From assembly GCF_000422805.1 (NCBI RefSeq), contig NZ_KE383922.1, positions 99,984 to 163,983 on the forward strand: a stretch of 64,000 nt of DNA, given 5' to 3'. The stretch is from Nocardioides halotolerans DSM 19273 (GTDB taxonomy: Bacteria > Actinomycetota > Actinomycetes > Propionibacteriales > Nocardioidaceae). The position numbers were made by a program, and so were the translations under genes. Under the pieces are notes generated by a model that did no database searches, was not told the DNA's origin, and was given only the letters and a program-made list of their open reading frames with translations. Shown here piece by piece: positions 1 to 64,000 of the stretch (position 1 is its first letter; each line of letters begins with the position of its first letter).

Positions 1-12
1 ACGCCTTCGCAC

Positions 13-51
13 CTCAGCCACCGTACGACGCCGCGCACCACGGTGGCTGAG
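13..51. repeat. 12-bp perfect inverted repeat (hairpin)
   Basis: CTCAGCCACCGT at 13-24 is exactly complementary to ACGGTGGCTGAG at 40-51, with a 15-nt loop. It may be the terminator of a gene to the left of the window, or one of the long intergenic hairpins seen elsewhere here (11210, 43075, 46487). Confidence 0.6.
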
Positions 52-87
52 CGTCGGAACCTCCCCAAGGTAGGCAACCGACCGGTG

Positions 88-190
88 CACCGCTGATCGA
101 GCCTGTCGAGATCACCGCAAGGAAGGCACCCGACCGGGCCACCGCCGATCGAGCTTGTCGAGATCACCGCAGCGAACGCATCCGCCACAC
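88..190. repeat. Two tandem units of a dispersed repeat
   Basis: Two units of about 52 bp (88-139 and 140-190), each reading roughly ACCGC-GATCGAGC-TGTCGAGATCACCGCA then GGAAGGCACC or GCGAACGCAT. The same wording (GGTCGAGCTTGTCGAGA, CCCCCGCAGCGAAGGCACCT) recurs in the array at 56500-57115, so this is one family. They lie in the 5' region of the SARP regulator gene. Confidence 0.7.
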
Positions 191-228
191 CACCGCCCAT
201 CGGGCCTCCCCGGGCCTACTCTCGTCGC

Positions 229-3200
229 GTGCTCGACGTCGCGCTGCTGGGACCGCTCGAGGTCCGCGTCGACGGGGTGCGCGTCGAGGTGCCGGCCGGG
301 AAGGCCTCCGAGCTCCTCGCGCGGCTCGCGCTCGAGGCGGGTGACCTGGTGAGCGCCGAGCGGCTCGTGGACGACCTGTGGGGCAGCGCGGCGGCCGAGG
401 TGCAGCGCAACACGCTCCAGTCGAAGGTCGCGATGCTGCGCCGGGCGCTCGGACCGGCGGCCGTCGTCAGCCGGGACGGCGGCTACGCGCTCGCCGTCGA
501 GGCGGAGGCTGTGGACGCCCTCGCCGTGCAGGGGGTGGCGACCCGCGCCGCGGGTCTGCGCGAGCGCCGCGAGCCCGACCGGGCCGGCGAGCTGTGCGAG
601 TCGGCCCTCCAGCTGCTCCGGGGACAACCTCTCCAGGTCGCCGGGGACGCGGAGTGGGCCGTCGTGGCGCGGAGCCGGGTCGAGGAGGCGCGCACCACCC
701 TCCTCGAGGTGTGGTTCTGGGCCCGGCTGGACCTCGGCGGTGCCACCGGCGTGATCGGCGAGCTGGAGGCCGAGGTCGCGGCCCGCCCGTTCCAGGAGCC
801 GTTGTGGGAGCTGCTGATCACCGCGCTCTACCGCGCGGGGCGGCAGGCCGACGCGCTCGCTGCCTACCAACGGGTCCGGACGCATCTCTCCGAGGAGCTG
901 GGACTCGACCCCGGACCGGCGTTGCAGCGGCTGGAGCAGGAGGTCCTCGCGCAGGAGGTTCCCGCAGCGCCGGCGCGACAGCGGGACGATCCGCCCCGGG
1001 GCAACCTGCCGTCGATGTCGGTCGAGCTCGTGGGACGTCACGCGCACGTGTCGGCCCTCGCCGAGCTGCTCGGCACCCAGCGGCTGGTCGAGATCATCGG
1101 TCCCGGGGGGATCGGCAAGACCGCTCTCGCCCTCGAGGTGGGGCGCCGGGTGCTCGCGGCGGGGTCCGTCGACGAGGTCTGGCTCGCGCGGCTGGAGAAC
1201 GCGGTGACCCGCGGTGACGTGGTCGACGTCCTCGTCGCCGCTCTCAACGGACCCGGCAGCGAAACAGCCCTCCTCGAGCGGCTGCGGGCCGGCTCGGCGC
1301 TCGTGATCCTCGACAACTGCGAGCACGTGGCCGACGCGGCAGCGGATCTCGCCGTGCGCCTGCTCGACCACGCGCCGGGGCTCCGCGTCCTGTGCACCTC
1401 CCAGCTCCCTCTCGAGGTCGACGGCGAGACGCTGGTCGAGCTCGCGCCGCTCGAGCTCGCCGACGCGGTCGAGCTGTTCGAACGCCGCGCGTCCAGCCTC
1501 GCGGGGGCGGCTCGGGACGACGAGGCCGTCGTCGACCTGTGCCGGTCGCTGGACGGGCTGCCCCTGGCGATCGAGCTCGCGGCGGCGCGGACGAGGACCC
1601 TCACCGTCGAGGAGATCACCCGGCGCCTCGACGACCGGTTCGGACTCCTCAACGACCCGAGCAGCCGCCGGTCCGAGCGTCGACGTTCCCTGCGGTCGAC
1701 CATCCGCTGGAGCTACGAGCTCCTGTTCCCCGACGACCAGCGCGGCCTCTGGGCGCTGGCGGCGTTCGCGGACGGCGCGCTACTGCCCGCCGTCGAGTTC
1801 GTGCTCGAGGCGCTCGGGGTGCCGTCGAGCGCGACGATCGACGTCGTCGACCGGCTCGTCACCAGGTCGCTGGTCGCCCTCCACGACGAGCCGGCGTCCG
1901 ACGGTGGGCCGCGCTACCGCCTGCTGGACAGCATCCGTGCCTTCGCGCTGGACGCGATGGCCCACGCGCGGGAGTCCGACGTCGCGCTCGACGCCCACGC
2001 GCGGTGGTACGCCGAGGCGGCCGCGCGGTCGACGACCGGCGTCCGCGGAGTCGACCAGGCCGCGCACCTCCACCTCGCGCGCACCGAGAGGGCGAACATC
2101 GACGCTGCGCTGGCCTGGAGCGTGGGTCACGACGCCGTGCGCGCCCTCGACCTCGCGACGGGCTTCGGCTGGTCCTGGGTGGTCCTCGGCGACAGCCGCG
2201 GCGCCGAGCGGATCCTGACCACTCTCGAGGCCGCTACCGGGCTCGCCACCGCCGCGCGGCGCGCCGAGGCGCTCCTGCTGGCGGGCTGGATCGAGGCCTC
2301 GACCGGCGACCTGGCACGCGCCAGGGAACACGTCGACGCAGCTGCCGCGCTCGCGGAGGACGCCGGAGACCTGGATCTCCAAGCACGGAGCGCCTACTAC
2401 CTCGCCTACGTGGTGTCCCACCACGGTGATTTCCAACGGGCGCTCGCGCTGACCGATCGGAGCCGCGCGCTCTACGACGGACTTGACCGGCCGTGGGACC
2501 AGGCGGCGAACGCGCTCTTCGCCGCCCGCGCCGCGATCTCGGCGGGCGACGAGGAGCGCAGCGTGCAGTCGGTCGCCGAGGTCGAGCGGTGGCTGGCCGT
2601 CGTCGAGGACCCGTGGCTCCACGCTCGTGGCGAGGCCACCCGGGGCGAGCTGGCGCGGCTGCAAGGACGTTTCGAGGACGCCGTCGCCCACCTCGCAGCG
2701 GCCGTCGACGGCTCGCACCGGCTCGGCTTCCTCCAGACCGAGGCCTACCAGCTCTCGGCCTTGGGCCGGGCACAGTGCCAGGCGGGCGACTACGCGAGCG
2801 GTGCCGCGACCTTGCGGACCTCGATCGACAAAGCGGAGGCGACGGGGGACCCCCGTCTGGCAGCGCTGGTCAGGGTGCACCTGGGCCGGGTGCTGCGCGC
2901 CGAGGGGGACCTCGCCGGCTCGCGGGGCGCCCTGGAGGCCGCGGTCGCGTGGCACCGTGGGGTCGGCGGTGGCGAGCAGGCGCTGCTCGGAGAGTGCCTG
3001 CTCATGGCCCTGGACGCCTCAGCCGGCGGCGCCCGCGCTGGGGCCGCGCTGGAGAGTCTGCTCGCTGACGCAACCGAGCAGGGTGCCGGTCACGTGGAGG
3101 TCTTCGCGCTCGACGCGCTCGCCCGACTCGCCCACGACGCGGGCGACCTCACCGCGGCTGACGACCTGCTGGAGCGCGCCGACGTCCGGATGGAGACGGT

Positions 3201-3273
3201 CTCCCACTTCGTCACCGACCACGACCGCGTGGACGCGCGCGGGGTTCGCCGCTCGAGCCGCGACGCTCGTTGA
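229..3273 (+). CDS. SARP/AfsR-like transcriptional regulator (BTAD + NB-ARC ATPase + TPR)
   Basis: A 1014-residue STAND-type regulator. The N-terminal 90 residues are an OmpR-type winged helix starting LLGPLEVRVDG. Residues about 95-240 form the bacterial transcriptional activation domain (ELLITALYRAGRQADALAAY). A linker leads to an NB-ARC/AAA domain with Walker A GPGGIGKTALAL near 291 and Walker B LVILDNCEHV near 359. The C-terminal third is Ala/Leu-rich TPR-like helices. Members bind direct repeats upstream of secondary-metabolite or exporter genes, with nucleotide-dependent oligomerisation (family knowledge). GTG start at 229; no strong ribosome site is visible. The 3' end overlaps the convergent EamA gene by 62 nt. 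The target is unknown; the EamA and MmpL exporters next door are candidates (inference). Confidence 0.9.
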   Translation: MLDVALLGPLEVRVDGVRVEVPAGKASELLARLALEAGDLVSAERLVDDLWGSAAAEVQRNTLQSKVAMLRRALGPAAVVSRDGGYALAVEAEAVDALAVQGVATRAAGLRERREPDRAGELCESALQLLRGQPLQVAGDAEWAVVARSRVEEARTTLLEVWFWARLDLGGATGVIGELEAEVAARPFQEPLWELLITALYRAGRQADALAAYQRVRTHLSEELGLDPGPALQRLEQEVLAQEVPAAPARQRDDPPRGNLPSMSVELVGRHAHVSALAELLGTQRLVEIIGPGGIGKTALALEVGRRVLAAGSVDEVWLARLENAVTRGDVVDVLVAALNGPGSETALLERLRAGSALVILDNCEHVADAAADLAVRLLDHAPGLRVLCTSQLPLEVDGETLVELAPLELADAVELFERRASSLAGAARDDEAVVDLCRSLDGLPLAIELAAARTRTLTVEEITRRLDDRFGLLNDPSSRRSERRRSLRSTIRWSYELLFPDDQRGLWALAAFADGALLPAVEFVLEALGVPSSATIDVVDRLVTRSLVALHDEPASDGGPRYRLLDSIRAFALDAMAHARESDVALDAHARWYAEAAARSTTGVRGVDQAAHLHLARTERANIDAALAWSVGHDAVRALDLATGFGWSWVVLGDSRGAERILTTLEAATGLATAARRAEALLLAGWIEASTGDLARAREHVDAAAALAEDAGDLDLQARSAYYLAYVVSHHGDFQRALALTDRSRALYDGLDRPWDQAANALFAARAAISAGDEERSVQSVAEVERWLAVVEDPWLHARGEATRGELARLQGRFEDAVAHLAAAVDGSHRLGFLQTEAYQLSALGRAQCQAGDYASGAATLRTSIDKAEATGDPRLAALVRVHLGRVLRAEGDLAGSRGALEAAVAWHRGVGGGEQALLGECLLMALDASAGGARAGAALESLLADATEQGAGHVEVFALDALARLAHDAGDLTAADDLLERADVRMETVSHFVTDHDRVDARGVRRSSRDAR

Positions 3274-4150
3274 GGACGAGGAAGCCCAGCAGGCCGCTCA
3301 TCACGACCGCGATGCCGACGACCTGCGGGTCGCGGACGTGCTCGCCCAGCAGGAGGAACGACCACGTCACCGCTAGCGCCGGCTGCGCCACCTGGGCGAC
3401 GCCGATCGTGCCGATCTGGATGGTGCGCTGGGCGTAGACGAGCATCCCGTGCGCGCAGACGCCGGTGAGCAGGCTGAGGATCAGCATGTAGCTCCACCCC
3501 CGGCTGCTCAGGCCGAGGACGTCGCCGTCCGCCAGCGCGAGCGGGAGCACGGCGACCGCGCCGATGGGCGTCACCGTCGCCATGAACGTCGCGACCTCCA
3601 TGTCGCGCCGGAAGTAGCGCGTGGACACGACGTAGCCGGTCCACAGCAGCATCGCCGCGAGGCCGAAAATGTTGCCGCGGACCGTCGCGTCGCCGTCCGG
3701 CGGTGCGTTGAGCAGCACCGTCACGAGCCCGCCGAAGGCCACGAGCGCGAACGCCAGGGCGCGCGGGTTGAAGTGCTCGTGGAACAGCAAGGCACCGGCC
3801 GGGACGATGAGGAACGGCGAGAGGGACCCGATGAGCGCCGCGTTGGCGACGCTGTTGTGCGTGGCTCCCGCAAAGAAGATCGCGAGGTTGAGGCCGAGGA
3901 AGACGCCCGGGACGAGCGCCTGGCGCACGTCGCGCAGGGTGACGCGGCGCCCGGTCATCCGAAGGTAGACGTGCCAGACGATGCTGACCGTCACCATCCG
4001 CCAGAAGGCCAGCAGCACACCCGGCGCCTCGGCCCGCTTCACCAGCGTGGAGCTGAGGGAGAACGCCAGCACCACGCCGAGGACCGCGAGCGCGCCGAGG
4101 GTCCGGGCGCTCAGGGTCCGGACGGGCAGGCTCGGTGTCATTGCTGTCAT
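3212..4150 (-). CDS. EamA/DMT-family membrane transporter
   Basis: 312 residues with about ten hydrophobic segments arranged as two EamA repeats (for example LGALAVLGVVLAFSLSSTLV and later WTGYVVSTRYFRR followed by five helices), the standard length for a drug/metabolite transporter. The repeat-1 helix GVFLGLNLAIFFAGATHNSVANAA and the repeat-2 helix TGVCAHGMLVYAQRTIQIG are typical. The substrate cannot be read from sequence. Its last roughly 20 residues (Arg/Pro/Gly-rich) lie in the 62-nt convergent overlap with the SARP gene, so the tail is probably dispensable. A separate small gene lies just upstream on the same strand. Confidence 0.88.
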   Translation of the reverse strand: MTAMTPSLPVRTLSARTLGALAVLGVVLAFSLSSTLVKRAEAPGVLLAFWRMVTVSIVWHVYLRMTGRRVTLRDVRQALVPGVFLGLNLAIFFAGATHNSVANAALIGSLSPFLIVPAGALLFHEHFNPRALAFALVAFGGLVTVLLNAPPDGDATVRGNIFGLAAMLLWTGYVVSTRYFRRDMEVATFMATVTPIGAVAVLPLALADGDVLGLSSRGWSYMLILSLLTGVCAHGMLVYAQRTIQIGTIGVAQVAQPALAVTWSFLLLGEHVRDPQVVGIAVVMSGLLGFLVLNERRGSSGEPRARPRGRGR

Positions 4151-4164
4151 CGGGTAGGCGGAGC

Positions 4165-4500
4165 CTAGGCCGACCTGGGCCCCGACGCTCCCGGGTGGCC
4201 AGCGATCCAGGACACCACCAGGCTGTCGGGGTAGCTGACGAGGTGGTCGCGGGCCAGGGCGTCGACGAGGTCGCGGTCCTCCGCCAGGTGGGCGCGCGCG
4301 ATCGCCACGACCTGGCGATCCCGGCTGCTCACGGCGAGGCCCAGGGCACGGACCAGCCGCGCGGGCGCGGCCTCGAGGAGCGCGGCCATCACCACCACGA
4401 GCGGGTCCTCGGTGTGCTCGGCGTCCGCGACGATCCGGGCGACCGCAATCGCGTCGCCGCCGATGGCTCCTCTGATGTCCGCACCCGTGCGCTCGTCCAT
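4165..4500 (-). CDS. Hypothetical protein, 111 aa
   Basis: Start chosen at ATG 4500 (MDERTGADIRGAIGG), because upstream in-frame codons are low-complexity and lack a ribosome site. The product is soluble, Ala/Asp/Leu-rich and helical, with no signal peptide or membrane segment. It contains repeated short helices (DAIAVARIVADAEH, DPLVVVMAALLEAAP, RQVVAIARAHLAEDRDLVDAL), suggesting a small helical-repeat fold. It ends 14 nt before the EamA start region and may be cotranscribed with it. No family recognised. Confidence 0.6.
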   Translation of the reverse strand: MDERTGADIRGAIGGDAIAVARIVADAEHTEDPLVVVMAALLEAAPARLVRALGLAVSSRDRQVVAIARAHLAEDRDLVDALARDHLVSYPDSLVVSWIAGHPGASGPRSA

Positions 4501-4634
4501 GGTCCGACCCTGCCGAGGGCCGCTGACGGGGTCCTGACGGGCGCGGGCCGGCGGCGTCAGCGCGGCGTCAGCGCTGGCTCCCACCATCGGCGCAGCGCCG
4601 AACGGCGTGCACACCGTCAGGGAGGGCGGCAGCC

Positions 4635-6815
4635 ATGTTGCAATTCATCACCTCGTGGTCCTACCGGCACCGGTGGCTGGTCGTGGTCGCGTGGATCGCG
4701 GTCCTGGTCACGGTGAACGTCGCGGGCTCGGCGCTCGGAGGCGAGAGCAAGCAGGAGTTCCTCTCGCCCGGCACGGACTCCAAGGCGGCCGCCGAGCTGC
4801 TCGACGCACGCTTCCCCGCGAGGGCCGGCGACACCGTCGCGATCGTGGTCCACGACGACCGCGGGGTCGCCTCGGACGACGTCCACGCCGTTGTCGGTCC
4901 GGTGGTCGACCGGTTCCGCGACCTGCCGCACGTCGTCGACGTCGTCTCGCCGTGGGATGCCGCCGGCGCCGCCCAGGTCTCCGCGGACGGTGCCACGGCG
5001 TACGCCGTCGTCCAGCTCGACTCGACCGGTGCGCGCTTCCCCGTCGAGGTCGCCTCCGAGATGGTCGACCTCGCCGCAGACGCCCGGGCCGGGGGCGTCC
5101 AGCTGGAGCTCTCCGGACAGGCGATCGAGAACGTGCAGTCGAGCAGCATGGGCGCCGAGGGTCCCGGGCTCGCGATCGCCGCGCTGATCCTGCTCTTGGC
5201 GTTCGGCTCGCTCGTCGCCACGGGGCTCCCGCTCGCCACGGCGCTGTTCGGGGTCGGCATCGGCCTGGCGGGGGGCAGGCTCATGGCCAACGTGGTCGAC
5301 GTCCCCGAGTGGGCGAGCTCGGTGGCGATCATGATCGGTCTCGGCGTCGGCATCGACTACGCCCTGCTGATCCTCACCCGCTACCGCGGTGAGCTCGGCG
5401 CCGGCGCCGACCCCTCAGCAGCAGCCGCCACGGCCATGGCCACCGCGGGCAGGTCGGTCGTGTTCGCGGGGGTCACGGTCGTGATCTCGCTCCTCGGCAT
5501 GCTGACGATGAACCAGCCCTACGTGCCCGGCGTCGCGTTCTCCGCGGTGCTCACGGTCGGCGCGGTGATGCTGGCGGCGCTGACGCTCCTGCCGGCGCTG
5601 ATCGGGCTCGCCGGGCGCGGCGTCGACCGGCTGCGGATCCCGTGGCCCCGCCGCGCCCCGACCGCGAGCGGTGCCGGCTTCTGGCGCCGCTACGCCCGCG
5701 TCGTCCAGCGGCGTCCGGTGCTGGCCGCCCTGGCGGCGGTCGCCGCGCTGGGGGTGCTCATCGTCCCGGTCAAGGACCTGCACCTCGGCTACCCCGACGA
5801 CGGCAACGACCCGACGAGCCTCACCACCCGACGGGCCTACGACCTCATGACCGACGGCTTCGGCGCCGGCTTCAACGGTGCGTTCGTGCTCGTCGCCGAC
5901 CGCGGTGACGCGTCGGCGCTCGCCGACCTCGGACGGCTCGGGGAGGTCCTGGGGCACACGCCCGGAGTGGCCGCTGTGTCTCCGCCCGTCGCCGCACCGG
6001 GTGGCGATGCCGCCCTCATCACGCTCACCCCCACCACGAGCCCGCAGGACGGTGCCACCAAGAGGCTCCTCGCCCGGCTGCGCGCCGAGGTCGTCCCCGA
6101 CGTGATGGCCGGCAGCGACGTCGTCGTGAAGGTCGGCGGCATCACAGCCGCCGATGTCGACCAGACGAACAGCATCCAGGGGCGGCTGCCGCTGTTCATC
6201 GCCGCGGTGATCCTGCTGGCTTTGCTGCTGCTGGTCGCGGTCTTCCGGTCGGTGGTCGTCGCCGCCCAGGCCGCCGCGTCCAACCTGCTCTCGATCGCCG
6301 CGGCGTACGGCGTGGTCGCGTACGCCGCTCAGGGCGGCTGGCTCGGGGACCTGGTCGGGATCACCACGCCGACCCCGATCCCGGCGTTCATCCCGATGAT
6401 GATGTTCGCGATCCTGTTCGGGCTCTCCATGGACTACGAGGTGTTCCTCCTGTCCCGGATCCGGGAGGAGCACCTCCGCGGGCGCGACAACGCCGCGGCC
6501 GTCACCGAGGGGCTCGCCTCCACCGGCAAGGTCATCACCGCAGCGGCGCTCATCATGGCCGCGGTGTTCGGCGCCTTCGTCCTCGACGACGAGATCTTTC
6601 TGAAGATCATCGGGATCGGCATGGCCGCGGCCGTGCTCGTGGACGCCGTGGTCATCCGGCTGTTGCTCGTCCCGGCCGTGATGCAGCTCGTCGGCGAGCG
6701 CAACTGGTGGATCCCGGGGCGCCTCGACCGGCTCCTACCGGCCCTGGACATCGAGGGGCCGACGACGTCGCGTGACGAGCCCGCGAGGCCGGCCCCGACG
6801 TTCGAGAACGCCTGA
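4635..6815 (+). CDS. MMPL/RND-family transporter
   Basis: 726 residues with classic MMPL architecture: one N-terminal helix (WLVVVAWIAVLVTVNVAGSAL), a periplasmic domain containing a KQEFLSPGTDS motif, five helices with the conserved GLGVGIDYALLILTRYR motif near 235, and a second half with FGLSMDYEVFLLSRIREE. The paired D-Y motifs in the transmembrane halves are the proton-relay residues of the family. Homologues export lipids or drugs across the actinobacterial envelope. AGGGCGGCAGCC precedes ATG 4635. The next gene starts 24 nt after its stop, so the two probably share a transcript. Confidence 0.93.
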   Translation: MLQFITSWSYRHRWLVVVAWIAVLVTVNVAGSALGGESKQEFLSPGTDSKAAAELLDARFPARAGDTVAIVVHDDRGVASDDVHAVVGPVVDRFRDLPHVVDVVSPWDAAGAAQVSADGATAYAVVQLDSTGARFPVEVASEMVDLAADARAGGVQLELSGQAIENVQSSSMGAEGPGLAIAALILLLAFGSLVATGLPLATALFGVGIGLAGGRLMANVVDVPEWASSVAIMIGLGVGIDYALLILTRYRGELGAGADPSAAAATAMATAGRSVVFAGVTVVISLLGMLTMNQPYVPGVAFSAVLTVGAVMLAALTLLPALIGLAGRGVDRLRIPWPRRAPTASGAGFWRRYARVVQRRPVLAALAAVAALGVLIVPVKDLHLGYPDDGNDPTSLTTRRAYDLMTDGFGAGFNGAFVLVADRGDASALADLGRLGEVLGHTPGVAAVSPPVAAPGGDAALITLTPTTSPQDGATKRLLARLRAEVVPDVMAGSDVVVKVGGITAADVDQTNSIQGRLPLFIAAVILLALLLLVAVFRSVVVAAQAAASNLLSIAAAYGVVAYAAQGGWLGDLVGITTPTPIPAFIPMMMFAILFGLSMDYEVFLLSRIREEHLRGRDNAAAVTEGLASTGKVITAAALIMAAVFGAFVLDDEIFLKIIGIGMAAAVLVDAVVIRLLLVPAVMQLVGERNWWIPGRLDRLLPALDIEGPTTSRDEPARPAPTFENA

Positions 6816-6839
6816 CCCACACCAATGAAAGGAAATGTC

Positions 6840-7595
6840 ATGAGCACACTCACCACCGAGGTGACCTCCACCGGCACCGCACCCTCCGAGGCGCTGCGAC
6901 GCACGACCGGATGGCTCTTCGTCGTCGGCGCTCTCGCGTTCGGGACTGCCGCCACCGTCTTGTCCTCGACCTTCGACTGGCCCGACATCCTGCGCGAGCC
7001 GGCGGACGTGGTGCTGCCCGGCTTCGCGGACGGCGGCAACAGCCTGATCTGGACCTGGTTCGCCGTCGCGTGGACCTACGCCATCATCGGGGTGCCGATG
7101 CTGCTGCTCCCGGCGGCCCTGGGGCGCAAGGAGGACGTCGCGCTGCGAGCCGCCACCGCGATCGGCACCGCCTCGGTGGTGCTCTCCGTGGCCGGCTTCC
7201 TGCGGTGGGTCTTCGTCGTGCCCCCGCTGGCGAGCGAGTACGTCGCCGGCGACGGTGCCACCAGGCAAGCGGTCGCCGCGGCATGGACCGCCCAGCACCA
7301 GTACGGCGGGGCGCTCCTGGGTGAGCACCTCGGGCAGCTCCTCGCGATCGCGTGGTCGGTGACCGTCGCGGTCGTGGTGCTCAGGAGCGAGGTGCTTCCC
7401 GGCTGGGTCGGCGTCAGCGGTCTGGTCGTGAGCGTCCTCTACTTCCTCAACCAGGGCGACGTCATGGCCACGGCGATTCCGGACTTCCCGGTCTGGGACC
7501 CGGCCGGGCTGCTGGGCAGCACCGGCTGGGGACTCTGGGTCGCGGCCCTCGGGGTGGCCGTGCTCCGTCGGGGCGGCGATCCGGAGCTGCCGTAG
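6840..7595 (+). CDS. DUF4386-like polytopic membrane protein
   Basis: 251 residues from ATG 6840, preferred over ATG 6825 because GAAAGGAA lies just upstream. Six or so hydrophobic segments: TTGWLFVVGALAFGTAATVL, WTYAIIGVPMLLLPAALG, VLSVAGFLRWVFVVPPLA, LLAIAWSVTVAVVVLRS, WVGVSGLVVSVLYFLNQGD and WGLWVAALGVAVLRR. The layout resembles DUF4386 proteins, whose role is unknown. Immediately downstream of the MmpL gene, so likely the second gene of that operon. Confidence 0.75.
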   Translation: MSTLTTEVTSTGTAPSEALRRTTGWLFVVGALAFGTAATVLSSTFDWPDILREPADVVLPGFADGGNSLIWTWFAVAWTYAIIGVPMLLLPAALGRKEDVALRAATAIGTASVVLSVAGFLRWVFVVPPLASEYVAGDGATRQAVAAAWTAQHQYGGALLGEHLGQLLAIAWSVTVAVVVLRSEVLPGWVGVSGLVVSVLYFLNQGDVMATAIPDFPVWDPAGLLGSTGWGLWVAALGVAVLRRGGDPELP

Positions 7596-7801
7596 TCGCC
7601 GGAGCGGATTTGCCGGAACCCTGCAGACGGCCCACGGCGGCCACTACGTTTGGTCCCACGCTGCCCACGACCTGACTTCCGGCACCACCGGCCCACCCGC
7701 ACCACCCGCCGCGTGCCGGCGTCGGTCAGGGCGGCCCACGGGGCCGGTCGCCACGGAGTGCGCGGCGGCAGGGAGATCGGGGTCGAGAGATAGGCAGCGG
7801 C

Positions 7802-9235
7802 ATGACCGAGGTGGCGCCCCCGGAGGTGCGGGATGACGTCCTGCCCCTCGACCGGCTCGCCGACCTCCTGGAGCCGGAGCGCGCCGACCGCCTCCGGACC
7901 TACGCCGAGACCGCCCGCCGCCTGCTCGCCGACCGCGAGGTCTGGAACGTCAGCGCGACGTCCTCCGGTGACGGCGTCGCCGAGCTGCTGTCCGGACTGC
8001 TCGGCTACGGGCACATCGGCGGCCTCGAGACGCACTGGCTGGTCCTCGAGACGGATCCGGCGTTCGCCCGGATCACCAAGCGCATGCACAACTTCCTGCA
8101 CGGCGCGGTGGGTGACGCCGGCCGGCTCGACGAGCCCGAGCGCAGGCACTACGAGACCGTCCTGGCCGACAACCTCGAGCGGATCTCCGGACGGGTGCGT
8201 CTCGGCGACGTCGTCGTCCTCCACGACCCGCCCACCGCCGGCCTCGTGCCCGGGCTGCGCGAGCTCGGCGCGCACGTCATCTGGCGCTCCCACATGGGCG
8301 CCGACGCCGGCACCCGCGCGACCGAGACGGCATGGGCGTTCCTGCGTCCGTACGTCGAGGCCGCGGACGCGGTGATCCTCTCGCGGGCCGGCTGGGCACC
8401 ACGCTGGCTCAACCCGTCGCGGGCCTTCGTCATCGCGCCGTCCATCGACCCGTTCGCCCCCAAGAACGCCGAGCTCTCGCGCGAGCAGGTCGAGGCGACG
8501 CTGCGGGCGGCCGGGATCGTCGCCGGCAACGTGGGGGAGCGGTTCCGCGACTTCACCCGGGGTGACGGCACGGAGGGCCGGGTGCGGCGGCACTCCGGCG
8601 TCATCCTGACCGGCGAGATGCTGCCGGCCGGGGAGCGCTACGTCCTCCAGGCCAGTCGCTGGGACCGGCTCAAGGACATGGGCGGGGTGCTCTCCGGCTT
8701 CGCCGACGCGATCGCGTTGATGCCGAGCGATGTGCACCTGGTGCTGGCGGGGCCACGGCCCGAGGAGGGCTCCGACCCGGAGGGTGCCCAGGTGGCCCGG
8801 GAGTGCCTGGCCGCCTGGCAGGAGCTGCCGGCGCCGACCCGGCGCCGCGTCCACCTCTGCTCGCTGCCGGCCGACGACCCCGACGAGCACGCCCACCTCG
8901 TCAACGCGCTCCAGCGTCAGGCCGGCCTCGTCGTCCAGAAGAGCCTCGCCGAGGGGTTCGGGCTCACGGTGACCGAGTCGATGTGGAAGGCCAGGGCCGT
9001 CCTGGCCTCACCCGTGGGCGGCATCCAGGACCAGGTGGTCGACGGCCGCAACGGCATGCTGCTCGACGACCCGTGGGACCTCGAGTCCTTCGGCTCGGCC
9101 ATCGCCATCCTCATGCGCGACGACCGCCTGCGCGGGAGTCTCGGGGCCGCGGCGCGCGAGACGGTCCGCGACCGCTACCTCGGCGACCGGCACCTCGTGC
9201 AGTACGTCGACCTCTTCGCAGCGCTGCTGGATTGA
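7802..9235 (+). CDS. GT4-family trehalose synthase (TreT-like glycosyltransferase)
   Basis: 477 residues. The N-terminal half has VWNVSATSSGDGVAELLSGLLGY and GLETHWLVLETDPAFARITKRMHN, diagnostic of trehalose glycosyltransferring synthases, which make trehalose from NDP-glucose and glucose. DPPTAGLVPGL and HVIWRSHMG are conserved too. The C-terminal Rossmann domain carries SRWDRLKDMGG, VHLVLAGPRPEEGSDPEG and the nucleotide-sugar motif KSLAEGFGLTVTESMWKARAV with the GT4 E-x7-E arrangement. The 206-nt gap upstream shows no clear signal; a weak GGCAGCGGC precedes ATG 7802. Likely role: trehalose production for osmotic or desiccation protection. Confidence 0.88.
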   Translation: MTEVAPPEVRDDVLPLDRLADLLEPERADRLRTYAETARRLLADREVWNVSATSSGDGVAELLSGLLGYGHIGGLETHWLVLETDPAFARITKRMHNFLHGAVGDAGRLDEPERRHYETVLADNLERISGRVRLGDVVVLHDPPTAGLVPGLRELGAHVIWRSHMGADAGTRATETAWAFLRPYVEAADAVILSRAGWAPRWLNPSRAFVIAPSIDPFAPKNAELSREQVEATLRAAGIVAGNVGERFRDFTRGDGTEGRVRRHSGVILTGEMLPAGERYVLQASRWDRLKDMGGVLSGFADAIALMPSDVHLVLAGPRPEEGSDPEGAQVARECLAAWQELPAPTRRRVHLCSLPADDPDEHAHLVNALQRQAGLVVQKSLAEGFGLTVTESMWKARAVLASPVGGIQDQVVDGRNGMLLDDPWDLESFGSAIAILMRDDRLRGSLGAAARETVRDRYLGDRHLVQYVDLFAALLD

Positions 9236-9310
9236 GCGCCGCGGGCACGCCCTACGAGCGGGTCCCGAACACCAGCAGCTGCACGAGACCCTGCTGCAGC
9301 CGCCGCCAGC

Positions 9311-9406
9311 TCAGCGCCACGTCACCAGCACCAGCACGGCCGTGACCGCGATCGAGAGGACGATCGACCCGAGCAGGCCGAACCGGCTGGTGTAGAGGAA
9401 GAACAT
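9311..9406 (-). CDS. Possible 31-aa single-pass membrane miniprotein
   Basis: ATG at 9406 to TGA at 9311. Short N-terminal MFFLYTSRFG, then a continuous hydrophobic helix (LLGSIVLSIAVTAVLVLV) and a TWR tail. Composition fits a bitopic miniprotein rather than random high-GC reading. No good ribosome site is visible. It sits in the otherwise empty 500-nt gap after the trehalose synthase, next to another tiny ORF on the same strand. Confidence 0.35.
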   Translation of the reverse strand: MFFLYTSRFGLLGSIVLSIAVTAVLVLVTWR

Positions 9407-9472
9407 GTCGCACCGGTGACCGCGGCCGGATCCGCGAATCCCACCCACAGGGGTGGCGCCCCGTGTGCTCCG

Positions 9473-9631
9473 TCACTCGTCGTACGACGCCCGGCCTGCG
9501 CGCCGCTCTTGGCGCCGCCGGTGGCTCGGGCACGCCGGGTTGGGGCAGGACATCCCGTGCGGCCTGCGTGTCCCGCACTCCGAGCAGCGCGGGGTGCCGG
9601 TCATGAGCCGGTCGCGTCGTGAGGTGTCCAT
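9473..9631 (-). CDS. Possible 52-aa zinc-ribbon-like protein
   Basis: ATG 9631 (in-frame alternative ATG 9604) to TGA 9473. The product has CSECGTRRPHGMSCPNPACP: four cysteines in a C-x2-C...C-x4-C arrangement typical of small zinc-binding knuckles, followed by a basic tail (HRRRQERRAGR). No strong ribosome site; support comes from cysteine spacing and composition. On the same strand as the miniprotein at 9311-9406. Confidence 0.45.
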   Translation of the reverse strand: MDTSRRDRLMTGTPRCSECGTRRPHGMSCPNPACPSHRRRQERRAGRASYDE

Positions 9632-9760
9632 GGTGGGTGTGGGCTGGTACCCGCACGCGGGCGCCGCACGCAGGACAGCCTCGTCCGCACGTCACCCGGT
9701 CTAGAGACCCTCGGTCACCTGGGGGCGCGATGTAACGGATCGGGCGCGTCGCGACGTGGA

Positions 9761-10186
9761 CTACGCCGCGCGGGTGGGCCACCACATCGTCCAGAGCACC
9801 AGGTTGGTGTCCTTGTGGAAGCCGACGTAGACCTGCAGGTCGGTGAGCGGCTGCTCGCACGAGCGGTACATCTTCACCCTCACGAGCGGGTTGACGCCGA
9901 CCCGGACCCGGTCGAGGGTCTGCGTGACGGTGACCCCTCGGCGGCGCACGTCCCACCTGTCCTCGATCGTCAGTCGCCCGACGGGCTTGGCGGAGGGCGG
10001 CGGCACCCTCGACAGCCAGTCCCGACCGGGCGGGATGACGATGCCGAGCTGGCGGGCGCCGAAGAACTCACGCTTGGAGACGCACGCACGCTGGTCCTCG
10101 GCGTGGGCCGGCGCTCCGGTGGCGAGGGGGACCGCCACGGCGGCCATGGTCGCGATGATGCTCAAGGAGGTGCGGATCAGGCTCAT
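9761..10186 (-). CDS. Secreted hypothetical protein
   Basis: 141 residues with a Sec signal peptide: MSLIRTSLSIIATMAAV then VPLATGAPAHA, probable cleavage after AHA near residue 29. The mature part is beta-rich with two cysteines (RACVSKREFFG and YRSCEQPLTD) that could form a disulfide, plus several Trp/Tyr residues near the C-terminus (VLWTMWWPTRAA). No family recognised. CTCCTTGAG on the plus strand reads as a CAAGGAG ribosome site before ATG 10186. An isolated gene. Confidence 0.7.
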   Translation of the reverse strand: MSLIRTSLSIIATMAAVAVPLATGAPAHAEDQRACVSKREFFGARQLGIVIPPGRDWLSRVPPPSAKPVGRLTIEDRWDVRRRGVTVTQTLDRVRVGVNPLVRVKMYRSCEQPLTDLQVYVGFHKDTNLVLWTMWWPTRAA

Positions 10187-10264
10187 GCCGAGAGCCTGCG
10201 GCGGGCCGCGCTATGCGCGAGTTGTCACTGCGTCAAGGTCTCGTCAAGAGGCGTGGGCAGCGCG

Positions 10265-11167
10265 TCAGCCCTCGCCGTAGCGGACGATGCGGTGCATCAG
10301 CCGCTCCACGACGAGCCGCCGGTCGTGGTCGGCGTACGCCGGCGCGGCGAGGTCGCCGGACAGCAGGTCTGCCGCTCGGTGGCTCCCGGCGGCCGCCGCG
10401 ACCTGGGCGCAGGTGCGGGCCGCGTCGCGGACGGCGCCGGCGTCGACGGTCCACATGGTCTCGAAGACGCGCTCCTCCTCGGGCGTCCCGCTCTGTCCCG
10501 GGGCCTCCGACGCGATCAGCGTGGCCGACAGGCCGGGCGCGTCGCAGACGACGACCCACTCGCGCGCCATGGGTGCGGTCGGTCCGAGGCCCACCAGCAC
10601 CGGCCGGTGAGCACCGTGCTGGTGCGTCATCCCCTCGTCGAGGTCGTCGAAGTCGGCGAAGACGTGCGCGCTCGCGGTCAGCCTGGCGAGGTCCGCCCAC
10701 CGGGAGCGTGACGCGGCGTACTGGGGTCCGGTCTGGAAGCCGCCGAACAGGTGGCCGCGCTGCGCGGTCGCCGCCATCTCGTCCTCGATCGCGTGCGAGA
10801 TGCTCGTGAGGGTGCGCTTCCGCAAGCGCTGCCGCGGCTGGGCGGGGTGCCTCGCGGCGATGTGGGCGAACACCGAGGCCTCGGCCCGCGACACGGGACC
10901 GGTGCGCGCGTGGGCGATCGCGACGTCGAGGCGCATGCCGGCGTCGCGGCGCCGGCAGACGTCCTGGACCGCGGTGACGTCGCCGCGCGAGTAGCGGCGG
11001 TGGCCGCTGGCGAGCCGCTGGGGGACCGGGAACCCGTGTCGGGACTCCCAGGCGCGCAGCGTCGCGACCGGCACCCCGGTGGCTCGGGACAGCTGGCCGA
11101 TCGAGAGCGTGGCTCGAGCTCCGAGCCGCTCCCCGGGCGGCTCTCCGGTCGGCTGCGAGTCGTCCAC
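10265..11167 (-). CDS. MerR-type regulator with C-terminal DICT sensory domain
   Basis: 300 residues from GTG 11167 (VDDSQPTGEPP); the open frame runs further upstream, but that part is low-complexity and would cover the intergenic hairpin. Residues about 22-90 are a MerR helix-turn-helix (LSIGQLSRATGVPVATLRAWESR, HRRYSRGD). The rest matches the DICT domain seen in actinobacterial MerR-DICT proteins: FGGFQTGPQYAASRSRWADLAR, VVVCDAPGLSATLIASEAPG, FETMWTVDAGAVRDAARTC. DICT is a predicted ligand or light sensor; in vivo signals are poorly known. Divergent from the 11337 gene, with a perfect 11-bp inverted repeat between them that is a candidate operator. Confidence 0.8.
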   Translation of the reverse strand: MDDSQPTGEPPGERLGARATLSIGQLSRATGVPVATLRAWESRHGFPVPQRLASGHRRYSRGDVTAVQDVCRRRDAGMRLDVAIAHARTGPVSRAEASVFAHIAARHPAQPRQRLRKRTLTSISHAIEDEMAATAQRGHLFGGFQTGPQYAASRSRWADLARLTASAHVFADFDDLDEGMTHQHGAHRPVLVGLGPTAPMAREWVVVCDAPGLSATLIASEAPGQSGTPEEERVFETMWTVDAGAVRDAARTCAQVAAAAGSHRAADLLSGDLAAPAYADHDRRLVVERLMHRIVRYGEG

Positions 11168-11209
11168 GCCCGCAGGGTAGCCACGATCCCGCGGCAGGAC
11201 CGAGCCTTC

Positions 11210-11249
11210 TGTCGAGGTTTTCGGCGACTGATGGGCAGAAACCTCGACA
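11210..11249. promoter_or_regulatory. Candidate operator: perfect 11-bp inverted repeat between divergent genes
   Basis: TGTCGAGGTTT (11210-11220) and AAACCTCGACA (11239-11249) are perfect complements separated by 18 nt. The gap is divergent (MerR-DICT to the left, TetR-like to the right), so this is not a terminator. MerR proteins bind palindromes with spacing of this order, making it a reasonable operator candidate. Confidence 0.55.
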
Positions 11250-11336
11250 CCACGCCGACCTTTCACCTGCAGGGGTGGTGCCACGGCGCTCGGTCTGGAG
11301 AAGCATCGGAGACACCCGACGACCGGAGGACCCTGC

Positions 11337-11963
11337 GTGCACCTTGACCACACCTCGCCGACCGGGGCGTACTGGCGACGCGACGACCGCGGCCGGGACG
11401 GCTGGGTCCTCCGGCGTCGCGATGCCGCGCTGCAACCCGTGCTCGCCACCCGGATCCTGGACGACCTCGAGAGCGACCCCGAGGTCCTCGCCGCCCCCGC
11501 CGACGGCTGGCAGGACTTCTGCACGCGGCTCGCCCACGGTCTGCGGCGCGCGGCGCGCGCGCGCCCCGAGGCGGTCCCCGGCCTGCTCTCCATGCCGCCC
11601 GCCGGCTCCCCACTCCTGCCGCCGCTCACGTCCGCGACGTGGGCCGAGCGGTTCCTGGCCGCGCTGACCGCCGAGGGCTTCACCGACGCGCACGCCGTCG
11701 CGGCGTACCAGGGGTTCACGACCTTCATGTCCGGTCACCTCCTGCTGGAGCTGACGAACGGCGCCTCCCTGTCCGGGCGCGCGACCGTCGCCGGCCCCGG
11801 GCTGACCTCGCCCGTGCTGCGCCGGCTCGCGGGCCTGTGGGACGACCCCACCTCGACCGGCGAGTTCGAGGCCGGGCTCGCCCAGCTGCTGGAGCGCTTC
11901 GAGATCATGCGCACCGCGGAGGTCACGCCCACCACCCGCCTGAGCGTGGCCGCCGCCACCTGA
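11337..11963 (+). CDS. TetR C-terminal-domain-like protein lacking a DNA-binding domain
   Basis: 208 residues from GTG 11337, preceded by GGAGGACCCTGC, a strong ribosome site, so the start is secure. Residues about 95-190 resemble the ligand-binding half of TetR regulators (ERFLAALTAEGFTDAHAVAAYQGFTTFMSGHLLLEL and a final FEAGLAQLLERFEIM helix). The N-terminal 90 residues contain no helix-turn-helix. Opposite the MerR-DICT gene, it may be a ligand-binding partner or a regulator that lost its DNA-binding part. Assignment is to fold level only. Confidence 0.6.
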   Translation: MHLDHTSPTGAYWRRDDRGRDGWVLRRRDAALQPVLATRILDDLESDPEVLAAPADGWQDFCTRLAHGLRRAARARPEAVPGLLSMPPAGSPLLPPLTSATWAERFLAALTAEGFTDAHAVAAYQGFTTFMSGHLLLELTNGASLSGRATVAGPGLTSPVLRRLAGLWDDPTSTGEFEAGLAQLLERFEIMRTAEVTPTTRLSVAAAT

Positions 11964-11964
11964 G

Positions 11965-13626
11965 TCAACCTCGGCCGGTCACGACCTGACGACCGGCCAC
12001 GTGGCTGCGGGCATGGGCGATGGCCTCGTCGAGCGAGTCGACGAGGTGATGCTCGTGGCGCAGTGCCTCGAGAGCGCCGACGTTCGTCAGGAGGGGGAGG
12101 TGCTCGGGGCGGACGCCCTTGATGATCACGGTGATCCCGCGACGTTCGAGCTCGGTCGCGATGAGGCCGAGGGTGTGCGCGCCAGTGGCGTCGAGCATCC
12201 CGAGCTGGGACATCCGGATCACCACGACCGAGACCTGGGGGTGGTCGGCGTCTGTGATCAGGCTCGATATCCGGTCGGAGGCGCCGAAGAACATCGCGCC
12301 GTCCAGGCGCAGCAGTGCGATCTGGTCGTCACCCGGGAGGCGCGGTCCGGGCAGCTCCTCGCGGACCACGCCGCTCCGGGCGGCGACCCGGCGGAGGGCG
12401 AAGAACGCCGCCACGACGACGCCCACCTCGACGGCCTCGATCAGGTTCAGGCAGACCGTGACCACCGCCGTGACCACGAACGTGACGGCATCGGACCGGG
12501 TGGACCGGAGGATGCTGCCGACCGTGCGCCTCGAGACCATCCGCGTCGAGGTCACCATCAGCACCGCCGCGAGGGCCGCGAGCGGGATGTGTGACACCGG
12601 CCCGGTGGCCACGTAGACCACGCCGAGCAGGAGCAGGGCGTGGGTGACGGCGGCCAGACGGGTCCGGGCGCCGGAGCGGACGTTCACCGCGGTCCGGGCG
12701 ATCGCGCCGGTCGACGGCATGCCGCCGAACAGCCCGGACGCCACCGAGGCCAGTCCCTGGCCGACGAGCTCGCGGTCGGGGTCGTAGGGACCCGTGGCGG
12801 ACATCGTGGCCGCCACCCGGGCGGAGAGCAGGGACTCGATGGCGGCCAGCGCGGCGATCGCCAGCGCCGCGCTGAGCAGCGTCTGGGCCGCACCCGGGTC
12901 GAGCGCGGGCAGGACCGGGCTCGGGAGGTGGTCGGGCAGCGCGCCGATGGTGTCGACGTCCAGGCCCAGGACGGTCACCAGCGCCGTGGCGACGACGATC
13001 GCGGCCAGCGACGCCGGGATCCCGGCGTGCAGCCGAGGCAGCGCCAGCATCAGCGCGGCCACCACTGCGACGACCACCAGGCTCCGTGCCGCAGCCGACG
13101 GCTCGGCGTCCGCGAGCACCCGCCACGCGGCGACCAAGGGCCGGTCGCCCGCCGGCGTCGGTACGTCGAGAGCGGAGGGCAGCTGCTGCAGGAAGATGAT
13201 CGTGGCGATGCCGAGGGTGAAGCCCTCGATGACCGGCCACGGGATGAAGGTCACCGCGCGGCCGAGTCCCGCGGCCCCCGCGACGCACACGATGACGCCG
13301 GCCAGGACCGTGACCAGCGCGACGCTCCCGGCGCCGTACTCGGCCACGACCGGCGCGAGCACGACGACCATCGCCCCGGTCGGACCTGACACCTGCACGT
13401 GCGATCCGCCGAGCACGGCCGCCACCAGCCCCGCGACCACGGCCGTCACGAGCCCCGCTGCCGCGCCGACGCCCGAGCTGACGCCGAACGCGAGCGCGAG
13501 GGGGAGTGCCACGACCCCGACCGTCACCCCGGCCAGGGCGTCGCGCCGCCAGGACTCGCGGAGCGGGGCGTAGTCGGCTCGCTGCGGCAGCAGCCGGAAC
13601 AGCCACCGCGTGGACGCGCCGATCAC
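11965..13626 (-). CDS. SulP/SLC26-family anion transporter with STAS domain
   Basis: 553 residues. About 12 membrane helices, beginning YAPLRESWRRDALAGVTVGVVALPLALAFGVSSGVGAAAGL, the conserved SulP entry, and including HVQVSGPTGAMVVVLAPVV, the signature containing the substrate-site loop. The last 130 residues are a cytoplasmic STAS domain (IALLRLDGAMFFGASDRI, VVVIRMSQLGMLDATGAHTL). SulP members carry sulfate, bicarbonate or other anions; specificity is not readable. It overlaps the upstream ArsR gene by 4 nt (ATGA), so the two are translationally coupled, as is common for sulfate/bicarbonate transporters under ArsR control. Confidence 0.92.
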   Translation of the reverse strand: MIGASTRWLFRLLPQRADYAPLRESWRRDALAGVTVGVVALPLALAFGVSSGVGAAAGLVTAVVAGLVAAVLGGSHVQVSGPTGAMVVVLAPVVAEYGAGSVALVTVLAGVIVCVAGAAGLGRAVTFIPWPVIEGFTLGIATIIFLQQLPSALDVPTPAGDRPLVAAWRVLADAEPSAAARSLVVVAVVAALMLALPRLHAGIPASLAAIVVATALVTVLGLDVDTIGALPDHLPSPVLPALDPGAAQTLLSAALAIAALAAIESLLSARVAATMSATGPYDPDRELVGQGLASVASGLFGGMPSTGAIARTAVNVRSGARTRLAAVTHALLLLGVVYVATGPVSHIPLAALAAVLMVTSTRMVSRRTVGSILRSTRSDAVTFVVTAVVTVCLNLIEAVEVGVVVAAFFALRRVAARSGVVREELPGPRLPGDDQIALLRLDGAMFFGASDRISSLITDADHPQVSVVVIRMSQLGMLDATGAHTLGLIATELERRGITVIIKGVRPEHLPLLTNVGALEALRHEHHLVDSLDEAIAHARSHVAGRQVVTGRG

Positions 13627-14003
13627 CCCTGCGAGCCGATCGGCGGGAGGGCCTCGAGCACGGCCAGCTGCTCGCGGCTGGCGCTCAGCGTGTCGGTGAG
13701 GAAGATCCGCGCGATCGCGAGGAGCTCGGCGACCTTGGGGTGCGCGAGCTCGTAGTGCACGGCGTTCCCGCTGCGCTCCGCGCGGACGACGTCGTGCCGC
13801 TTCAGCACCGCGAGGTGCTGCGACAGCAGGGTCGCCTCGATCCCGGTCTGCTCGAGGATCTCGCGGACCGCCGTGGGCTGCCCGCCCGAGGCCGCCAGGA
13901 TCTCCAGCACCCTGATCCGCGCCGGGTGCGCCAGCGCCTTGAACAGGTTGGCCTTGATCTCGTACAGCGGCTTCTCGGCGCCGTCGGGAAAGCTGCTTGG
14001 CAT
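13623..14003 (-). CDS. ArsR-family winged-helix regulator
   Basis: 126 residues. A typical ArsR core: FKALAHPARIRVLEILAASG then TAVREILEQTGIEATLLSQHLAVLKRHDVVRAERSGNAVHYEL. There is no ELCV-type cysteine pair, so it is not an arsenic or metal sensor of the classical alpha-3 site. First gene of a two-gene operon with the SulP transporter (4-nt overlap), which it probably regulates. Confidence 0.88.
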   Translation of the reverse strand: MPSSFPDGAEKPLYEIKANLFKALAHPARIRVLEILAASGGQPTAVREILEQTGIEATLLSQHLAVLKRHDVVRAERSGNAVHYELAHPKVAELLAIARIFLTDTLSASREQLAVLEALPPIGSQG

Positions 14004-14138
14004 GGCTCCTGCACTTGATGGATTGCGAATAGTCTCAACCCATTGTCGTGACGCGATCGTGCCTGGACCAAATCCGCGACGGCTACTGCGCTCGCAGACG
14101 CCACCGCCGGTGCCACCGCCAACGCCACCGCCGGCAAC

Positions 14139-14176
14139 GCGAGAAAAGCGGGCCTCGCACGGAGGCCCGCTCTCGC
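14139..14176 (-). terminator. Rho-independent-type terminator for the integrase transcript
   Basis: Read on the minus strand, AGCGGGCCTC pairs with GAGGCCCGCT around a 5-nt loop, with a flanking CTCGC/GCGAG pair, and is followed by TTTT. Plus-strand arms are 14147-14156 and 14162-14171. Placed after the minus-strand integrase and before the ArsR promoter. Confidence 0.65.
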
Positions 14177-14177
14177 G

Positions 14178-14265
14178 TTGCGCAGGTCAGCGGAGGTGCG
14201 GCCGAGAAGGCCGCTCGCTGTCAGATGTCGTAGTAGTGAGTGATTCAGCGTGCTGACCTGCGCAA
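14178..14265. repeat. 14-bp perfect inverted repeat with 60-nt loop
   Basis: TTGCGCAGGTCAGC (14178-14191) pairs exactly with GCTGACCTGCGCAA (14252-14265). The loop holds a further hairpin (GCGGCC gagaa GGCCGC). It lies between the integrase 3' end and the ArsR/SulP operon, where an attachment site would be expected. No tRNA or tmRNA end is recognisable, so an att role is only a possibility. Confidence 0.5.
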
Positions 14266-14318
14266 ACGCCTCTAGCAGGCGCCGCTGGGGTGCACTGGGT
14301 ACGCACAGCGGATCGGCA

Positions 14319-15190
14319 TCAGGTCTCAGCGCCGTCGGCGTCCTCGTCGGGGTCGCCCGCCATCATCGCGTCGATCGCGGTCTTCGTCCGCTCGGTCGAC
14401 GACGGCATCAGATGAGTGTAGGTCCGGAGTGTGAACCCTGGATCGGCGTGGCCGAGGTACTCGCTGAGGGCCAGGGTCGACTCGCCTGAGTCGAGAAGGG
14501 TGCTGGCGTAGAAGTGCCTCAGCGCGTGACAGCCGTTCTGCCGATTGACCTCCAACCCCGCCCGTTTGAGCGCGGGACGCCAGACCGAAGGGTTGAAGTA
14601 GTTCCGGTTGAGGGCACCGGTCTCGCGCGTGAAGAGCAGCAGGTCGACGGTGCGGGGCTTTCCGTCGGTGCGAGCCAAGGTCACCGAGCGGGGAGGGAAG
14701 CGCGTCACGTGCTGGTTGATCCGCTCCAGCACACCATCGGGAAGAGGAACCGTCCGGACCCTCCGTCCCTTCGGGAGCCCGAAGATCAGGCGGTTGCCGC
14801 CAAGGACCTTCACCTGACGATTGATCTCGATCTCGCCCGTGTTGAGGTCGATGTCGGCCAGCGAGAGCCCGAAGATCTCGCCCTGGCGCAACCCCAAGCC
14901 GACGCCGAGGTCGATGACCAGCTGGTAGCGCTCGGGCAGTTGCTCCCGAACAGTCATCGCCTGTTCACGGGTCCACGGTTTCAGCTTTCTGGGGTCCGAC
15001 TTCGGCCGCTTGACCGAAGGCGCCTTGCATGGGTTGCGGGGGATCAGACCGTCGTCGACTGCCGCGGTGAAGACGGAGGAGACGTTGGCGTAGATGACCT
15101 TCTGGTAGTTGCCCGAGAGGCCAGTGAGTGTTCGCAGCCACCCCTGGATCGTCGACGGTTGAAAGTCGGCCAGATTCCGAGAGCCGAGAG
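14319..15190 (-). pseudogene. Tyrosine recombinase (phage-type integrase), 5'-truncated
   Basis: About 290 integrase residues remain: the end of the core-binding domain (STIQGWLRTLTGLSGNYQKVIYANVSSVF) and a complete catalytic domain with Arg in GLGLRQGEIFGL, HALRH, GH in EYLGHAD and the nucleophile Tyr in LRTYTHLM. The arm-binding N-terminus is missing: near 15190 the homology stops and the sequence becomes an IS110 transposase fragment. The frame stays open upstream, but that part does not encode integrase. This is the left-edge mobility gene of the 14-41 kb island and is now probably inactive. Confidence 0.8.
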
Positions 15191-15375
15191 TCGGGATTCC
15201 TGGTCGAGGTCGGCCACGACCTGCGCCAGCGACGGCCCGGTCATCGGACAGCCCGTCCGGGGCTTGAGGAGCAACGTCCGCGTCGCATTGGTGACCGAGA
15301 ATGCGAACTCGGTCTTGCCAACATCGACCGCGACGACCGTCGATGAAGTGACCGGAAGAGCGTGAACAACCACGA
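15190..15375 (-). pseudogene. IS110-family transposase, N-terminal fragment
   Basis: In a different frame from the integrase, minus strand: VVVHALPVTSSTVVAVDVGK then EFAFSVTNATRTLLLKPRTG and PSLAQVVADL. This is the start of the RuvC-like DEDD domain of IS110 transposases (first Asp in AVDVGK). Only about 60 residues survive before joining truncated integrase sequence. The region 15376-15546 holds no gene and may include the insertion sequence's leader. Confidence 0.65.
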
Positions 15376-15546
15376 GACCCACCTCCAGGGGTGCCAGAAG
15401 GCCACGGCGCAGCACGCGCCAGACCTTCAGATGAATGGAACCTGTCGGTCCCTTCTAAGCACCTCCGGAGGTGTCCGTGAAGCACTACCCCGACCAATAT
15501 CAGCCCTACCGTCTCTGCGTAGGGCTAGCTCGCGGCCGATGTTGCC

Positions 15547-16143
15547 TTACGGCTTGTGAGCGATTGGCACTTGTTGCGGTCGGTTCCAGCCGTAGAAGGG
15601 GGCTCGGTCTCCGGCGTCCCATCGCTCACGCAATCCGGGTGCGTTGAGGTCCCAGTCCGGTCTGACCTCGCGCATCACATTGCGCAGGTCGTGCCACAGA
15701 TCGGAGGTCGTGGGTCGTCCCCAGAACCAGTAGCCGTTGTACGCAGAGTGCACGACCAGACCCGGCTTCAGTACCAGGGTGTGCGGAACCATCGGGTCGT
15801 GCGTTGAGTCGGTGTACTCCGGGATGTCGAGGTCACGTTGGACGATCCGGGTGGGGTCAGCAAGGAACGGCCACTGGGCGCCGACAGCATCGTGGAACGC
15901 GCGCGCTCCGCGCGGAGTGTCGGGTGTGATGGTGACGATCCGGGTGTAGGCGACCGCGACCTTCGGGAAGAAGCCGGCAAGTTCGAGATGGTGCTGGTGC
16001 TCTCTGGGGCAGTAGCCGCCCCGGGCCAACGTGAGGATCATCGGGTCCGGTCCCTGGAGTTCGCTGAGCCGCCGCAGCTCGTGCGTGTGGTCGGTCAACT
16101 CGTAGTCCGGGAAGGTGTCGCCGGGTGCTAATCCAGTTCCCAT
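15547..16143 (-). CDS. Redoxin / AhpC-TSA-like thioredoxin-fold protein
   Basis: 198 residues starting MGTGLAPGDTFPDYELTDHT, the peroxiredoxin-type entry. A single cysteine sits in LARGGYCPREHQHHLEL, the position of the peroxidatic Cys, but with GGYCPREH in place of PxxxTxxC, as in the redoxin branch of unknown substrate. DPTRIVQRDLDIPEYTDSTHDPMVPHTLVLKPGL follows. The long C-terminus ends with WNRPQQVPIAHKP. AAAGGGGCGATCGAAC provides the ribosome site. An ECF-type promoter motif lies at 16194-16220 on the same strand. Probably reduces peroxides or disulfides in the cytoplasm (inference). Confidence 0.78.
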   Translation of the reverse strand: MGTGLAPGDTFPDYELTDHTHELRRLSELQGPDPMILTLARGGYCPREHQHHLELAGFFPKVAVAYTRIVTITPDTPRGARAFHDAVGAQWPFLADPTRIVQRDLDIPEYTDSTHDPMVPHTLVLKPGLVVHSAYNGYWFWGRPTTSDLWHDLRNVMREVRPDWDLNAPGLRERWDAGDRAPFYGWNRPQQVPIAHKP

Positions 16144-16193
16144 GTTCGATCGCCCCTTTCACTGAATGGCCTGCAGTTGCGGCCCGTTGTCTC

Positions 16194-16220
16194 GACCGGC
16201 CAGTAGGGTCAGATGTGACG
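16194..16220 (-). promoter_or_regulatory. ECF41-type promoter motif (redoxin)
   Basis: Minus strand: CGTCACA, 16 nt, GGTC. One base from the island consensus TGTCACA-N16-GGTC. It lies about 50 nt upstream of the redoxin start. The rest of the gap, 16221-16473, shows no gene. Confidence 0.7.
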
Positions 16221-16473
16221 CCGACGTTGGCTCGTTCCACCAGGAGCCGGACGACTTACGCCGGTTCAGGGCGTGCTCGCGACGCCCAGCAACGGCCCTG
16301 CAGAGCTACGCGTCCGGACGAGCTCTGCGGGGCCGTCCTGGGTTTGGCCGCTACTCGTACCCGTTCATGGGCCCTGCGGCCGAGGTCTGTGAGGCGTTCC
16401 CCTGATTCGACCGTTCAGCTGGGTCGTGTGTGACGAATACCCGCTTCGGGGCCCACCGGCTACAGCTCGAGAT

Positions 16474-16656
16474 CTACAGGGTGAAGCGGTACGAGACGTT
16501 CGCTGGCCGTTCCGATGTGACGGCGTGTTGACTGGCGTGCGATCGACTTCGTGGCCTCGATGTGTCTCGGTTTGCCATCACCACGAGGATGACGATCGAG
16601 CCTGCGGTCCACAGGGCCATCCCGATCATCCAGAGCGACCCAATTGTCGCGCTCAT
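16474..16656 (-). CDS. 60-aa single-pass membrane protein, coupled to NDH-2
   Basis: ATG 16656 lies 7 nt after the NDH-2 stop codon. MSATIGSLWMIGMALWTAGS then IVILVVMANRD gives one membrane helix with a short outside and a basic cytoplasmic tail (DTSRPRSRSHASQHA). Position and hydrophobicity support a real gene, possibly an NDH-2 accessory or anchor. No family recognised. Confidence 0.55.
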   Translation of the reverse strand: MSATIGSLWMIGMALWTAGSIVILVVMANRDTSRPRSRSHASQHAVTSERPANVSYRFTL

Positions 16657-16663
16657 GGCCGCG

Positions 16664-17986
16664 TCACGCGGCGCGACGGCTGGTCGCGTCATCACGGAAG
16701 GCGTCGCGTGGTCGCTGGACTGATGCCAGTGAGGCGATGTCCCTACCGAGGAAAAGAGCTCCCAGCCACCCGAGCGAGACGCGGGTCTTCCGCTCCCAGG
16801 TCGGCACCGCGAGCACGTGGTAGCCGCGGTGGATGATCCACGCAGGCAGACCTTTGATGGTGATAGGACCTGACTGGAAGATCCCGTGTCCGATGCCGAG
16901 AGTCGCGATGGTGCCGAGACTACGGTGCCGGTAGGCCTTCGGAGTACGTCCGCGAATGACCGCCGCGAGGTTCTTGGCCAAACGCTTGCCTTGGCGCACC
17001 GCGTGTTGGGCGTTGGGGATTGTGTAGGCGCCGGCCCCAGATGCAAGGTCTGGCACGGCGGCGTCGTCTCCCGCAGCCCAAGCGTGATCGATGGGTTCAT
17101 CCTCGGTCCCGACGCGTAGGTCAGGCCGGACGATGACGAGACCCCGCTCGTCGGTCGGAAGGTCGGTATGGCGAGAGACAACGGGGTTGGCCGCGATCCC
17201 GGCAGTCCACACGACCAACCCGGCGTCGATGGACACGCCGTTCGACAGTTCGACCCGACCGTCGACCACGGACGTGACGGTCGTGTTCAGGTGCACAATC
17301 GCGCCACGCGACTGCAGGTGGCGTTCCACCCACACCCTCGCGGGAGGCGTGACCTCCGGAAGGATGTGGTCACTGGCGTCGACCAGGTGGAAGGCCAGTT
17401 CATCGCGAGACAGGTCTGGGTGGTACTTGGAGAGTGCCGTGGCAAGACTGAGCAGTTCTCCGAATCCTTCGACGCCGGCGAAGCCACCCCCGATGAACAC
17501 CACGGTGAGTCGCCGTTGGCGCTCCGGCCCGCGCCGAAGGCTGACTGCCTCGTCGAACGCAGTCAGCACCGCATCGCGCACAGCCACCGCCTCCTCGATG
17601 CGCTTCAAGCCGATGGCCTTTTCCGCGATGCCGGGCACAGGGAACACGCGAGTGACTGCGCCAGCGGTCACCACGACCTCGTCGTAGGAAAGGTCCGCCA
17701 TGCTTCCATCCGGCAGCTCGACTCGGACGGTCCGAGCGGCATGGTCGATTGCCGTGGCACGCCCACTGACGATCCGGGTCCTGCGCAGGTGACGGTGGAG
17801 CGGCACGATGGCGTGCCTGGCCTCGATCGAGCCGGCCGCCACCTCGGGCAAGAAGGGCTGGTAGGTCATGTACGGCGCCGGATCGACCACAATGACTTCG
17901 GCTTCTCCTCGGCGTAGTCGCTTCTCCAGCCCCCACGCTGTGTAGAAGCCGGCGTAGCCTCCGCCGACGATCACGATCTTCCTCAT
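16664..17986 (-). CDS. Type II NADH:quinone oxidoreductase-like FAD protein
   Basis: 440 residues. N-terminal FAD-binding Rossmann motif IVIVGGGYAGFYTAWGLEKR, then EVIVVDPAPYMTYQPFLPEVAAGSIEARHAIVPLH, which is close to actinobacterial Ndh. NAD-binding motif VVFIGGGFAGVEGFGELLSLA near 165. The second FAD contact is HAWAAGDDAAVPDL, and the quinone-site region is AYTIPNAQHAVRQGKRLAKN. NDH-2 passes electrons from NADH to menaquinone without pumping. AAGGAAG precedes ATG 17986. It overlaps the upstream ltrA-like gene by 4 nt and is followed by a 60-aa membrane protein, so a three-gene operon. Confidence 0.88.
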   Translation of the reverse strand: MRKIVIVGGGYAGFYTAWGLEKRLRRGEAEVIVVDPAPYMTYQPFLPEVAAGSIEARHAIVPLHRHLRRTRIVSGRATAIDHAARTVRVELPDGSMADLSYDEVVVTAGAVTRVFPVPGIAEKAIGLKRIEEAVAVRDAVLTAFDEAVSLRRGPERQRRLTVVFIGGGFAGVEGFGELLSLATALSKYHPDLSRDELAFHLVDASDHILPEVTPPARVWVERHLQSRGAIVHLNTTVTSVVDGRVELSNGVSIDAGLVVWTAGIAANPVVSRHTDLPTDERGLVIVRPDLRVGTEDEPIDHAWAAGDDAAVPDLASGAGAYTIPNAQHAVRQGKRLAKNLAAVIRGRTPKAYRHRSLGTIATLGIGHGIFQSGPITIKGLPAWIIHRGYHVLAVPTWERKTRVSLGWLGALFLGRDIASLASVQRPRDAFRDDATSRRAA

Positions 17987-19203
17987 GCGACTTCCTTTCG
18001 TGAGTTGCGGTGTCGTGACGCGGCGACTTCATCAGAGGCCGCGGCGCCGACTGTGATCGCGGCGACTAGTGCCAGTGCGGTGAGCAGACCGGTGTGGTCT
18101 GCGACTAGGACGACAGCTGCCAAACCAGCCACGACAGCACTGGTGGTGATGCTGACGCGCGGCCTCTCTGCCTCGGCGGGCACTGTGATCAGATCGAGCA
18201 CCACGAGGAACCCCGCGACAGGAACGGCCACCGCGGCCACAGCACTCGTGACAGCCAAGTGCTGCGCGCGCCCCACACTCGCGGCCACCACTACCTCGAG
18301 TCCGGCGGCCAGCGCGCCCAGCGCTGCGAACACAAAGTAGTGCCCGTACCCCCACACGAACGACCACCCTCGGCGTGCCTCCAGCTGCGCTCCGGCGGGC
18401 GTCACGAAGTAGCGCCACCACACTGCTGCCACGATGCTCAGCGCAGCCATGGCGACTGCCGTGAGGGACAGGGCACCTGCGTCCTCGACGATGGTCGAAA
18501 CGGCTGAGGAAGCCGCAAATACCCCTTCGCCGAGGAGGATGATGGCGAACAGCGCATAGCGCTCGGCAATGTGATGAGGGTGCCAGCTGGTGGGTGCCGG
18601 ACGCTCCGCCCATGCGGGGAGCGTGAGCTCCAGGAACACGAGCACCAAGAACGTGACCGTGGTCCAGTGGTTCCCCACGGGTAGCCGGGCAACCCACAGG
18701 ACCTCGAGGGCAGTCAGCCCGCCTGCGTACCTGAGCGACGTGGCCCGTCCCGACGGGTGCTGGACCCACGCGCGGATCCACATGCTGAGCAGCGCCAACC
18801 GCATGATCAGGTAGCCCAGAGTGACCACGGCGTAGTCGCCGCTCTCGAAGGCGGGACCGATGCCAGCGGCGAGAACCAGCACGCCACCCATCTGGACGAA
18901 CGCGGCCAAGCGGTAGGTCACGTCATCGCAGTCGTAGGCCGAGGCGAACCACGTGAAGCTCATCCAGGCCCACCAGATGGCGAAGAAGACCATGAGAAAC
19001 GGCCCGATGGCGGCGGCTGAGTGACCATCGATCGTGGCATGGGCGAGGTTCCCCGACAGCTGGGCCACGGCCGCGACGAAGGTCAGGTCGAAGAACAGCT
19101 CCAGCGGGGTGACTGCACGGTGGGCTTCGTCAACCGGGCGCGCCCCCATGCGCCGTTGGCCCACTGGCTGGGCTGCCGATTCCAAGTCATTGGTAGCAGG
19201 CAA
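17983..19203 (-). CDS. Low-temperature-requirement protein A (LtrA) family membrane protein
   Basis: 406 residues, TTG start at 19203 with GAGGAG 5 nt upstream. The signature VTPLELFFDLTFVAAVAQLS is diagnostic of LtrA proteins, as are WWAWMSFTWFASAYDCDDVTYRL and HIAERYALFAIILLGEGVFAAS. About ten membrane helices. The function is poorly defined: named from a Listeria cold-growth locus and linked to envelope stress. First gene of the LtrA-NDH-2-60-aa protein operon; an ECF-type promoter motif lies at 19275-19301, about 72 nt upstream, and a second one at 19426-19452. Confidence 0.9.
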   Translation of the reverse strand: MPATNDLESAAQPVGQRRMGARPVDEAHRAVTPLELFFDLTFVAAVAQLSGNLAHATIDGHSAAAIGPFLMVFFAIWWAWMSFTWFASAYDCDDVTYRLAAFVQMGGVLVLAAGIGPAFESGDYAVVTLGYLIMRLALLSMWIRAWVQHPSGRATSLRYAGGLTALEVLWVARLPVGNHWTTVTFLVLVFLELTLPAWAERPAPTSWHPHHIAERYALFAIILLGEGVFAASSAVSTIVEDAGALSLTAVAMAALSIVAAVWWRYFVTPAGAQLEARRGWSFVWGYGHYFVFAALGALAAGLEVVVAASVGRAQHLAVTSAVAAVAVPVAGFLVVLDLITVPAEAERPRVSITTSAVVAGLAAVVLVADHTGLLTALALVAAITVGAAASDEVAASRHRNSRKEVA

Positions 19204-19274
19204 CAGGGGCTCCTCACGATCGCGTACCGTCGCCCATCCATGGCGGTCCGGCCGGCGTTGCGGTCTGCCATACA

Positions 19275-19301
19275 GACCCCGGCCGGCTCACTGCTGTGAC
19301 G
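19275..19301 (-). promoter_or_regulatory. ECF41-type promoter motif (LtrA operon, proximal)
   Basis: Minus strand: CGTCACA, 16 nt, GGTC (plus-strand GACC at 19275-19278, TGTGACG at 19295-19301). Confidence 0.68.
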
Positions 19302-19425
19302 AAACGTTGGTGACGAGTGGGTCCAGTCGCTCTCTGCTTCCGGCCTGGCGGTCGCCGTCCGCCCCGGTGAAACCCGGTCTCCTCGTCCTCACCTGCGACT
19401 CGACCGACGTTCCGTCATCGAGATT

Positions 19426-19452
19426 GACCGAGCAGTCGAGCGAAATGTGACA
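19426..19452 (-). promoter_or_regulatory. ECF41-type promoter motif (distal, no matching gene)
   Basis: Minus strand: TGTCACA, 16 nt, GGTC, a perfect island match. The nearest downstream gene is LtrA, 220 nt away, which already has a proximal copy. It may be a second promoter or the leftover of a lost gene. Confidence 0.65.
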
Positions 19453-19471
19453 GTCGGGTATGGCCGGCGCA

Positions 19472-19655
19472 CTACTCGACCAGCTTCCCTACGGTCGACA
19501 CGTCCTGCATCAATACTGCGATCTCTTCAGGCACCGGAGGGATGGCCTCGTGAGTCACCCCTGCGCCAGGCGACCACATCAGATTGACCTGCAGCTCGGG
19601 GTCAAGCTCGGGATAGTCGCTGCGGTTGTGGCAACCACGGGTTTCACGCCGCACG
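19472..19655 (-). pseudogene. C-terminal fragment of a succinate dehydrogenase/aspartate oxidase-type flavoprotein
   Basis: In a frame different from the oxidoreductase it joins: RRETRGCHNRSDYPELDPEL, then QVNLMWSPGAGVTHEAIPPV and EEIAVLMQ. The E-(S/T)-R-G-x-H-x-R-x-D-(Y/H)-P-E motif is the conserved end of the SdhA/FrdA/NadB family. Everything before it is missing; the fragment starts where the neighbouring alcohol-dehydrogenase-like gene loses homology (about 19655). A deletion or recombination scar. Confidence 0.7.
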
Positions 19656-20499
19656 AGTTAAAGCCGCGCAAGCTCGCATCACGCGGGTAGAGCTGCCCGA
19701 CCGGGAGTATCGAGCGCACGGCGAGTCCGGCCATCACGACGGCTCTCGCCCGAGGCTTCAACGACGGCAGTACCAGCTCGAAACGATACTGCCCACTGGT
19801 GTCCCACCAGATGTCGATTCCGTCGGGCGCTGCCCGGCGCAGCCGGTCGCCCAAGTCCGGAGAGGCGTAGTCCAGAACGAGGTCAGCGCCATCCCGTCGA
19901 CACGACTCCGCGTCCGCAGCGGAGCAGGTCGCCACCACACGCGCCCCGTGAGAGCGAGCGATCTGCACGACTGCGCTGCCCACACCTCCGCTTGCACCTT
20001 CGACGAAGACGACGTCGTCCGGCTGGATGCCGCACTCACGCACCAGGCCGACATGGGCCGTGGCGGCGGTGTGCACCACGGCCACGGCGGTGACCGGATC
20101 GACGGGTCGTGGCAGCGGGTAGACACGTTCCGCCGGTGCGACGGCGTACTCGGAGAACGAGCCCTGCCTACCTGCATGCCCCAGGCTGTTGCACCACACC
20201 CTGTCGCCAATACGGAGGTCGACCACTCCCGTGCCGACGTCGGCGACGGTCCCCACCAGGTCCCGCCCGATCACGAAGGGAAACGGAGTGTGTTTCTCGT
20301 AGGCACCGGATCGCACGAATAGGTCAACGTGGTTCACGCCGCAGACCTCCGTGCGGATGAGCACGTCGGTTGGCCCCGGCCCGGGAGTCGGCAGCATGCC
20401 GACCTCGATGTTCTCCACACTGCCCGTCGCACGAATGAACGCAGCCCGCATCTGAGCCGGCAGACCAGTGTCAGTCGTCGTCACGCTTCGTCCGGCCAT
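19579..20499 (-). CDS. Zinc-independent MDR-type quinone oxidoreductase, C-terminally truncated
   Basis: 306 residues. N-terminal GroES-like domain with EVCGVNHVDLFVRSGAY, IGRDLVGTVADVG and GDRVWCNSLGHAGRQGSFSEYAV. The Rossmann domain has the NADPH motif VFVEGASGGVGSAVVQIARS. Homologues are about 330-340 residues. After PVGQLYPRDASLRGF, family sequence stops, and the last 24 residues are an out-of-frame reading of an SdhA-like fragment. The lost helix normally completes the nucleotide domain, so activity is doubtful. Ribosome site GGAGG before ATG 20499. Divergent from the 20657 hydrolase, each with its own ECF-type promoter motif. Confidence 0.78.
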   Translation of the reverse strand: MAGRSVTTTDTGLPAQMRAAFIRATGSVENIEVGMLPTPGPGPTDVLIRTEVCGVNHVDLFVRSGAYEKHTPFPFVIGRDLVGTVADVGTGVVDLRIGDRVWCNSLGHAGRQGSFSEYAVAPAERVYPLPRPVDPVTAVAVVHTAATAHVGLVRECGIQPDDVVFVEGASGGVGSAVVQIARSHGARVVATCSAADAESCRRDGADLVLDYASPDLGDRLRRAAPDGIDIWWDTSGQYRFELVLPSLKPRARAVVMAGLAVRSILPVGQLYPRDASLRGFNSCGVKPVVATTAATIPSLTPSCRSI

Positions 20500-20539
20500 C
20501 AGGTCCTCCTTCGAGGCTGGCGAACTGCGACTCAGGGGT

Positions 20540-20566
20540 GACCGACTGGCCAGCCCAACCGTGACA
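20540..20566 (-). promoter_or_regulatory. ECF41-type promoter motif (quinone oxidoreductase)
   Basis: Minus strand: TGTCACG, 16 nt, GGTC. Back to back with the plus-strand copy at 20576-20602; the two -35 elements are 9 nt apart. The -10 element is about 40 nt from the start codon. Confidence 0.75.
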
Positions 20567-20575
20567 GCGCGTGGG

Positions 20576-20602
20576 TGTCACAAGGTGACGCTCCTCCCGG
20601 TC
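20576..20602 (+). promoter_or_regulatory. ECF41-type promoter motif (epoxide-hydrolase-like gene)
   Basis: TGTCACA (20576-20582), 16 nt, GGTC (20599-20602). A perfect consensus, 55 nt before ATG 20657. Confidence 0.78.
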
Positions 20603-20656
20603 GGGTGGTGGCCGAGGCATTCCGAGGACGCGACGTCGACGAACCCAGGAGAGGTC

Positions 20657-21619
20657 ATGAGCCACCCAGACCGGATGTCACCGCTCAAGGAGATCCGGAG
20701 CGGAGTCCTCGACGTGACCTACTACGAGGACGGACCCGCGGACGGGCCGGTCGTGCTGCTTCTGCATGGGTACCCGTACGACATCCACAGCTATGTCGAG
20801 GTGGCCCCGCAGCTCGCGGAGCGGGGGTTCAGGGTCATCGTCCCCTTCCTGCGTGGCCATGGCCAGACTCGGTTCCTCGACGACAAGACCAGCCGGTCCG
20901 GCCAGCAGGCCGCACTTGGCGCGGACGCGGTATCGCTCCTCGACGCGCTCGACGTGCCTCGCGCGATCATCGGCGGCTACGACTGGGGAGGTCGTGCGGC
21001 ATGCGTGGCGGCGGCGCTGTGGCCCGAAAGGGTCGTTGGGCTCGTGAGCGTCAACGGATACCTCATCCAGGACATCGCCATCGCCGAGCGGCCGATCCGG
21101 CCGGATCTGGAGGCGGGCTTCTGGTACTTCTACTACTTCCTGACTGAGCGTGGCCGGGCGGGACTACGCGCGAATCGACGCGAGATCGCGGAGGTGATCT
21201 GGCGCCGCAACTCTCCTGAGTGGCACTTCCTTCAAAGCCAGCTCGACCTGGCCTCGGAAGCCTTCATGAACCCCGACTACGTCGAGGTTGTGATCCACTC
21301 ATACCGCCACCGACTCGGGCGAGCAGATGGTGCGCTGGAGTACGCCGACATCGAGAGCCGGCTCGCGCTGCTGCCGCCGATCACTGTGCCCACGGTCACC
21401 CTGGATGGTCTCGCTGACGGCAACTTCCCGGCGACCGATGGGACGCGCGACATCGACCGTTTCGTGGGGCCGAGGAGGCACCACCAGGTCGCGCTGGCCG
21501 GACACAACTTGCCCCAAGAGGCCCCCGCCGCATTTGTCGATGCCGTTCTCGAGGTGGCGGAACTCGCAGACCAGCACTCAACCGGCGTCGGGCAAGGCGG
21601 TCCTGAGCTCGTTGCGTGA
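20657..21619 (+). CDS. Alpha/beta-hydrolase with Asp nucleophile (epoxide hydrolase / dehalogenase type)
   Basis: 320 residues from ATG 20657, with AGGAGAGGTC as ribosome site. The oxyanion motif LLLHGYPYDIHSY precedes the nucleophile elbow IIGGYDWGGRAACVAA, where Asp replaces Ser. This puts it with epoxide hydrolases and haloalkane dehalogenases rather than esterases. The cap contains EAGFWYFYYFLTERGRAG. The acid and His are likely in LDGLADGNFPATDGT and VALAGHNLPQEAP. Substrate unknown; electrophile detoxification fits the setting (inference). The 3' end overlaps the LAL regulator by 42 nt. A decayed homologue lies at 39709-40167. Confidence 0.85.
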   Translation: MSHPDRMSPLKEIRSGVLDVTYYEDGPADGPVVLLLHGYPYDIHSYVEVAPQLAERGFRVIVPFLRGHGQTRFLDDKTSRSGQQAALGADAVSLLDALDVPRAIIGGYDWGGRAACVAAALWPERVVGLVSVNGYLIQDIAIAERPIRPDLEAGFWYFYYFLTERGRAGLRANRREIAEVIWRRNSPEWHFLQSQLDLASEAFMNPDYVEVVIHSYRHRLGRADGALEYADIESRLALLPPITVPTVTLDGLADGNFPATDGTRDIDRFVGPRRHHQVALAGHNLPQEAPAAFVDAVLEVAELADQHSTGVGQGGPELVA

Positions 21620-24352
21620 CCTGATCCCGAGCTTCACGAACACCTTGCGCAGGTGCCACTCGGCGGTGTGTGCACTGATGAACAACCGCGCCCCGATCTC
21701 GCGGTTGGTGAGACCGTCGCGAGCCAGTTGGGCCACGTTCAGCTCCTGGTCTGTGAGCTCCTCGGGCCTGTCCGAACGGCGGGCGCGAAGGGTCTCGCCG
21801 GTGGCATTGAGCTCGCGTCGAGCGCGCTCGGCGAAGCCGGCCATCCCACATGCGGTCAACCCGTCATACGCCGCCCGGAGTTGATGGCGGGCATCGATTC
21901 GACGGTTCACCCGGCGCAGCATCTCGCCGTACAACAGTTGGCTGCGTGCCTTGAGCATCGGCACTCGCAGGCCGTCGAAACCTTCGACGGCCGCTCGGTA
22001 CAGGTCCTCGCCCTCGTCACCCTCTCGCAGCTGTGCCTCTGCAAGCGCCATCAACGATTGCGCCCAGCTGCTGTCTCCCGCCGGCCGTGTCACCTCGGCC
22101 AGTCGCTCCACCGCTTCCTGAGCGATCGCGTACTCACTCACGCGGGTCGCGGCTTCGACCACCTCCAGAAGGGTGCGCATCGCGTGGCCGAGCTCGTGGG
22201 AGTACGGGAGCTCCTTGCGTCCGGACTCAAGCGCTTCCCGGTAACGTCCCGCTCCGTTGTAGACCAAAGCCTCCGCCATGTTGGCAACCGTGAGCGCATA
22301 GCCTTCCCCGCGCGCCTGCCCATCCGCCCTCAGCTGCTCGGCTCGAAGCTCCACCTCCTCCACGTGTCCGCGGTAGGCAGCGACGAAGGTCCTCGCGAGC
22401 TGCGGCAGCGGGTGCCCGGTGATCGACACGATGACGTCGATGTCGTCGCAGATGGCTTCAGCGGCGTCCAGGTCACCGTTGAAGGTGCGTACAACCATCA
22501 ACAGGTTCAACGCCATGGGCAGCACGGTGAGGACGCCCCCCGCCCGGGCCAGCTGGACCTGTCGCTCGGCAAGAGTGCGGAGACCTTCGGCGTCCCACAC
22601 GTCCTGTGCCGCCCGGCCGCCGAACCACATCCAGTGCAGCTCGCGAGAATCAGCAGGCTGCTCCAGGAACGCGCGCACCGCACGGCGCACGGTGGGCAAG
22701 CCGGCTTCCAAACCTTCAGCCGAAAGCAACGCCTGACCACGCAGAATCAGGTCACTCGCGCGCTCGGACTCGTCGTCCGCCGTCGCCGCCAGGATCGCCG
22801 CGGCGACCTCGCCAACGGCGCCGGGCTCGCCCAGTCGGCCGGCATAGACAGCCGCCGACAAGGCCAACATGTAAGTGTCGCGGGCTAGTGCCTGATCGTG
22901 CGGTTCGAGAGCCTGCGCTGCTGCTAGAAGCGCCCGCGGCGCGCTACGATCGCGCCGCAACACGTATCCGACGCGGGCCCGCAGTCGACCGATCAGCGCC
23001 TCCTGGTGCGGGGTCCATGCTTCATCGCGGGCGCTTTCTATCAGCCCCAAGGCGGCGTCCGCAGCGCCCGCGTCTAGCTTGGCCTCCGCAGCGGCGATCA
23101 GCCTGGCAGCGCGGAGCTCCGGCTCGGGCGACAGCTCTGCGGCGCGCTCGAGGAAGGCGGCCGCCGCTGCGACGCCACCCCGGGTCCGAGCACGCTCGGC
23201 CGACTTTTCGAGCTCACCGGCCACCTCCTCGTCCGGACCCTGGGTCGCATTGGCCCGATGCCAGGCGCGACGGTCAGGATCACGGTCGACGTACGTCGCC
23301 TCCGCAAGAGCCGCGTGGACGGAGCGCCTGTTCTCGGCCGAGGCCGCGCGGTACACCGCGGAGCGGATGAGCGGATGTCGGAAGGTGACGCGGGCACCCA
23401 CGACGAGAGCCTCCGCCTGCTGGGCGGCGTCAAGGTGCTCGGGACCCAGACCGAGCCTCGCGCTGGCCCTCCAGAGCAGTCCGACATCGCCGGTCGGGTC
23501 CGCGGCTGCAAGCACCAGCAGTAGGCGCGTGGGCGCGGGCAGTGACTCCAGTTGCGTGAGCAGGCTCTGCTCGATACGCCGCTGTAGCGGCATGGAGCTC
23601 ACCAAGGCGAAGCCACCGGCTGTCGCTGCGGGATCCAGGGTGCGAGGCAGTTCGCGCAAGGCGAGGGGGTTTCCTCGGGACTCAGCCATGAGCTGGTCGC
23701 GCACCCGTTCGTCGAGAGCCCCCGGGAATGCCAGTCGCAGGAGTGCGCGAGCATCCTCGTCTCCGAGACCATCGAGAACGAGCTGTGGCAGATCCGCGAA
23801 GTGATCGTCCACCTGCCGCGTAGCCACAACCACGGCGACGCCTTCTGCATCCAGCCGGCGCGCCACGCTCGCGACCGCTCGGCCCGAGACGCGGTCGAGC
23901 CACTGGGCATCGTCGATGATGCAGAGCAGAGCTTCGTCGCCAGCGACATGCGTCAGCAGATTCAGCACTCCCAACCCGACGAGCAGCGGGTTCGGCGCAC
24001 CCTCATCACGGAGCCCAAACGCTGTCTCCAATGCCCCTCGCTGGGGTTCCGGAAGCGGGACCGACGCCGTCATCAAGGGCCCACACATGAGCTGCAGGCC
24101 GGCGTAGGTGAGCTCCATCTCGCTCTCGGAGGCGACCGTGCGCACCACCCGCACATTGGGCCCAGCCAGTTCGACGACCCGGTCCAGCAGGGCTGTCTTG
24201 CCGACACCCGCTTCGCCGCTGAGAACCAGCGCACCGCTGCGGCCGTCGCGAGCCCGGTTGACGAGCGTCAGAAGCCGAGCAAGCTCACGGTCGCGACCGA
24301 GCAGCGATGACGCGCCGGCGTTGGAGGAGGCAAGGGCGGCGCGCTCGATCAT
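21578..24352 (-). CDS. LAL-type LuxR regulator (large ATP-binding)
   Basis: 924 residues from ATG 24352 (MIERAALASS). AAA-like domain: LLGRDRELARLLTLVNRARD, Walker A LSGEAGVGKTALL near 44, Walker B LLCIIDDAQWLDRVSGRAV. The middle is TPR/helical repeats (EQSLLTQLESLPAPTRLLLVLAAADPTGD and more). The C-terminal LuxR HTH is LTDQELNVAQLARDGLTNRE followed by IGARLFISAHTAEWHLRKVF. MalT-like regulators respond to small inducers or proteins. Located 85 nt downstream of the ECF sigma gene on the same strand, and possibly cotranscribed; convergent with the hydrolase gene. A frameshifted, internally deleted copy lies at 39177-39700. Confidence 0.88.
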   Translation of the reverse strand: MIERAALASSNAGASSLLGRDRELARLLTLVNRARDGRSGALVLSGEAGVGKTALLDRVVELAGPNVRVVRTVASESEMELTYAGLQLMCGPLMTASVPLPEPQRGALETAFGLRDEGAPNPLLVGLGVLNLLTHVAGDEALLCIIDDAQWLDRVSGRAVASVARRLDAEGVAVVVATRQVDDHFADLPQLVLDGLGDEDARALLRLAFPGALDERVRDQLMAESRGNPLALRELPRTLDPAATAGGFALVSSMPLQRRIEQSLLTQLESLPAPTRLLLVLAAADPTGDVGLLWRASARLGLGPEHLDAAQQAEALVVGARVTFRHPLIRSAVYRAASAENRRSVHAALAEATYVDRDPDRRAWHRANATQGPDEEVAGELEKSAERARTRGGVAAAAAFLERAAELSPEPELRAARLIAAAEAKLDAGAADAALGLIESARDEAWTPHQEALIGRLRARVGYVLRRDRSAPRALLAAAQALEPHDQALARDTYMLALSAAVYAGRLGEPGAVGEVAAAILAATADDESERASDLILRGQALLSAEGLEAGLPTVRRAVRAFLEQPADSRELHWMWFGGRAAQDVWDAEGLRTLAERQVQLARAGGVLTVLPMALNLLMVVRTFNGDLDAAEAICDDIDVIVSITGHPLPQLARTFVAAYRGHVEEVELRAEQLRADGQARGEGYALTVANMAEALVYNGAGRYREALESGRKELPYSHELGHAMRTLLEVVEAATRVSEYAIAQEAVERLAEVTRPAGDSSWAQSLMALAEAQLREGDEGEDLYRAAVEGFDGLRVPMLKARSQLLYGEMLRRVNRRIDARHQLRAAYDGLTACGMAGFAERARRELNATGETLRARRSDRPEELTDQELNVAQLARDGLTNREIGARLFISAHTAEWHLRKVFVKLGIRSRNELRTALPDAG

Positions 24353-24437
24353 GAGAATCCGTGGGAGAAGTCTATCCGTTGCAGGGTAGTCCGTAGCGCT
24401 GAGCGCGGCCACTGGCACAGTTGGGTGGGGCCTCCCG

Positions 24438-25184
24438 TCAGGCCGCTTGGGATGCGACTCGGGCGGAGCCTGTGGTGGCTCGGCCATGGCGCCCACGCGA
24501 CTTTGAACAGCGGGGTGCAGCGTGGGCCGCTTCGACCAGCAGGTCCACGAGCCCGGCGAGATTGCCGGTCTCGTTGGCGTCAATGAACGCCTCAACCAGC
24601 CGCCGATGAGCGTCCCGGTTGACGCGTCGAACACGGCTACTCGCGAGGCTGACATGGCCGCGACGCACAAGTTGGCGAACGTTGGCGGGGCTGGTACCGA
24701 GAAGCTCTGCGATCTCGTCGTACGGGAAATCGAAGCACTTCCTCAAGACGAAGGCTGCCAGCTCGCCGGGGCTGAGCTTGGCCATCAGGAACCCCATGGT
24801 GCGCTCGACCGTTTCGGTTCGATCAGCATGATCAGTGGGGTCCTGGGAGAGATCCAGTGAAGCGCGCGGCGCCTCGGTGGGCAGCTCATGGCGGTGGCGC
24901 GCCGACTGGACGAGGTTGATGGCAAGGTGGGTAGTCGCAGTGGTCAGGAACGCGGCCGGGTTGTTGATCTGCCGACGGTCCACACGCTGCCAGCGCATCC
25001 ATGCTTCCTGGACGACGTCCTCGGCGGCGGCGAAGTCACCCACCACCCGGTAGGCGACGCGGAGCAGCCGAGTCCGCTCGGCGAGGAAGACCTTCACCGC
25101 CATGTCCATCTCTCCGTCCGAGACCGGCGCACTCGAGTGGAGTGCCTCGGAGTGGAGCGCCACAGCGGCAGTGTGCGTTGACAT
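24438..25184 (-). CDS. ECF sigma factor (ECF41/SigJ-like), C-terminal SnoaL domain apparently truncated
   Basis: 248 residues, with GAGGAAG before ATG 25184. Sigma region 2: FLAERTRLLRVAYRVVGDFAAAEDVVQEAWMRWQ. Region 4: LSPGELAAFVLRKCFDFPYDEIAELLGTSPANVRQLVRRGH. Then DAHRRLVEAFIDANETGNLAGLVDLL begins the SnoaL-like extension typical of ECF41-related sigmas, but after about 25 residues it turns into unrelated Ala/Arg/Ser-rich sequence and stops. Full members are about 290-330 residues. Known for ECF41: the extension regulates the sigma, and partial truncation can raise activity. No anti-sigma gene is adjacent. Presumed driver of the TGTCACA-N16-GGTC promoters of the island (inference). Confidence 0.85.
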   Translation of the reverse strand: MSTHTAAVALHSEALHSSAPVSDGEMDMAVKVFLAERTRLLRVAYRVVGDFAAAEDVVQEAWMRWQRVDRRQINNPAAFLTTATTHLAINLVQSARHRHELPTEAPRASLDLSQDPTDHADRTETVERTMGFLMAKLSPGELAAFVLRKCFDFPYDEIAELLGTSPANVRQLVRRGHVSLASSRVRRVNRDAHRRLVEAFIDANETGNLAGLVDLLVEAAHAAPRCSKSRGRHGRATTGSARVASQAA

Positions 25185-25341
25185 CTTGACTTCCTCTCGG
25201 ACAGGGCAGTCGGATCTCGACCTGCTGTTGACGAGCCTCCTTCGCGAGCGCCGTTGATCGCGCCCCTGAAGTCCGTAGTGGGTCCGTAGTCAGTCCGTAG
25301 TCAGTCGGTGCCGGCCGCACGAAGGGTGGCCCGCTGTTGTT

Positions 25342-25368
25342 GACATAGCGGCCGCGGCAGGCGTGACC
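25342..25368 (-). promoter_or_regulatory. Weaker ECF41-type promoter motif (sigma gene, possible autoregulation)
   Basis: Minus strand: GGTCACG, 16 nt, TGTC. Three mismatches from the consensus, but with exact spacing and the same back-to-back placement against the 25375-25401 motif as at the other two divergent pairs. Confidence 0.45.
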
Positions 25369-25374
25369 ACGGGC

Positions 25375-25401
25375 TGTCACGCAGCCGAGCGCGACCTGGT
25401 C
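25375..25401 (+). promoter_or_regulatory. ECF41-type promoter motif (zinc-ribbon gene)
   Basis: TGTCACG (25375-25381), 16 nt, GGTC (25398-25401); 35 nt before GTG 25436. Confidence 0.72.
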
Positions 25402-25435
25402 GAAACGGGAGGCTCACGCGACCAAGGAGACGACG

Positions 25436-25765
25436 GTGACTGAAGTCTTGATGACGTGCACACGGTGCGACGGCGAGATCGCAGTACGGATGGATCAGGC
25501 CATCCTGCGCATGGATATCGAGCCCCGGGCCGACGCCGAGCTCCTCTACTGCTGCCCCTCGTGCGGCGCTCCCAGCGTGCGCCGCGTCGTGGGCGAGCTG
25601 CTCACTCTCCTTCTGTTTGTGGGTGTCGAACCTCTGCGCTTGAGCGAGCCCACTCTCCCTCGCGCAGATCAGCCCCCCGCCGTGTCGCCGCTGACCCGAG
25701 ATGACCTACTGACGTGGCACGAGGTCCTCCACGACATCGAGAACGTGACGCCCTGGCAGCCCTGA
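25436..25765 (+). CDS. Small zinc-ribbon protein, 109 aa
   Basis: GTG 25436 with AAGGAG 9 nt upstream. The N-terminal half has two Cys pairs, TCTRCDGEIAVRM and LLYCCPSCGAPSVRR, spaced as a zinc ribbon. The C-terminal half is acidic and Pro-rich, with WHEVLHDIENVTPWQ. No family recognised. It is transcribed away from the sigma gene; the ECF-type motif lies directly upstream. A second cysteine-pair protein in the island is at 30157-30402. Confidence 0.7.
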   Translation: MTEVLMTCTRCDGEIAVRMDQAILRMDIEPRADAELLYCCPSCGAPSVRRVVGELLTLLLFVGVEPLRLSEPTLPRADQPPAVSPLTRDDLLTWHEVLHDIENVTPWQP

Positions 25766-25778
25766 GGGCACGCACCTG

Positions 25779-25805
25779 TGTCACAGGCGGGCCGGTCGCC
25801 CGGTC
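25779..25805 (+). promoter_or_regulatory. ECF41-type promoter motif (exported alpha/beta-hydrolase)
   Basis: TGTCACA (25779-25785), 16 nt, GGTC (25802-25805). A perfect consensus, about 80 nt before ATG 25886. Confidence 0.75.
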
Positions 25806-25885
25806 TTACTCGCGACGGCGAGTCGCACGTCGGAGACGCCCGACTCGCCGTCCTCACCGTTCCCGAGAGACAGGACCAACTGGCC

Positions 25886-26743
25886 ATGACACCCACCACC
25901 CGCGCCGCCGCGCGACGCAACGCCCGCCGACGCCGCCTCCACGCGGCAGTGCTCCTGGGCGCGATCACGATCGGGTCGTTGACCGCGACCAGCACGGCGG
26001 AAGCCGAGTCGGCACCGGTGAGATCCGCCAAGCCGACCGTCGTACTCGTCCACGGAGCCTGGGCCGATTCGTCCAGCTGGAGCGCCGTCGTGCGCCGGCT
26101 GCAGACTCGCGGCTACCCCGTGGTTGCTCCTGCGAATCCGCTGCGGTCACTGTCTGGGGACTCCGCGTACCTCGAGACCCTGCTGGAGACCATCGACGGA
26201 CCGGTCGTGCTCGTGGGCCACTCATACGGCGCAAGCGTCGTCACCAACGCCGCCGCTGGAGATCCCGATGTCAGGGCGCTGGTCTTCGTCAACGGCTCCG
26301 TGCCCGCCCGAGGTGAGACAGTCGCCGAGCTGGCCGGCCCCGACTCGGCGCTGTCGGTGAGCGACCCGACCACGATCTTCGACTTCGCTCCCGCGACGCT
26401 GCCGCCCACGCCGGACAGCGACGTCTATCTCAAGCAGTCGACGTTCCTGCAGTCCTTCGCGACCGGACTCCGCGGTCGGCGTGCGAAGTCACTCTGGGCC
26501 ATGCAGCGACCGATCACGCTCGGTGCGCTGAACGAGCCGTCCGGGCGGCCAGCGTGGCGCACCATTCCGAGCTGGTACCTGATCGGCACCAAGGACCTCG
26601 TCATTCCCAAGAGCGCTCAGCGCGGGATGGCGAAGAAGGCTGGATCGACGATCGTCCGGTTCGACGAGGGCCACCTGGGGCTGATCACCGACCCTGGCGC
26701 GGTGGTCCGGACCATCACCTCGGCCGTCCGCTCCACCAGCTGA
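25886..26743 (+). CDS. Exported alpha/beta-hydrolase
   Basis: 285 residues from ATG 25886. An Arg-rich n-region (RAAARRNARRRRLHAA) and a hydrophobic stretch LLGAITIGSLTATS, with likely cleavage after TAEA, mark an exported protein; the long basic region could be Tat- or Sec-type. Core: VVLVHGAWADSSSWSAVV, nucleophile elbow VLVGHSYGASVV (Ser), and late IGTKDLVIP (Asp) with a His in DEGHLGLI. Closely resembles the cytoplasmic hydrolase at 27894 (shared NPLRSLSGD-AY block), so the two are paralogues. Followed by a hairpin terminator at 26760-26794. Confidence 0.85.
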   Translation: MTPTTRAAARRNARRRRLHAAVLLGAITIGSLTATSTAEAESAPVRSAKPTVVLVHGAWADSSSWSAVVRRLQTRGYPVVAPANPLRSLSGDSAYLETLLETIDGPVVLVGHSYGASVVTNAAAGDPDVRALVFVNGSVPARGETVAELAGPDSALSVSDPTTIFDFAPATLPPTPDSDVYLKQSTFLQSFATGLRGRRAKSLWAMQRPITLGALNEPSGRPAWRTIPSWYLIGTKDLVIPKSAQRGMAKKAGSTIVRFDEGHLGLITDPGAVVRTITSAVRSTS

Positions 26744-26759
26744 CCAGGCTCGACCGCTG

Positions 26760-26794
26760 CTGTGGCCCCGTCCCGACCAGGGGCGGGGCCACAG
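26760..26794 (+). terminator. Hairpin terminator
   Basis: CTGTGGCCCCG (26760-26770) pairs with CGGGGCCACAG (26784-26794) across a 13-nt loop, 17 nt after the hydrolase stop codon. No T-tract, as is usual in this group. Confidence 0.65.
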
Positions 26795-26811
26795 CCATGC
26801 ACCTTCGCGTT

Positions 26812-26838
26812 TGTCACAAACAGGGTGGCTGGACGGTC
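26812..26838 (+). promoter_or_regulatory. ECF41-type promoter motif (HSL-type esterase operon)
   Basis: TGTCACA (26812-26818), 16 nt, GGTC (26835-26838). A perfect consensus, 66 nt before ATG 26904. Confidence 0.77.
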
Positions 26839-26903
26839 GCTCTTCATGACGCGCTCAACACCCCTCGGCCCCAAGCGCCGACGGCCACACGAAAGGGACA
26901 CCG

Positions 26904-27854
26904 ATGACCCACCACTACCTCGAGCCGGAGGCCCAGCAGCTGGCCGACGCAACAGCCACACCCCCCTTCTTCTACGAGATGACGCCGGAGCAGGCCCGCA
27001 AGGTCCTCGACGACGTCCAGGCTGCGCCCATCGACATGCCGGACATCGACGAGAAGTGGGTGGTCGTCCCGGCCACGGTCGGCGACGTGAAGGTGCGCAT
27101 CGTCAAGCCAGCGGGAAGCACCGGCCCCCTCCCCACCATCCTCTACATGCACGGTGGTGGCTGGGTGCTCGGCAACGCTGGCACGCACGATCGGCTGGTC
27201 CGAGAGCTGGCGACCGGCGTCAACGCCGCCGTCGCCTTCGTCGAGTACGACCGCTCGCCCGAAGCTCAGTACCCCGTCGCCATCGAGCAGGCCTACGCCA
27301 CGGCGCAGTGGATCACCACCCATGGGGACAGTGAAGGTCTCGACGCGAGCCGCCTGGCGGTGGCCGGGGACTCCGTCGGCGGCAACATGAGTGCGGCCCT
27401 CGCCATCATGGCCAAGCAGCGCGGCGACGTCACCTTCTGCCACCAGTCGCTGTACTACCCGGTCACCGATGCCGCGCAGAACACGGCCAGCTACCTCGAA
27501 TTCGCCGACGGTCCCTTCCTGCTGGCGAAGTCCATGGCGTGGTTCTGGGACGCCTACCTCCCCGACGAGTCGCGACGCGCCGAGATCACCGCCTCGCCGC
27601 TCCGCGCCACGCTCGAGGACCTGGCCGGCCTGCCTGAAGCCTTCGTCGTCGTCGACGAGAACGACGTCCTGCGCGACGAGGGCGAGGCGTACGCCCGGCG
27701 GCTCCTCGAAGCCGGCGTCCCGACCACGACCGTGCGCTACAACGCGACGATCCACGACTTCATGATGCTCAACCCCCTCCGCCCCTCGGCCGCGAGCACC
27801 GCGGCCATCGAGCAGGCCGTCCACATCCTGCGCAAGGCACTCCACCGCGCCTGA
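26904..27854 (+). CDS. HSL-family alpha/beta-hydrolase (esterase/lipase)
   Basis: 316 residues, ribosome site GAAAGGGAC. Hormone-sensitive-lipase signature ILYMHGGGWVLGNAGTHDRL (HGGGW oxyanion hole) and nucleophile motif VAGDSVGGNMSAALA. Asp in VVVDENDVLRDEG and His in ATIHDFMML complete a triad. The family hydrolyses short-chain esters or amides; no signal peptide, so cytoplasmic. First of a two-gene unit with the hydrolase at 27894, 39 nt downstream. Confidence 0.87.
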   Translation: MTHHYLEPEAQQLADATATPPFFYEMTPEQARKVLDDVQAAPIDMPDIDEKWVVVPATVGDVKVRIVKPAGSTGPLPTILYMHGGGWVLGNAGTHDRLVRELATGVNAAVAFVEYDRSPEAQYPVAIEQAYATAQWITTHGDSEGLDASRLAVAGDSVGGNMSAALAIMAKQRGDVTFCHQSLYYPVTDAAQNTASYLEFADGPFLLAKSMAWFWDAYLPDESRRAEITASPLRATLEDLAGLPEAFVVVDENDVLRDEGEAYARRLLEAGVPTTTVRYNATIHDFMMLNPLRPSAASTAAIEQAVHILRKALHRA

Positions 27855-27893
27855 GCGCCTCCAACCACACCACAACAGAAAGAAACCACCTCC

Positions 27894-28628
27894 ATGAACC
27901 ACCAGAACCCCACCGTCCTTCTCGTCCACGGCGCCTTCGCGGAGTCGGCGAGCTGGAACGGCGTCATCGAGAAGCTGTACGCGCAGGGCGTGGAAGCCGT
28001 GGCGATCGCCAACCCCCTTCGCAGCCTGTCCGGCGACGCGGCGTACGTCCGCGACGTCATCACCGCCATCGACAAGCCCGTGATCCTGGTCGGCCACTCC
28101 TACGGCGGAATGGTCATCACCGAGGCCGCGGCCGACAACCCGTCCGTGCTCGGGCTCGTCTACGTCTCGGCGTTCGCGCCAGACACCGGGGAGAGCGCAC
28201 TCACGCTCTCGAGCTCGTTCCCCGGCAGCACCCTGGGTGAGGCGCTCATCGGCTACCCCCTGAGCACCGGCGGCAACGAGCTGCGGATCCGACAGGACAA
28301 GTTCCACGAGCAGTTCGCTGCCGACGTCGAGATCCCGGTCGCCGGCAAGATGGGGCGCACGCAGCGTCCGGTCACCGAGGCCGCGCTCAGCGAAGGACTG
28401 CCGACCGCGAACCCGGCCTGGAAATCGTTGCCCTCCTGGTTCGTCTTCGGCGCGGAGGACCGCAACATCCCCGCAGCCGCACTGCGTGCCGAGGCCGAGC
28501 GGGCCGGCGCCCGCACCGTCCGCGAGCTCACGGACGCCTCACACGCCGTCAGCGTGTCACAGCCCGAAGCGGTGGCCGAGACCATCCTCGAGGCCATCGA
28601 GGTCTGCCAGGCCGCCCACGCCGCCTGA
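27894..28628 (+). CDS. Alpha/beta-hydrolase, cytoplasmic
   Basis: 244 residues. VLLVHGAFAESASWNGVIEKL, nucleophile elbow ILVGHSYGGMVITEAA, acid in VFGAEDRNIPAA and His in TDASHAVSVSQPE. No signal peptide. Shares the NPLRSLSGDAAYV block and overall length with the mature part of the 25886 exported hydrolase, so the two look like export and cytosol versions of one enzyme type. Ends just before a 12-bp stem terminator. Confidence 0.85.
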   Translation: MNHQNPTVLLVHGAFAESASWNGVIEKLYAQGVEAVAIANPLRSLSGDAAYVRDVITAIDKPVILVGHSYGGMVITEAAADNPSVLGLVYVSAFAPDTGESALTLSSSFPGSTLGEALIGYPLSTGGNELRIRQDKFHEQFAADVEIPVAGKMGRTQRPVTEAALSEGLPTANPAWKSLPSWFVFGAEDRNIPAAALRAEAERAGARTVRELTDASHAVSVSQPEAVAETILEAIEVCQAAHAA

Positions 28629-28652
28629 GCCAGCCACCTCCCCTCCAGGTGG

Positions 28653-28685
28653 GCGGGGCCGTCGCTGCTGACACGACGGCCCCGC
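28653..28685 (+). terminator. Hairpin terminator
   Basis: GCGGGGCCGTCG (28653-28664) and CGACGGCCCCGC (28674-28685) form a perfect 12-bp stem with a 9-nt loop, 25 nt after the hydrolase stop and 33 nt before the cytochrome b start. Confidence 0.65.
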
Positions 28686-28717
28686 TCACGCCTCTACCAG
28701 CCCAGCTTGGGGACGCC

Positions 28718-30157
28718 ATGACCCAGCACACTCTCGCCAGGAGCCTGCCCGACAGGCACAGCAGCCGCCCACAGGAGCGTCGCGTCGCGCGACGTCTAGT
28801 GGATGTCGCCGCGAAACGGGCTGTACCCCTGCACTGGACCTCGCTGCTCAGCGTCGTCTCCCTGACATGTCTCACGGTCCTCACCATCACTGGCGTGGTG
28901 TTGCTGGCCTTCTACGACCGCTCCACCGACACGGTGATCTACGACGGCAGCTACGCACTGCTGCAGGGCGTCCCCGTCTCACGTGCATACGCCAGCACCC
29001 TCCACATTTCGCTCGACGTGCCGGGTGGACTGCTCGTCCGCCAGACACACCACTGGGCCGCACTCGTGTTGCCGGCGTCGCTGCTGCTCCAGTTGCTGAG
29101 CACCTTCTTCACCGCCGGGTTTCGACGGCCTCGTCACTGGAGCTGGGTGCTGCTCTTCGTCACCTTCTTCCTTGCTCTCGGTGCCGGATGGAGCGGCTAC
29201 GGACTACCCGACGACCAACTAGCAGGAACCGGTCTGAAGATCGCCGAGGGCATCGTGATCGGCATCCCCTTCATCGGGACACGGCTCTCGTTCCTCTTCT
29301 TCGGCGGCGAGTTCCCGGGCAATGCCATCGAACACATGTACTGGCTGCACGTCCTCGTCATCCCAGTGCTCCTCGCGGCAGTCCTCGCACTGCGGCTCTG
29401 GCTGGCCGCGCAGCGGCCACCGCCCCAGCTCCCAGGACTGGGTCGCACCCAGCTCACGGTCGTCGGGCTACCCCTTCGCGCCATCGCCGTGCGCGCGACC
29501 GGCCTGGCCTTTGTCACCACCGGCGTCCTGGTCCTGCTCGGCGGCCTGATGACCGTCAACCCGATCTGGATCCACGGGCCTGCGGATCCTGCGAGCTCCT
29601 CCTCAGGGTCCCAACCCGATTGGTACACAGGCTTCCTGGACGGCTCACTGCGACTGGTTCCCTCGGGCTGGGAGGTCGAGTTCCTAGGTCACACGATCCC
29701 GCTGGCAGTTCTCGTGCCCCAGGCGGTTGTCGGCATCTTCCTCGGAGTTGTCCTCCTGTGGCCGTTCCTGGAGTCCCGGGCCACTCGTGACCGCGACCCG
29801 CATCACATGCTGCAACGCCCCCGCGAGCATCCCGTCAGGACCGCCTTCGGGGTTGCCGGGCTCGTCTTCTTCATCGCGCTCTGGGCTGCCGGGGCGACCG
29901 ACATCGTGACCCATGTCTTCGGGGTGGCCTTCGAGCATCAGGTCGTCGCCCTACGAGCTGTGGTGCTCCTAGGTCCGCTCATCGCGTTTCCAGTCACCGT
30001 GCAGCTCTGTCGAGCCCTCGCTGCAGCCGAGCGCGACCAGGTCCTGGACGGTGTCGAGAGTGGACGCATCCTCAGAGGTGCCGAGGGCGGTTTCACAGAG
30101 TCACACATCCCGCTACGCCCTGAGCGCGCAGCCATCGTCGCGAGAGGTCGCCAGTGA
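28718..30157 (+). CDS. Cytochrome b (QcrB-like), stand-alone
   Basis: 479 residues from ATG 28718; GTG 28649 is possible, but that would overlap the terminator hairpin. The N-terminal cytochrome b domain has the heme-ligand helix VRQTHHWAALVLPASLLLQL, WVLLFVTFFLALGAGWSGYGLPDDQLAGTGL, and second-ligand helix EHMYWLHVLVIPVLLAAVLA. Four to five further helices follow, as in actinobacterial QcrB. No qcrA or qcrC is present nearby, so it cannot form the usual bcc complex from this locus. It may accept quinol electrons for another partner; NDH-2 and the CDGSH protein are in the same island (inference). No ECF-type motif directly upstream. Confidence 0.83.
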   Translation: MTQHTLARSLPDRHSSRPQERRVARRLVDVAAKRAVPLHWTSLLSVVSLTCLTVLTITGVVLLAFYDRSTDTVIYDGSYALLQGVPVSRAYASTLHISLDVPGGLLVRQTHHWAALVLPASLLLQLLSTFFTAGFRRPRHWSWVLLFVTFFLALGAGWSGYGLPDDQLAGTGLKIAEGIVIGIPFIGTRLSFLFFGGEFPGNAIEHMYWLHVLVIPVLLAAVLALRLWLAAQRPPPQLPGLGRTQLTVVGLPLRAIAVRATGLAFVTTGVLVLLGGLMTVNPIWIHGPADPASSSSGSQPDWYTGFLDGSLRLVPSGWEVEFLGHTIPLAVLVPQAVVGIFLGVVLLWPFLESRATRDRDPHHMLQRPREHPVRTAFGVAGLVFFIALWAAGATDIVTHVFGVAFEHQVVALRAVVLLGPLIAFPVTVQLCRALAAAERDQVLDGVESGRILRGAEGGFTESHIPLRPERAAIVARGRQ

Positions 30158-30402
30158 TGAGCGTCGACCTCACGACCTGTCCCGAGTGCGGAGCCCTGGC
30201 CGAGATCGAATGGCGCGCCGTGCTCGAAAGCACCGACGGGCCAGTCGAGCACGCCCGAGTGTGTTGCGCGCGTCGCCACTGGTTCCTGCTCCCCGTGGCA
30301 AGGCTCGCAGAATGCCCGGACGATGCGGGCGCCTCAGGTCAGCACGAAGTTCCTGGTACACCGTTCGTGGAGGTCGGGAATGCCCAACACCGCCGTCTCT
30401 GA
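30157..30402 (+). CDS. Small Cys-rich protein, 81 aa
   Basis: The start is ATG 30157, or GTG 30154 overlapping the cytochrome b stop by 4 nt; either way the genes are translationally coupled. TTCPECGALAEIEWR supplies one zinc-knuckle pair, and ARVCCARRHWFLLP supplies two more cysteines and a His. Similar in spirit to the 25436 zinc ribbon, but not clearly homologous. Function unknown; cotranscription with the cytochrome suggests an assembly or regulatory role. Confidence 0.62.
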   Translation: MSVDLTTCPECGALAEIEWRAVLESTDGPVEHARVCCARRHWFLLPVARLAECPDDAGASGQHEVPGTPFVEVGNAQHRRL

Positions 30403-30913
30403 GCGACTCGAGATCCGCCGGTGGGAACCCTACGACGCGGAGGCCGCCCTCGCCGTCTACGCATCTCCCAGCGTCACACCCTGGCTGGGTCCCGACCTAC
30501 GAGAGGCACCGACCTGCGAGGGCATGCGCGCGAGGATCCAAGCCTGGCGTGACGAGGACCACGCACGCGGCGAGGCTGCGGGGCACTGGGCGGTGCGGAC
30601 CCGCGGAGCCGGCGACGTCGTGGGGGCCCTCGCGCTCCACTACGTTCCCGTAGGTGGGGCGAACCTCACCCTGTCCTGGGCGCTCGCACCACACGCATGG
30701 GGGCACGGGTACGCAGCGGAGGCTGGATCTGCGCTGATCAGGTGGGCTGTACACGAAGTTGGCGCACTCGAGGTGTTCGCGATCCTTCCGCCGGGCAACG
30801 AGCGCGCTATCGCGACGGCGCGGCGCATGGGCATGGAACAGGCCACCGAGCTGGGCGGCCATCGCTACGTCGTGTTCCGAATCCGGCACAGCGACCTCGG
30901 CGGCCCTGACTGA
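30380..30913 (+). CDS. GNAT N-acetyltransferase (RimJ/RimL type)
   Basis: 177 residues from ATG 30380 with GGAGGTCGGGA upstream. Typical start SERLEIRRWEPYDAEAALAVYASPSV; acetyl-CoA binding segment LAPHAWGHGYAAEAGSALIRWA (Q/R-x-x-G-x-G/A variant) and INP-like segment AILPPGNERAIATARRMGME. It overlaps the preceding small gene by 23 nt, so third in the cytochrome b operon. Substrate unknown. Confidence 0.85.
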   Translation: MPNTAVSERLEIRRWEPYDAEAALAVYASPSVTPWLGPDLREAPTCEGMRARIQAWRDEDHARGEAAGHWAVRTRGAGDVVGALALHYVPVGGANLTLSWALAPHAWGHGYAAEAGSALIRWAVHEVGALEVFAILPPGNERAIATARRMGMEQATELGGHRYVVFRIRHSDLGGPD

Positions 30914-30953
30914 CCCGCGGTCGGTACGGCCACGGGGTCGCCGCCCGAACCCC

Positions 30954-30980
30954 TGTCACAGCGCGACACACCGTCTTGTC
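30954..30980 (+). promoter_or_regulatory. ECF41-type promoter motif (66-aa protein)
   Basis: TGTCACA (30954-30960), 16 nt, TGTC (30977-30980). One mismatch in the -10 element; 50 nt before ATG 31030. Confidence 0.65.
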
Positions 30981-31029
30981 GTCTTGGTGTCAGTTCGATG
31001 CCACTCCAGCCACGCTGAGGAGAGAACCG

Positions 31030-31230
31030 ATGAGCGAGACGCATGCGCCCGGGCCCGACGTCCCGACCTTGCACGAGATCGTTGACGCCGAGGTAGGACG
31101 GGCCAGAGCCAGCCAGGACCCGTCTATGCCTCTGGACCCCGAGCTCCAGGAATACCTCCTCAGACTCCAGGGACTGCGCGAGGCAGTGGTGGCGATGGAG
31201 AAGTACGAGGAGAGCCTCGGCGACTTCTGA
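31030..31230 (+). CDS. 66-aa helical protein, paralogue of the 40259 product
   Basis: ATG 31030 with AGGAGAG at good spacing. Predicted helical: LHEIVDAEVGRARASQDP then LDPELQEYLLRLQGLREAVV. It aligns with the 56-aa product at 40259 (LHHELDAEIERLKSSADP, EPELGSYAARLRSLHDAVVV), so both are one small, otherwise unrecognised family, each behind an ECF-type motif. No membrane segment or cysteine. Confidence 0.65.
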   Translation: MSETHAPGPDVPTLHEIVDAEVGRARASQDPSMPLDPELQEYLLRLQGLREAVVAMEKYEESLGDF

Positions 31231-31252
31231 GAGCCGCTAGGACAGGGCAGCA

Positions 31253-33004
31253 CTACTCGCGAAAACCGACTGAACGGTGCGTCCCGTCGCACAGCGGCTT
31301 GTTTCCCGAGCGACCACACCGACACAGCATCACCCGGTTGCGCACCTCCCAGGGCTGACCGTCGGCGCGTTGCACGGGGATGCCACCAGTCACCCACAGC
31401 CCGCTCGCGAGTCCATGCTCCTCCTCGATGACCGCGATGCCCTCGGGAAGGTCGGGCTCGATCGCAAGGTCCTCTGGTTTGATGCCGTAGGTGTAGGACC
31501 CAGAGGGGCAGCGGTCGATCATCCACATCACGTGTGCACGCGCGTCGGTGTCGCCCGTGTCTGGCAACCAGTCGTCCAGCTGCTTCTGCCGTTCGACGCA
31601 GAACGCTGCGTGCATGCACAGACTGCCGACCCGGCGAACGGAGATGCCGGCGCCCTCGGTGCGCCACATCCGACTCTCGTAGGAACCGGTCTTGGCGGTC
31701 TCGGTTCCGACGAAACCGGTCCTGGCATGCGATCCGTCGCAAAAGGGCTTTGAGCTCGACCGCCCGCACCGGCAGAGCGCGTAGACCTCTTCGGTCTCGA
31801 GGGCCTCCGTCCTGTGCCAGGCAAGCGAGTCGTCGTTCTCTGGCGCCGTAACCTTGAGCATTCGGCTGAGCGGAACCCCGCCGAAGACGACGTACGGACC
31901 GTCCGGCAAGACGAGGACTCGACGGTCGTCCCCGGTGCTGAACCGTCGCAGTGACGGCTCGACGTACTCGAACGTGGGCCCGGCCGTTCGCCCCTCGCTC
32001 ACCGGCATCTGCATGAGCGTCTGGGCCTGTGCCTTGAGTCCGTACATGGCGCCGACCGCCACGTTGAGCAGGCGAGGGTTTCCGTTGAAGGCGCGGTCGA
32101 GGAGGTGAAGCAGGCCGCAGTACGAGTGGTTGAACGACTCCTGAGCGACCCGGATGGGGCTACCGACTGGCTGGTCGGAGAGTCGCGGGTTGCGCTGCAT
32201 AGGACGGACGCCTCGCCAGTCGATCTTGATCCCTGGGCCGGTCGGGCCGGACGTCGGCGTGTCTCCATGCTGGTAGCGCCGACCAACCTTCAGCTCCATG
32301 AAACGGAAGTAGTGTGCGACCTCGTCGCGTTCCGGGTGGAACATGTCGTGGTCGCCGTCCCAGACGTCTCGATGAGCCATGCCCTCGCCCTGTTCCACGA
32401 TCTCGGCAAGAGCTTCGAGTGCGGTGGCCAGGCCTGTCACGGCCACGATCGAGCCGCTGCCGCCGTAGATGAATCCGCTCGTGATTTGTCTCGCGGGGTC
32501 ACCAGAGAACACCGCGTCCTCACCCAGCTCTTCGCACAGGTATCGGATGCCCCGCTCGAGGGCCGCGTAGAACTGCCCGATCGTTTCGTACCTCTCGCTC
32601 TCGGGAGGCGCCTCGGAGGCGGATGGCCGCTCGATCTTGAGAAACAGCTCCAAGGCCTCATCTCCGAACGGGACCAGCGACACCTCGAACGACTGATCAC
32701 CATGCGGAAGGGTCGCGGGGAACCCGGGCAGGAACTGCGGAGCGTCGAGAACAGGGCGTCCACCCGCGGCGTTCAGAAGGTTTGCCGCAAGAGTCAGGTG
32801 GAGCATCTCCTCGATCAACACGCTCGACACCACCTCCACCGCCTCTCGATTGCGCTGAGGGTCGAGGGAGTAGAGAGCGCATAGATAGGGCGGCAGCGTG
32901 GAGTGTTCGAGCTCGATCGCCCACTGCAGGTGTTCGCGCAGGCTGTCGATCGTCGCGATCGGCGCGACCGAGGCCTGGGACGTGGGTGGTTCCTGGGCGG
33001 TCAT
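31253..33004 (-). CDS. Ferritin-like / CDGSH / 4Fe-4S / CDGSH multidomain protein
   Basis: 583 residues from ATG 33004, 6 nt after GAAGGA (ATG 33010 is too close). N-terminal ferritin-like domain of the VioB/iminophenylpyruvate-synthase type: HLQWAIELEHSTLPPYLCAL, then VLIEEMLHLTLAANLLNAAG, with later Glu/His ligands (AHRDVWDGDHDMF, RDEVAHYFRF). The C-terminal 180 residues carry CDGSH motif 1 (YALCRCGRSSSKPFCDGSHA), a divergent Fer4_19-type block (SLCMHAAFCVE ... MIDRCPSGSYTYG) and CDGSH motif 2 (VMLCRCGRSGNKPLCDGTHR). CDGSH (mitoNEET-type) motifs bind redox-active 2Fe-2S. Suggests a diiron site with its own electron-transfer chain. Driven by the motif at 33048-33074. Confidence 0.85.
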   Translation of the reverse strand: MTAQEPPTSQASVAPIATIDSLREHLQWAIELEHSTLPPYLCALYSLDPQRNREAVEVVSSVLIEEMLHLTLAANLLNAAGGRPVLDAPQFLPGFPATLPHGDQSFEVSLVPFGDEALELFLKIERPSASEAPPESERYETIGQFYAALERGIRYLCEELGEDAVFSGDPARQITSGFIYGGSGSIVAVTGLATALEALAEIVEQGEGMAHRDVWDGDHDMFHPERDEVAHYFRFMELKVGRRYQHGDTPTSGPTGPGIKIDWRGVRPMQRNPRLSDQPVGSPIRVAQESFNHSYCGLLHLLDRAFNGNPRLLNVAVGAMYGLKAQAQTLMQMPVSEGRTAGPTFEYVEPSLRRFSTGDDRRVLVLPDGPYVVFGGVPLSRMLKVTAPENDDSLAWHRTEALETEEVYALCRCGRSSSKPFCDGSHARTGFVGTETAKTGSYESRMWRTEGAGISVRRVGSLCMHAAFCVERQKQLDDWLPDTGDTDARAHVMWMIDRCPSGSYTYGIKPEDLAIEPDLPEGIAVIEEEHGLASGLWVTGGIPVQRADGQPWEVRNRVMLCRCGRSGNKPLCDGTHRSVGFRE

Positions 33005-33047
33005 GATCATTCCTTCGCTGTCGTGCGAGCGTGTCCGTCGCCTGCCC

Positions 33048-33074
33048 GACCGGGGGAGCCCCGCCCGTGTGACA
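33048..33074 (-). promoter_or_regulatory. ECF41-type promoter motif (ferritin-CDGSH gene)
   Basis: Minus strand: TGTCACA, 16 nt, GGTC, perfect. Back to back with the patatin promoter motif; only 5 nt between the two -35 elements. Confidence 0.78.
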
Positions 33075-33079
33075 CGGGT

Positions 33080-33106
33080 TGTCACAGTCGGCTTCCTGCG
33101 CCGGTC
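33080..33106 (+). promoter_or_regulatory. ECF41-type promoter motif (patatin)
   Basis: TGTCACA (33080-33086), 16 nt, GGTC (33103-33106), perfect; about 40 nt before the patatin start. Confidence 0.78.
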
Positions 33107-33146
33107 GTAGGAGTGGACCTGGCTTCCCGAGGGCGGTGACTTTGAC

Positions 33147-34103
33147 GTGAGGATGAACGCAGGTAGTGGACGAGAAGCCGGCTTGTCCCGGGGGCTGGCC
33201 GGCACAGCGATGTTGCGAGATCTGCCTCGCCCGGTCGGCCTGGTGCTGGCAGGTGGCGGTGTGTACGGGGCGGCACATGTGGGAGCCGGACATGCGCTCG
33301 AGCAGCGGGGATTCGTGCCCCAGCTCGTCGTCGGAACCTCGGTAGGGGCGCTCAACGGGGCGATGGCGGCCGCCCACCCTGGCGCAGCTGCTGAATCGCT
33401 GGACCATCTGTGGATGAGCGTGCGCCGTGGACAGGTGTTTCCATTTACTGGCCCGCGTTCTGCGGGCGGCATCTGCACAGATCGTGGTCTGCGCCGCATC
33501 ATTGCCAAGGCTGGCTTGCCGTCACGGATCGAACAGCTGGCAGTACCGTTCACGGCCGTTGCTGTTGATCTGTACACGGGTGCGCCGGCGGCGCTCGATC
33601 GCGGCGACCTCGAATCGGCGCTGCTGGCAAGTGCCGCGATCCCAGGGATCTTCCCGCCTGTGAGTCGCGAGGGGCGCCTGCTGATAGACGGCGGCCCTCT
33701 CGCGTATGTCCCAGTCCGGGCGGCTCAGCAGGCGGGCGCGGCCAGTCTTGTCGTCGTGACCGCCGGCCCCGAGAGCTGGCCCCTCAGACCTACGGTCCCG
33801 CCAAGGCGGCCTCGCGCGATCGCTGCGCGGGCTGGGCTCTTGGCGTTGCATCATCAGATCGAGCACGACCTGCAGGAGGTGGCGGAGGATATCCCGACCG
33901 TCGTGCTGCCGACTGGCATCGAGGTGTGGCCTGCGCCCTGGGACCTCAGACACTCCCGGCGGCTGATGCGCACCGCCGCGGCCACGTCCGCCCAGTTTCT
34001 TGACAGTGTGGTCGTGAGGGGGCCCGGCCTCTACCGGTTCGCTGCGCCCGAGCCGGTCGAGACTGCCGGCAGGATGAGCTCGTCGATCGCCCGTTCGAGG
34101 TAG
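33147..34103 (+). CDS. Patatin-like phospholipase
   Basis: 318 residues from GTG 33147; ATG 33153 or ATG 33210 (MLRDLPRPVG) are alternatives. Patatin motifs are complete: oxyanion VLAGGGVYGAAHVGA, nucleophile VVGTSVGALNGAMAAAHP (GxSxG) and Asp in LLIDGGPLAYVPV (DGG). Acts on acyl lipids; no signal peptide, so cytosolic or membrane-surface. Its 3' end overlaps the convergent TetR gene by 73 nt. Divergent from the ferritin-CDGSH gene with paired promoters, so the two are probably co-induced. Confidence 0.85.
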   Translation: MRMNAGSGREAGLSRGLAGTAMLRDLPRPVGLVLAGGGVYGAAHVGAGHALEQRGFVPQLVVGTSVGALNGAMAAAHPGAAAESLDHLWMSVRRGQVFPFTGPRSAGGICTDRGLRRIIAKAGLPSRIEQLAVPFTAVAVDLYTGAPAALDRGDLESALLASAAIPGIFPPVSREGRLLIDGGPLAYVPVRAAQQAGAASLVVVTAGPESWPLRPTVPPRRPRAIAARAGLLALHHQIEHDLQEVAEDIPTVVLPTGIEVWPAPWDLRHSRRLMRTAAATSAQFLDSVVVRGPGLYRFAAPEPVETAGRMSSSIARSR

Positions 34104-34654
34104 CCAGCGTCCGCTGTTGTTGCCTGACGGAGTTGGCGCTGCAGGGCCAGGGCAGACAGGACGGGGGCGAGGAACTCCGGGTCCACGTCGTCGCGTACCT
34201 CTCCTCGGGCTTGCGCGCGCCTGTAGATATCGGCGATCCGTCTGACCCTGGGCTCGATGAAAACGCTCTCGAACGCCTCGGCGAACTCGGGGTCGTGAGT
34301 GAGGGCGCTGGCGACGCTTGCGACGATCGCCAGCGACGCGCAATCGGCGGTCTCATCAGCGGACCTGTACGCCCGCAGAAGCTCGGCCCGCAGGCCGCCG
34401 GGGTCGGGCTCGAGGAGTGGAGGAGACATCGTCCGCAGTGCTCGGAGCACGAGCGCCGGCTTACCGCCGTAGTGCCGGTACAAGCTCGCCTTCGACACCC
34501 GAGCCCTGGTCGCGATGGCATCCATGGTCAGGCGGTCGTAGCTCAGTTCGATGAGCACATCGAGCGCTGCTTGGAGAATCTCCTCTTCACGAGGGCCACC
34601 AATGCGGCGTCGCGTATTGGGGGCCTCTTCTGGGCGCGGCGTCGTTGCGGTCAT
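34031..34654 (-). CDS. TetR-family regulator
   Basis: 207 residues. TetR HTH at about 22-66: EEILQAALDVLIELSYDRLTMDAIATRARVSKASLYRHYGGK. The ligand domain includes FAEAFESVFIEPRVRRIADIYRRAQARGEV. Last gene of a three-gene operon: NmrA-like, diiron protein, TetR, each overlapping the next by 4 nt. It may repress this operon or the neighbouring patatin, with which it overlaps at the 3' end. Confidence 0.87.
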   Translation of the reverse strand: MTATTPRPEEAPNTRRRIGGPREEEILQAALDVLIELSYDRLTMDAIATRARVSKASLYRHYGGKPALVLRALRTMSPPLLEPDPGGLRAELLRAYRSADETADCASLAIVASVASALTHDPEFAEAFESVFIEPRVRRIADIYRRAQARGEVRDDVDPEFLAPVLSALALQRQLRQATTADAGYLERAIDELILPAVSTGSGAANR

Positions 34655-35556
34655 GCCCGGAGCTCGACGTCGGTGCGTGCGTGCCCTGCCCTGCGCTCCG
34701 CGCTGAGCGAGATCGCCTCATCAAGCGCCCGCAACACGTAGCTGGGTACCCGCATCCCTTGCTGTTCGCTCCAGAGGAGCTCGCGTTCCACGAGACTCAG
34801 CTGTTGGGCGATGTCGACGCGGTCCTGGTCGAGTGCGAGCGCGCGGGCAACGTCCCCGAAGTCTGCGCGCTGGCGGTCGTTGTTGACGCCCACGAGGTCG
34901 AACGACCGGCGCCTCAGGACGCGGGCCAGCTGTAGCTGCCAGTCACTGAGCCCTTGCTCTCGCACCAGCGCTTCCGCAGACAGTCGGTAGAAGGCGAAGT
35001 GCCCTGGCTCTTGTCGGCGGATGGGAGCAATGACGGTGTCCGCGATGGCACGCTCGCCCATCGCTCGGAGGCCTTCGACGAGACGCGAGTACGCAACTAC
35101 TGCTGCGCGTTCGGTGGCCGCCCCGGTGAGGTGGTAGAGAAGTCGGATGACCTCTGCCACGCCCGGGAGATGCGACAACGCACCGGCCACGCGGATCTTG
35201 ACACTCACGGTGCGCAGGTCAGCCTGCGTCGACGGCATTCCGATGGCGTGCTGAACCGCATCGAGCAGGACTCCGTGCTGCAGCTCCTGCGGAGACCAAA
35301 CCTCCTCGAAGAAGAAGCGGTCGGTCTCGGAGGCCTCCGGCAGTAGCGTGCGAAGCTCCAAGACGTTCCGCTCGACCTCGAGCTCCACCCGTGACAGGTA
35401 GCCGAAGACGTCTCCGTAGCGATTCCGCAGCTGATCGGGGTCGTGAATGGTCAGGTCTGCGGCTCCGAGTGAGAGCGGTGGGTGGTCATGCCCGAGCCCC
35501 TCGGCGAACCGGCGCAGGCCCGCGGGGTCCCGGTAGATACGCCGGTCCGGGTTCAC
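34651..35556 (-). CDS. Ferritin-like diiron protein (acyl-ACP desaturase-like fold)
   Basis: 301 residues. The helices carry carboxylate/His ligand motifs in the right order: SRVELEVERNVLELR, FFFEEVWSPQELQHG (E-E-x-x-H type), GAATERAAVVAYSRLVE and RRQEPGHFAFYRLSAEAL (E-x-x-H). This matches stearoyl-ACP-desaturase/ferritin-like diiron enzymes, which oxidise acyl chains or other organics using oxygen. Reductant unknown; the CDGSH protein and flavodoxin-fold reductase nearby are candidates (inference). Middle gene of the NmrA-diiron-TetR operon (ATGA overlaps). Confidence 0.75.
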   Translation of the reverse strand: MNPDRRIYRDPAGLRRFAEGLGHDHPPLSLGAADLTIHDPDQLRNRYGDVFGYLSRVELEVERNVLELRTLLPEASETDRFFFEEVWSPQELQHGVLLDAVQHAIGMPSTQADLRTVSVKIRVAGALSHLPGVAEVIRLLYHLTGAATERAAVVAYSRLVEGLRAMGERAIADTVIAPIRRQEPGHFAFYRLSAEALVREQGLSDWQLQLARVLRRRSFDLVGVNNDRQRADFGDVARALALDQDRVDIAQQLSLVERELLWSEQQGMRVPSYVLRALDEAISLSAERRAGHARTDVELRA

Positions 35557-36308
35557 TTCGGCGGGACGTTGTTGGCCAGCCAGTCGTCGAAGCGGACCTC
35601 GCCCAGGCGCGCGTCGGCGCCGGGGGTGAGGGCCCGCTCCCCGACCTTGGCGCCGAAGTAGGGCGCCTCGGGGTCGGTGACCACGGTGCGGGGGTCCCCG
35701 TCATGCGCCAGCGTTCGTCGTGCCAGCTCGTCCAGGGGGATCGCTTCGGGCCCGCCGATCTCGATGGTGGCGTTTGCCGGCGGAGCGACGATGGCCTCGG
35801 TGAGCAGCCGCGCGACGTCGTCGGCGGCGATCGGCTGGAAGTAGGCGTTCGTGAGGCGGATGATGTCGCCCTCCGCTCCCGCCTCGGCGATGCTGCGGAC
35901 GAACTCGCAGAACTGCGTCGACCGGACGATGGTGTAGGGACGTCCGGACTCCTTGACGACGTTCTCCTGCGCGACCTTGGCGCGCAGGTAGCCGCTCTCG
36001 GGCTCTTGGTCGGCCCCCACGATGGACAGCACGACGTGGTGGCCCACGCCGCCGGCCTCCTCAGCTGCGAGCTGGTTGCCGGTCGAGGTCACAAAGAAGT
36101 GGCGAACCGCCTGTTCGTCCCATGAGGGGGAGTTGGTCACGTCCACGACGACATCGGCTCCGCGCAACGCGTCCGCGACACCCTCCCCGGTGACGGTGTT
36201 GACACCAGTGTCGGGGGATGCGGCTACTGCTTCGTGACCGCGCTCCGTGAGGTTGGCGATCACCTTGGAACCGATCATCCCGGTTCCACCCAGCACGACG
36301 ATCTTCAT
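35553..36308 (-). CDS. NmrA-like NAD(P)-binding protein (atypical SDR)
   Basis: 251 residues from ATG 36308; upstream in-frame codons would run across the promoter. Rossmann start MKIVVLGGTGMIGSKVIANL (GGTGxIG), then VVVDVTNSPSWDEQAVRHFF and HHVVLSIVGADQEPESGYLRAKVAQENVVKESGRPYTIVRST, typical of NmrA/atypical SDRs that bind NAD(P) and act as redox sensors or reductases. First gene of the operon with the diiron protein and TetR. GAGAGACC upstream; the ECF-type motif is at 36349-36375. Confidence 0.85.
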   Translation of the reverse strand: MKIVVLGGTGMIGSKVIANLTERGHEAVAASPDTGVNTVTGEGVADALRGADVVVDVTNSPSWDEQAVRHFFVTSTGNQLAAEEAGGVGHHVVLSIVGADQEPESGYLRAKVAQENVVKESGRPYTIVRSTQFCEFVRSIAEAGAEGDIIRLTNAYFQPIAADDVARLLTEAIVAPPANATIEIGGPEAIPLDELARRTLAHDGDPRTVVTDPEAPYFGAKVGERALTPGADARLGEVRFDDWLANNVPPK

Positions 36309-36348
36309 GTCAGGTCTCTCATCCGTGTCGAGGTTCGGTCCCTTGTAG

Positions 36349-36375
36349 GACCACGCTGCTTCACTCGATGTGACA
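36349..36375 (-). promoter_or_regulatory. ECF41-type promoter motif (NmrA-diiron-TetR operon)
   Basis: Minus strand: TGTCACA, 16 nt, GGTC, perfect; about 40 nt before ATG 36308. Confidence 0.78.
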
Positions 36376-36537
36376 GGAGCCCGCAGCTCGTGCCGCGGCA
36401 TCGCACCTTGCTCGACGACGCTGCGGCTCATGGCGCGAGCGGATCGGGGACGGGCGCGGGCAGCCCGCTTACAGCCCTACTGAGGCTCTTCGGAAGACCA
36501 CACCCGAACACTTCGAGGACCAGTCGCTCCGTGCTGC

Positions 36538-36948
36538 GTGCTGACCCCGAAGGAAGTCATGAGCGGACGCTTCGCATGCCCCGGCGAAGTGGGGCACCTG
36601 CTCCAGAGCGCGGATCACGACGAGCGGGGCGAACTACCGGAGTCGCTGCGATGTGTCGACGTGGACGAACCAGCAGTTGAGTTCCGTAGGCCGAAGCACC
36701 GTGCATGCTCGGGCGTACCAGGGACGAATATGGGCCGCCAGGTGTCGGTGTCGGGCCATAGATTCGCCAGCGTAGACGACATCCTGAATGCGATCCCGGC
36801 TCAGATCCGGGGGTTGAAGGTGGTGTCCGTCCTCTACTCGGGGCGAGGCGACTGGTGCAGAGCTGACCGTCCGAAGACTTACCTCTTGGGCTTCAACGCT
36901 GGCGGTAGTCCTGGGATCGACTCGAGGACGCTGTACCAGAAGCGCTAG
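36538..36948 (+). CDS. Doubtful ORF, 136 aa
   Basis: An open frame in the 660-nt gap between the NmrA promoter and the IS3 remnant. Only the second half (FASVDDILNAIPAQIRGLKV, VSVLYSGRGDWCRADRPK) looks protein-like. ATG 36730 (MGRQVSVSG) is a possible later start. No ribosome site, promoter motif or recognised family. The rest of the gap shows nothing I can name. Confidence 0.3.
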   Translation: MLTPKEVMSGRFACPGEVGHLLQSADHDERGELPESLRCVDVDEPAVEFRRPKHRACSGVPGTNMGRQVSVSGHRFASVDDILNAIPAQIRGLKVVSVLYSGRGDWCRADRPKTYLLGFNAGGSPGIDSRTLYQKR

Positions 36949-36968
36949 AGAAGGAACGACACTCGAAC

Positions 36969-37382
36969 GGGGCCTGACCTTGGTTCTTGGACACGCTGAA
37001 TCCATCACCTGCTGGGGAAGCGAGATGATCCAGGAACCGTGACCAGGAAGAACTACTCCGATGAGTTCCGTCGTCAGGCCGTCGACTTGTATGAGTCCAC
37101 CCCGGGCGCCACGGTCCGCGGCATCGCCGAGGGTCTCGGCATCGTGCGCGGCACGTTGCGGCTCTGGCTCGAGGTCTACGGGACCGGCAAGAAGACCGCT
37201 GCTGAAGAGACGAGCTGGCCTGCCGACCGCAGGTCTTCAAGTGGCTCGTCCGCTACAACACTCGCCGCCGTCACACCTGGTGCGGCTACCTGTCCCCGTC
37301 CACCTACGAGGCCCGCCAGGCCGCTACCCTGCCGACCGCCGCGTAATCACACCCCGTATCCAAGATCCGGGGGTAGGGCCCC
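36969..37382 (+). mobile_element. IS3-family element, internally deleted (414 bp)
   Basis: Imperfect terminal inverted repeats: GGGGCCTGACC...TTCTTGGACACG at 36969 and, read from the other end, GGGGCCCTACC...ATCTTGGATACG ending at 37382. Inside are the start of OrfA (MTRKNYSDEFRRQAVDLYES) and, directly joined in another frame, the end of OrfB (VFKWLVRYNTRRRHTWCGYL). The DDE core is gone, so the element cannot move by itself but could be mobilised in trans. No clear target duplication. Confidence 0.75.
37039..37346 (+). pseudogene. IS3 transposase remnant (OrfA start joined to OrfB end)
   Basis: GTG 37039 begins about 53 residues of OrfA helix-turn-helix (GATVRGIAEGLGIVRGTLRL). Near 37215 the OrfA sequence ends, and in a shifted frame about 40 residues of the OrfB C-terminus follow (NTRRRHTWCGYLSPSTYEAR), ending at TAA 37344-37346. 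Everything between, including the catalytic DDE residues, is deleted. Confidence 0.78.
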
Positions 37383-37653
37383 GTTGCACGTGCGAGCGGA
37401 GGCCGCTGTGGTCTAGAAGGCGCACCTGGGAGCCTGGATTCAGGCTCGAGGCCCGAGCATTGGAAGTGCGACTGGCGCGACCGTCACCAATCGAGGACGG
37501 AGGATGGTCGTTCCCTTTCGTGAAATCGAGTCGAGAAGTGTTCGAGTAGCGAAGACGGCCCTAACCGCGCACCGGCGCTCTGGCTGTTCCTTGGACGCTG
37601 CGGTGCGGTCTCGATGGCTCTCTATCCGTAACGGGATGCCCGCCCGACTCCGC

Positions 37654-37680
37654 TGTCACATCTCGGGTGTTTGCCTGGTC
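37654..37680 (+). promoter_or_regulatory. ECF41-type promoter motif (UBP zinc finger)
   Basis: TGTCACA (37654-37660), 16 nt, GGTC (37677-37680), perfect; 50 nt before ATG 37730. The gap 37383-37653 holds no gene that I can support. Confidence 0.77.
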
Positions 37681-37729
37681 AGTACGTCGAGCGTCCGGAC
37701 GAACGGCGCCGGGGAAGGGGCCTGACGGC

Positions 37730-38134
37730 ATGCGATCAGATTGGATCAACCCGAATGCTGTGCCATCAGGCACGGGTTGCGCGGAGTGCCTGCTCGAGGG
37801 CACTTGGTGGTTCCAACTCCGCCGCTGCGCTGCGTGCGGTCATGTTGGCTGCTGCGATTCCTCACCCGAAAGGCACGCGACGGCCCACTTCGTCGCTACG
37901 AACCATCGAGTGATGCAATCGTTCGAGCCAGGGCAGAATTGGTTCTGGGACTACCAGACCGAAGAACAAATCGACGTGGATGCCGTCCTCGCCCCTCCGA
38001 CCTCGCGGCCGCTCACCCAGCCCGCTCCCGGTCCTCGAGGACTCGTGCCCTCGAACTGGCGAGCGCTCCTCGGTAGCGCCGGGAAGCCCTCACGTCGGCG
38101 CTGGGGCAGTCGCAAGACTCGCGTCGCTCGGTAA
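37730..38134 (+). CDS. UBP-type zinc-finger protein
   Basis: 134 residues from ATG 37730 with GGGAAGGGG upstream. A ZnF-UBP domain fills residues about 15-80: GCAECLLEGTWWFQLRRCAACGHVGCCD, HATAHFVATNHRVMQSF and NWFWDYQTEEQ. The Cys/His ladder and final W-Y are conserved. In eukaryotes this fold binds the free C-terminus of ubiquitin; bacterial stand-alone copies are common in actinobacteria, and their role is unknown. The basic Arg/Pro tail is variable. Confidence 0.85.
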   Translation: MRSDWINPNAVPSGTGCAECLLEGTWWFQLRRCAACGHVGCCDSSPERHATAHFVATNHRVMQSFEPGQNWFWDYQTEEQIDVDAVLAPPTSRPLTQPAPGPRGLVPSNWRALLGSAGKPSRRRWGSRKTRVAR

Positions 38135-38138
38135 CAGG

Positions 38139-38232
38139 ATCCTGACGATCGGGCGCAGCCGCAGAGCCGTGAACGAGTGCGGCTCGATTGACCCACCCGT
38201 CACGAACCCGGCGTTCGCGTGATCGTCAGGAT
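38139..38232. repeat. 12-bp perfect inverted repeat with 70-nt loop
   Basis: ATCCTGACGATC (38139-38150) and GATCGTCAGGAT (38221-38232). Starts 5 nt after the UBP-finger stop codon. The loop is long for a terminator; it resembles the 14178-14265 element in layout but not in sequence. Confidence 0.5.
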
Positions 38233-38290
38233 GAAGTTCGATCCCACCCCAAAGTCACCGGGAACCGATGAGCCGGGTGATGCCCACACC

Positions 38291-38317
38291 TGTCACATCG
38301 ACTGTTGCGCTGCGGTC
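38291..38317 (+). promoter_or_regulatory. ECF41-type promoter motif (flavodoxin-fold reductase)
   Basis: TGTCACA (38291-38297), 16 nt, GGTC (38314-38317), perfect; 33 nt before ATG 38350. Confidence 0.78.
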
Positions 38318-38349
38318 ACTTGTGTTGAGAGGAAGACGGTGACACAACG

Positions 38350-39066
38350 ATGACGGCACTCGACCTGGACTTCACGGGCCTACGAGCCCTCTTCATCAAC
38401 TGCACGCTCACGCGCTCCCCCGACGTCAGTAACACCCAAGGCCTCGTTGACGTGTCCGCCGCGATCATGCGTAGGCACGGCGTAGAGGTGGAGGTCCTGC
38501 GCGCCGTTGACCATGACATCGCCAGCGGCGTGTACCCCGACATGAGGAAGCACGGTTGGCCCATGGACGAGTGGCCCGAGATCTATCCCCGTGTTCTTGA
38601 CAGCGACATCCTGGTGCTGGCCGGTCCGATCTGGCTCGGCGACAACTCGAGCCAGACGAAGAAGGTCATCGAGAGGCTCTATGCGCTCAGCGGGATGCTC
38701 AATGATGAGGGTCAGTACGTCTTCTACGGGAGGGTCGCCGGCTGCCTGATCACCGGCAACGAGGACGGCATCAAGCACTGCGCGCAGAACATCCTCTACT
38801 CGCTTCAGCACGTCGGCTTCCTCATTCCGCCGAACGCCGACGCCGGTTGGGTAGGAGAGGCAGGCCCCGGACCGTCGTACCTCGACCCCGGTAGCGGTGG
38901 CCCTGACAACGACTTCACGAACCGCAACACCACCTTCATGACGTGGAACCTCATGCACTTCGCCCGCCTGCTGAAGCAGACCGGGGGCGTCCCGGCATAC
39001 GGGAACCAGAAGGCAGCATGGAACGCCGGTACGCGGTTCGACTTCCAGAACCCTGAGTACCGCTAG
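38350..39066 (+). CDS. Flavodoxin-fold NAD(P)H-dependent FMN reductase
   Basis: 238 residues. FMN-reductase-type motifs: GLRALFINCTLTRSPDVSNT (phosphate loop), SDILVLAGPIWLGDNSSQTKKVIERLYAL (isoalloxazine loop) and VFYGRVAGCLITGNEDGIKHCAQNILYSLQHVGF. These proteins reduce quinones, azo dyes or FMN, or serve as electron donors. Aromatic-rich C-terminus (MTWNLMHFARLLKQTGGVPA). Monocistronic behind its own ECF-type motif. Could supply electrons to the diiron and CDGSH proteins (inference). Confidence 0.83.
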   Translation: MTALDLDFTGLRALFINCTLTRSPDVSNTQGLVDVSAAIMRRHGVEVEVLRAVDHDIASGVYPDMRKHGWPMDEWPEIYPRVLDSDILVLAGPIWLGDNSSQTKKVIERLYALSGMLNDEGQYVFYGRVAGCLITGNEDGIKHCAQNILYSLQHVGFLIPPNADAGWVGEAGPGPSYLDPGSGGPDNDFTNRNTTFMTWNLMHFARLLKQTGGVPAYGNQKAAWNAGTRFDFQNPEYR

Positions 39067-39176
39067 CCCGCGAACCGCACAATCCGTCGAACGGAGAAAC
39101 GCGAAGAGCAAGCACGGTTCGAGCCAACGGTTCCAGGCAGGGCCCGCCGGGTTCTAGGGTGAGGCAACCAATCCGT

Positions 39177-39700
39177 GGAGTTGCCGAGCCCTTCATGACA
39201 AGCCGCCGTAGGAGCCGTTCTCCCTCGAGGAGACGCCCGCCCTCACTGCTGCTCGGCCGCGACCAGGAACTGGCCCGCTTTCCGCGCTCGTGGACCAAGC
39301 TCGGAGATGGTCGGGGATTCGCCCTACCTGCGGCAATGCCTCTCGAGCGCCGCATCGAGCAGAGCCTCCTCATTCAGCTGGAGACCCTGCCCGAGCCGAC
39401 GCGCAACCTTCTTTTCATCGCTGCAGCAGACCCGACCGGAGACCCCGGACTCTTGTGGCGCGCCAGCACGATCCTGGGACTCAAGCCGGAAAACGCCGAC
39501 CCCGCCGTCCACGACGACGCGCTTGACGTGGGTCAGCGCGTCGAGTTCCGACACCCGCTCATCCGATCATCGGTCTACCAAAGCGGCTTCGCCCGAGGCC
39601 CGACGACAAGTCCACGCCGCCCTGGCCGAAGCGACAGTCGTCGACACGGACCGGACCGGAGAGCGTGGCGCCGGGCACAGTCAACGGTCCTTCCCGACGA
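39177..39700 (+). pseudogene. Decayed copy of the LAL-type LuxR regulator
   Basis: Starts like the intact LAL protein (LLGRDQELARF) and then jumps to its middle: PLERRIEQSLLIQLETLPEP, FIAAADPTGDPGLLWRAS, VEFRHPLIRSSVYQ. The ATPase core between them is deleted. After about 39585 the matching text (RRQVHAALAEAT, then DRRAWRRAQS) continues only by changing frame, so there are at least two frameshifts. Stops at about 39700, where it abuts a broken hydrolase. Its intact counterpart is at 21578-24352. Confidence 0.8.
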
Positions 39701-39708
39701 AGGTGTCG

Positions 39709-40167
39709 CTAGTAGAAGTACCAGTATCCGGCTTCCAGTTCGGGCTTGATGGGGTGCGCGGACGCGGCAACGTCCTGGATGAGGTACCCGTTGACGCTGA
39801 CAAGGCCGGTGACTCGGTCCGGCCATAGGGCCGCCACCACGCACGCCCCCCTGCCGCCCAAGTCGTAGCCGGCCAGGACGGCCTCGGGCAGGCCGAGCGC
39901 GTCGAGCAGACCGATCAGGTCGACGCCGAGCGCGGCCTGCTGACCCGACCGCGAGGTCGCGTTGTCACGAAACCGTGTCGGGCCGTGACCGCAGATGCGG
40001 CACCACGACCCGGTAGCCAAGCGAGGCCAGTCGTGGAGCTACGTCGACGTAGCTGTGCACGTCGTACGGGTAGCCGTGTAGCAGCACGACCGGCGGCCCA
40101 TCGGCGGGCCCTTCTGTGACGTAGCGATGTCGAGGTCGTCGGTTCGTGCGTACTGGATCGGGGCCAT
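39709..40167 (-). pseudogene. Decayed copy of the Asp-nucleophile alpha/beta-hydrolase
   Basis: ATG 40167 begins MAPIQYARTDDLDIATSQKG; a frameshift then breaks the HGYPYDVHSY region. After another shift the frame recovers as SRSGQQAALGVDLIGLLDAL, VLAGYDLGGRGACVVAALWP and LVSVNGYLIQDVA, stopping at EAGYWYFY. The intact homologue at 20657 continues FYYFLTERG for another 150 residues, so the C-terminal half is missing. Convergent with the LAL remnant, exactly as the intact pair is. Confidence 0.82.
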
Positions 40168-40182
40168 GTGGGCTTCCTTTCG

Positions 40183-40209
40183 TGTCACGCGCTGCGGCGC
40201 GCTGCGGTC
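40183..40209 (+). promoter_or_regulatory. ECF41-type promoter motif (56-aa protein / SDR operon)
   Basis: TGTCACG (40183-40189), 16 nt, GGTC (40206-40209); 50 nt before ATG 40259. Confidence 0.73.
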
Positions 40210-40218
40210 ATCAGGGGT

Positions 40219-40246
40219 GACCGGGCCGACGCAGTGATTCGTGACG
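40219..40246 (-). promoter_or_regulatory. Degenerate ECF-type motif before the hydrolase pseudogene
   Basis: Minus strand: CGTCACG, 17 nt, GGTC. The spacer is one nt longer than in all other copies, consistent with decay in step with the broken gene it faces. Confidence 0.4.
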
Positions 40247-40258
40247 AAGGGAAGCGCC

Positions 40259-40429
40259 ATGGGAGAAATCACCGAACGGCTGCACCACGAGCTCGACGCC
40301 GAAATCGAGCGGCTCAAGTCGAGTGCGGACCCGGTCGGGTCCGACGAGCCGGAGCTTGGGTCGTACGCCGCCCGGCTCCGCAGTTTGCACGACGCTGTAG
40401 TCGTCCAGGAAAGGGGGGAGACCCGATGA
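40259..40429 (+). CDS. 56-aa helical protein, paralogue of the 31030 product
   Basis: ATG 40259 with AAGGGAAG upstream. ITERLHHELDAEIERLKSSA then EPELGSYAARLRSLHDAVVV, matching the 66-aa protein at 31030 residue for residue in its helical parts. Its stop overlaps the SDR start (ATGA), so the two genes are coupled. Function unknown. Confidence 0.68.
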   Translation: MGEITERLHHELDAEIERLKSSADPVGSDEPELGSYAARLRSLHDAVVVQERGETR

Positions 40430-41358
40430 TCACCACTCCCTTCACTGCCCGCGCGACCGCCGCAGAGGTGCTCACAGGCACCGATCTGTCCGGACGTACG
40501 GTGCTGATCACCGGCGGCAGCTCCGGCCTGGGGCGGGAGACCGCCCACGCGCTCGCGGATGCTGGTGCAGACGTCACCATCGCGGTACGCAAACCCGTCG
40601 CCTCGCCAACTCAAGTTGGCCGCACTGCGAGGATCCGACAGGTGGAGTTGGACCTGGCGGACCTGAAGTCGGTCCGCCGCCTGGTCGAGCACTGGAATCG
40701 TCCTCTGGACGCGCTCGTCGCCAACGCCGGCATCATGGCCATTCCCACCCGGCGCGTGACCCCGGAGGGCTGGGAGCTGCAACTCGCCACGAACTATCTT
40801 GGCCACTTCGCTCTCGCGCGCGGCCTACACAGCCATCTCGCGCACGCAGCCGCCGTTCGCGGCGAGGCACGCCTGGTGGTGGTCAGCTCCGGCGCACATC
40901 GCAATGCGCCAATCGACAGAGAAGACCTCCAGTTCGAGTACCGAGCCTACGACCGGTGGGCCGCGTACGGTCAATCCAAGACCGCCGACGTGCTGCTTGC
41001 GGTCGGGGCTGGCCAACGTTGGGCCGCTGACGGGATCGTCGCCAACGCCCTCAATCCGGGGTTCATTAACACTGGCCTGCAACGGCATGTTGACGACGAC
41101 ACCATGCGCGCGCTGGGCGCGATGGACGAAGAGGGGAACCTCATTGAGCCGGACTACTACAAGACGCCGGCGCAAGGCGCCTCCACCTCTGCCCTACTCG
41201 CGGGTTCACCACTAGTCGCCGGGGTCACAGGGCGCTACTTCGAGGACAACCAGGAAGCGGCGGTCGTGGCGGACGGTGGCCACGGCGTCGCTCCCCATGC
41301 GCTCGACGAGGCCACCGCGGAGTGGCTGTGGCTCTACGCCTCGCGCGACCTGGATTAA
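40426..41358 (+). CDS. Short-chain dehydrogenase/reductase (retinol-dehydrogenase-like)
   Basis: 310 residues from ATG 40426. Classical SDR motifs: VLITGGSSGLGRETAHALAD (TGxxxGxG), LDALVANAGIMAIP (NAG), LVVVSSGAHRNAP (catalytic Ser), YGQSKTADVLLAVG (YxxxK) and ALNPGFINTGLQ. These features match the WWOX/retinol-dehydrogenase-like group that reduces aldehydes or ketones with NADPH. Coupled to the 56-aa gene and driven by the motif at 40183-40209. Last island gene before glnA. Confidence 0.88.
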   Translation: MITTPFTARATAAEVLTGTDLSGRTVLITGGSSGLGRETAHALADAGADVTIAVRKPVASPTQVGRTARIRQVELDLADLKSVRRLVEHWNRPLDALVANAGIMAIPTRRVTPEGWELQLATNYLGHFALARGLHSHLAHAAAVRGEARLVVVSSGAHRNAPIDREDLQFEYRAYDRWAAYGQSKTADVLLAVGAGQRWAADGIVANALNPGFINTGLQRHVDDDTMRALGAMDEEGNLIEPDYYKTPAQGASTSALLAGSPLVAGVTGRYFEDNQEAAVVADGGHGVAPHALDEATAEWLWLYASRDLD

Positions 41359-41464
41359 GGGGTATCGCCGTCGAGTTCCTACCCGGCAGCGCCCCGGAGT
41401 TAAAAGGATGTTCGGAGGTGCGGAGAGCCTGCGCGATTCGGCCGTGGCTTCATCGACTGCGAAA

Positions 41465-41491
41465 CAGGTTCGAGCTGTTCGAGAGAACCTG
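41465..41491 (-). terminator. Possible glnA terminator hairpin
   Basis: CAGGTTC (41465-41471) pairs with GAACCTG (41485-41491), 20 nt past the glnA stop on the minus strand. Short stem and no T-tract, so only a weak call. It lies in the junction between island and core. Confidence 0.35.
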
Positions 41492-41511
41492 ACTAGATCG
41501 TGCAGAAATGA

Positions 41512-42930
41512 TCACAGGTCGTAGTAGAGCTCGAACTCGTGCGGGTGCGGGCGCAGCTGCACGGGCGCGATCTCGTTCTGGCGCTTGTAGTCGATCCAGG
41601 TCTCGATCAGGTCGGGCGTGAAGACGTTGCCGACCGTCAGGAACTCGTGGTCGGCCTCGAGCGCGTCGAGGACGGCGCCGAGCGAGGTCGGGACCTGGTC
41701 GATCTCGGCCATCTCGTCCGGCGGGAGCTCGTAGATGTCCTTGTCGATCGGGGCGGCCGGCTCGGTCTTGTTCTTGATGCCGTCGACGCCGGCGAGCATC
41801 AGGGCCGAGAACGCGAGGAAGGGGTTCGCAGACGGGTCGGGGAACCGGCACTCGACGCGCTTGGCCTTCGGGTTCGAGCCGGTGATCGGGATCCGGACCG
41901 ATGCGGAGCGGTTGCGGGAGGAGTAGACGAGCGAGATCGGGGCCTCGAAGCCCGGCACCAGCCGGTGGTAGGAGTTCACCGAGGGGTTGGTGAACGCCAG
42001 CAGCGCCGGGGCGTGCTGGAGGATGCCGCCGATGTACCAGCGCGCCACGTCGGACAGCCCGCCGTACCCGGTCTCGTCGTAGAAGAGCGGCTCGCCGTCC
42101 TTCCAGAGCGACTGGTGCACGTGCATGCCCGAGCCGTTGTCGCCGAAGATCGGCTTCGGCATGAAGGTGACCGACTTGCCGGCCTCCCAGGCCGTGTTCT
42201 TGATGAGGTACTTGAACTTCATCACGTCGTCGGCGGCCTTGAGCAGCGTGTCGAACCGGTAGTTGATCTCGGCCTGGCCAGCGGTGCCGACCTCGTGGTG
42301 GGCGCGCTCGACGAGCAGGCCGCTCGCCTCGAGGTTCTTGACCATCTCGTCGCGCAGGTCGCCGTAGTGGTCGTACGGCGCGACCGGGAAGTAGCCGCCC
42401 TTGAAGCGGGTCTTGTAGCCGCGGTTGTCGCCCTCGGCGCCTGAGTTCCACCAGCCCTCGACGGAGTCGATGTGGTAGTAACCCTCGTTGGCGCCGGTGG
42501 AGTAGCGGACCGAGTCGAAGATGTAGAACTCAGCCTCGGGGGCGAAGTACGCCGTGTCGGCGATGCCGGTCGTGCCGAGGTAGGTCAGCGCCTTGCGCGC
42601 GATGTTGCGCGGGTCGCGGCTGTAGGCCTCGCCGGTGATCGGGTCGTGGATGAAGAAGCTGAGGTTGAGCGTCTTGTTGGTGCGGAACGGGTCGACGAAC
42701 GCCGTGGTCGGGTCGGGGAACAGCGCCATGTCGGACTCGTTGATGGCCTGGAAGCCGCGGATCGACGAGCCGTCGAACGCCAGGCCGTCGTCGAAGACCT
42801 CCTGGCCGAACGACGACACCGGGACGGTGAAGTGCTGCTCGATGCCGGGCAGGTCGACGAACCGGACGTCGACGAACTCGACACCCTCGTCCTTGACGAA
42901 CTTGAGCAGCTCGTCGCTGTTCTGGAACAT
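41512..42930 (-). CDS. glnA: Glutamine synthetase type I (beta)
   Basis: 472 residues, the full GSI length. [68 protein letters not shown] (the metal and glutamate site), the ATP-site loop [17 protein letters not shown] and NRSASVRIP. The adenylylation-site Tyr is in [15 protein letters not shown], so GlnE control is expected. Makes glutamine from glutamate, ammonia and ATP. AAGGAGA precedes ATG 42930, and a four-half-site GlnR box lies at 42980-43017. Confidence 0.97.
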
Positions 42931-42979
42931 GCAGGTCTCCTTGGCTTCACTGAGGTCCTGCGCAACGTATGCACGGGCA

Positions 42980-43017
42980 GTTTCTCGACCGTATCGCGAT
43001 TGTTTCGGGCGTGTAAC
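42980..43017 (-). promoter_or_regulatory. GlnR binding box upstream of glnA
   Basis: On the minus strand: GTTAC-n6-GAAAC-n6-GATAC-n6-GAAAC, two a-b half-site pairs with exact 6-nt spacers. This is the actinobacterial GlnR consensus (gTnAC-n6-GaAAC). It lies about 50-90 nt before the start codon, overlapping the expected promoter, so nitrogen-limitation control of glnA is strongly implied. Confidence 0.8.
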
Positions 43018-43074
43018 AGGTGCTCGGCGGGCGTACGCCGACCCGCGCGGGTCGGACGCCGACCCGCGCGGGGT

Positions 43075-43138
43075 AACTCACCGTTCGGTCTGCTTCCACC
43101 CCGGCACAACGGCAGGAAAGCGCACCGAACGGTGAGTT
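43075..43138. repeat. 15-bp perfect inverted repeat between divergent genes
   Basis: AACTCACCGTTCGGT (43075-43089) and ACCGAACGGTGAGTT (43124-43138), extendable to 20 bp with one mismatch (GGGG/CCCC ends). Loop 34 nt. It lies between divergent glnA and the RDD gene, so it terminates neither. Just before it, CGCCGACCCGCGCGGG occurs twice (43030-43072). Confidence 0.65.
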
Positions 43139-43185
43139 GCCCCCGCACCCGGAGGCGCCCGATCCCGTCCTGAGAGGGTGGTCCA

Positions 43186-43584
43186 GTGGAGACAGCGACC
43201 TGGGCCCGCCGCATCCTGGCGCTGGTCGTCGACTGGTTCGCCTCGACGCTCGTGGTGATCTTCGCGCTCGGCGGCATCGACCAGTGGGCCGGCGACCAGG
43301 AGTCCGGCTTCTACGTGCTCGGCGTGTTCGTGCTCGAGTCGGCGCTGTTCACCGCCCTGAGCGGCGGCTCGTTCGGCCAGGTCGCGACCCGGCTCCGCGT
43401 CGTGCGCGAGAACGGCGACCCGCGGCCCATCCCGCCCCACCTGGCGCTGGTGCGCCAGGTCCTGATCGCGCTGGTGATCCCGCCGCTGGTCTACCGCCCC
43501 GACGGCCGGGGCCTGCACGACCTGGCCGCCGGCAGCGCGGTCGTCACGCTCGAGACCTACCGGTCCTTGGCCGGCAAGGGCTGA
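43186..43584 (+). CDS. RDD-family membrane protein
   Basis: 132 residues from GTG 43186 (GAGAGGGTGGTCC upstream). Begins TWARRILALVVDWFASTLVV, with the Arg and Asp of the RDD motif, then two more hydrophobic segments (FYVLGVFVLESALFTAL, ALVRQVLIALVIPPLVY) and the final Asp in GRGLHDLAAGSAVV. Function unknown; actinobacterial copies often sit beside glnA, as here. Confidence 0.87.
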   Translation: METATWARRILALVVDWFASTLVVIFALGGIDQWAGDQESGFYVLGVFVLESALFTALSGGSFGQVATRLRVVRENGDPRPIPPHLALVRQVLIALVIPPLVYRPDGRGLHDLAAGSAVVTLETYRSLAGKG

Positions 43585-43594
43585 CTCCGGTCCG

Positions 43595-43645
43595 CCGACA
43601 GTGCAGCAACCGGGCCGCATGGCCGACCATTTGCTGCACTGTCGG
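43595..43645. repeat. Hairpin repeat, copy A
   Basis: CCGACAGTGCAGCAA (43595-43609) and TTGCTGCACTGTCGG (43631-43645): perfect 15-bp arms, 21-nt loop with an internal GGCC. Ten nt after the RDD stop, in a convergent gap, so a terminator role is possible. Confidence 0.7.
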
Positions 43646-43677
43646 GAAACAGGCTCGCCCCGGTCAGTGCGTAGGTT

Positions 43678-43718
43678 TGTGCCACATCCGACACGCCACA
43701 GGTGTCAGATGTGGTGCA
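43678..43718. repeat. Hairpin, imperfect 17-bp arms
   Basis: 43678-43694 and 43702-43718 pair at 14 of 17 positions (core CCACATC-GACAC / GTGTC-GATGTGG) with a 7-nt loop. Lies between the two related hairpins A and B. Confidence 0.55.
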
Positions 43719-43745
43719 GATCCGCGGATGGCCTGTCGCGTGCGG

Positions 43746-43792
43746 GACTGTGCAGCAATTGGCCGCTGGCGGGGCTCATTTGCTGCACAGTC
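43746..43792. repeat. Hairpin repeat, copy B
   Basis: GACTGTGCAGCAA (43746-43758) and TTGCTGCACAGTC (43780-43792): perfect 13-bp arms, again a 21-nt loop. Shares GTGCAGCAA/TTGCTGCAC and the loop pattern with copy A, so the two are copies of one element with compensatory changes in the outer stem. Confidence 0.7.
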
Positions 43793-43823
43793 GTGGCTCC
43801 GGGGTCAGGGACCGGCGGGTCCG

Positions 43824-44765
43824 CTACGCCGTGACCTCACGCCACGCGACGTCTGCCGCGGGAAGCGCGGCGGCCTCCTCGAGCAGGCGGGCGATCCGCA
43901 GGGCGAGGCCCACGCCGAGCCGGGGGTCATCGGGGCGGTGCAGGAGGGCGTCGTAGAGCCCGAGGTAGTGCGCCTGCTTGCGCTCGACCGTGTCGGCGTA
44001 CGCCGCGTGCGCGACGACCCGGCCGCGCTCGATGACCAGGACGGTCATCGACGAGTGCTCGATCTTGACCTCGACCTCACCACCGCGGAACTCCAGCGTC
44101 GTGTGCTTGCTGCTGTCGCCGGCCAGCCAGCTCGACGACAGGTAGGTCTCGCCTCCGTCGTGCGCGAGGACGGTGACGGCCCGGTCGCCGCGGTCGGCGT
44201 GCGAGGTCACCGACCACCCGGAGGTGAAGGCCGAGGCCACGCTGAGCTGGTTGGGCGCGGAGTCGACGAAGCTCGACACCAGGCTGGCGCGCTGGGAGTC
44301 GCCGAGCGAGCCGTAGGCGTCGGTCGACATCGCGACGACGCGGGTGGGCGGTCCGAGCTCGGGTCGTGACGCGACGTACGCCGCGGCCCACTCGACCTCG
44401 GGGGAAAAAGCGAAGTGGTGGGCGACCTTGAGCCGCGCCGCGTGCGCCTCCAGCGGCGCGATCTCGGCGGAGGTCTGCGCCAGCGGCTTCTCCGAGAGCA
44501 CCGTCGCGGGGGAGGTGGCGAGGACCTCGGCGGCCAGCGCCGCGTGCGTGGACGTCGGCGTCGCCAGGACGACCAGGTCGGGGTCGAGGGCCAGCCCCTC
44601 CGCGAGCGACGCGACGACCGGGACGTCCACGGCGTACGCCGGCGCGGGGTCGACCCCCGCCACGACCGTCGTCGAGGCGATGCGGTCGAGGACCGCGAGG
44701 TGGGTGCGGGCGATGCGGCCCAGCCCCGCCAGGAGGACGCGCGTCACCGGCTCCTCAGCGACCAC
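43824..44765 (-). CDS. Gfo/Idh/MocA-family oxidoreductase
   Basis: 313 residues. N-terminal Rossmann VTRVLLAGLGRIARTHLAVL, then DLVVLATPTSTHAALAAEVLA and VLSEKPLAQTSAEI, where EKP is the family's catalytic and cofactor motif. The C-terminal alpha/beta half has HHFAFSPEVEWAAAYV and HADRGDRAVTVLAHDGGETY. Uses NAD(P) on sugars or cyclitols; substrate unreadable. Its 5' end overlaps the DUF4191 gene by 11 nt; a start at the internal GTG before TRVLLAG would remove that overlap. Confidence 0.85.
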   Translation of the reverse strand: MVAEEPVTRVLLAGLGRIARTHLAVLDRIASTTVVAGVDPAPAYAVDVPVVASLAEGLALDPDLVVLATPTSTHAALAAEVLATSPATVLSEKPLAQTSAEIAPLEAHAARLKVAHHFAFSPEVEWAAAYVASRPELGPPTRVVAMSTDAYGSLGDSQRASLVSSFVDSAPNQLSVASAFTSGWSVTSHADRGDRAVTVLAHDGGETYLSSSWLAGDSSKHTTLEFRGGEVEVKIEHSSMTVLVIERGRVVAHAAYADTVERKQAHYLGLYDALLHRPDDPRLGVGLALRIARLLEEAAALPAADVAWREVTA

Positions 44766-45471
44766 GCAGGTTGCCGCGCATGCCCTTCATGCTCGTGGGG
44801 ATGGGCCCCTTCGGCATCGGGATCGCCGACCGGTTGGCGTCGAGCGCCTTGAGCCGGTTGAGGATGTCGGTCATCTCGGCCGGCTTGACCTCACGGCCGA
44901 GCTTCTGGACCGTCCGCACCAGCTTGGGCAGCGGCACCTCACCCTCGCCGTTGCCGCAGATCACCTCGTGGATCGGGGTCTCGGCGGCCACCCGCTCGTG
45001 CTTGCGGCGCTCGGTGGCCATCAGCTGGCGCAGCCGGTGGTGGTTGCCCTCGCCGATCAGCACGATGCCGGGCGGGCCGACGACGCGGTAGACGACGTCG
45101 GTCTGCTTGGTCACCGCGACCGGCTCGTCGTAGGTCTTCCACCCCCGGCGCAGCATCCGCAGCGCCGCGCCGGCCGCACCGCGCTGCCCCTCCATCTGGG
45201 CGTACGCCGAGCGCTGGGCGCGCCGGCCGAAGATGATCAGCACGGCGAGCGTGCCGAACAGCACCGCGCCGATGACCGCCATGACGGTGTGGAGCAGGCC
45301 GTCGCCCGGCAGCAGGAAGAAGAACACGACGAAGCCGAGCGCGCCGACGATCAGGAACGCACCGAGCAGCCACAGCCCGATCCGGGGATCGGTCTTCTTG
45401 GTCAGCTGGTAGGTCTGGCGGAACTGCTGGATCCGGCCGGACTTCTCCGGCTCGGCCTTGGTGTTCGACAT
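44755..45471 (-). CDS. DUF4191 membrane protein
   Basis: 238 residues. Cytoplasmic start (KTDPRIGLWLLGAF), two membrane helices (LLGAFLIVGALGFVVFFFLL, TVMAVIGAVLFGTLAVLIIF) and a soluble C-terminal domain with TYDEPVAVTKQTDVVYRVVGPPGIVLIGEG and MPKGPIPTSMKGMRGNLRGR. These features identify DUF4191, which is regularly found next to lipA in actinobacteria; its role is unknown. Follows lipA by 36 nt on the same strand and is probably cotranscribed. Confidence 0.88.
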   Translation of the reverse strand: MSNTKAEPEKSGRIQQFRQTYQLTKKTDPRIGLWLLGAFLIVGALGFVVFFFLLPGDGLLHTVMAVIGAVLFGTLAVLIIFGRRAQRSAYAQMEGQRGAAGAALRMLRRGWKTYDEPVAVTKQTDVVYRVVGPPGIVLIGEGNHHRLRQLMATERRKHERVAAETPIHEVICGNGEGEVPLPKLVRTVQKLGREVKPAEMTDILNRLKALDANRSAIPMPKGPIPTSMKGMRGNLRGR

Positions 45472-45507
45472 CGGTCTCTCTCGGTGCGTTGGTCAGGCGG
45501 CGTGCGC

Positions 45508-46443
45508 TCAGGCGGAGGCGCCGTGGCGGGCGTCCATGGCCTGACGGTACAGCCGCCCGGCGCGGTAGGACGAACGCACCAGCGGCCCCGAGAGCACCCC
45601 GGAGAACCCGATCCCCTCGGCCTCGGCGGCCAGCTCGACGAACTCCTCCGGCTTGACCCACCGCTCGACCGGGTGGTGGCGCACGGACGGGCGGAGGTAC
45701 TGCGTGATCGTGATCAGCTCGGTGCCGGCCGCGTGCAGGTCGCGCAGCGCCTGGCTGACCTCCTCGCGGGTCTCGCCCATGCCGAGGATGAGGTTGGACT
45801 TGGTGACCAGCCCGAAGTCGCGGGCCTGGGTCAGCACGTCGAGCGAGCGCTCGTAGCGGAACGCCGGCCGGATCCGCTTGAAGATCCGCGGCACGGTCTC
45901 GACGTTGTGTGCCAGCACCTCGGGCCGGCTCTCGAACACCTCGCGCAGCAGCTCGGGCCGGCCGTTGAAGTCGGGGATGAGGTTCTCGACACCGGTGCCG
46001 GGGTTGAGCTCGTGGATCGCGCGGACGGTCTCGGCGTACAGCCACGCCCCGCCGTCCTCGAGGTCGTCGCGGGCGACGCCCGTGATGGTGGCGTAGCGCA
46101 GCTCCATCTTCTGGACCGACTCGGCGACCCGGCGGGGCTCGTCGCGGTCGAGCGGCTGCGGCTTGCCGGTGTCGATCTGGCAGAAGTCGCAGCGCCGGGT
46201 GCACTGGTCGCCGCCGATGAGGAACGTCGCCTCGCGGTCCTCCCAGCACTCGAAGATGTTGGGGCAGCCCGCCTCCTGGCAGACCGTGTGGAGGCCCTCG
46301 GACTTCACCAGCGAGTGGAGCTCGGTGTAGGCCGGGCCCATCTTCGCCCGGGTCTTGATCCACTCCGGCTTGCGCTCGATCGGCGTCTCGGCGTTGCGGA
46401 CCTCGAGACGGAGCAGCTTGCGGCCTTCGGGAGCCAGAGTCAC
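45508..46443 (-). CDS. lipA: Lipoyl synthase
   Basis: 311 residues from GTG 46443 ([18 protein letters not shown]). Auxiliary cluster cysteines in [12 protein letters not shown] and the radical-SAM motif [13 protein letters not shown]. LipA tail motif [18 protein letters not shown], with the Ser of RSSY near the end. Inserts sulfur at C6 and C8 of octanoyl chains on E2 and GcvH. Works after lipB (49358); its protein substrates here include sucB (52607) and the glycine cleavage system (gcvT, 58673). Divergent from the ArsR gene, with a long hairpin between. Confidence 0.96.
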
Positions 46444-46486
46444 GGGCTCAACCCTACGCCGGTGACCCACCTCACGCCCGTTCGCG

Positions 46487-46545
46487 TCGAGTGACCCCAA
46501 ATGGCGCTCCCGGAGCCCGGACGAGCGTCGTATGGGGTCACTCGA
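46487..46545. repeat. 13-bp perfect inverted repeat between divergent genes
   Basis: TCGAGTGACCCCA (46487-46499) and TGGGGTCACTCGA (46533-46545). The outer parts (GTTCGCG / CGGCGAAC) extend the stem to about 20 bp with a bulge. Loop 33 nt. Between lipA (minus) and arsR (plus), so it is not a terminator of either. Confidence 0.65.
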
Positions 46546-46578
46546 CGGCGAACGCGCGAGCCCGACCCTTGCCGCATT

Positions 46579-46596
46579 GGTAGCCGTATGGTTACC
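46579..46596. promoter_or_regulatory. Possible ArsR operator over the arsR promoter
   Basis: GGTAGCCGTATGGTTACC is palindromic at 14 of 18 positions. It contains TATGGT, a likely -10, 12 nt before ATG 46605; with no ribosome site visible, the transcript is probably leaderless. Self-repression by the ArsR protein is the simple reading. Confidence 0.4.
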
Positions 46597-46604
46597 TATC
46601 ACCC

Positions 46605-46961
46605 ATGGACATCTTCGGGGCGCTGGCCGACCCGACGCGGCGCGAGCTGCTGGCCGAACTGGCCGGCGAGCCGCGCCGGGTCGTCGACCTCGCTGCGGGC
46701 CGCCCGATCACCCGGCCGGCGGTCAGCAAGCACCTGCGGCTGCTCCTCGACGCCGGCGCGGTGACCGTGCGCGAGGAGGGGCGGGAGCGCTACTACGCGC
46801 TGGACCGGACGTCGCTCGCCCCCGTCGCGTCGTACGTCGCCGCGCTGGCCACGCGCCCGATCGGCGCCCAGGCCCTCGACGCCCTCGAGACCGAGGTCCG
46901 CCGCACCGGTCGCGACCGCCGTACCGCAACCTCACCCGCCAGCACAGAGGAGACCGCATGA
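46605..46961 (+). CDS. ArsR-family regulator (SRPBCC-associated)
   Basis: 118 residues. [26 protein letters not shown], then [33 protein letters not shown], the ArsR winged helix. No metal-binding cysteines. The tail ([21 protein letters not shown]) is unstructured. Overlaps the SRPBCC gene by 4 nt. This ArsR-AHSA1 pair is widespread in actinobacteria. Confidence 0.9.
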
Positions 46962-47464
46962 CCACCCCCACCGGCCGGATCGAGCAGCGCGACGGGCAGC
47001 ACGTGCTGATCCAGACCCGCGAGTTCAGGGCTCCCGTCGAGGACGTCTGGGCAGCGGTGACCGAGCCCGACCGGCTGGCCCGGTGGATCGGCTCCTGGAC
47101 CGGTGACCCGACGGAGGGGAGCGTGGAGTTCCGGATGCTCTTCGAGGGCGAGGACCACGAGGCGGAGACGATGACGATCCGGGTCTGCGAGCCCCCGCAC
47201 CGGCTCCACCTCACCTCCCACGCAGGCGACGACGTGTGGCTGCTGGAGCTCGACCTCACCCACGCCGACGGCGTCACCACGCTCACCTTCAGCCAGCCCG
47301 GGGTGTCGGCGGAGCAGCTGGGCGGCGTCGGCCCCGGCTGGGACTACTACCTCGACAGGCTCGTCGACGTCGAGACCGGGGCCGACCCGGCACGGCGCGA
47401 CTTCGAGCGCGACTACTACCCGGCGACCTCGGCGCACTACACCGACCAGGTCGACCGGGCGTGA
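46958..47464 (+). CDS. SRPBCC / AHSA1-like protein
   Basis: 168 residues from ATG 46958. START/SRPBCC fold signs: VLIQTREFRAPVEDVWAAVTEPDRLARWIGSW, VEFRMLFEGEDHEAETMTIRVCEPPHRLHLT and a long final helix WDYYLDRLVDVETGA. Binds hydrophobic ligands in a deep cavity; the ligand is unknown. Translationally coupled to ArsR. Confidence 0.87.
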   Translation: MTTPTGRIEQRDGQHVLIQTREFRAPVEDVWAAVTEPDRLARWIGSWTGDPTEGSVEFRMLFEGEDHEAETMTIRVCEPPHRLHLTSHAGDDVWLLELDLTHADGVTTLTFSQPGVSAEQLGGVGPGWDYYLDRLVDVETGADPARRDFERDYYPATSAHYTDQVDRA

Positions 47465-47468
47465 GCCC

Positions 47469-48431
47469 TCACGGCACGTCGCGGCGCCGGAACGACAGCA
47501 GTGACAGCGCCCCCACCACGAGGAGCACCACCAGGAAGTAGACCGAGCCGTCGCTGCGGTGCAGGACGACGGCGGCGTCGCACCCCGCCTCGTAGCCGGT
47601 GGCGAAGCACCCGTCGTAGTCGTAGTAGCGATAGCTCCCGACGACGAACGCCGTGAAGTTGCCCCACGGCATCACCCGCTCGGCCTCCACGAACCCCAGC
47701 GCCTGCGTGATCACGACCCCGACGAGGCCGGACCCGAACAGCAGCCCGAGCGTCCCGACGGTGCTGCGCAGCAGCATGGTGAGCGCGTAGCCGAAGCCCG
47801 TGGCGCCCGCCACGAGGACCGCGCCGAGCACCGCCTGCTTGTACGCCGCCGAGACGGCGTGCTCGGGGATCGGCAGGTCGCGGCCCGACGCGACGGCGTA
47901 CAGCCCGGTCCAGTAGGCCAGCAGCACGGCGAGCGCGACGGCCCCACCCGCGACGACGACGGCGGCGAGCTTGGCGCCCCACACCCGCGCCCGCCGGGGC
48001 TCGAAGAGCAGCTGGTTGGCCATCGAGCCGGTGTTCCAGTCGTGGCCGGCGAACGTCGTCCCGGCCAGCAGCAGCGCCAGGGTGAGCAGCACGACCACCG
48101 CCACGCCGCTGCCCTCGCGCTGCTCGCCGAGGTCGAGGTCGTCGTGCCCCCAGCCGAGGGCGATCTGCCGCTCGCAGGCGGTCGCGAGCTCGTCGTCCGG
48201 CAGCGTGTCGTCGAGGACGCCGTGGCGCCGGGGGTGCTCGAGGCAGTCGTCGTACTCGTCGGTGACCACGCTGCCGTAGTCGTCGACCAGGTCGTCGAGC
48301 GACTGCTCGCTCGTGGTGACGACGGTCCCGATGAAGATGGCGGCGGCCGCCAGCGCGCCCAGCACCATCAGCACGACGGCCGCGCGGCGCCAGCGCAGCC
48401 GGGTCAGCTCGACCCCCACGAGCCGCTTCAT
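47469..48431 (-). CDS. ABC transporter permease
   Basis: 320 residues from ATG 48431. First helix RRAAVVLMVLGALAAAAIFIG, then an extracytoplasmic loop with several cysteines and acidic residues (DECLEH-like, ATACERQIALGWGHDDLDLG). Five further helices follow (AVVVLLTLALLLAGTTFAG, LAAVVVAGGAVALAVLLAY and more). Overlaps the ATPase gene by 4 nt. Single permease, so it probably acts as a homodimer exporter. Confidence 0.87.
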   Translation of the reverse strand: MKRLVGVELTRLRWRRAAVVLMVLGALAAAAIFIGTVVTTSEQSLDDLVDDYGSVVTDEYDDCLEHPRRHGVLDDTLPDDELATACERQIALGWGHDDLDLGEQREGSGVAVVVLLTLALLLAGTTFAGHDWNTGSMANQLLFEPRRARVWGAKLAAVVVAGGAVALAVLLAYWTGLYAVASGRDLPIPEHAVSAAYKQAVLGAVLVAGATGFGYALTMLLRSTVGTLGLLFGSGLVGVVITQALGFVEAERVMPWGNFTAFVVGSYRYYDYDGCFATGYEAGCDAAVVLHRSDGSVYFLVVLLVVGALSLLSFRRRDVP

Positions 48432-49348
48432 CGCTCGGTCCCGCCCATCCGGTCGCGCTCGGTGAGCGAGAGGAACGTCGACTCGAGGTCGCCGCCGATC
48501 GGGCTGAGCTCGGTGAGCCAGACCCCGGCCTCGCCGAGCGCGCGGGTGATCTCGCCGGGCTGCTCCGTGGCCACGAGCAGGCCGTCGGCGTCGTCCTCGG
48601 TCGCGGACAGGCCGGCCGCGGCGAGCGCCGTACGCGCCGCCGCGAGGTCGGGCGCGACCACCCGGTGGCTCGTGGACGCGCCGATCAGGCTCGCGACGGA
48701 GCCGGTGGCCAGCGTGCGCCCGTTGCCGATGATCGTGGCGGTCGTGCAGACCTGCTGCACCTCCGCCAGGATGTGCGAGCTCAGCAGCACCGTCACGCCG
48801 GCCTCGCCCAGCCCGCGGATCACCTCGCGCACCTCGCGGATGCCGGCGGGGTCGAGACCGTTGGTGGGCTCGTCGAGGATCAGCAGTCTCGGGTCCTTGA
48901 GCAGCGTGGCCGCGATCGCGAGCCGCTGCTTCATGCCCAGCGAGTAGGTCTTGTAGCGGCCCTGCTCCCGGCCGCGCAGCCCGACGGTCTCGATCGCGGC
49001 GTCGACGCGCGCGTCCGGTACGCCGACCGAGCGGGCGAGCAGCAGGAGGTTCTGGCGGCCGGTGAAGCTGGGCGAGAACTTCGGTGACTCGACGACCGCC
49101 CCGACCCGGCCGACGACCTCGGGGAGGCGCGATGGCACCGGCACCCCGAACAGCGACATCGACCCGCGGGTCGCCGCGGCCAGGCCGAGCAGCATCCGGA
49201 TCGTGGTGGTCTTGCCGGACCCGTTGGGGCCGAGGAACCCGTGCACCTCGCCCTCGGGGACGGTGAGGTCGAGGTCGGCGACCTGGTGGCCCTTGCGGCC
49301 GGCATACTCCTTGCGGAGCCCGCGGATCTCGACGACGGGCTCGGCCAC
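48428..49348 (-). CDS. ABC transporter ATP-binding protein
   Basis: 306 residues. Walker A FLGPNGSGKTTTIRMLLGL, signature YSLGMKQRLAIAATLL (LGMKQR variant typical of the CcmA/drug-export group), Walker B RLLILDEPTNGLDPAGI and H-loop VLLSSHILAEVQ. The C-terminal 80 residues are the extra domain of DrrA-type exporters. Pairs with the permease downstream. Confidence 0.94.
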   Translation of the reverse strand: MAEPVVEIRGLRKEYAGRKGHQVADLDLTVPEGEVHGFLGPNGSGKTTTIRMLLGLAAATRGSMSLFGVPVPSRLPEVVGRVGAVVESPKFSPSFTGRQNLLLLARSVGVPDARVDAAIETVGLRGREQGRYKTYSLGMKQRLAIAATLLKDPRLLILDEPTNGLDPAGIREVREVIRGLGEAGVTVLLSSHILAEVQQVCTTATIIGNGRTLATGSVASLIGASTSHRVVAPDLAAARTALAAAGLSATEDDADGLLVATEQPGEITRALGEAGVWLTELSPIGGDLESTFLSLTERDRMGGTER

Positions 49349-49357
49349 GCCGCGAGG

Positions 49358-50089
49358 CTACGGTCGGACGAGCTCGATGCGTGGTTGCCGTGCCGGGTCG
49401 GGACGCGGCTCGTAGTCGGGGGTTGCGGCGTACGGCGCCCACGCGAGCAGCTCGGCGAGCCGTGCCTGCAGGACGGGCAGCACCTCGGGCACGCCGATGG
49501 CCCGCCCGGTCTCGAGGCTCAGCGTGGTCACGCCGGCGTCGGCGATGCCGCAGGGGACGAACCGGTCGTACCACCCGAGGTCGACGTCGCAGTTGAGCGC
49601 GATGCCGTGCATGGTCACCCCCTGGGCGACCCGCAGCCCGATCGCGCCGACCTTGCGCTCGGGCCGCCCGGCCGCGCTGTCGGCGCGGAGCCAGACGCCG
49701 CTGCGCCCGGGCACCCGCGCGGTCGCGACCCCGAAGTCGGCGCAGGTGGCGATCATCGCCTCCTCGAGCCGGCGCACGAAGTCGACCACGAGCACGTGCT
49801 CGGGCAGGCGGACGATGGGGTAGGCCACCAGCTGGCCGGGGCCGTGGAAGGTGATCTTGCCGCCGCGGTCGACCTCGATGACCGGCGCGCCCCCGCTGTC
49901 GGCGGGCCGCTCGTGCGGCTCGGTGCGCTTGCCCGCGGTGTAGGTCGGCGGGTGCTCGAGGAGCAGCACCCTGTCGGGCCGCTCGCCGGCCACGACCTCG
50001 GCGTGCACTCGGCGCTGGAGCTCCCAGGCGTCGAGGTAGTCCACGGCCCCGGAGCCGGTGCCGACGACCTCGAAGACCGGTGCTGCCAC
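49358..50089 (-). CDS. lipB: Octanoyl-[ACP]:protein octanoyltransferase
   Basis: 243 residues from GTG 50089 ([12 protein letters not shown]). LipB motifs: [39 protein letters not shown], catalytic Lys in [22 protein letters not shown] and catalytic Cys in [19 protein letters not shown]. Moves octanoyl from ACP to lipoyl domains, upstream of LipA. Ends 10 nt past the ATPase start region; separately transcribed or first of a lipB-ABC unit. Confidence 0.95.
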
Positions 50090-50141
50090 GTTGAGGAGCC
50101 TACCCGCGGGCCGTAGGTGACGGTCACGAGCGCCGAGGTCG

Positions 50142-51014
50142 CTAGACGCGTACGCCGAGCCAGGCCAGCTGGGCCGGCAGCACCCGGCGCCAGTAGCCGG
50201 GCGTGTGCCCACCGCGCTCGACGTGGAGCTCGGCGTCGCCGGCCAGCCCGCCGGCGTACGCCTCGACCTCGAAGTAGAACGGGTCGCCGCGACCGATGTC
50301 GATGCGCACGGGGATGCCGTCGAGCTCGTCCTCCCGGCCGAAGGCGGAGTACGCGCGGTAGTCGTCGGCGTCGTCGAACCCGTCGCGCGACGACTCGCCG
50401 GCCTCGCGCCACAGGGCGGGGCTCGCCACCGCCACTGCGCTGGTCGCGGCGGCGCCGCGGAGCCCGGCCAGGCGGAGCGCGCCGTAGCCGCCCATCGACC
50501 AGCCGAGCCAGCCGACCCGTGCGGTCTCGTGCCCCCGGTCGTGGAGCAGCGGGATGAGCTCGTCGAGCACCATGGCGCCGGCGTCGTCCCCGTCATGCGG
50601 GTGCCAGTAGCCGCGCCCGCCGTCGACCGCCGCGATGACGAACGGCGCCCCGCCGTCGGCCACGTGCTGGGCCAGGAAGCGGTCGAGCCCGAGCTGACCG
50701 CTCGTCAGCCTCGCGGCGTCGGCGCCGAGCCAGTGCAGGGCGACGACGAGCGGCAGCAGCGGGTCGTCCTCGCCCGGTGGGAAGACAATCTCGTAGCCGA
50801 CCTCGCGACCCCGCGCCGCGGAGCCGAAGGTGCCGCTCTCGACGCGGCCCGGCTCGACGTCGGGCACGACGCCGTCCGCGCCGTTGAGCCCGAGGTGCTC
50901 GTAGGCGAACGTCCGGCCCGGCAGCACGTCCTTCTCCACGCCCAGACCCGCACCGGCCACGCCCGCCACCACGGCTCCTGCCCCGCCGAGCAGGACGCTG
51001 CGACGGCTCGGCAC
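50142..51014 (-). CDS. Tat-exported alpha/beta-hydrolase (esterase)
   Basis: 290 residues from GTG 51014 ([11 protein letters not shown]), chosen because ATG 51080 would overlap the divergent gene. The twin-arginine signal [20 protein letters not shown] marks Tat export. Hydrolase core [20 protein letters not shown], nucleophile [18 protein letters not shown] (GxSxG), and a C-terminal His in [10 protein letters not shown]. Resembles the esterase D/antigen-85 branch. Substrate unknown. Confidence 0.82.
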
Positions 51015-51078
51015 GCGGGTCAGTCTGCCTGTGGACGAGCGCCGCGGAGCGACGCCGCGTCGCGGTAGACCTGTGGTC

Positions 51079-51612
51079 ATGTCTCGGAAGACGCTCCTCG
51101 CGGTGCTGCTTGTTGCCGTCTTCGCGACGTCGGCAGCCCCCGCCGCCGCGGAAGCGCCGGCGATGACGGTGGCTGAGGTGCGAGGAGCGCCGGCGACGAG
51201 CCTCGAAGCCCCCGCAGCGCAGGCGCCCGCCGCACCACCGCCCGTCGTGCTCGTCTCGAGCTGGGACGCCCAGCGCGTCGACGCCTGGGCTCGTGGCGAC
51301 CTCGCCGCGCTGGCGGCGCTCTACACCGCACCCTCCGTGGCCGGCCGCCGTGACCGCGCGATGCTGCGGTCGTGGCTCGACCGCGGGCTGAGGGTCCGCG
51401 GGCTGCGCACCCAGCTGCTCGCGGTCCGCGAGCTGTCGCGGACGAGGTCCACGTGGCGGCTGCTGGTGACCGACCGCCTCGTGGGCGGCGTGGCGACGGG
51501 TCCCGGCGTACGCCGATCGCTGCCGGGCGACGAGCCGACCACCCGCGTCGTCCGGTTCCGCGTCGTGGCAGGCGCTTGGCGGGTCGCCGCCGTGCGAGCC
51601 ACCGCTGGTTGA
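51079..51612 (+). CDS. Secreted hypothetical protein
   Basis: 177 residues from ATG 51079. Sec signal MSRKTLLAVLLVAVFATSAAP, cleavage near AAAEA. An Ala/Pro linker, then a domain containing VLVSSWDAQRVDAWARGDLAALAALYTAPSV and RLLVTDRLVGGV, reminiscent of SnoaL/NTF2-like exported proteins. Its TGA stop is supplied by the dispersed repeat beginning at about 51605. Confidence 0.72.
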   Translation: MSRKTLLAVLLVAVFATSAAPAAAEAPAMTVAEVRGAPATSLEAPAAQAPAAPPPVVLVSSWDAQRVDAWARGDLAALAALYTAPSVAGRRDRAMLRSWLDRGLRVRGLRTQLLAVRELSRTRSTWRLLVTDRLVGGVATGPGVRRSLPGDEPTTRVVRFRVVAGAWRVAAVRATAG

Positions 51613-51645
51613 GAGGGCGCGCAGCGCCCGTCTCGAAACCCCCGC
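51603..51645 (+). repeat. Dispersed GGTTGAG...TCTCGAAACC repeat, single copy
   Basis: CCGCTGGTTGAGAGGGCGCG, CAGCGCCCGTCTCGAAACCC: the same unit as in the 56.5-57.1 kb array, with the inner hairpin GGGCGCGCAGCGCCC. Covers the last codons and TGA of the preceding gene; the convergent epimerase ends 26 nt further on. Confidence 0.75.
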
Positions 51646-51670
51646 GGCCGCCGTGGGACTCGGCCCGCGC

Positions 51671-52582
51671 TCAGTCCAGCGCGGCCAGGCCCGCCCGGAG
51701 CACCGCGTCGACGTCGGGGTCGTGGAACTCGTAGCCCGAGGCGAGCAGCGCGGCCGGCACGACGTTGAGCGAGCCGAGGAGCTCGGGCGCCATCTGGCCG
51801 GCCCCGGCCTTCAGCGCGAACCTCGGCACCGTCACGAACGCCGGCCGGTGCAGCAGGCCCGCCAGCGCCTTGGTGAACTCGGCGTTGGTCGGCGTCCGCA
51901 CGCAGCACAGGTTGAACGCGCCCGAGGCGGACTCGTGCTCCGCGAGGTGCACCGCGGCTCCGACCCAGTCGCGCAGCGAGATCATCGGCATCCGCTGGCG
52001 ACCGTCACCCAGCCGTGCGCCGAGACCGGCCCTGAACAGCAGCCGCAGCTGCTTGAGGGGCTCGCTGCGCCGGTCCATCACCGGCGCCGTCCGCAGCACG
52101 CAGACCCGGGCGCCGGCGTCGGCCGCCGGCGCGGCGGCCGCCTGCCACTCGCGCGCGACCGACGTCAGCAGCGCGTCGCCGCGGCTGTCGGCGTGCTCGT
52201 CGAGGACGGGGTCGCCCTGGTCGCGGTGGTCGCCGTAGAAGGAGATGCCGTTGCCGGCGAGGAACGCCGGGCGGCGGTCCGAGGCGGCGATCGCCTCCGC
52301 GAGGACCCGGGTCGTGGTGACCCGGCTGCGGCGGAGCTCGGCCGACCACGTCGACGAGTGCGGGTTGCCCACCGTGGGGGAGCCCGCGAGGTTGACGACG
52401 ACGTCGGCCGCCTCCACGAGGGCGTGGTCGAGCGTGCCGGCGTACGGGTCCCAGGCCGACTGGTCAGGCCGGCGCGGGGCCGACCGGGTCAGCGACACCA
52501 CCTCGTGCCCGCGCGCGAGCAGGGCCTCCCGCAGGTGGGTCCCGAGGAAGCCGTTCGCCCCGGCGAGCAGGACGTTGGTCAC
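51671..52582 (-). CDS. TIGR01777-family epimerase (SDR)
   Basis: 303 residues. Rossmann start MTNVLLAGANGFLGTHLREAL, then DVVVNLAGSPTVGNPHSSTW, ERIxxSRVTTTRVLAEAI-type segment LRRSRVTTTRVLAEAIAA and GISFYGDHRDQGDPVLDE. C-terminal FVTVPRFALKAGAGQMAPELLGSLNVVPAAL is typical of this extended-SDR family, whose substrate is unknown. Just downstream of sucB on the same strand. Confidence 0.88.
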   Translation of the reverse strand: MTNVLLAGANGFLGTHLREALLARGHEVVSLTRSAPRRPDQSAWDPYAGTLDHALVEAADVVVNLAGSPTVGNPHSSTWSAELRRSRVTTTRVLAEAIAASDRRPAFLAGNGISFYGDHRDQGDPVLDEHADSRGDALLTSVAREWQAAAAPAADAGARVCVLRTAPVMDRRSEPLKQLRLLFRAGLGARLGDGRQRMPMISLRDWVGAAVHLAEHESASGAFNLCCVRTPTNAEFTKALAGLLHRPAFVTVPRFALKAGAGQMAPELLGSLNVVPAALLASGYEFHDPDVDAVLRAGLAALD

Positions 52583-52606
52583 CGGGTCACGCCGAGTCGA
52601 CCGCGC

Positions 52607-54604
52607 TCATACCTCGAACGCGCCCGCCTCGAGCCGCTGCTTCACGTCCTGCAGGAAGCGGCCCGCATCGGCACCGTCGACCAGCCGGTGGTCGTAGGTG
52701 AGCGCCAGGTAGACCATGTAGCGCACCGCGATCGTCTCGCCGAGGTTCGGGTCGTCGATCACGACCGGCCGCTTGACCACCGCGCCCGGACCGAGGATCG
52801 CCACCTGCGGCTTGTTGATGATCGGCGTGTCGAAGAGTGCGCCGACGCTGCCGAGGTTGGTGATCGTGAACGTGCCGCCCGACAGCTCGTCGGGACCGAT
52901 CTTGTTGGTGCGCGTGCGCTCGGCGACGTCCGCGATCTTCTTGGCCAGGCCCGAGATCGACAGGTCACCCGCGTCGCGGACGACCGGCGTGATCAGGCCC
53001 TTCTCGGTGTCCACCGCGAACGCGAGGTTCTCGCGGTCGTAGTAGGTGATCTCACCGGCCTCGGTGTCGATCGTCGCGTTGAGCTTCGGGTGCTCCTTGA
53101 GGGCGTCGATCGCCGCCTTGGCGAAGAAGGGCAGGTAGGTCAGCTTCACGCCCTCGCGCGCCAGGAAGTCGTTCTTCACCGAGTCGCGCAGGCGCGCGAT
53201 GTTCGTGACGTCGACCTCGATCACCTGGGTGAGCTGGGCCGAGGTCTGCAACGAGTCGATCATCCGCTCGGCGATGATCTTGCGCAGCCGGCTGATCTTC
53301 TCGGTGGTGCCCCGCCGGCTGTCCGGCGTGATGGACGGCGCCTTGGCCGCGGGAGCCACACCCGGACCGGCCGTGGTGCTCGCGGCCGCCGGCTGGGCCA
53401 CCTGCTGGGAGGACTGCTGCGCCTCCTCGGCCTGGCGTGCCGCCTCGAGGACGTCCTGCTTGCGGATCCGGCCACCCACCCCCGACCCCGTCACCTTCGA
53501 CAGGTCGACGTCGTGCTGGGCGGCGAGCTTGCGGACCAGCGGGGTGACGTAGCCCGCGCCGTCCTCGGACCCGCCGGACGACGGGGCGGGCGCGTCGGGC
53601 TCCTGCTTCGCCTCGGGCTCGGGCTTCTTCTCGGGCTCCGGCTCCGGCGCGGGCTTCTCCTCGGGCTCGGGCTCCTGCTTCGCCTCGGGCTCGGGCTCAT
53701 TCTCGGGCTCCGGCTCGGACTCGACCTCCTCGGCCTGGGCCTCGGCGCGCTCCTGGGCCTTGTCCTCGCCACCGCCGCCGGTGTCGTCGCCGCCCTCGGC
53801 GCTCTCGCTGTCCCCGGCGTCGGCGCTCTCGCCGCCGCCCTCATCGCTGCCGCCGCTGCCACCGCCCGACGGCCGACCCGACCCGATCAGGGCCAGCTCG
53901 GAGCCGACCTCGACGGTCTCGTCCTCGGAGACCTTGATCTCGAGCAGGGTGCCGGCCACGGGGGAGGGGATCTCGGTGTCGACCTTGTCGGTCGAGACCT
54001 CCAGCAGCGGCTCGTCGACGGCGACCTCGTCGCCGACCTGCTTGAGCCACCGCGTCACGGTGCCCTCGGTCACCGACTCGCCGAGCTCGGGCAGCTTCAC
54101 GGCCGTGGACTCGCCACCGCCGCCGCCGCCACCGGACGAGTCGTCTGCGCTGCCGCCTGTGTCCTGCGACTCGGAGGCGGCGTCGGACGAATCGGACGAG
54201 TCGGACGAGTCGTCCTTCTCCGCCTCGGGGGTCTCGTCGCCGGGAGGCAGGTCGCCGGTCTCCTCGGCGACCTCCTCCTCCTGCTCGGCCTTCTTCTCGG
54301 TGTTCTCCTCGTCCTTGGGCTGCGCCTCGGGCTCGGCGGAGTCGGACGCGTCGCCGGCGTCCTCGCCCTCGTCGCCGATGACGCCGAGCACGGCACCCAC
54401 CTCGACGGTGTCGTCCTCGTTGGCCTTGATCTCGAGCAGCGTGCCGGCCACGGGGGACGGGATCTCGGTGTCGACCTTGTCGGTCGAGACCTCCAGCAGC
54501 GGCTCGTCGACGGCGACCTGGTCACCGACCTGCTTGAGCCAGCGGGTGACCGTGCCCTCCGTGACGGACTCGCCCAGCGCCGGGAGGTTGACTTCGGTGG
54601 CCAT
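52607..54604 (-). CDS. sucB: 2-oxoglutarate dehydrogenase E2 (dihydrolipoyl succinyltransferase), two lipoyl domains
   Basis: 665 residues. Lipoyl domains at about 1-78 and 165-240, both with the lipoylated Lys in [14 protein letters not shown]. They are separated by an acidic Ser/Glu linker; a long Glu-Pro repeat linker follows. Peripheral subunit-binding domain [32 protein letters not shown] near 370-405. The catalytic domain ends [17 protein letters not shown], with the acyltransferase His. Serves 2-oxoglutarate and/or pyruvate dehydrogenase in actinobacteria. Upstream of it on the same strand is lpdA (E3). Confidence 0.93.
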
Positions 54605-54649
54605 GGAGCTCCTTCGCTCGTGTTCGCTCAGGTACTGGGTGGTGGGTGG

Positions 54650-56035
54650 TCAGGAGTGGGAGTGCAGCGGTTTGCCGGCCAGGGCGAGGTGCGCCTCGCC
54701 GAGGGCTTCGTTCTGGGTCGGGTGGGCGTGCACCAGCGGTGCGACGTCCTCGGGGTGGCCCTCCCAGCTGTAGATCAGCTGGGCCTCGCCGATGAGCTCG
54801 CCGACGCGGTCCCCGACGAGGTGCACGCCGACGACCGGGCCGTCCTTGCGGCGGACCAGCTTGACGAACCCCTGGGTCTTGAGGATCTGGCTCTTGCCGT
54901 TGCCGCCGAGGTCGTAGGTGAGCGACTCGACCGCGTCGGCGCCGTACTGCTCGGACGCCTGCCCCTCGGTGAGCCCGACCGAGGCGACCTCCGGATGGGA
55001 GTAGGTGACCCGCGGGATGCCGGTCTCGTCGATCGGCGTGGGGGAGAGCCCGGCGATCTCCTCGGCGACGAAGATGCCCTGCTGGAAGCCGCGGTGGGCC
55101 AGCTGCAGGCCGGGCACGATGTCGCCGACCGCCCACACGCCCTCGACGTTGGTGCGGCAGCGCTCGTCGGCCAGCACGAAGCCGCGGTCCATCGCGATGC
55201 CCTGCTCGTCGTAGCCCAGCCCGTCGGTCGCCGGCCCGCGTCCGACGGCGACCAGCAGCAGGTCGGCCTCGAGCACCTCGCCGCCCTCGACGGTCACCGC
55301 GACGCCGTCGTCGGTGGTCTTGGCGCTCTGGAACGGCGTGCTGGTCTTGAAGACGATCCCGCGCTTGCGGAAGGCCCGCTCGAGGGCCTTGGAAGACGCC
55401 TCGTCCTCGAGCGCGACCAGTCGCGGCAGCGCCTCGACGATCGTGACCTCCGCGCCGAAGCTGCGCCAGACGCTCGCGAACTCACAGCCGATGACCCCTC
55501 CTCCGAGCACGATCACCGAGGCCGGTACCCGGTCGAGCCGGAGTGCCTCCTCCGAGGTGACGATGCGCCGGCCGTCGAGCTCGAGGCCGGGGAGGGTCTT
55601 GGGGTAGGAGCCGCTGGCGAGCACCACGTGGTCGGCGGAGTACGCCGTACCGTCGACCGTCACCTCGCGCGGCCCGGTGAGCCGGCCGGCGCCCTCGATC
55701 ACCATGATGCCGCGGCCCTTGATCAGCCCGCTCAGGCCCTTGAAGAGCCGCTCGACGACGCCGTCCTGGTAGGCCGTGACCGCGGGCATGTCGATGCCCT
55801 CGAAGCTCGCCTGCACCCCGAACTGCGCCGACTCTCGCGCGCTGTCGGCGACCTCCGCGGCGTGCAGCAGGGCCTTGGTGGGGATGCAGCCGATGTGCAG
55901 GCAGGTCCCGCCGAGCTTTCCCTTCTCGACCAGACCGACACGAAGCCCGAGCTGGGCGGCCCTCAGCGCGCAGGAGTACCCACCCGACCCGGCTCCGAGG
56001 ACCAGCACGTCGAACGAGACGTCGGAATCGGACAC
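54650..56035 (-). CDS. lpdA: Dihydrolipoyl dehydrogenase (E3)
   Basis: 461 residues from GTG 56035 (VSDSDVSFD). FAD motif VLVLGAGSGGYSCALRAAQL, redox disulfide GGTCLHIGCIPTKALL, NAD motif VIVLGGGVIGCEFASVW, VWAVGDIVPGLQLAHRGFQQG, and the C-terminal catalytic His in LVHAHPTQNEALGEAHLA. Reoxidises lipoyl groups of E2 and GcvH. Followed 45 nt later by sucB, so E3-E2 form an operon. Confidence 0.95.
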   Translation of the reverse strand: MSDSDVSFDVLVLGAGSGGYSCALRAAQLGLRVGLVEKGKLGGTCLHIGCIPTKALLHAAEVADSARESAQFGVQASFEGIDMPAVTAYQDGVVERLFKGLSGLIKGRGIMVIEGAGRLTGPREVTVDGTAYSADHVVLASGSYPKTLPGLELDGRRIVTSEEALRLDRVPASVIVLGGGVIGCEFASVWRSFGAEVTIVEALPRLVALEDEASSKALERAFRKRGIVFKTSTPFQSAKTTDDGVAVTVEGGEVLEADLLLVAVGRGPATDGLGYDEQGIAMDRGFVLADERCRTNVEGVWAVGDIVPGLQLAHRGFQQGIFVAEEIAGLSPTPIDETGIPRVTYSHPEVASVGLTEGQASEQYGADAVESLTYDLGGNGKSQILKTQGFVKLVRRKDGPVVGVHLVGDRVGELIGEAQLIYSWEGHPEDVAPLVHAHPTQNEALGEAHLALAGKPLHSHS

Positions 56036-56105
56036 CCCGCCATCTTTGCACCTGACTCGAGTGTGTCCACACCGCCCCGAGGCCGCAGGAGGCACACTTG
56101 TCCCC

Positions 56106-56480
56106 ATGTCATGGATGGACCGCTTCCGCGGCGGCTCCCGGCCGAAGATGAAGGGACCGGCGCGCGACGCCTTCCGCACCGGCTCGACCCGGGTGCGCGC
56201 CGCGGACGGCGTCGACCAGGACCACCTTCAGCAGTTCGTCGAGGCGCGCAAGGGAGTCGAGGGCTTCGTCGAGCCCCGCACCGCCGTCAGCGACGTGACC
56301 CTGCTCCTCGTCGCCCACGACGGCGAGTGGACCCGCCGCCGGGTCCCGTCGGTCGAGTGGGCGCACAAGTTCTGCAACCGCTACCAGGTCCCGTCCTACG
56401 ACGCCGCCGTCGTCGGCATCCCTCAGCGCATGCGCGACTACAACCGCCGCAAGAAGCTCGAGGGAGGCGCCCCCGGCTGA
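56106..56480 (+). CDS. Conserved-looking hypothetical protein, 124 aa
   Basis: ATG 56106 (MSWMDRFRGGSRPKMKGPAR). Contains FVEARKGVEGFVEPRTAVSDVTLLLVAHDGEWTRRRV and AHKFCNRYQVPSYDAAVVGIPQRMRDYNRRKK, a compact basic alpha/beta protein common beside lpdA in this group to my recollection. Divergent from lpdA. No catalytic motif recognised. Confidence 0.75.
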   Translation: MSWMDRFRGGSRPKMKGPARDAFRTGSTRVRAADGVDQDHLQQFVEARKGVEGFVEPRTAVSDVTLLLVAHDGEWTRRRVPSVEWAHKFCNRYQVPSYDAAVVGIPQRMRDYNRRKKLEGGAPG

Positions 56481-56502
56481 GCTTCGCCCGGAACGCGAGC
56501 TC

Positions 56503-57115
56503 ACCGGTTGAGAAGGGCGCGCAGCGCCTGTCTCGAAACCCCCCGCCGGGAAGGCACCCGCACGACCACCGCTGGTCGAGCTCGTCGAGACCCCCGCAGG
56601 GAAGGCACCTGATCCGTGGGCCTCGGTTGCGTCCCAGCCTCGGCGTACGAGGTTTCGAGACGGTCGCTGCGCGACCTCCTCAACCAGCGACGGACGCGAG
56701 CTCACCGCTGGTTGAGGAAGGCGCGCAGCGCCTGTCTCGAAACCCCCCGCCGGGAAGGCACCTGCCCGACCACCGCTGGTCGAGCTTGTCGAGACCCCCG
56801 CAGCGAAGGCACCTGCTCCGTCGGCCTCGGTTGCGTCCCAGCCTCGGGTTGCGGGGTCTCGAGACGGTCGCTGCGCGACCTCCTCAACCACCGACAGCGA
56901 CGGTCGCTGCGCGACCTCCTCAACCACCGACGGACGCGATCTCACCGCTGGTTGAGGAAGGCGCGCAGCGCCTGTCTCGAAACCCCCGCAGCGATGGCAC
57001 CTGCTCGGTCGAGCTCGGTTGCGTCACAGCCTCGGCGTACGAGGTTTCGAGACGGTCGCTGCGCGACCTCCTCAACCACCGACAGCGGCGGTCGCCGCGA
57101 CCTCCTCAACCACCG
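56503..57115. repeat. Dense array of dispersed hairpin repeats (about eight units)
   Basis: Forward units (GGTTGAG...GCGCGCAGCGCCTGTCTCGAAACC) near 56505, 56709 and 56949. Reverse-oriented units (GGTTTCGAGACGGTCGCTGC then GCGACCTCCTCAACCA) near 56651, 56857, 56899, 57041 and 57085. Between them lie spacer modules GGTCGAGCTTGTCGAGA and CCTCGGTTGCGTCCCAGCCT. Units of opposite orientation can pair over long distances. There is no gene in the array; long open frames through it are compositional. It ends inside the pepA stop region. Confidence 0.85.
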
Positions 57116-58641
57116 ACGTTGCAGAGCGCTCGCGCGTAGTCCACGAGCGTGGCCACGCCGTAGCCCGTGCCGCCCGAGGTGAGGTGACCGGACGGACCGC
57201 CGGAGTTGAACGCCGGGCCGGCGATGTCGAGGTGGCCCCAGGGGAGGCCGCCGGTGAACTCGCGGAGGAACGCCGCCGCGAACAGGCCGCCGCCCCAGCG
57301 GATCCAGTCGTGCTGGGACAGGTCGGCGACCCGGCTGCTGTGGATGCGCTCGTCCATGTGCTCGGGGATCGGCATCGGCCAGGCCTCCTCGCCGGCGGTC
57401 TCCGCCGCCCGGAGCACGTCGTCGACCACGTCGGGAGAGCCCATCACGCCGGCGACCTTGTCGCCGAGGGCGACGACCATGTGCCCGGTCAGGGTGGCCA
57501 CGTCGAGGATCACGTCCGGCTTCTGCTCGGCCGCCATCACCAGCGCGTCGCCGAGCACGAGCCGGCCCTCGGCGTCGGTGTTGAGGACCTCGACGGTGGT
57601 GCCGCCGTACATCGTGAGCACGTCGCCGGGCCGCACCGACGAGCCGGAGACCATGTTCTCCGCCATGGGGGCGTACGTCGTCACCTTGAGCGGCAGCCCC
57701 AGGCGCGCGATGGCCAGCGTCGCCTGCACCACCGCCGCCGCGCCAGCCATGTCGGACTTCATCTCGTTCATGCCCGACGGCGGCTTGATCGTGAGCCCGC
57801 CGGAGTCGAAGGTGATGCCCTTGCCGACCAGCGCGAGGTGCGCCACTGCCTTGCGCGGCGCGTAGGACAGCTCGACGAGCCGCGGCGGCGCGGCCGAGCC
57901 CATGCCGACACCGAGGATGCCTCCGCAGCCGAGCTCGAGGAGCTCCTTCTCGTCGCGCACCCGCACCGACACCTTCGGCCCGCGGCCCTTCGTGGTGTCC
58001 TTCACGGCGGCCTCGACCGCGGCGGCGAACGCCGGGGGCGTGAAGTCGCCGGGCGGGGTGTTCACCCAGCTGCGCGTCGCGGCGACCGCCTCGGACACGA
58101 CCTGCGCCTCCTCGAACGCCCGCCCGACGTCCTTCTTCCGCGCCGACGAGCACAGCACGACGACCTCGCCCGGCTGCTGGGTCGAGTCGTCGTCCGCCTT
58201 CTTCTTGTACGCCGTGTAGGCGTAGCTCCCGAGCATGAACCCCTCCGTCACCGCCCGCACGAGCTCCACCGAGTCGGTGGGCAGCGCGAGGGCGACCGAG
58301 GCGGTGTTGGCGACCGCCCGCGAGGCCGCTCCCGCGGCCCGGCGCACGGCCGTCGCGGAGGGCTGCTCGCCCTTGTCCAGCCTGCCGAGCCCCACGAGCA
58401 CGAGCAGCGGAGACGACAGCTGCTTGCCGGTTGGCACCTTGGTGACCTCGCCGGCCGTGCCGGTCACGCCGAGGGAGGAGAGCAGCGGGCGGAACGCCCG
58501 CCCGTAGGCCTTGGCGACGTCCTCCCCGCCGGGGGCGATGCCGGGGCCGCTCGCGCCCTTGCCGCCCTGCACCACGCCGACCACGACCGCGTCGCAGCGG
58601 GTCTTCGCGGGGTTGGCAGCGCGCAGCGTGTAGGTACTCAC
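57106..58641 (-). CDS. pepA: Leucyl aminopeptidase (M17)
   Basis: 511 residues from GTG 58641 (VSTYTLRAANP). M17 motifs: LVGKGITFDSGGLTIKPPSG (metal Lys and Asp), MKSDMAGAAAV (Asp), NTDAEGRLVLGDAL (NTDAEGR signature), DVATLTGHMVVALGD and HLDIAGPAFNSGGPSGHLTSGGTGYGV. A cytosolic dizinc aminopeptidase. Its final codons, Val-Gly-Gly-TGA, are formed by the adjoining repeat (GTGGTTGAGG on the minus strand). Divergent from gcvT, 31 nt apart. Confidence 0.95.
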   Translation of the reverse strand: MSTYTLRAANPAKTRCDAVVVGVVQGGKGASGPGIAPGGEDVAKAYGRAFRPLLSSLGVTGTAGEVTKVPTGKQLSSPLLVLVGLGRLDKGEQPSATAVRRAAGAASRAVANTASVALALPTDSVELVRAVTEGFMLGSYAYTAYKKKADDDSTQQPGEVVVLCSSARKKDVGRAFEEAQVVSEAVAATRSWVNTPPGDFTPPAFAAAVEAAVKDTTKGRGPKVSVRVRDEKELLELGCGGILGVGMGSAAPPRLVELSYAPRKAVAHLALVGKGITFDSGGLTIKPPSGMNEMKSDMAGAAAVVQATLAIARLGLPLKVTTYAPMAENMVSGSSVRPGDVLTMYGGTTVEVLNTDAEGRLVLGDALVMAAEQKPDVILDVATLTGHMVVALGDKVAGVMGSPDVVDDVLRAAETAGEEAWPMPIPEHMDERIHSSRVADLSQHDWIRWGGGLFAAAFLREFTGGLPWGHLDIAGPAFNSGGPSGHLTSGGTGYGVATLVDYARALCNVGG

Positions 58642-58672
58642 CGGCGCAGGATACGCAGGGTAGGTTCCGAAC

Positions 58673-59824
58673 ATGGACGGCACAGAGCCCGCGACACCGG
58701 CGACGGCGGCGGACGCGCCGCTGAGGTCGCCGCTGCACGAGCGGCACGAGGCGCTCGGAGCGAAGTTCGCCGACTTCGGCGGCTGGTCGATGCCGCTGGA
58801 GTACTCCTCGGGCGTCGTCAAGGAGCACACGGCGGTGCGTGAGGCCGTCGGCATCTTCGACGTCAGCCACCTCGGCAAGATCACCGTCGTCGGGCCGGGC
58901 GCGGCCGAGTTCGTGAACTCCACGCTCACCAACGACCTCGGCCGCATCGAGCACGGCAAGGCGCAGTACACGCTGTGCTGCGACGACGCCACCGGCGGGA
59001 TCGTCGACGACCTGATCGCCTACCTCCACACCGACGACCGGGTGCTGCTGGTGCCGAACGCCGCCAACACCGCCGAGGTCGCCCGCCGTCTGACCGAGGC
59101 GGCTCCCGAGGGCGTCGCGGTCCACGACCGGCACCGCGACTACGTCGTGCTCGCCGTCCAGGGCACGAAGTCCGACGAGGTCCTCGAGAAGGTCGGCCTG
59201 CCGGCCGGCCACGACTACATGTCCTTCGTCGAGGCCCCGGTGCCGGGCGAGCACCTGTCCGACCAGGGCGTCGTCGTCTGCCGCACCGGCTACACCGGCG
59301 AGCGCGGCTACGAGCTGATCGCCTCCAACGACGTCGCCCTCGCGCTGTGGGACGCGCTGATGGCCGCGGGCGAGGAGCTCGGCATGCTGCCGTGCGGCCT
59401 CGGCGCCCGCGACACGCTCCGCACCGAGATGGGCTACCCGCTGCACGGCCAGGACATCTCGCTCGAGACCACCCCCAACGAGGGGCGCCTCGGCTGGGCC
59501 GTCGGCTGGAAGAAGCCGGCGTTCTGGGGCCGCGACGTGCTGCTTAAGGAGAAGGAGGAGGGCCCCAAGCGGATCCTGCGCGGGCTCGTCTCCACCAGCC
59601 GGGCGATCCCGCGCCCGGGCATGCGCGTCTCGCTCACCGCCGACGTCCAGCTCGGCGAGGTCACCTCCGGCACGTTCTCCCCGACGCTCAAGAAGGGCAT
59701 CGGTCTCGCGATGCTGTCGTCGGTCGTCAACCCCGAGGCCGAGGTGGGCGTCGACGTCCGCGGCCGCCGCGAGATCTTCCAGCTCACCCCGCCGCCGTTC
59801 GTCGAGCCCTCGGTGCGCGAGTGA
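58673..59824 (+). CDS. gcvT: Aminomethyltransferase (glycine cleavage T protein)
   Basis: 383 residues. RSPLHERHEALGAKFADFGGWSMPLEY, VREAVGIFDVSHLGKI, YTLCCDDATGGIVDDLIAY, CRTGYTGERGYELI, GARDTLRTEMGYPLHGQDI and a C-terminal beta-barrel (VTSGTFSPTLKKGIGLAML). Takes the aminomethyl group from lipoyl-GcvH to tetrahydrofolate. No glycine riboswitch is visible in the 31-nt gap before it. Overlaps the next gene by 4 nt. Confidence 0.96.
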   Translation: MDGTEPATPATAADAPLRSPLHERHEALGAKFADFGGWSMPLEYSSGVVKEHTAVREAVGIFDVSHLGKITVVGPGAAEFVNSTLTNDLGRIEHGKAQYTLCCDDATGGIVDDLIAYLHTDDRVLLVPNAANTAEVARRLTEAAPEGVAVHDRHRDYVVLAVQGTKSDEVLEKVGLPAGHDYMSFVEAPVPGEHLSDQGVVVCRTGYTGERGYELIASNDVALALWDALMAAGEELGMLPCGLGARDTLRTEMGYPLHGQDISLETTPNEGRLGWAVGWKKPAFWGRDVLLKEKEEGPKRILRGLVSTSRAIPRPGMRVSLTADVQLGEVTSGTFSPTLKKGIGLAMLSSVVNPEAEVGVDVRGRREIFQLTPPPFVEPSVRE

Positions 59825-60078
59825 ACCTCCCCGAGCAGCCGCCGACCTTCCGCCCGCCCAGCCCGGCCGAGCGCCCGTGGGTCTGGCGGCTCGAGGACGC
59901 CTCCGGCTCGCCCGTCGACGTGCCGGCCGACTACGCCGAACGACGCTTCGCCTCCCAGGCCGACGCCGAGTCGTGGGTCGGCGAGATCTGGTCCGACCTC
60001 GCCGAGCTCGGCGTCGAGGCCGTCACGCTGATGGAGGCCGACCGGGTCGTCTACGGCCCGATGTCCCTCAGCGCCTGA
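59821..60078 (+). CDS. Hypothetical protein, 85 aa (gcvT-coupled)
   Basis: GTG 59821 overlaps the gcvT stop (GTGA). Contains WVWRLEDASGSPVDVPADYAERRFASQADAESWVGEIWSDL and ends DRVVYGPMSLSA. Small acidic alpha/beta protein, no cysteines or membrane segments. Translational coupling makes it a real gene; the function is unknown. Confidence 0.78.
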   Translation: MNLPEQPPTFRPPSPAERPWVWRLEDASGSPVDVPADYAERRFASQADAESWVGEIWSDLAELGVEAVTLMEADRVVYGPMSLSA

Positions 60079-60090
60079 GCCCATCGTCTC

Positions 60091-61299
60091 GTGCCACCCG
60101 GGCCGGACGTGCCGCACCAGGCGGCCCCTGACACAGTGGTCAGGGTGTTCCACCGCGACCGCCTCACCTGGGTCGCGTACGCCATGCTCGCGTGGTTCGC
60201 CTACCTGCAGGCGGCGCCGGGCCTCGTGGTCCCGCACCTGCGTCACGAGCTCGACCTCAGCTACTTCGTCGGGGGCCTCCACGTCGCGGCGTTCGCCCTC
60301 GGCAGCCTGGTCGCGGGGCTCGTCTCCTCGCGGCTCGAGCGCGCCGCGGGGCGCGGTCCGCTCCTCTGGTCGGCAGCCGCCGTCATGGGCATCGGCGCGA
60401 TCGGGCTGGTGCTCGCCGGGGTCGTCGCGGTCACGCTCGGGTCGATCCTCGTGATGGGGATCGGTGGCGGCGTGGTGCTCGCGACGGTCCAGGCCGCGCT
60501 CGCCGACCACCACGGCGAGCAGCGGGCCGTCGCGCTCACCGAGGCGAACGTCGCCGCGAGCGTGTCCTACGTCGTGCTGATCGGCGTCTTCGCCCTCGCC
60601 GCGGCGGCCGGTCTCGGATGGCGTGCGGCTCTGGTGGTCGCGCCGCTGGTGCCGGTGGCCATCTGGTGGGCGAACCGCGACGTCGCGCTCGAGCCGCCCG
60701 AGCCCGCCGGTGCCGACAGGGCCCGGCTGCCCGCGGCGTACTGGGTGGCCGCCGTCGTCCTGGTGTGTGTGGTCGCAGCCGAGTGGTGCGTGCTCTCGTG
60801 GGGCGCGACGTTCGTCGACGACCAGGTCGGCGTGTCGACCGACACCGCGGTGACCCTCATGGCCGGCTACTTCGGCGGTGTCGTCGTCGGTCGCGTGGTC
60901 GGCAGCCGGCTCGCCCGCAGACGCGAGCCTGCCCACCTGCTGGCCGTCGCCCTGGGCGTCACCGCCGCGGGGTTCGCGGTGCTGTGGCCGGCCGGCGAGC
61001 CGGTCCAGGCGGTCCTGGGCCTGGCCCTGCTCGGCCTGGGGCTCGGCAACCTCTTCCCGCTGGGCCTCACCGTCGCGGTCTCCCTCGCGCCCGGGCACGT
61101 CGCCGCGGCCAGCGGACGGGCGGTCGCGATGACCTCCCTCGCGGTCCTGCTGGCGCCGTTGACGGTCGGGTCGCTGGCCGACGCCACGTCGCTGAAGACC
61201 GCTCTCCTGGTGGTGCCCGCGATGCTGGCGCTCGCAGCGGCGGGGCTCGTCGCCGTACGCCGCTCCGGCGCGCCCGAGAGCGCAGGGGTCACCGCCTAG
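60091..61299 (+). CDS. MFS transporter
   Basis: 402 residues from GTG 60091; GTG 60136 (VVRVFHRDRLTWV) is an alternative nearer the first helix. Twelve hydrophobic segments, including WVAYAMLAWFAYLQAAPGLVV, FVGGLHVAAFALGSLVAGLVSSRLERA (loop 2-3) and LLAVALGVTAAGFAVLW. YNR/BtlA-like small MFS. Substrate unknown. Follows the gcvT-coupled gene by 12 nt. Confidence 0.85.
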   Translation: MPPGPDVPHQAAPDTVVRVFHRDRLTWVAYAMLAWFAYLQAAPGLVVPHLRHELDLSYFVGGLHVAAFALGSLVAGLVSSRLERAAGRGPLLWSAAAVMGIGAIGLVLAGVVAVTLGSILVMGIGGGVVLATVQAALADHHGEQRAVALTEANVAASVSYVVLIGVFALAAAAGLGWRAALVVAPLVPVAIWWANRDVALEPPEPAGADRARLPAAYWVAAVVLVCVVAAEWCVLSWGATFVDDQVGVSTDTAVTLMAGYFGGVVVGRVVGSRLARRREPAHLLAVALGVTAAGFAVLWPAGEPVQAVLGLALLGLGLGNLFPLGLTVAVSLAPGHVAAASGRAVAMTSLAVLLAPLTVGSLADATSLKTALLVVPAMLALAAAGLVAVRRSGAPESAGVTA

Positions 61300-61309
61300 G
61301 CTCACCGCC

Positions 61310-62614
61310 ATGCGTGCGGACGCGGACTTCATGGTCTACGTGGCCGCGCGCTGGCCGTACCTGGTCAAGGAGGCGGTGCTGCTCGGCGTGCCCCCCGACC
61401 GCGCCGCCGCAGCGACCACCGACGCGCTGTCGCGCTGCCGCGGCGACTGGGACCGTGCGAGCCGCGAGGAGAACGTCGACGCATTGGTGCAGGCCGAGCT
61501 GCGGCTCGCGGCTCGCCGCCACCCGGCCACCCCCGAGGCCGACCGGCAGCGCCTGGCCGACGAGCTGCTCGTGCTCGCCCCTCCGACGCTGGAGGAGCTC
61601 CAGCACCAGCAGCACGTCAACAACCGGGCGACCCTGCGGCGGGCCGCGTGGGTCGTCGTCCCGCTGCTCCTCGGCGGGATCGGGCTCGGCGTCTACCTCG
61701 GCACGAGCGGCGACCCGGCCTCGCCGTCGCCCGACGACGACGCGCTCGAGCCGGCCGCGGCCTCGCTGGAGGAGAACCCCGTGCCGGGGGTGGTCTGGTA
61801 CGCCGACGGGCGGCTCCACCTCGACCACACCGTGCTCGCGGTCGACGGGCTCCGGGACATGACCCGGATCGGCAACGGCGTCGTCTACGGCGACGACGAG
61901 GGGCGGGTCGTCTACGCCGCCGATGACGGCACCCGCGACGTGCTCGGGCACAAGGACCCCGCCGTGCCGGTCGCGGCGACCGACGAGACCGCGTGGGCCG
62001 CCTGGGTCGAGACCGGCGGCGACCGGCCGACGCTCGACGTAGTGGAGGCCGACACCGGCAACGAGCTCGCCTCTATCGCGGTGTCCTCCGGCACCGAGGT
62101 GGTCGCGGTCGACGGCACCAGCGTCTTCTACATCGACGCGGCGGGAGGGCACGAGCTGGTGCCGGGCACCGAGCAGCGGATCCGCCCGGTCAGCGCTGCC
62201 GGCCTGCTCGACGCGCGCTCGCGGGTCCGCGCCTACCAGGTCCTCGACGACACGATCGAGGTCGTACAGCCCAACTTCAGCGTCGCCTACCAGCTGCCGG
62301 GGGAGGGTGCGCAGCTCTCCTCCGACGGCAACCTCGTGGCCACCCGGCTGCCTGGCTCCGGCGAGCCGGTGCTCTACGACGCCCGCTCGGGCCTCGCGGT
62401 CCCGACCGGCGTACCGGACGGCGACCACGTGGTGGCCGTCGCGCCGGGCCGCCGCCTGACCGTCACCTACGTCGTCGCACCCGGTCACCAGTCGCCCGGA
62501 CACGAGCTCGAGCTCCGCACGTGCCAGGTGGGCGACAGGCCGGGGGAGGAGACGGTCTGCTCGACCCGCGCCCAGCTCCCCGACACCGGTGGCTCGCCGG
62601 TGCTGGCAAGGTGA
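61310..62614 (+). CDS. Membrane-anchored protein with beta-propeller-like extracytoplasmic part
   Basis: 434 residues. The N-terminal 105 residues are cytoplasmic and helical (FMVYVAARWPYLVKEAVLLG, ATTDALSRCRGDWDRA), vaguely like the truncated sigma-like or SigE-type region of Nocardioides membrane proteins. One membrane helix, AWVVVPLLLGGIGLGVYLG, near 112-130. The outer part has repeated beta motifs (GVVWYADGRLHLDHTVLAVDG, GNGVVYGDDEGRVVYAADDG, TAWAAWVETGG). No family recognised. Its stop overlaps the phzF-like start. Confidence 0.7.
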   Translation: MRADADFMVYVAARWPYLVKEAVLLGVPPDRAAAATTDALSRCRGDWDRASREENVDALVQAELRLAARRHPATPEADRQRLADELLVLAPPTLEELQHQQHVNNRATLRRAAWVVVPLLLGGIGLGVYLGTSGDPASPSPDDDALEPAAASLEENPVPGVVWYADGRLHLDHTVLAVDGLRDMTRIGNGVVYGDDEGRVVYAADDGTRDVLGHKDPAVPVAATDETAWAAWVETGGDRPTLDVVEADTGNELASIAVSSGTEVVAVDGTSVFYIDAAGGHELVPGTEQRIRPVSAAGLLDARSRVRAYQVLDDTIEVVQPNFSVAYQLPGEGAQLSSDGNLVATRLPGSGEPVLYDARSGLAVPTGVPDGDHVVAVAPGRRLTVTYVVAPGHQSPGHELELRTCQVGDRPGEETVCSTRAQLPDTGGSPVLAR

Positions 62615-63441
62615 GGGTCGTGCACCAGCTCCGTCAGGTCGACGTCTTCGGCTCCGGCCCGCTCACCGGCAACCCCGTCGCCGTCGTCCACGACGCCGAC
62701 GACCTCGACGACGAGCGCATGCAGCTCTTCGCGCAGTGGACCAACCTCTCCGAGACGACGTTCCTGTTGCGGCCGACGAACCCCGGCGCCGACTACCGGC
62801 TGCGGATCTTCACGCCCAGCCGCGAGCTGCCGTTCGCCGGCCACCCCACGCTCGGCAGCGCCCACGCCTGGCTCGAGGCGGGCGGCTCGCCGCGCGGCGA
62901 CGCGGTCGTGCAGGAGTGCGGCGCCGGGCTCGTCACGATCGCGCGAGGCGAGCGGCTCGAGTTCGAGGCGCCACCCCTGCTCAGGGACGGCCCGGTCGAC
63001 GACGCCGACCTCGCCACGATCACCCACGCCCTGGGCGTCGACCGCTCCGACATCGTGGACGCGAGGTGGATCGACAACGGGCCGGGCTGGGTCGGCGTTC
63101 TCCTGGGCGACGCCCACGACGTGCTCGCGCTGCGGCCCGACCTGCTCGCGCTGGCCGACCTCGACGTCGGCGTCGCCGGGCCCTGGCGCGACGGCGGCAG
63201 CGACGCGCAGGTGGAGGTGCGCGCCTTCGACCGCTCCACCGAGGACCCCGTCACCGGCAGCCTCAACGCCAGCCTCGGCCAGTGGCTGGCCGGCAGCGTC
63301 CTGCCCGAGCGGTACGTCGCCGCGCAGGGCACCGCCATCGGGCGGGCCGGCCGGGTGCACGTGAGGCGGGAGGGGACCGCGGTGTGGGTGGGAGGAGACA
63401 CCCGGACGACGGTGCGCGGAGAGGTCTCCCTGCGCGACTAG
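62611..63441 (+). CDS. PhzF-family protein
   Basis: 276 residues from GTG 62611, overlapping the preceding stop by 4 nt; GTG 62620 is possible. PhzF signatures: QVDVFGSGPLTGNPVAVVHDAD, LSETTFLL (catalytic Glu in SET), LRIFTPSRELPFAGHPTLGSAHAWLE and EDPVTGSLNASLGQWL (second half's GS loop). Isomerase-type fold of two diaminopimelate-epimerase-like halves. No phenazine genes nearby, so another substrate is likely. Confidence 0.92.
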   Translation: MRVVHQLRQVDVFGSGPLTGNPVAVVHDADDLDDERMQLFAQWTNLSETTFLLRPTNPGADYRLRIFTPSRELPFAGHPTLGSAHAWLEAGGSPRGDAVVQECGAGLVTIARGERLEFEAPPLLRDGPVDDADLATITHALGVDRSDIVDARWIDNGPGWVGVLLGDAHDVLALRPDLLALADLDVGVAGPWRDGGSDAQVEVRAFDRSTEDPVTGSLNASLGQWLAGSVLPERYVAAQGTAIGRAGRVHVRREGTAVWVGGDTRTTVRGEVSLRD

Positions 63442-63450
63442 GTTGGGGAC

Positions 63451-64000
63451 GTGCAGCAGTACCTCGACCTCCTGACCCGTGTCCTCGACGAGGGCGTCGA
63501 GAAGACCGACCGCACCGGCACCGGCACCCGCTCGGTGTTCGGGCACCAGCTGCGCTTCGACCTGAGCGCGGGCTTCCCGCTGGTGACGACGAAGAAGGTG
63601 CACACCCGGTCGGTCTTCGCCGAGCTGCTGTGGTTCCTCCGGGGCGACACCAACGTCAAGTGGCTCCAGGACCGCGGCGTCACGATCTGGGACGAGTGGG
63701 CCGACACCGACGGTGACCTCGGGCCGATCTACGGCTACCAGTGGCGCTCGTGGCCGACCCCCGACGGTCGGCACGTCGACCAGGTCGCGCAGGTCGTCGA
63801 CCAGATCAGGACCAACCCCGACTCGCGCCGCCACATCGTGAGCGCCTGGAACGTCGCCGACATCCCCGACATGGCGCTGGCGCCGTGCCACACGATGTTC
63901 CAGTTCTACGTCGCCCCGCAGGCCGACGGCCCGGGCCGGCTCAGCTGCCAGCTCTACCAGCGCTCGGCCGACGTGTTCCTCGGCGTGCCGTTCAACATCG
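63451..64000 (+). CDS. thyA: Thymidylate synthase (partial; runs off the window)
   Basis: Starts at GTG 63451 ([20 protein letters not shown]). 183 codons are visible: [86 protein letters not shown], and the catalytic Cys in [12 protein letters not shown]. Ends mid-gene at PFNI. Converts dUMP to dTMP with methylene-THF. Confidence 0.96.

Follow-up and report, generated by a model that had tools for sequence, protein, structure and literature searches.

Gene content of the island

The window, that is, the whole stretch of DNA analysed, comprises 64,000 nt of the soil actinobacterium Nocardioides halotolerans DSM 19273 (assembly GCF_000422805.1, contig NZ_KE383922.1, positions 99,984-163,983, forward strand; genome 4.86 Mb), and all coordinates below are window positions. 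A 27-kb stretch of it appears to be foreign-looking DNA with its own gene switch: we found an integrase, deviating G+C (0.64-0.69 in the island vs 0.71-0.76 outside), patchy occurrence and a synteny break, gene order in the compared genomes being kept to the right of glnA and lost to its left. The sigma factor encoded in the island (hereafter the resident sigma) was detected at E<=1e-48 in 12 of the 341 genomes of the family surveyed, the window's own counted. The gene next to it encodes what we take to be a LAL, the name for LuxR-family regulators with an AAA ATPase. Sites found by motif scan were scored against the pattern TGTCACR-N16-GGTC, "exact" meaning zero mismatches, and the features are as follows.

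14319..15497, minus: tyrosine recombinase (phage-type integrase), island left end (PF00589, E 1.6e-17; phrog_1 integrase, E 1.9e-45)
15547..16143, minus: AhpC/TSA-type redoxin (PF00578), starting 50 nt after the 16194 site
16194..16220, minus: promoter-like site CGTCACA-N16-GGTC, one mismatch
16664..17986, minus: NDH-2-like pyridine nucleotide-disulphide oxidoreductase (PF07992), overlapping LtrA, likely one transcription unit
17983..19203, minus: LtrA family membrane protein (PF06772, E 3.6e-85), start at 19203 or 19149
19275..19301, minus: promoter-like site CGTCACA-N16-GGTC, one mismatch, before LtrA
19426..19452, minus: promoter-like site, exact, 222 nt before LtrA; possible upstream tandem site
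19579..20499, minus: zinc-type alcohol dehydrogenase-like oxidoreductase (PF08240/PF00107)
20540..20566, minus: promoter-like site, exact (TGTCACG), 40 nt before the oxidoreductase
20576..20602, plus: promoter-like site, exact, 54 nt before the alpha/beta hydrolase, divergent to 20540
20657..21619, plus: alpha/beta hydrolase (PF00561)
21578..24352, minus: LAL-type regulator, AAA ATPase plus LuxR HTH (PF13191, PF00196), 85 nt downstream of the sigma gene; start chosen
24389..24396, minus: CTACGGAC element between sigma and LAL genes (motif search)
24438..25184, minus: resident sigma, 248 aa, ending SQAA (TIGR02957, PF04542, PF08281)
25271..25300, minus: candidate operator, three CTACGGAC direct repeats with an 11-nt period, upstream of the sigma gene
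25342..25368, minus: doubtful site GGTCACG-N16-TGTC, two mismatches
25375..25401, plus: promoter-like site, exact (TGTCACG), 34 nt before the 109-aa protein
25436..25765, plus: 109-aa protein, weak zinc-ribbon match only; 55-74% identity in related clusters (L009, L039-L041)
25779..25805, plus: promoter-like site, exact, 80 nt before the hydrolase ATG at 25886
25886..26743, plus: alpha/beta hydrolase (Abhydrolase_6, PF12697)
26812..26838, plus: promoter-like site, exact, 65 nt before the Abhydrolase_3 gene
26904..30157, plus: three-gene run, Abhydrolase_3 (26904-27854, PF07859), Abhydrolase_6 (27894-28628, PF12697), QcrB-like cytochrome b (28649-30157, PF13631); order identical in L039 and L040
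30954..30980, plus: site TGTCACA-N16-TGTC, one mismatch, 49 nt before a 66-aa ORF (31030-31230)
31253..33010, minus: ferritin-like protein with two CDGSH stretches and Fer4_19 (PF12902, PF09360, PF06902)
33048..33074, minus: promoter-like site, exact, 37 nt before ferritin-CDGSH
33080..33106, plus: promoter-like site, exact, 40 nt before patatin, divergent to 33048
33147..34103, plus: patatin-like phospholipase (PF01734)
34031..36308, minus: overlapping genes, likely one unit, NmrA-type NAD(P)-binding (35553-36308), a 301-aa protein (34651-35556; no Pfam match, "diiron" being the label of the preliminary description) and TetR (34031-34654)
36349..36375, minus: promoter-like site, exact, 40 nt before NmrA
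37654..37680, plus: promoter-like site, exact, 49 nt before the zf-UBP gene (37730-38134)
38291..38317, plus: promoter-like site, exact, 32 nt before the FMN reductase gene (38350-39066)
40183..40209, plus: promoter-like site, exact (TGTCACG), before a short frame and SDR (40426-41358)

A promoter-like motif concentrated in the island

One promoter-like motif is concentrated in the island and almost missing from the remainder of the genome. The exact pattern occurs 15 times genome-wide, with 12 copies lying within 20.8 kb (19.4-40.2 kb) and 3 elsewhere; at the outside density 0.013 would be expected in those 20.8 kb, so that equal density inside and outside, which the preliminary description had named as the outcome that would refute its regulon, is clearly ruled out. 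The reversed pattern gave 4 matches genome-wide, and scanning spacers of 12-20 gave 38, spacer 16 alone recurring within the window.

All 16 sites of the preliminary description, each with a 16-nt spacer, were found in the sequence, and its statement that ten are exact TGTCACA-N16-GGTC or one base off was an undercount, the figure being 15 of 16. Besides the 12 exact sites listed above there are three with one mismatch (16194, 19275, 30954), and the same level adds 16409, 20479 and 25693, of which 20479 overlaps the start of the gene 19579-20499 and 25693 falls within 25436-25765. Site 25342 carries two mismatches, a level at which the window is at chance (58 sites with <=2 mismatches seen vs 54 expected), and its membership of the promoter set is doubtful. 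At 12 of the 16 sites GGTC lies 32-80 nt from a plausible same-strand start. The exceptions are 19426 (222 nt, behind a second site), which the preliminary description already names, 25342 (157 nt), 19275 (between 71 and 125 nt, according to which LtrA start is taken) and 40183, which leads into a 56-codon frame (read by eye) overlapping the SDR start.

The resident sigma lacks the SnoaL domain

The best family for the resident sigma by E-value is TIGR02957 (4e-49), at 167 bits against a curated cut-off of 323, and its best PDB match is SigJ (5xe7, E 9.7e-25), in an alignment that reaches query residue 217 only. Pfam profiles found PF04542 and PF08281 in it and no SnoaL; the roughly 100-aa SnoaL-like extension with DGGGK and NPDKL is absent, as is WLPEP in the sigma2-sigma4 linker. 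We compared it with a homologue set of 95 sigmas, 38 short (without SnoaL) and 57 full-length. WLPEP is present in 1/38 short vs 57/57 full-length forms, and in a first, smaller set (21 short, 48 full-length) DGxG plus a loose NPxK pattern was found in 0/21 and 48/48, respectively. The first helix of the extension is kept in the short forms, with three helix columns invariant in 38/38. Sequence comparison indicates that the resident sigma descends from ECF41, with the inhibitory SnoaL domain and its WLPEP docking motif lost and the first SnoaL helix retained.

For two ECF41 sigmas, partial truncation raised activity ~20-fold and 120-fold over that of the full-length protein (PMC3426412). In the same paper a further truncation (192) had clearly lower activity, and a protein deprived of the whole extension was inactive. 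High activity of the natural short form is not assured.

Which factor reads the motif

The same motif precedes orthologous genes in related clusters of other actinobacteria, as the preliminary description would lead one to expect. Across 35 short-sigma loci spacer 16 gave 128 sites, and other spacers from 11 to 21 gave 2-29. Among 215 Nocardioides genomes, exact motifs averaged 9.1 in the 10 with the sigma and 1.9 in the other 205, some of the latter being motif-rich (G051 with 14 exact, G052 and G577 with 7, G576 with 6). Many full-length relatives also use GGTC and several full-length-only stretches hold 6-11 copies, so that short forms have no monopoly on either the GGTC box or clusters of many sites. 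The strict motif stands ahead of none of the short sigma genes (0/38), which argues against autoregulation through it.

Since the island encodes both a LAL and a TetR, the motif could be conceived of as the operator of such a conventional regulator, rather than as a sigma promoter. We consider this very improbable: the motif lacks symmetry, its spacer is constant at 16 nt and it lies a median of 45 nt ahead of a start (206 of 235 sites with a start found), it is frequent in full-length stretches without a LAL, and in -35 box and spacer it agrees with the ECF41 promoters that were determined for two species (PMC3426412). The ECF41 consensus TGTCACA-N16-CGTC quoted in the preliminary description likewise agrees with what Wecke et al. 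give there, with a spacer of 16 +/- 1 (PMC3426412).

The genome also encodes four full-length ECF41-type sigmas with WLPEP, DGGG and NPDK/NPEK, three of them above the family cut-off. These host sigmas could potentially serve the island promoters in trans, the resident one being weak or inert, given that the family shares the -35 box, that laboratory ECF41 sigmas without the extension are inactive and one partial truncation weak (PMC3426412), and that several full-length relatives elsewhere are surrounded by many GGTC sites. However, three of the four host genes adjoin a TGTCAC-N16 site with CGTC or TGTC, not GGTC, and of the genome's exact CGTC sites 0/8 lie in the island vs 12/15 of the GGTC sites. 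The short lineage moreover retains the first extension helix and conserved sigma regions, and genomes with the resident sigma hold more motifs, which makes service in trans unlikely. We infer that the resident sigma transcribes the island promoters, and give a probability of roughly 0.7 to its driving them without SnoaL control.

A LAL gene and a candidate operator accompany short sigmas

In the fetched stretches a LAL gene was found with 33/38 short vs 2/57 full-length sigmas, leaving 5/38 short forms without one. The pattern CYACGSAY, which was picked after viewing some of the same upstream regions later counted, gave 68 matches in 37 regions upstream of short sigma genes and 1 in 57 of full-length genes; letter-shuffled versions of the 37 gave 3.65 on average. 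Spaced pairs occur in 16/37 vs 0/57, and the density is 6.4 per kb upstream of short sigma genes vs 0.24 per kb in the remainder of the loci. The element is absent in 3/37 (L014, which has a LAL, L109 and L166). On balance we favour action of the LAL on these repeats.

The resident sigma ends in Ala-Ala, as does sigma AntA, which is degraded by ClpXP. This end is found in 15/24 of the window's clade vs 3/57 full-length forms, with 9/24 of the clade ending otherwise; by analogy it might be a ClpXP degron, a suggestion that we make tentatively.

On the trees 2-3 state changes suffice for the short state, so that the nearby LAL, the operator and the tail belong for the most part to a single lineage and their associations are not independent replicates. 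An independent-pairs test had 2 pairs and no power, and the clade of 24 that includes the window sigma is weakly supported in the larger tree (SH-aLRT 76; 94 without L014). The few events, together with L109, a short form resembling a recent truncation that still has WLPEP and has no LAL, are compatible with a merely degraded ECF41 sigma whose LAL, operator and Ala-Ala links reflect lineage history without regulatory meaning. Against this, 37/38 short forms have lost both the domain and WLPEP, several genera preserve the reading frame, and at the sigma promoter the operator element reaches 26 times its density in the remainder of the loci; we regard mere degradation as improbable.

A proposed regulon

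The preliminary description was right about a resident ECF sigma and an island-wide promoter-like set, the sigma being ECF41-derived, and overlooked the SnoaL loss, the LAL, the candidate operator and the Ala-Ala tail. With these included, the island is probably a mobile redox/lipid gene set forming one regulon under its own sigma, in which the fused brake is gone and control would have moved to sigma synthesis, and perhaps degradation. The adjacent LAL would bind the CYACGSAY direct repeats before the sigma gene and switch it on, and the sigma would guide RNA polymerase to TGTCACR-N16-GGTC at 15 sites, with ~14 units transcribed (redoxin, LtrA/NDH-2, oxidoreductase, 109-aa protein, hydrolases, 66-aa ORF, ferritin-CDGSH, patatin, NmrA unit, zf-UBP, FMN reductase and SDR). 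Once the LAL falls silent, ClpXP could clear the sigma through its Ala-Ala terminus. What triggers the regulon would be a guess from gene content. The wider proposal, that an actinobacterial sigma lineage swapped its built-in SnoaL brake and docking site for a LAL on CYACGSAY repeats plus an Ala-Ala degron, and, no longer confined to a single gene, came to act as master switch within mobile redox islands that have their own insulated promoters (GGTC vs CGTC of host ECF41), we hold to be evenly balanced.

Comparison with known systems

ECF41 sigmas are widely distributed, and natural domain-less forms with many sites and a candidate operator make it testable how a fused regulatory domain is replaced. 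The GGTC vs CGTC difference offers a test bed for promoter insulation on mobile DNA, and for this gene set the inducing stress could be found from reading one promoter.

The nearest profile family is ECF41 (Ecf41Bli, Ecf41Rsp, M. tuberculosis SigJ), with which the island shares the -35 TGTCACA, the 16-nt spacer and an NmrA-type (COE) gene behind one site (36349). Unlike these, the resident sigma has no SnoaL_2 extension, WLPEP, DGGGK or NPDKL and adjoins a LAL gene; against TGTCACA-N16(+/-1)-CGTC, the 12 exact island sites keep -35 and spacer and carry GGTC at -10. ECF41 activity is governed by the fused domain, and PMC3426412 and PMC6180224 describe control of one gene or operon in three species (B. 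licheniformis, R. sphaeroides, S. meliloti); this single COE target, which holds for those three and not for all ECF41, contrasts with 12 exact plus 3 near-exact sites and ~14 units in the island.

Sigma AntA (ECF282, antimycin cluster of Streptomyces albus) is similar in being an ECF sigma inside the cluster it serves, with an Ala-Ala end and a LuxR-family regulator in the cascade. It belongs, however, to another subfamily and has two target operons, its promoters have CTC in the -10 and 17-18-nt spacers, as opposed to GGTC and 16, and its LuxR regulator FscRI is encoded in another cluster (PMC3933326, PMC7142297). The product of 21578..24352 has the AAA_16 and GerE domains of LAL regulators and differs from them through its link to a sigma gene that is preceded by a dedicated repeat element, the candidate operator. 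The best reading of the island system is that of a variant of ECF41-type control, in which the sigma has shed its built-in brake and its gene would be switched on by a LAL.

Concentration of the motif in the island

We found the promoter-like motif TGTCACR-N16-GGTC in 15 exact copies in the 4,856,512-base genome of N. halotolerans, compared with 4 for a backward-read control pattern, and 12 of the 15 lie at window 19.4-40.2 kb, a stretch for which the outside density predicts 0.013 copies. The preliminary description had named equal motif density inside and outside the island as a refuting condition, and the genome scan shows clearly unequal densities; the 16-nt spacer that it gave for every copy is the sole spacer length to recur in the window. 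Allowing any spacer of 12 to 20 nt gives 38 matches genome-wide. Tolerating one mismatch makes the excess less marked, at 137 matches genome-wide against 77 for the control. The 16 sites that it listed are all present, 12 of them exact and 3 with one mismatch; the site at 25342 has two mismatches and is unconvincing. The claim that nearly all sites precede a start codon on the matching strand stands for 12 of the 16, which lie 32-80 nt ahead of a plausible same-strand start, with the other four as exceptions.

Across window 14-44 kb, G+C is 0.64-0.69 in 2-kb bins, versus 0.71-0.76 outside. The features on which the following relies are:

14319-15497, tyrosine recombinase
21578-24352, minus strand, LuxR-AAA (LAL) regulator gene
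24438-25184, minus strand, resident ECF41-derived sigma factor, ATG at 25184, 248 aa
41512-42930, gene that we take to be glnA from its sequence

The conserved flank starts at the presumed glnA, which is present in all 118 genomes searched; the genomes that we compared retain synteny to the right of it and not to the left. Neither an att repeat nor a clean empty site emerged when the glnA neighbourhoods of related genomes were compared, and the window contains no tRNA gene according to ARAGORN. Of 341 family genomes, 12, the window's own counted, have the sigma factor at E<=1e-48. In a second genome, G639, a related but rearranged cluster (loci L182-L183) lies ~16 kb from glnA, and in locus L185 a redoxin homologue is close to glnA; the region beside glnA may be a hot spot for insertion. 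A transposase HTH fragment (PF01527) lies within the island at 37039-37416. A decayed inverted copy of the hydrolase-LAL pair occupies 39336-40020, with 244 nt that resemble the LAL gene (71% alike) and 281 nt that resemble the hydrolase gene at 20657-21619 (73%). Since two LAL genes flank the sigma gene in several relatives, a second LAL may have decayed in the window. A lone QcrB-like cytochrome b (28649-30157; 478.6 bits, slightly under the NCBIfam cut-off of 500) stands in a run with hydrolases, and is also found near NDH-2 and NmrA genes in the related clusters L043 and L046. The gene content of the island (redoxin, ferritin-CDGSH, FMN reductase, NDH-2, cytochrome b and lipases) suggests redox or lipid-peroxide stress as a possible signal for the LAL regulator.

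A resident sigma factor without a SnoaL domain

The resident sigma matches TIGR02957/SigJ with a score of about half the curated cut-off. Its Pfam matches are to sigma regions 2 and 4, with none to SnoaL; the alignment to SigJ (5xe7) runs only as far as query residue 217, a little way into the C-terminal extension, and no frameshifted SnoaL remnant was seen in the other frames 3' of the stop. We compared homologues with the SnoaL domain (full-length) and without it (short), in a first set of 69 (21 short, 48 full-length) and a full set of 95 (38 short, 57 full-length). The DGxG motif together with a loose NPxK pattern, widened to suit the variants seen, occurs in 0/21 short and 48/48 full-length forms of the first set, and the WLPEP linker in 1/38 short versus 57/57 full-length forms of the full set; the sole short form with WLPEP, from L109, looks like a recent truncation. 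Short forms retain the first helix of the extension, with the consensus RRLVAAFLAAARTGDL. The retained helix and the lost motifs matter because two ECF41 sigmas became about 20- and 120-fold more active when partly truncated, with a shorter construct less active and a protein lacking the entire extension inactive (PMC3426412), and because NPDKL is said to connect the SnoaL domain with the linker motif (PMC7730460). These laboratory truncations need not share the natural end point of the resident sigma. Truncated SCO2742 of S. coelicolor, which need not be an ECF41 sigma, transcribed 7 targets in vitro versus 1 for the full-length protein and was just about 1.5-fold more active (PMC9205884).

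The host genome also encodes four full-length ECF41-type sigmas, three of them above the family cut-off. TGTCAC-N16-CGTC adjoins two of these and TGTCAC-N16-TGTC a third, and the 3-kb stretch of the fourth showed no such site. With none of the 8 exact CGTC sites lying in the island, these neighbouring sequences suggest that the island may be insulated from the host ECF41 circuits by the first base of its -10 box. Stretches with only full-length sigmas also have GGTC as their most frequent box (82/110 sites), so that it is a mark of the wider subgroup rather than of SnoaL loss.

Linkage to a LAL regulator and upstream repeats

The LAL-type gene (AAA_16 and GerE domains) lies 85 nt downstream of the sigma gene. 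A LAL homologue, aligned over >500 aa, is present in the fetched stretch of 33/38 short sigmas versus 2/57 full-length ones, and both of the latter stretches also contain a short sigma. A candidate operator at 25271-25300, upstream of the window sigma, consists of three CTACGGAC repeats that recur every 11 nt. Within 300 nt upstream of the 37 remaining short sigmas, the pattern C[CT]ACG[GC]A[CT] has 68 matches, spread over 34 of the 37 (letter-shuffled control: mean 3.65, maximum 11), with 1 match before the 57 full-length sigmas (shuffled mean 5.54). Since the pattern was chosen after some of the upstream regions had been viewed, it is more fairly tested against the full-length genes and against the remainder of the loci. 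Direct pairs at spacings of 10-13 or 21-24 nt precede 16/37 short versus 0/57 full-length sigmas; the density is 6.4 per kb upstream of short sigmas versus 0.24 per kb in the remaining parts of these loci; and 20/20 spaced neighbouring pairs in short-sigma loci are at a sigma start. Autoregulation of the LAL gene as a rule is unsupported, because 6 rows of 49 LAL genes show an upstream match, and the L138 row among these six rests on a faulty coordinate. We also rejected autoregulation of the sigma through the site at 25342, given its two mismatches and the strict motif being upstream of 0/38 short sigma genes, versus 5/57 full-length.

Motif and target genes in relatives

The spacer-16 motif occurs 128 times in the 35 short-sigma loci and 110 times in the 50 loci with only full-length sigmas, totals in which a few sites are double-counted since L093/L110 and L094/L099 overlap (one genome each). 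In the short-sigma loci, spacers of 11-15 and 17-21 occur 2-29 times each, with the highest count at 11, probably because TGTC stands ahead of GGTC within the spacer. Over the 85 loci, 206/235 sites, with the same few counted twice, reach a start within 200 nt, at a median of 45 nt. The genes behind the motif are of NmrA type in 41 loci, fumarate-reductase-type flavoproteins in 20, Abhydrolase_6-type hydrolases in 13, ferritin-CDGSH in 9, NDH-2 in 7, the sigma group itself in 7 (nearly all loci with only full-length sigmas), and carboxymuconolactone decarboxylase, Abhydrolase_3 and cupin in 6 each. The COE partner genes reported for ECF41 include NmrA and carboxymuconolactone decarboxylase (PMC3426412). 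The flavoprotein (576 aa; L010 12982 and 19 other loci), second commonest behind the motif in relatives, is not among the window genes behind it.

Among 215 Nocardioides genomes, exact motifs average 9.1 in the 10 in which the sigma was found versus 1.9 in the other 205. These 205 include G051 (14 motifs), G052 (7), G577 (7) and G576 (6); G051 and G052 have full-length homologues. In the genus of G300, taken as Streptomyces, four clusters (L162, L164, L167 and L168) each combine a pair of full-length ECF41-like sigmas with 7-11 copies of the motif over 16-20 kb, 11 of them in the case of L162; multi-site clusters occur without SnoaL loss. An Azospirillum ECF41 sigma reportedly controls motility and lateral flagella, so ECF41 sigmas are not all limited to one COE gene.

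C-terminal tail, lineage and comparison with known systems

In a group of 24 sigmas around the window sigma (SH-aLRT 76, or 94 without L014), 20 have Ala as the last residue, 15 of these with Ala-Ala. An Ala-Ala end is found in 3/57 and an Ala end in 11/57 full-length forms, in 1 of the remaining 14 short forms (Ala-Ala), and in 4/57 called window genes (Ala-Ala).

The 95 different sigma sequences come from 85 loci. We left out L136 and L165, whose contigs are as long as those of L009 and L010 and which we regarded as repeats of these; by hand, L016 (3 kb) and L018 (weak); and also L015 and L017 (no 130-bit sigma match) and L108 (no sigma in the fetched stretch); further repeat genomes are possible among the genomes compared. 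Wide stretches cover part of each of four match lists (20, 40, 8/13 and 13/14 matches), chosen at or close to the head of the list, and the sample therefore leans to close relatives. Because the trees imply only three or two changes, the short state is mainly one lineage, and its linkage to LAL, operator and tail is largely shared inheritance; when SnoaL loss and LAL linkage were compared by independent pairs, there were 2 pairs and hence no power. The retention of these traits despite divergence to about 40-60% identity argues for their being in use.

The available portions of the literature on ECF41, on SnoaL-, LAL- or LuxR-linked ECF sigmas, on SigJ and on CDGSH-NmrA describe no SnoaL-less ECF41 with a LAL or an island-wide regulon; the 2017 SigJ structure, the 2019 ECF41/ECF42 work, the 2021 ECF classification and the Azospirillum studies could mention such forms. 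AntA, the ECF282 sigma of the Streptomyces albus antimycin cluster, is an orphan ECF in a gene cluster that shares the Ala-Ala ending, is degraded by ClpXP through that ending and is under a LuxR regulator (PMC7142297). Since the promoters of AntA differ from the island motif (PMC3933326), its likeness to the resident sigma would be convergence.
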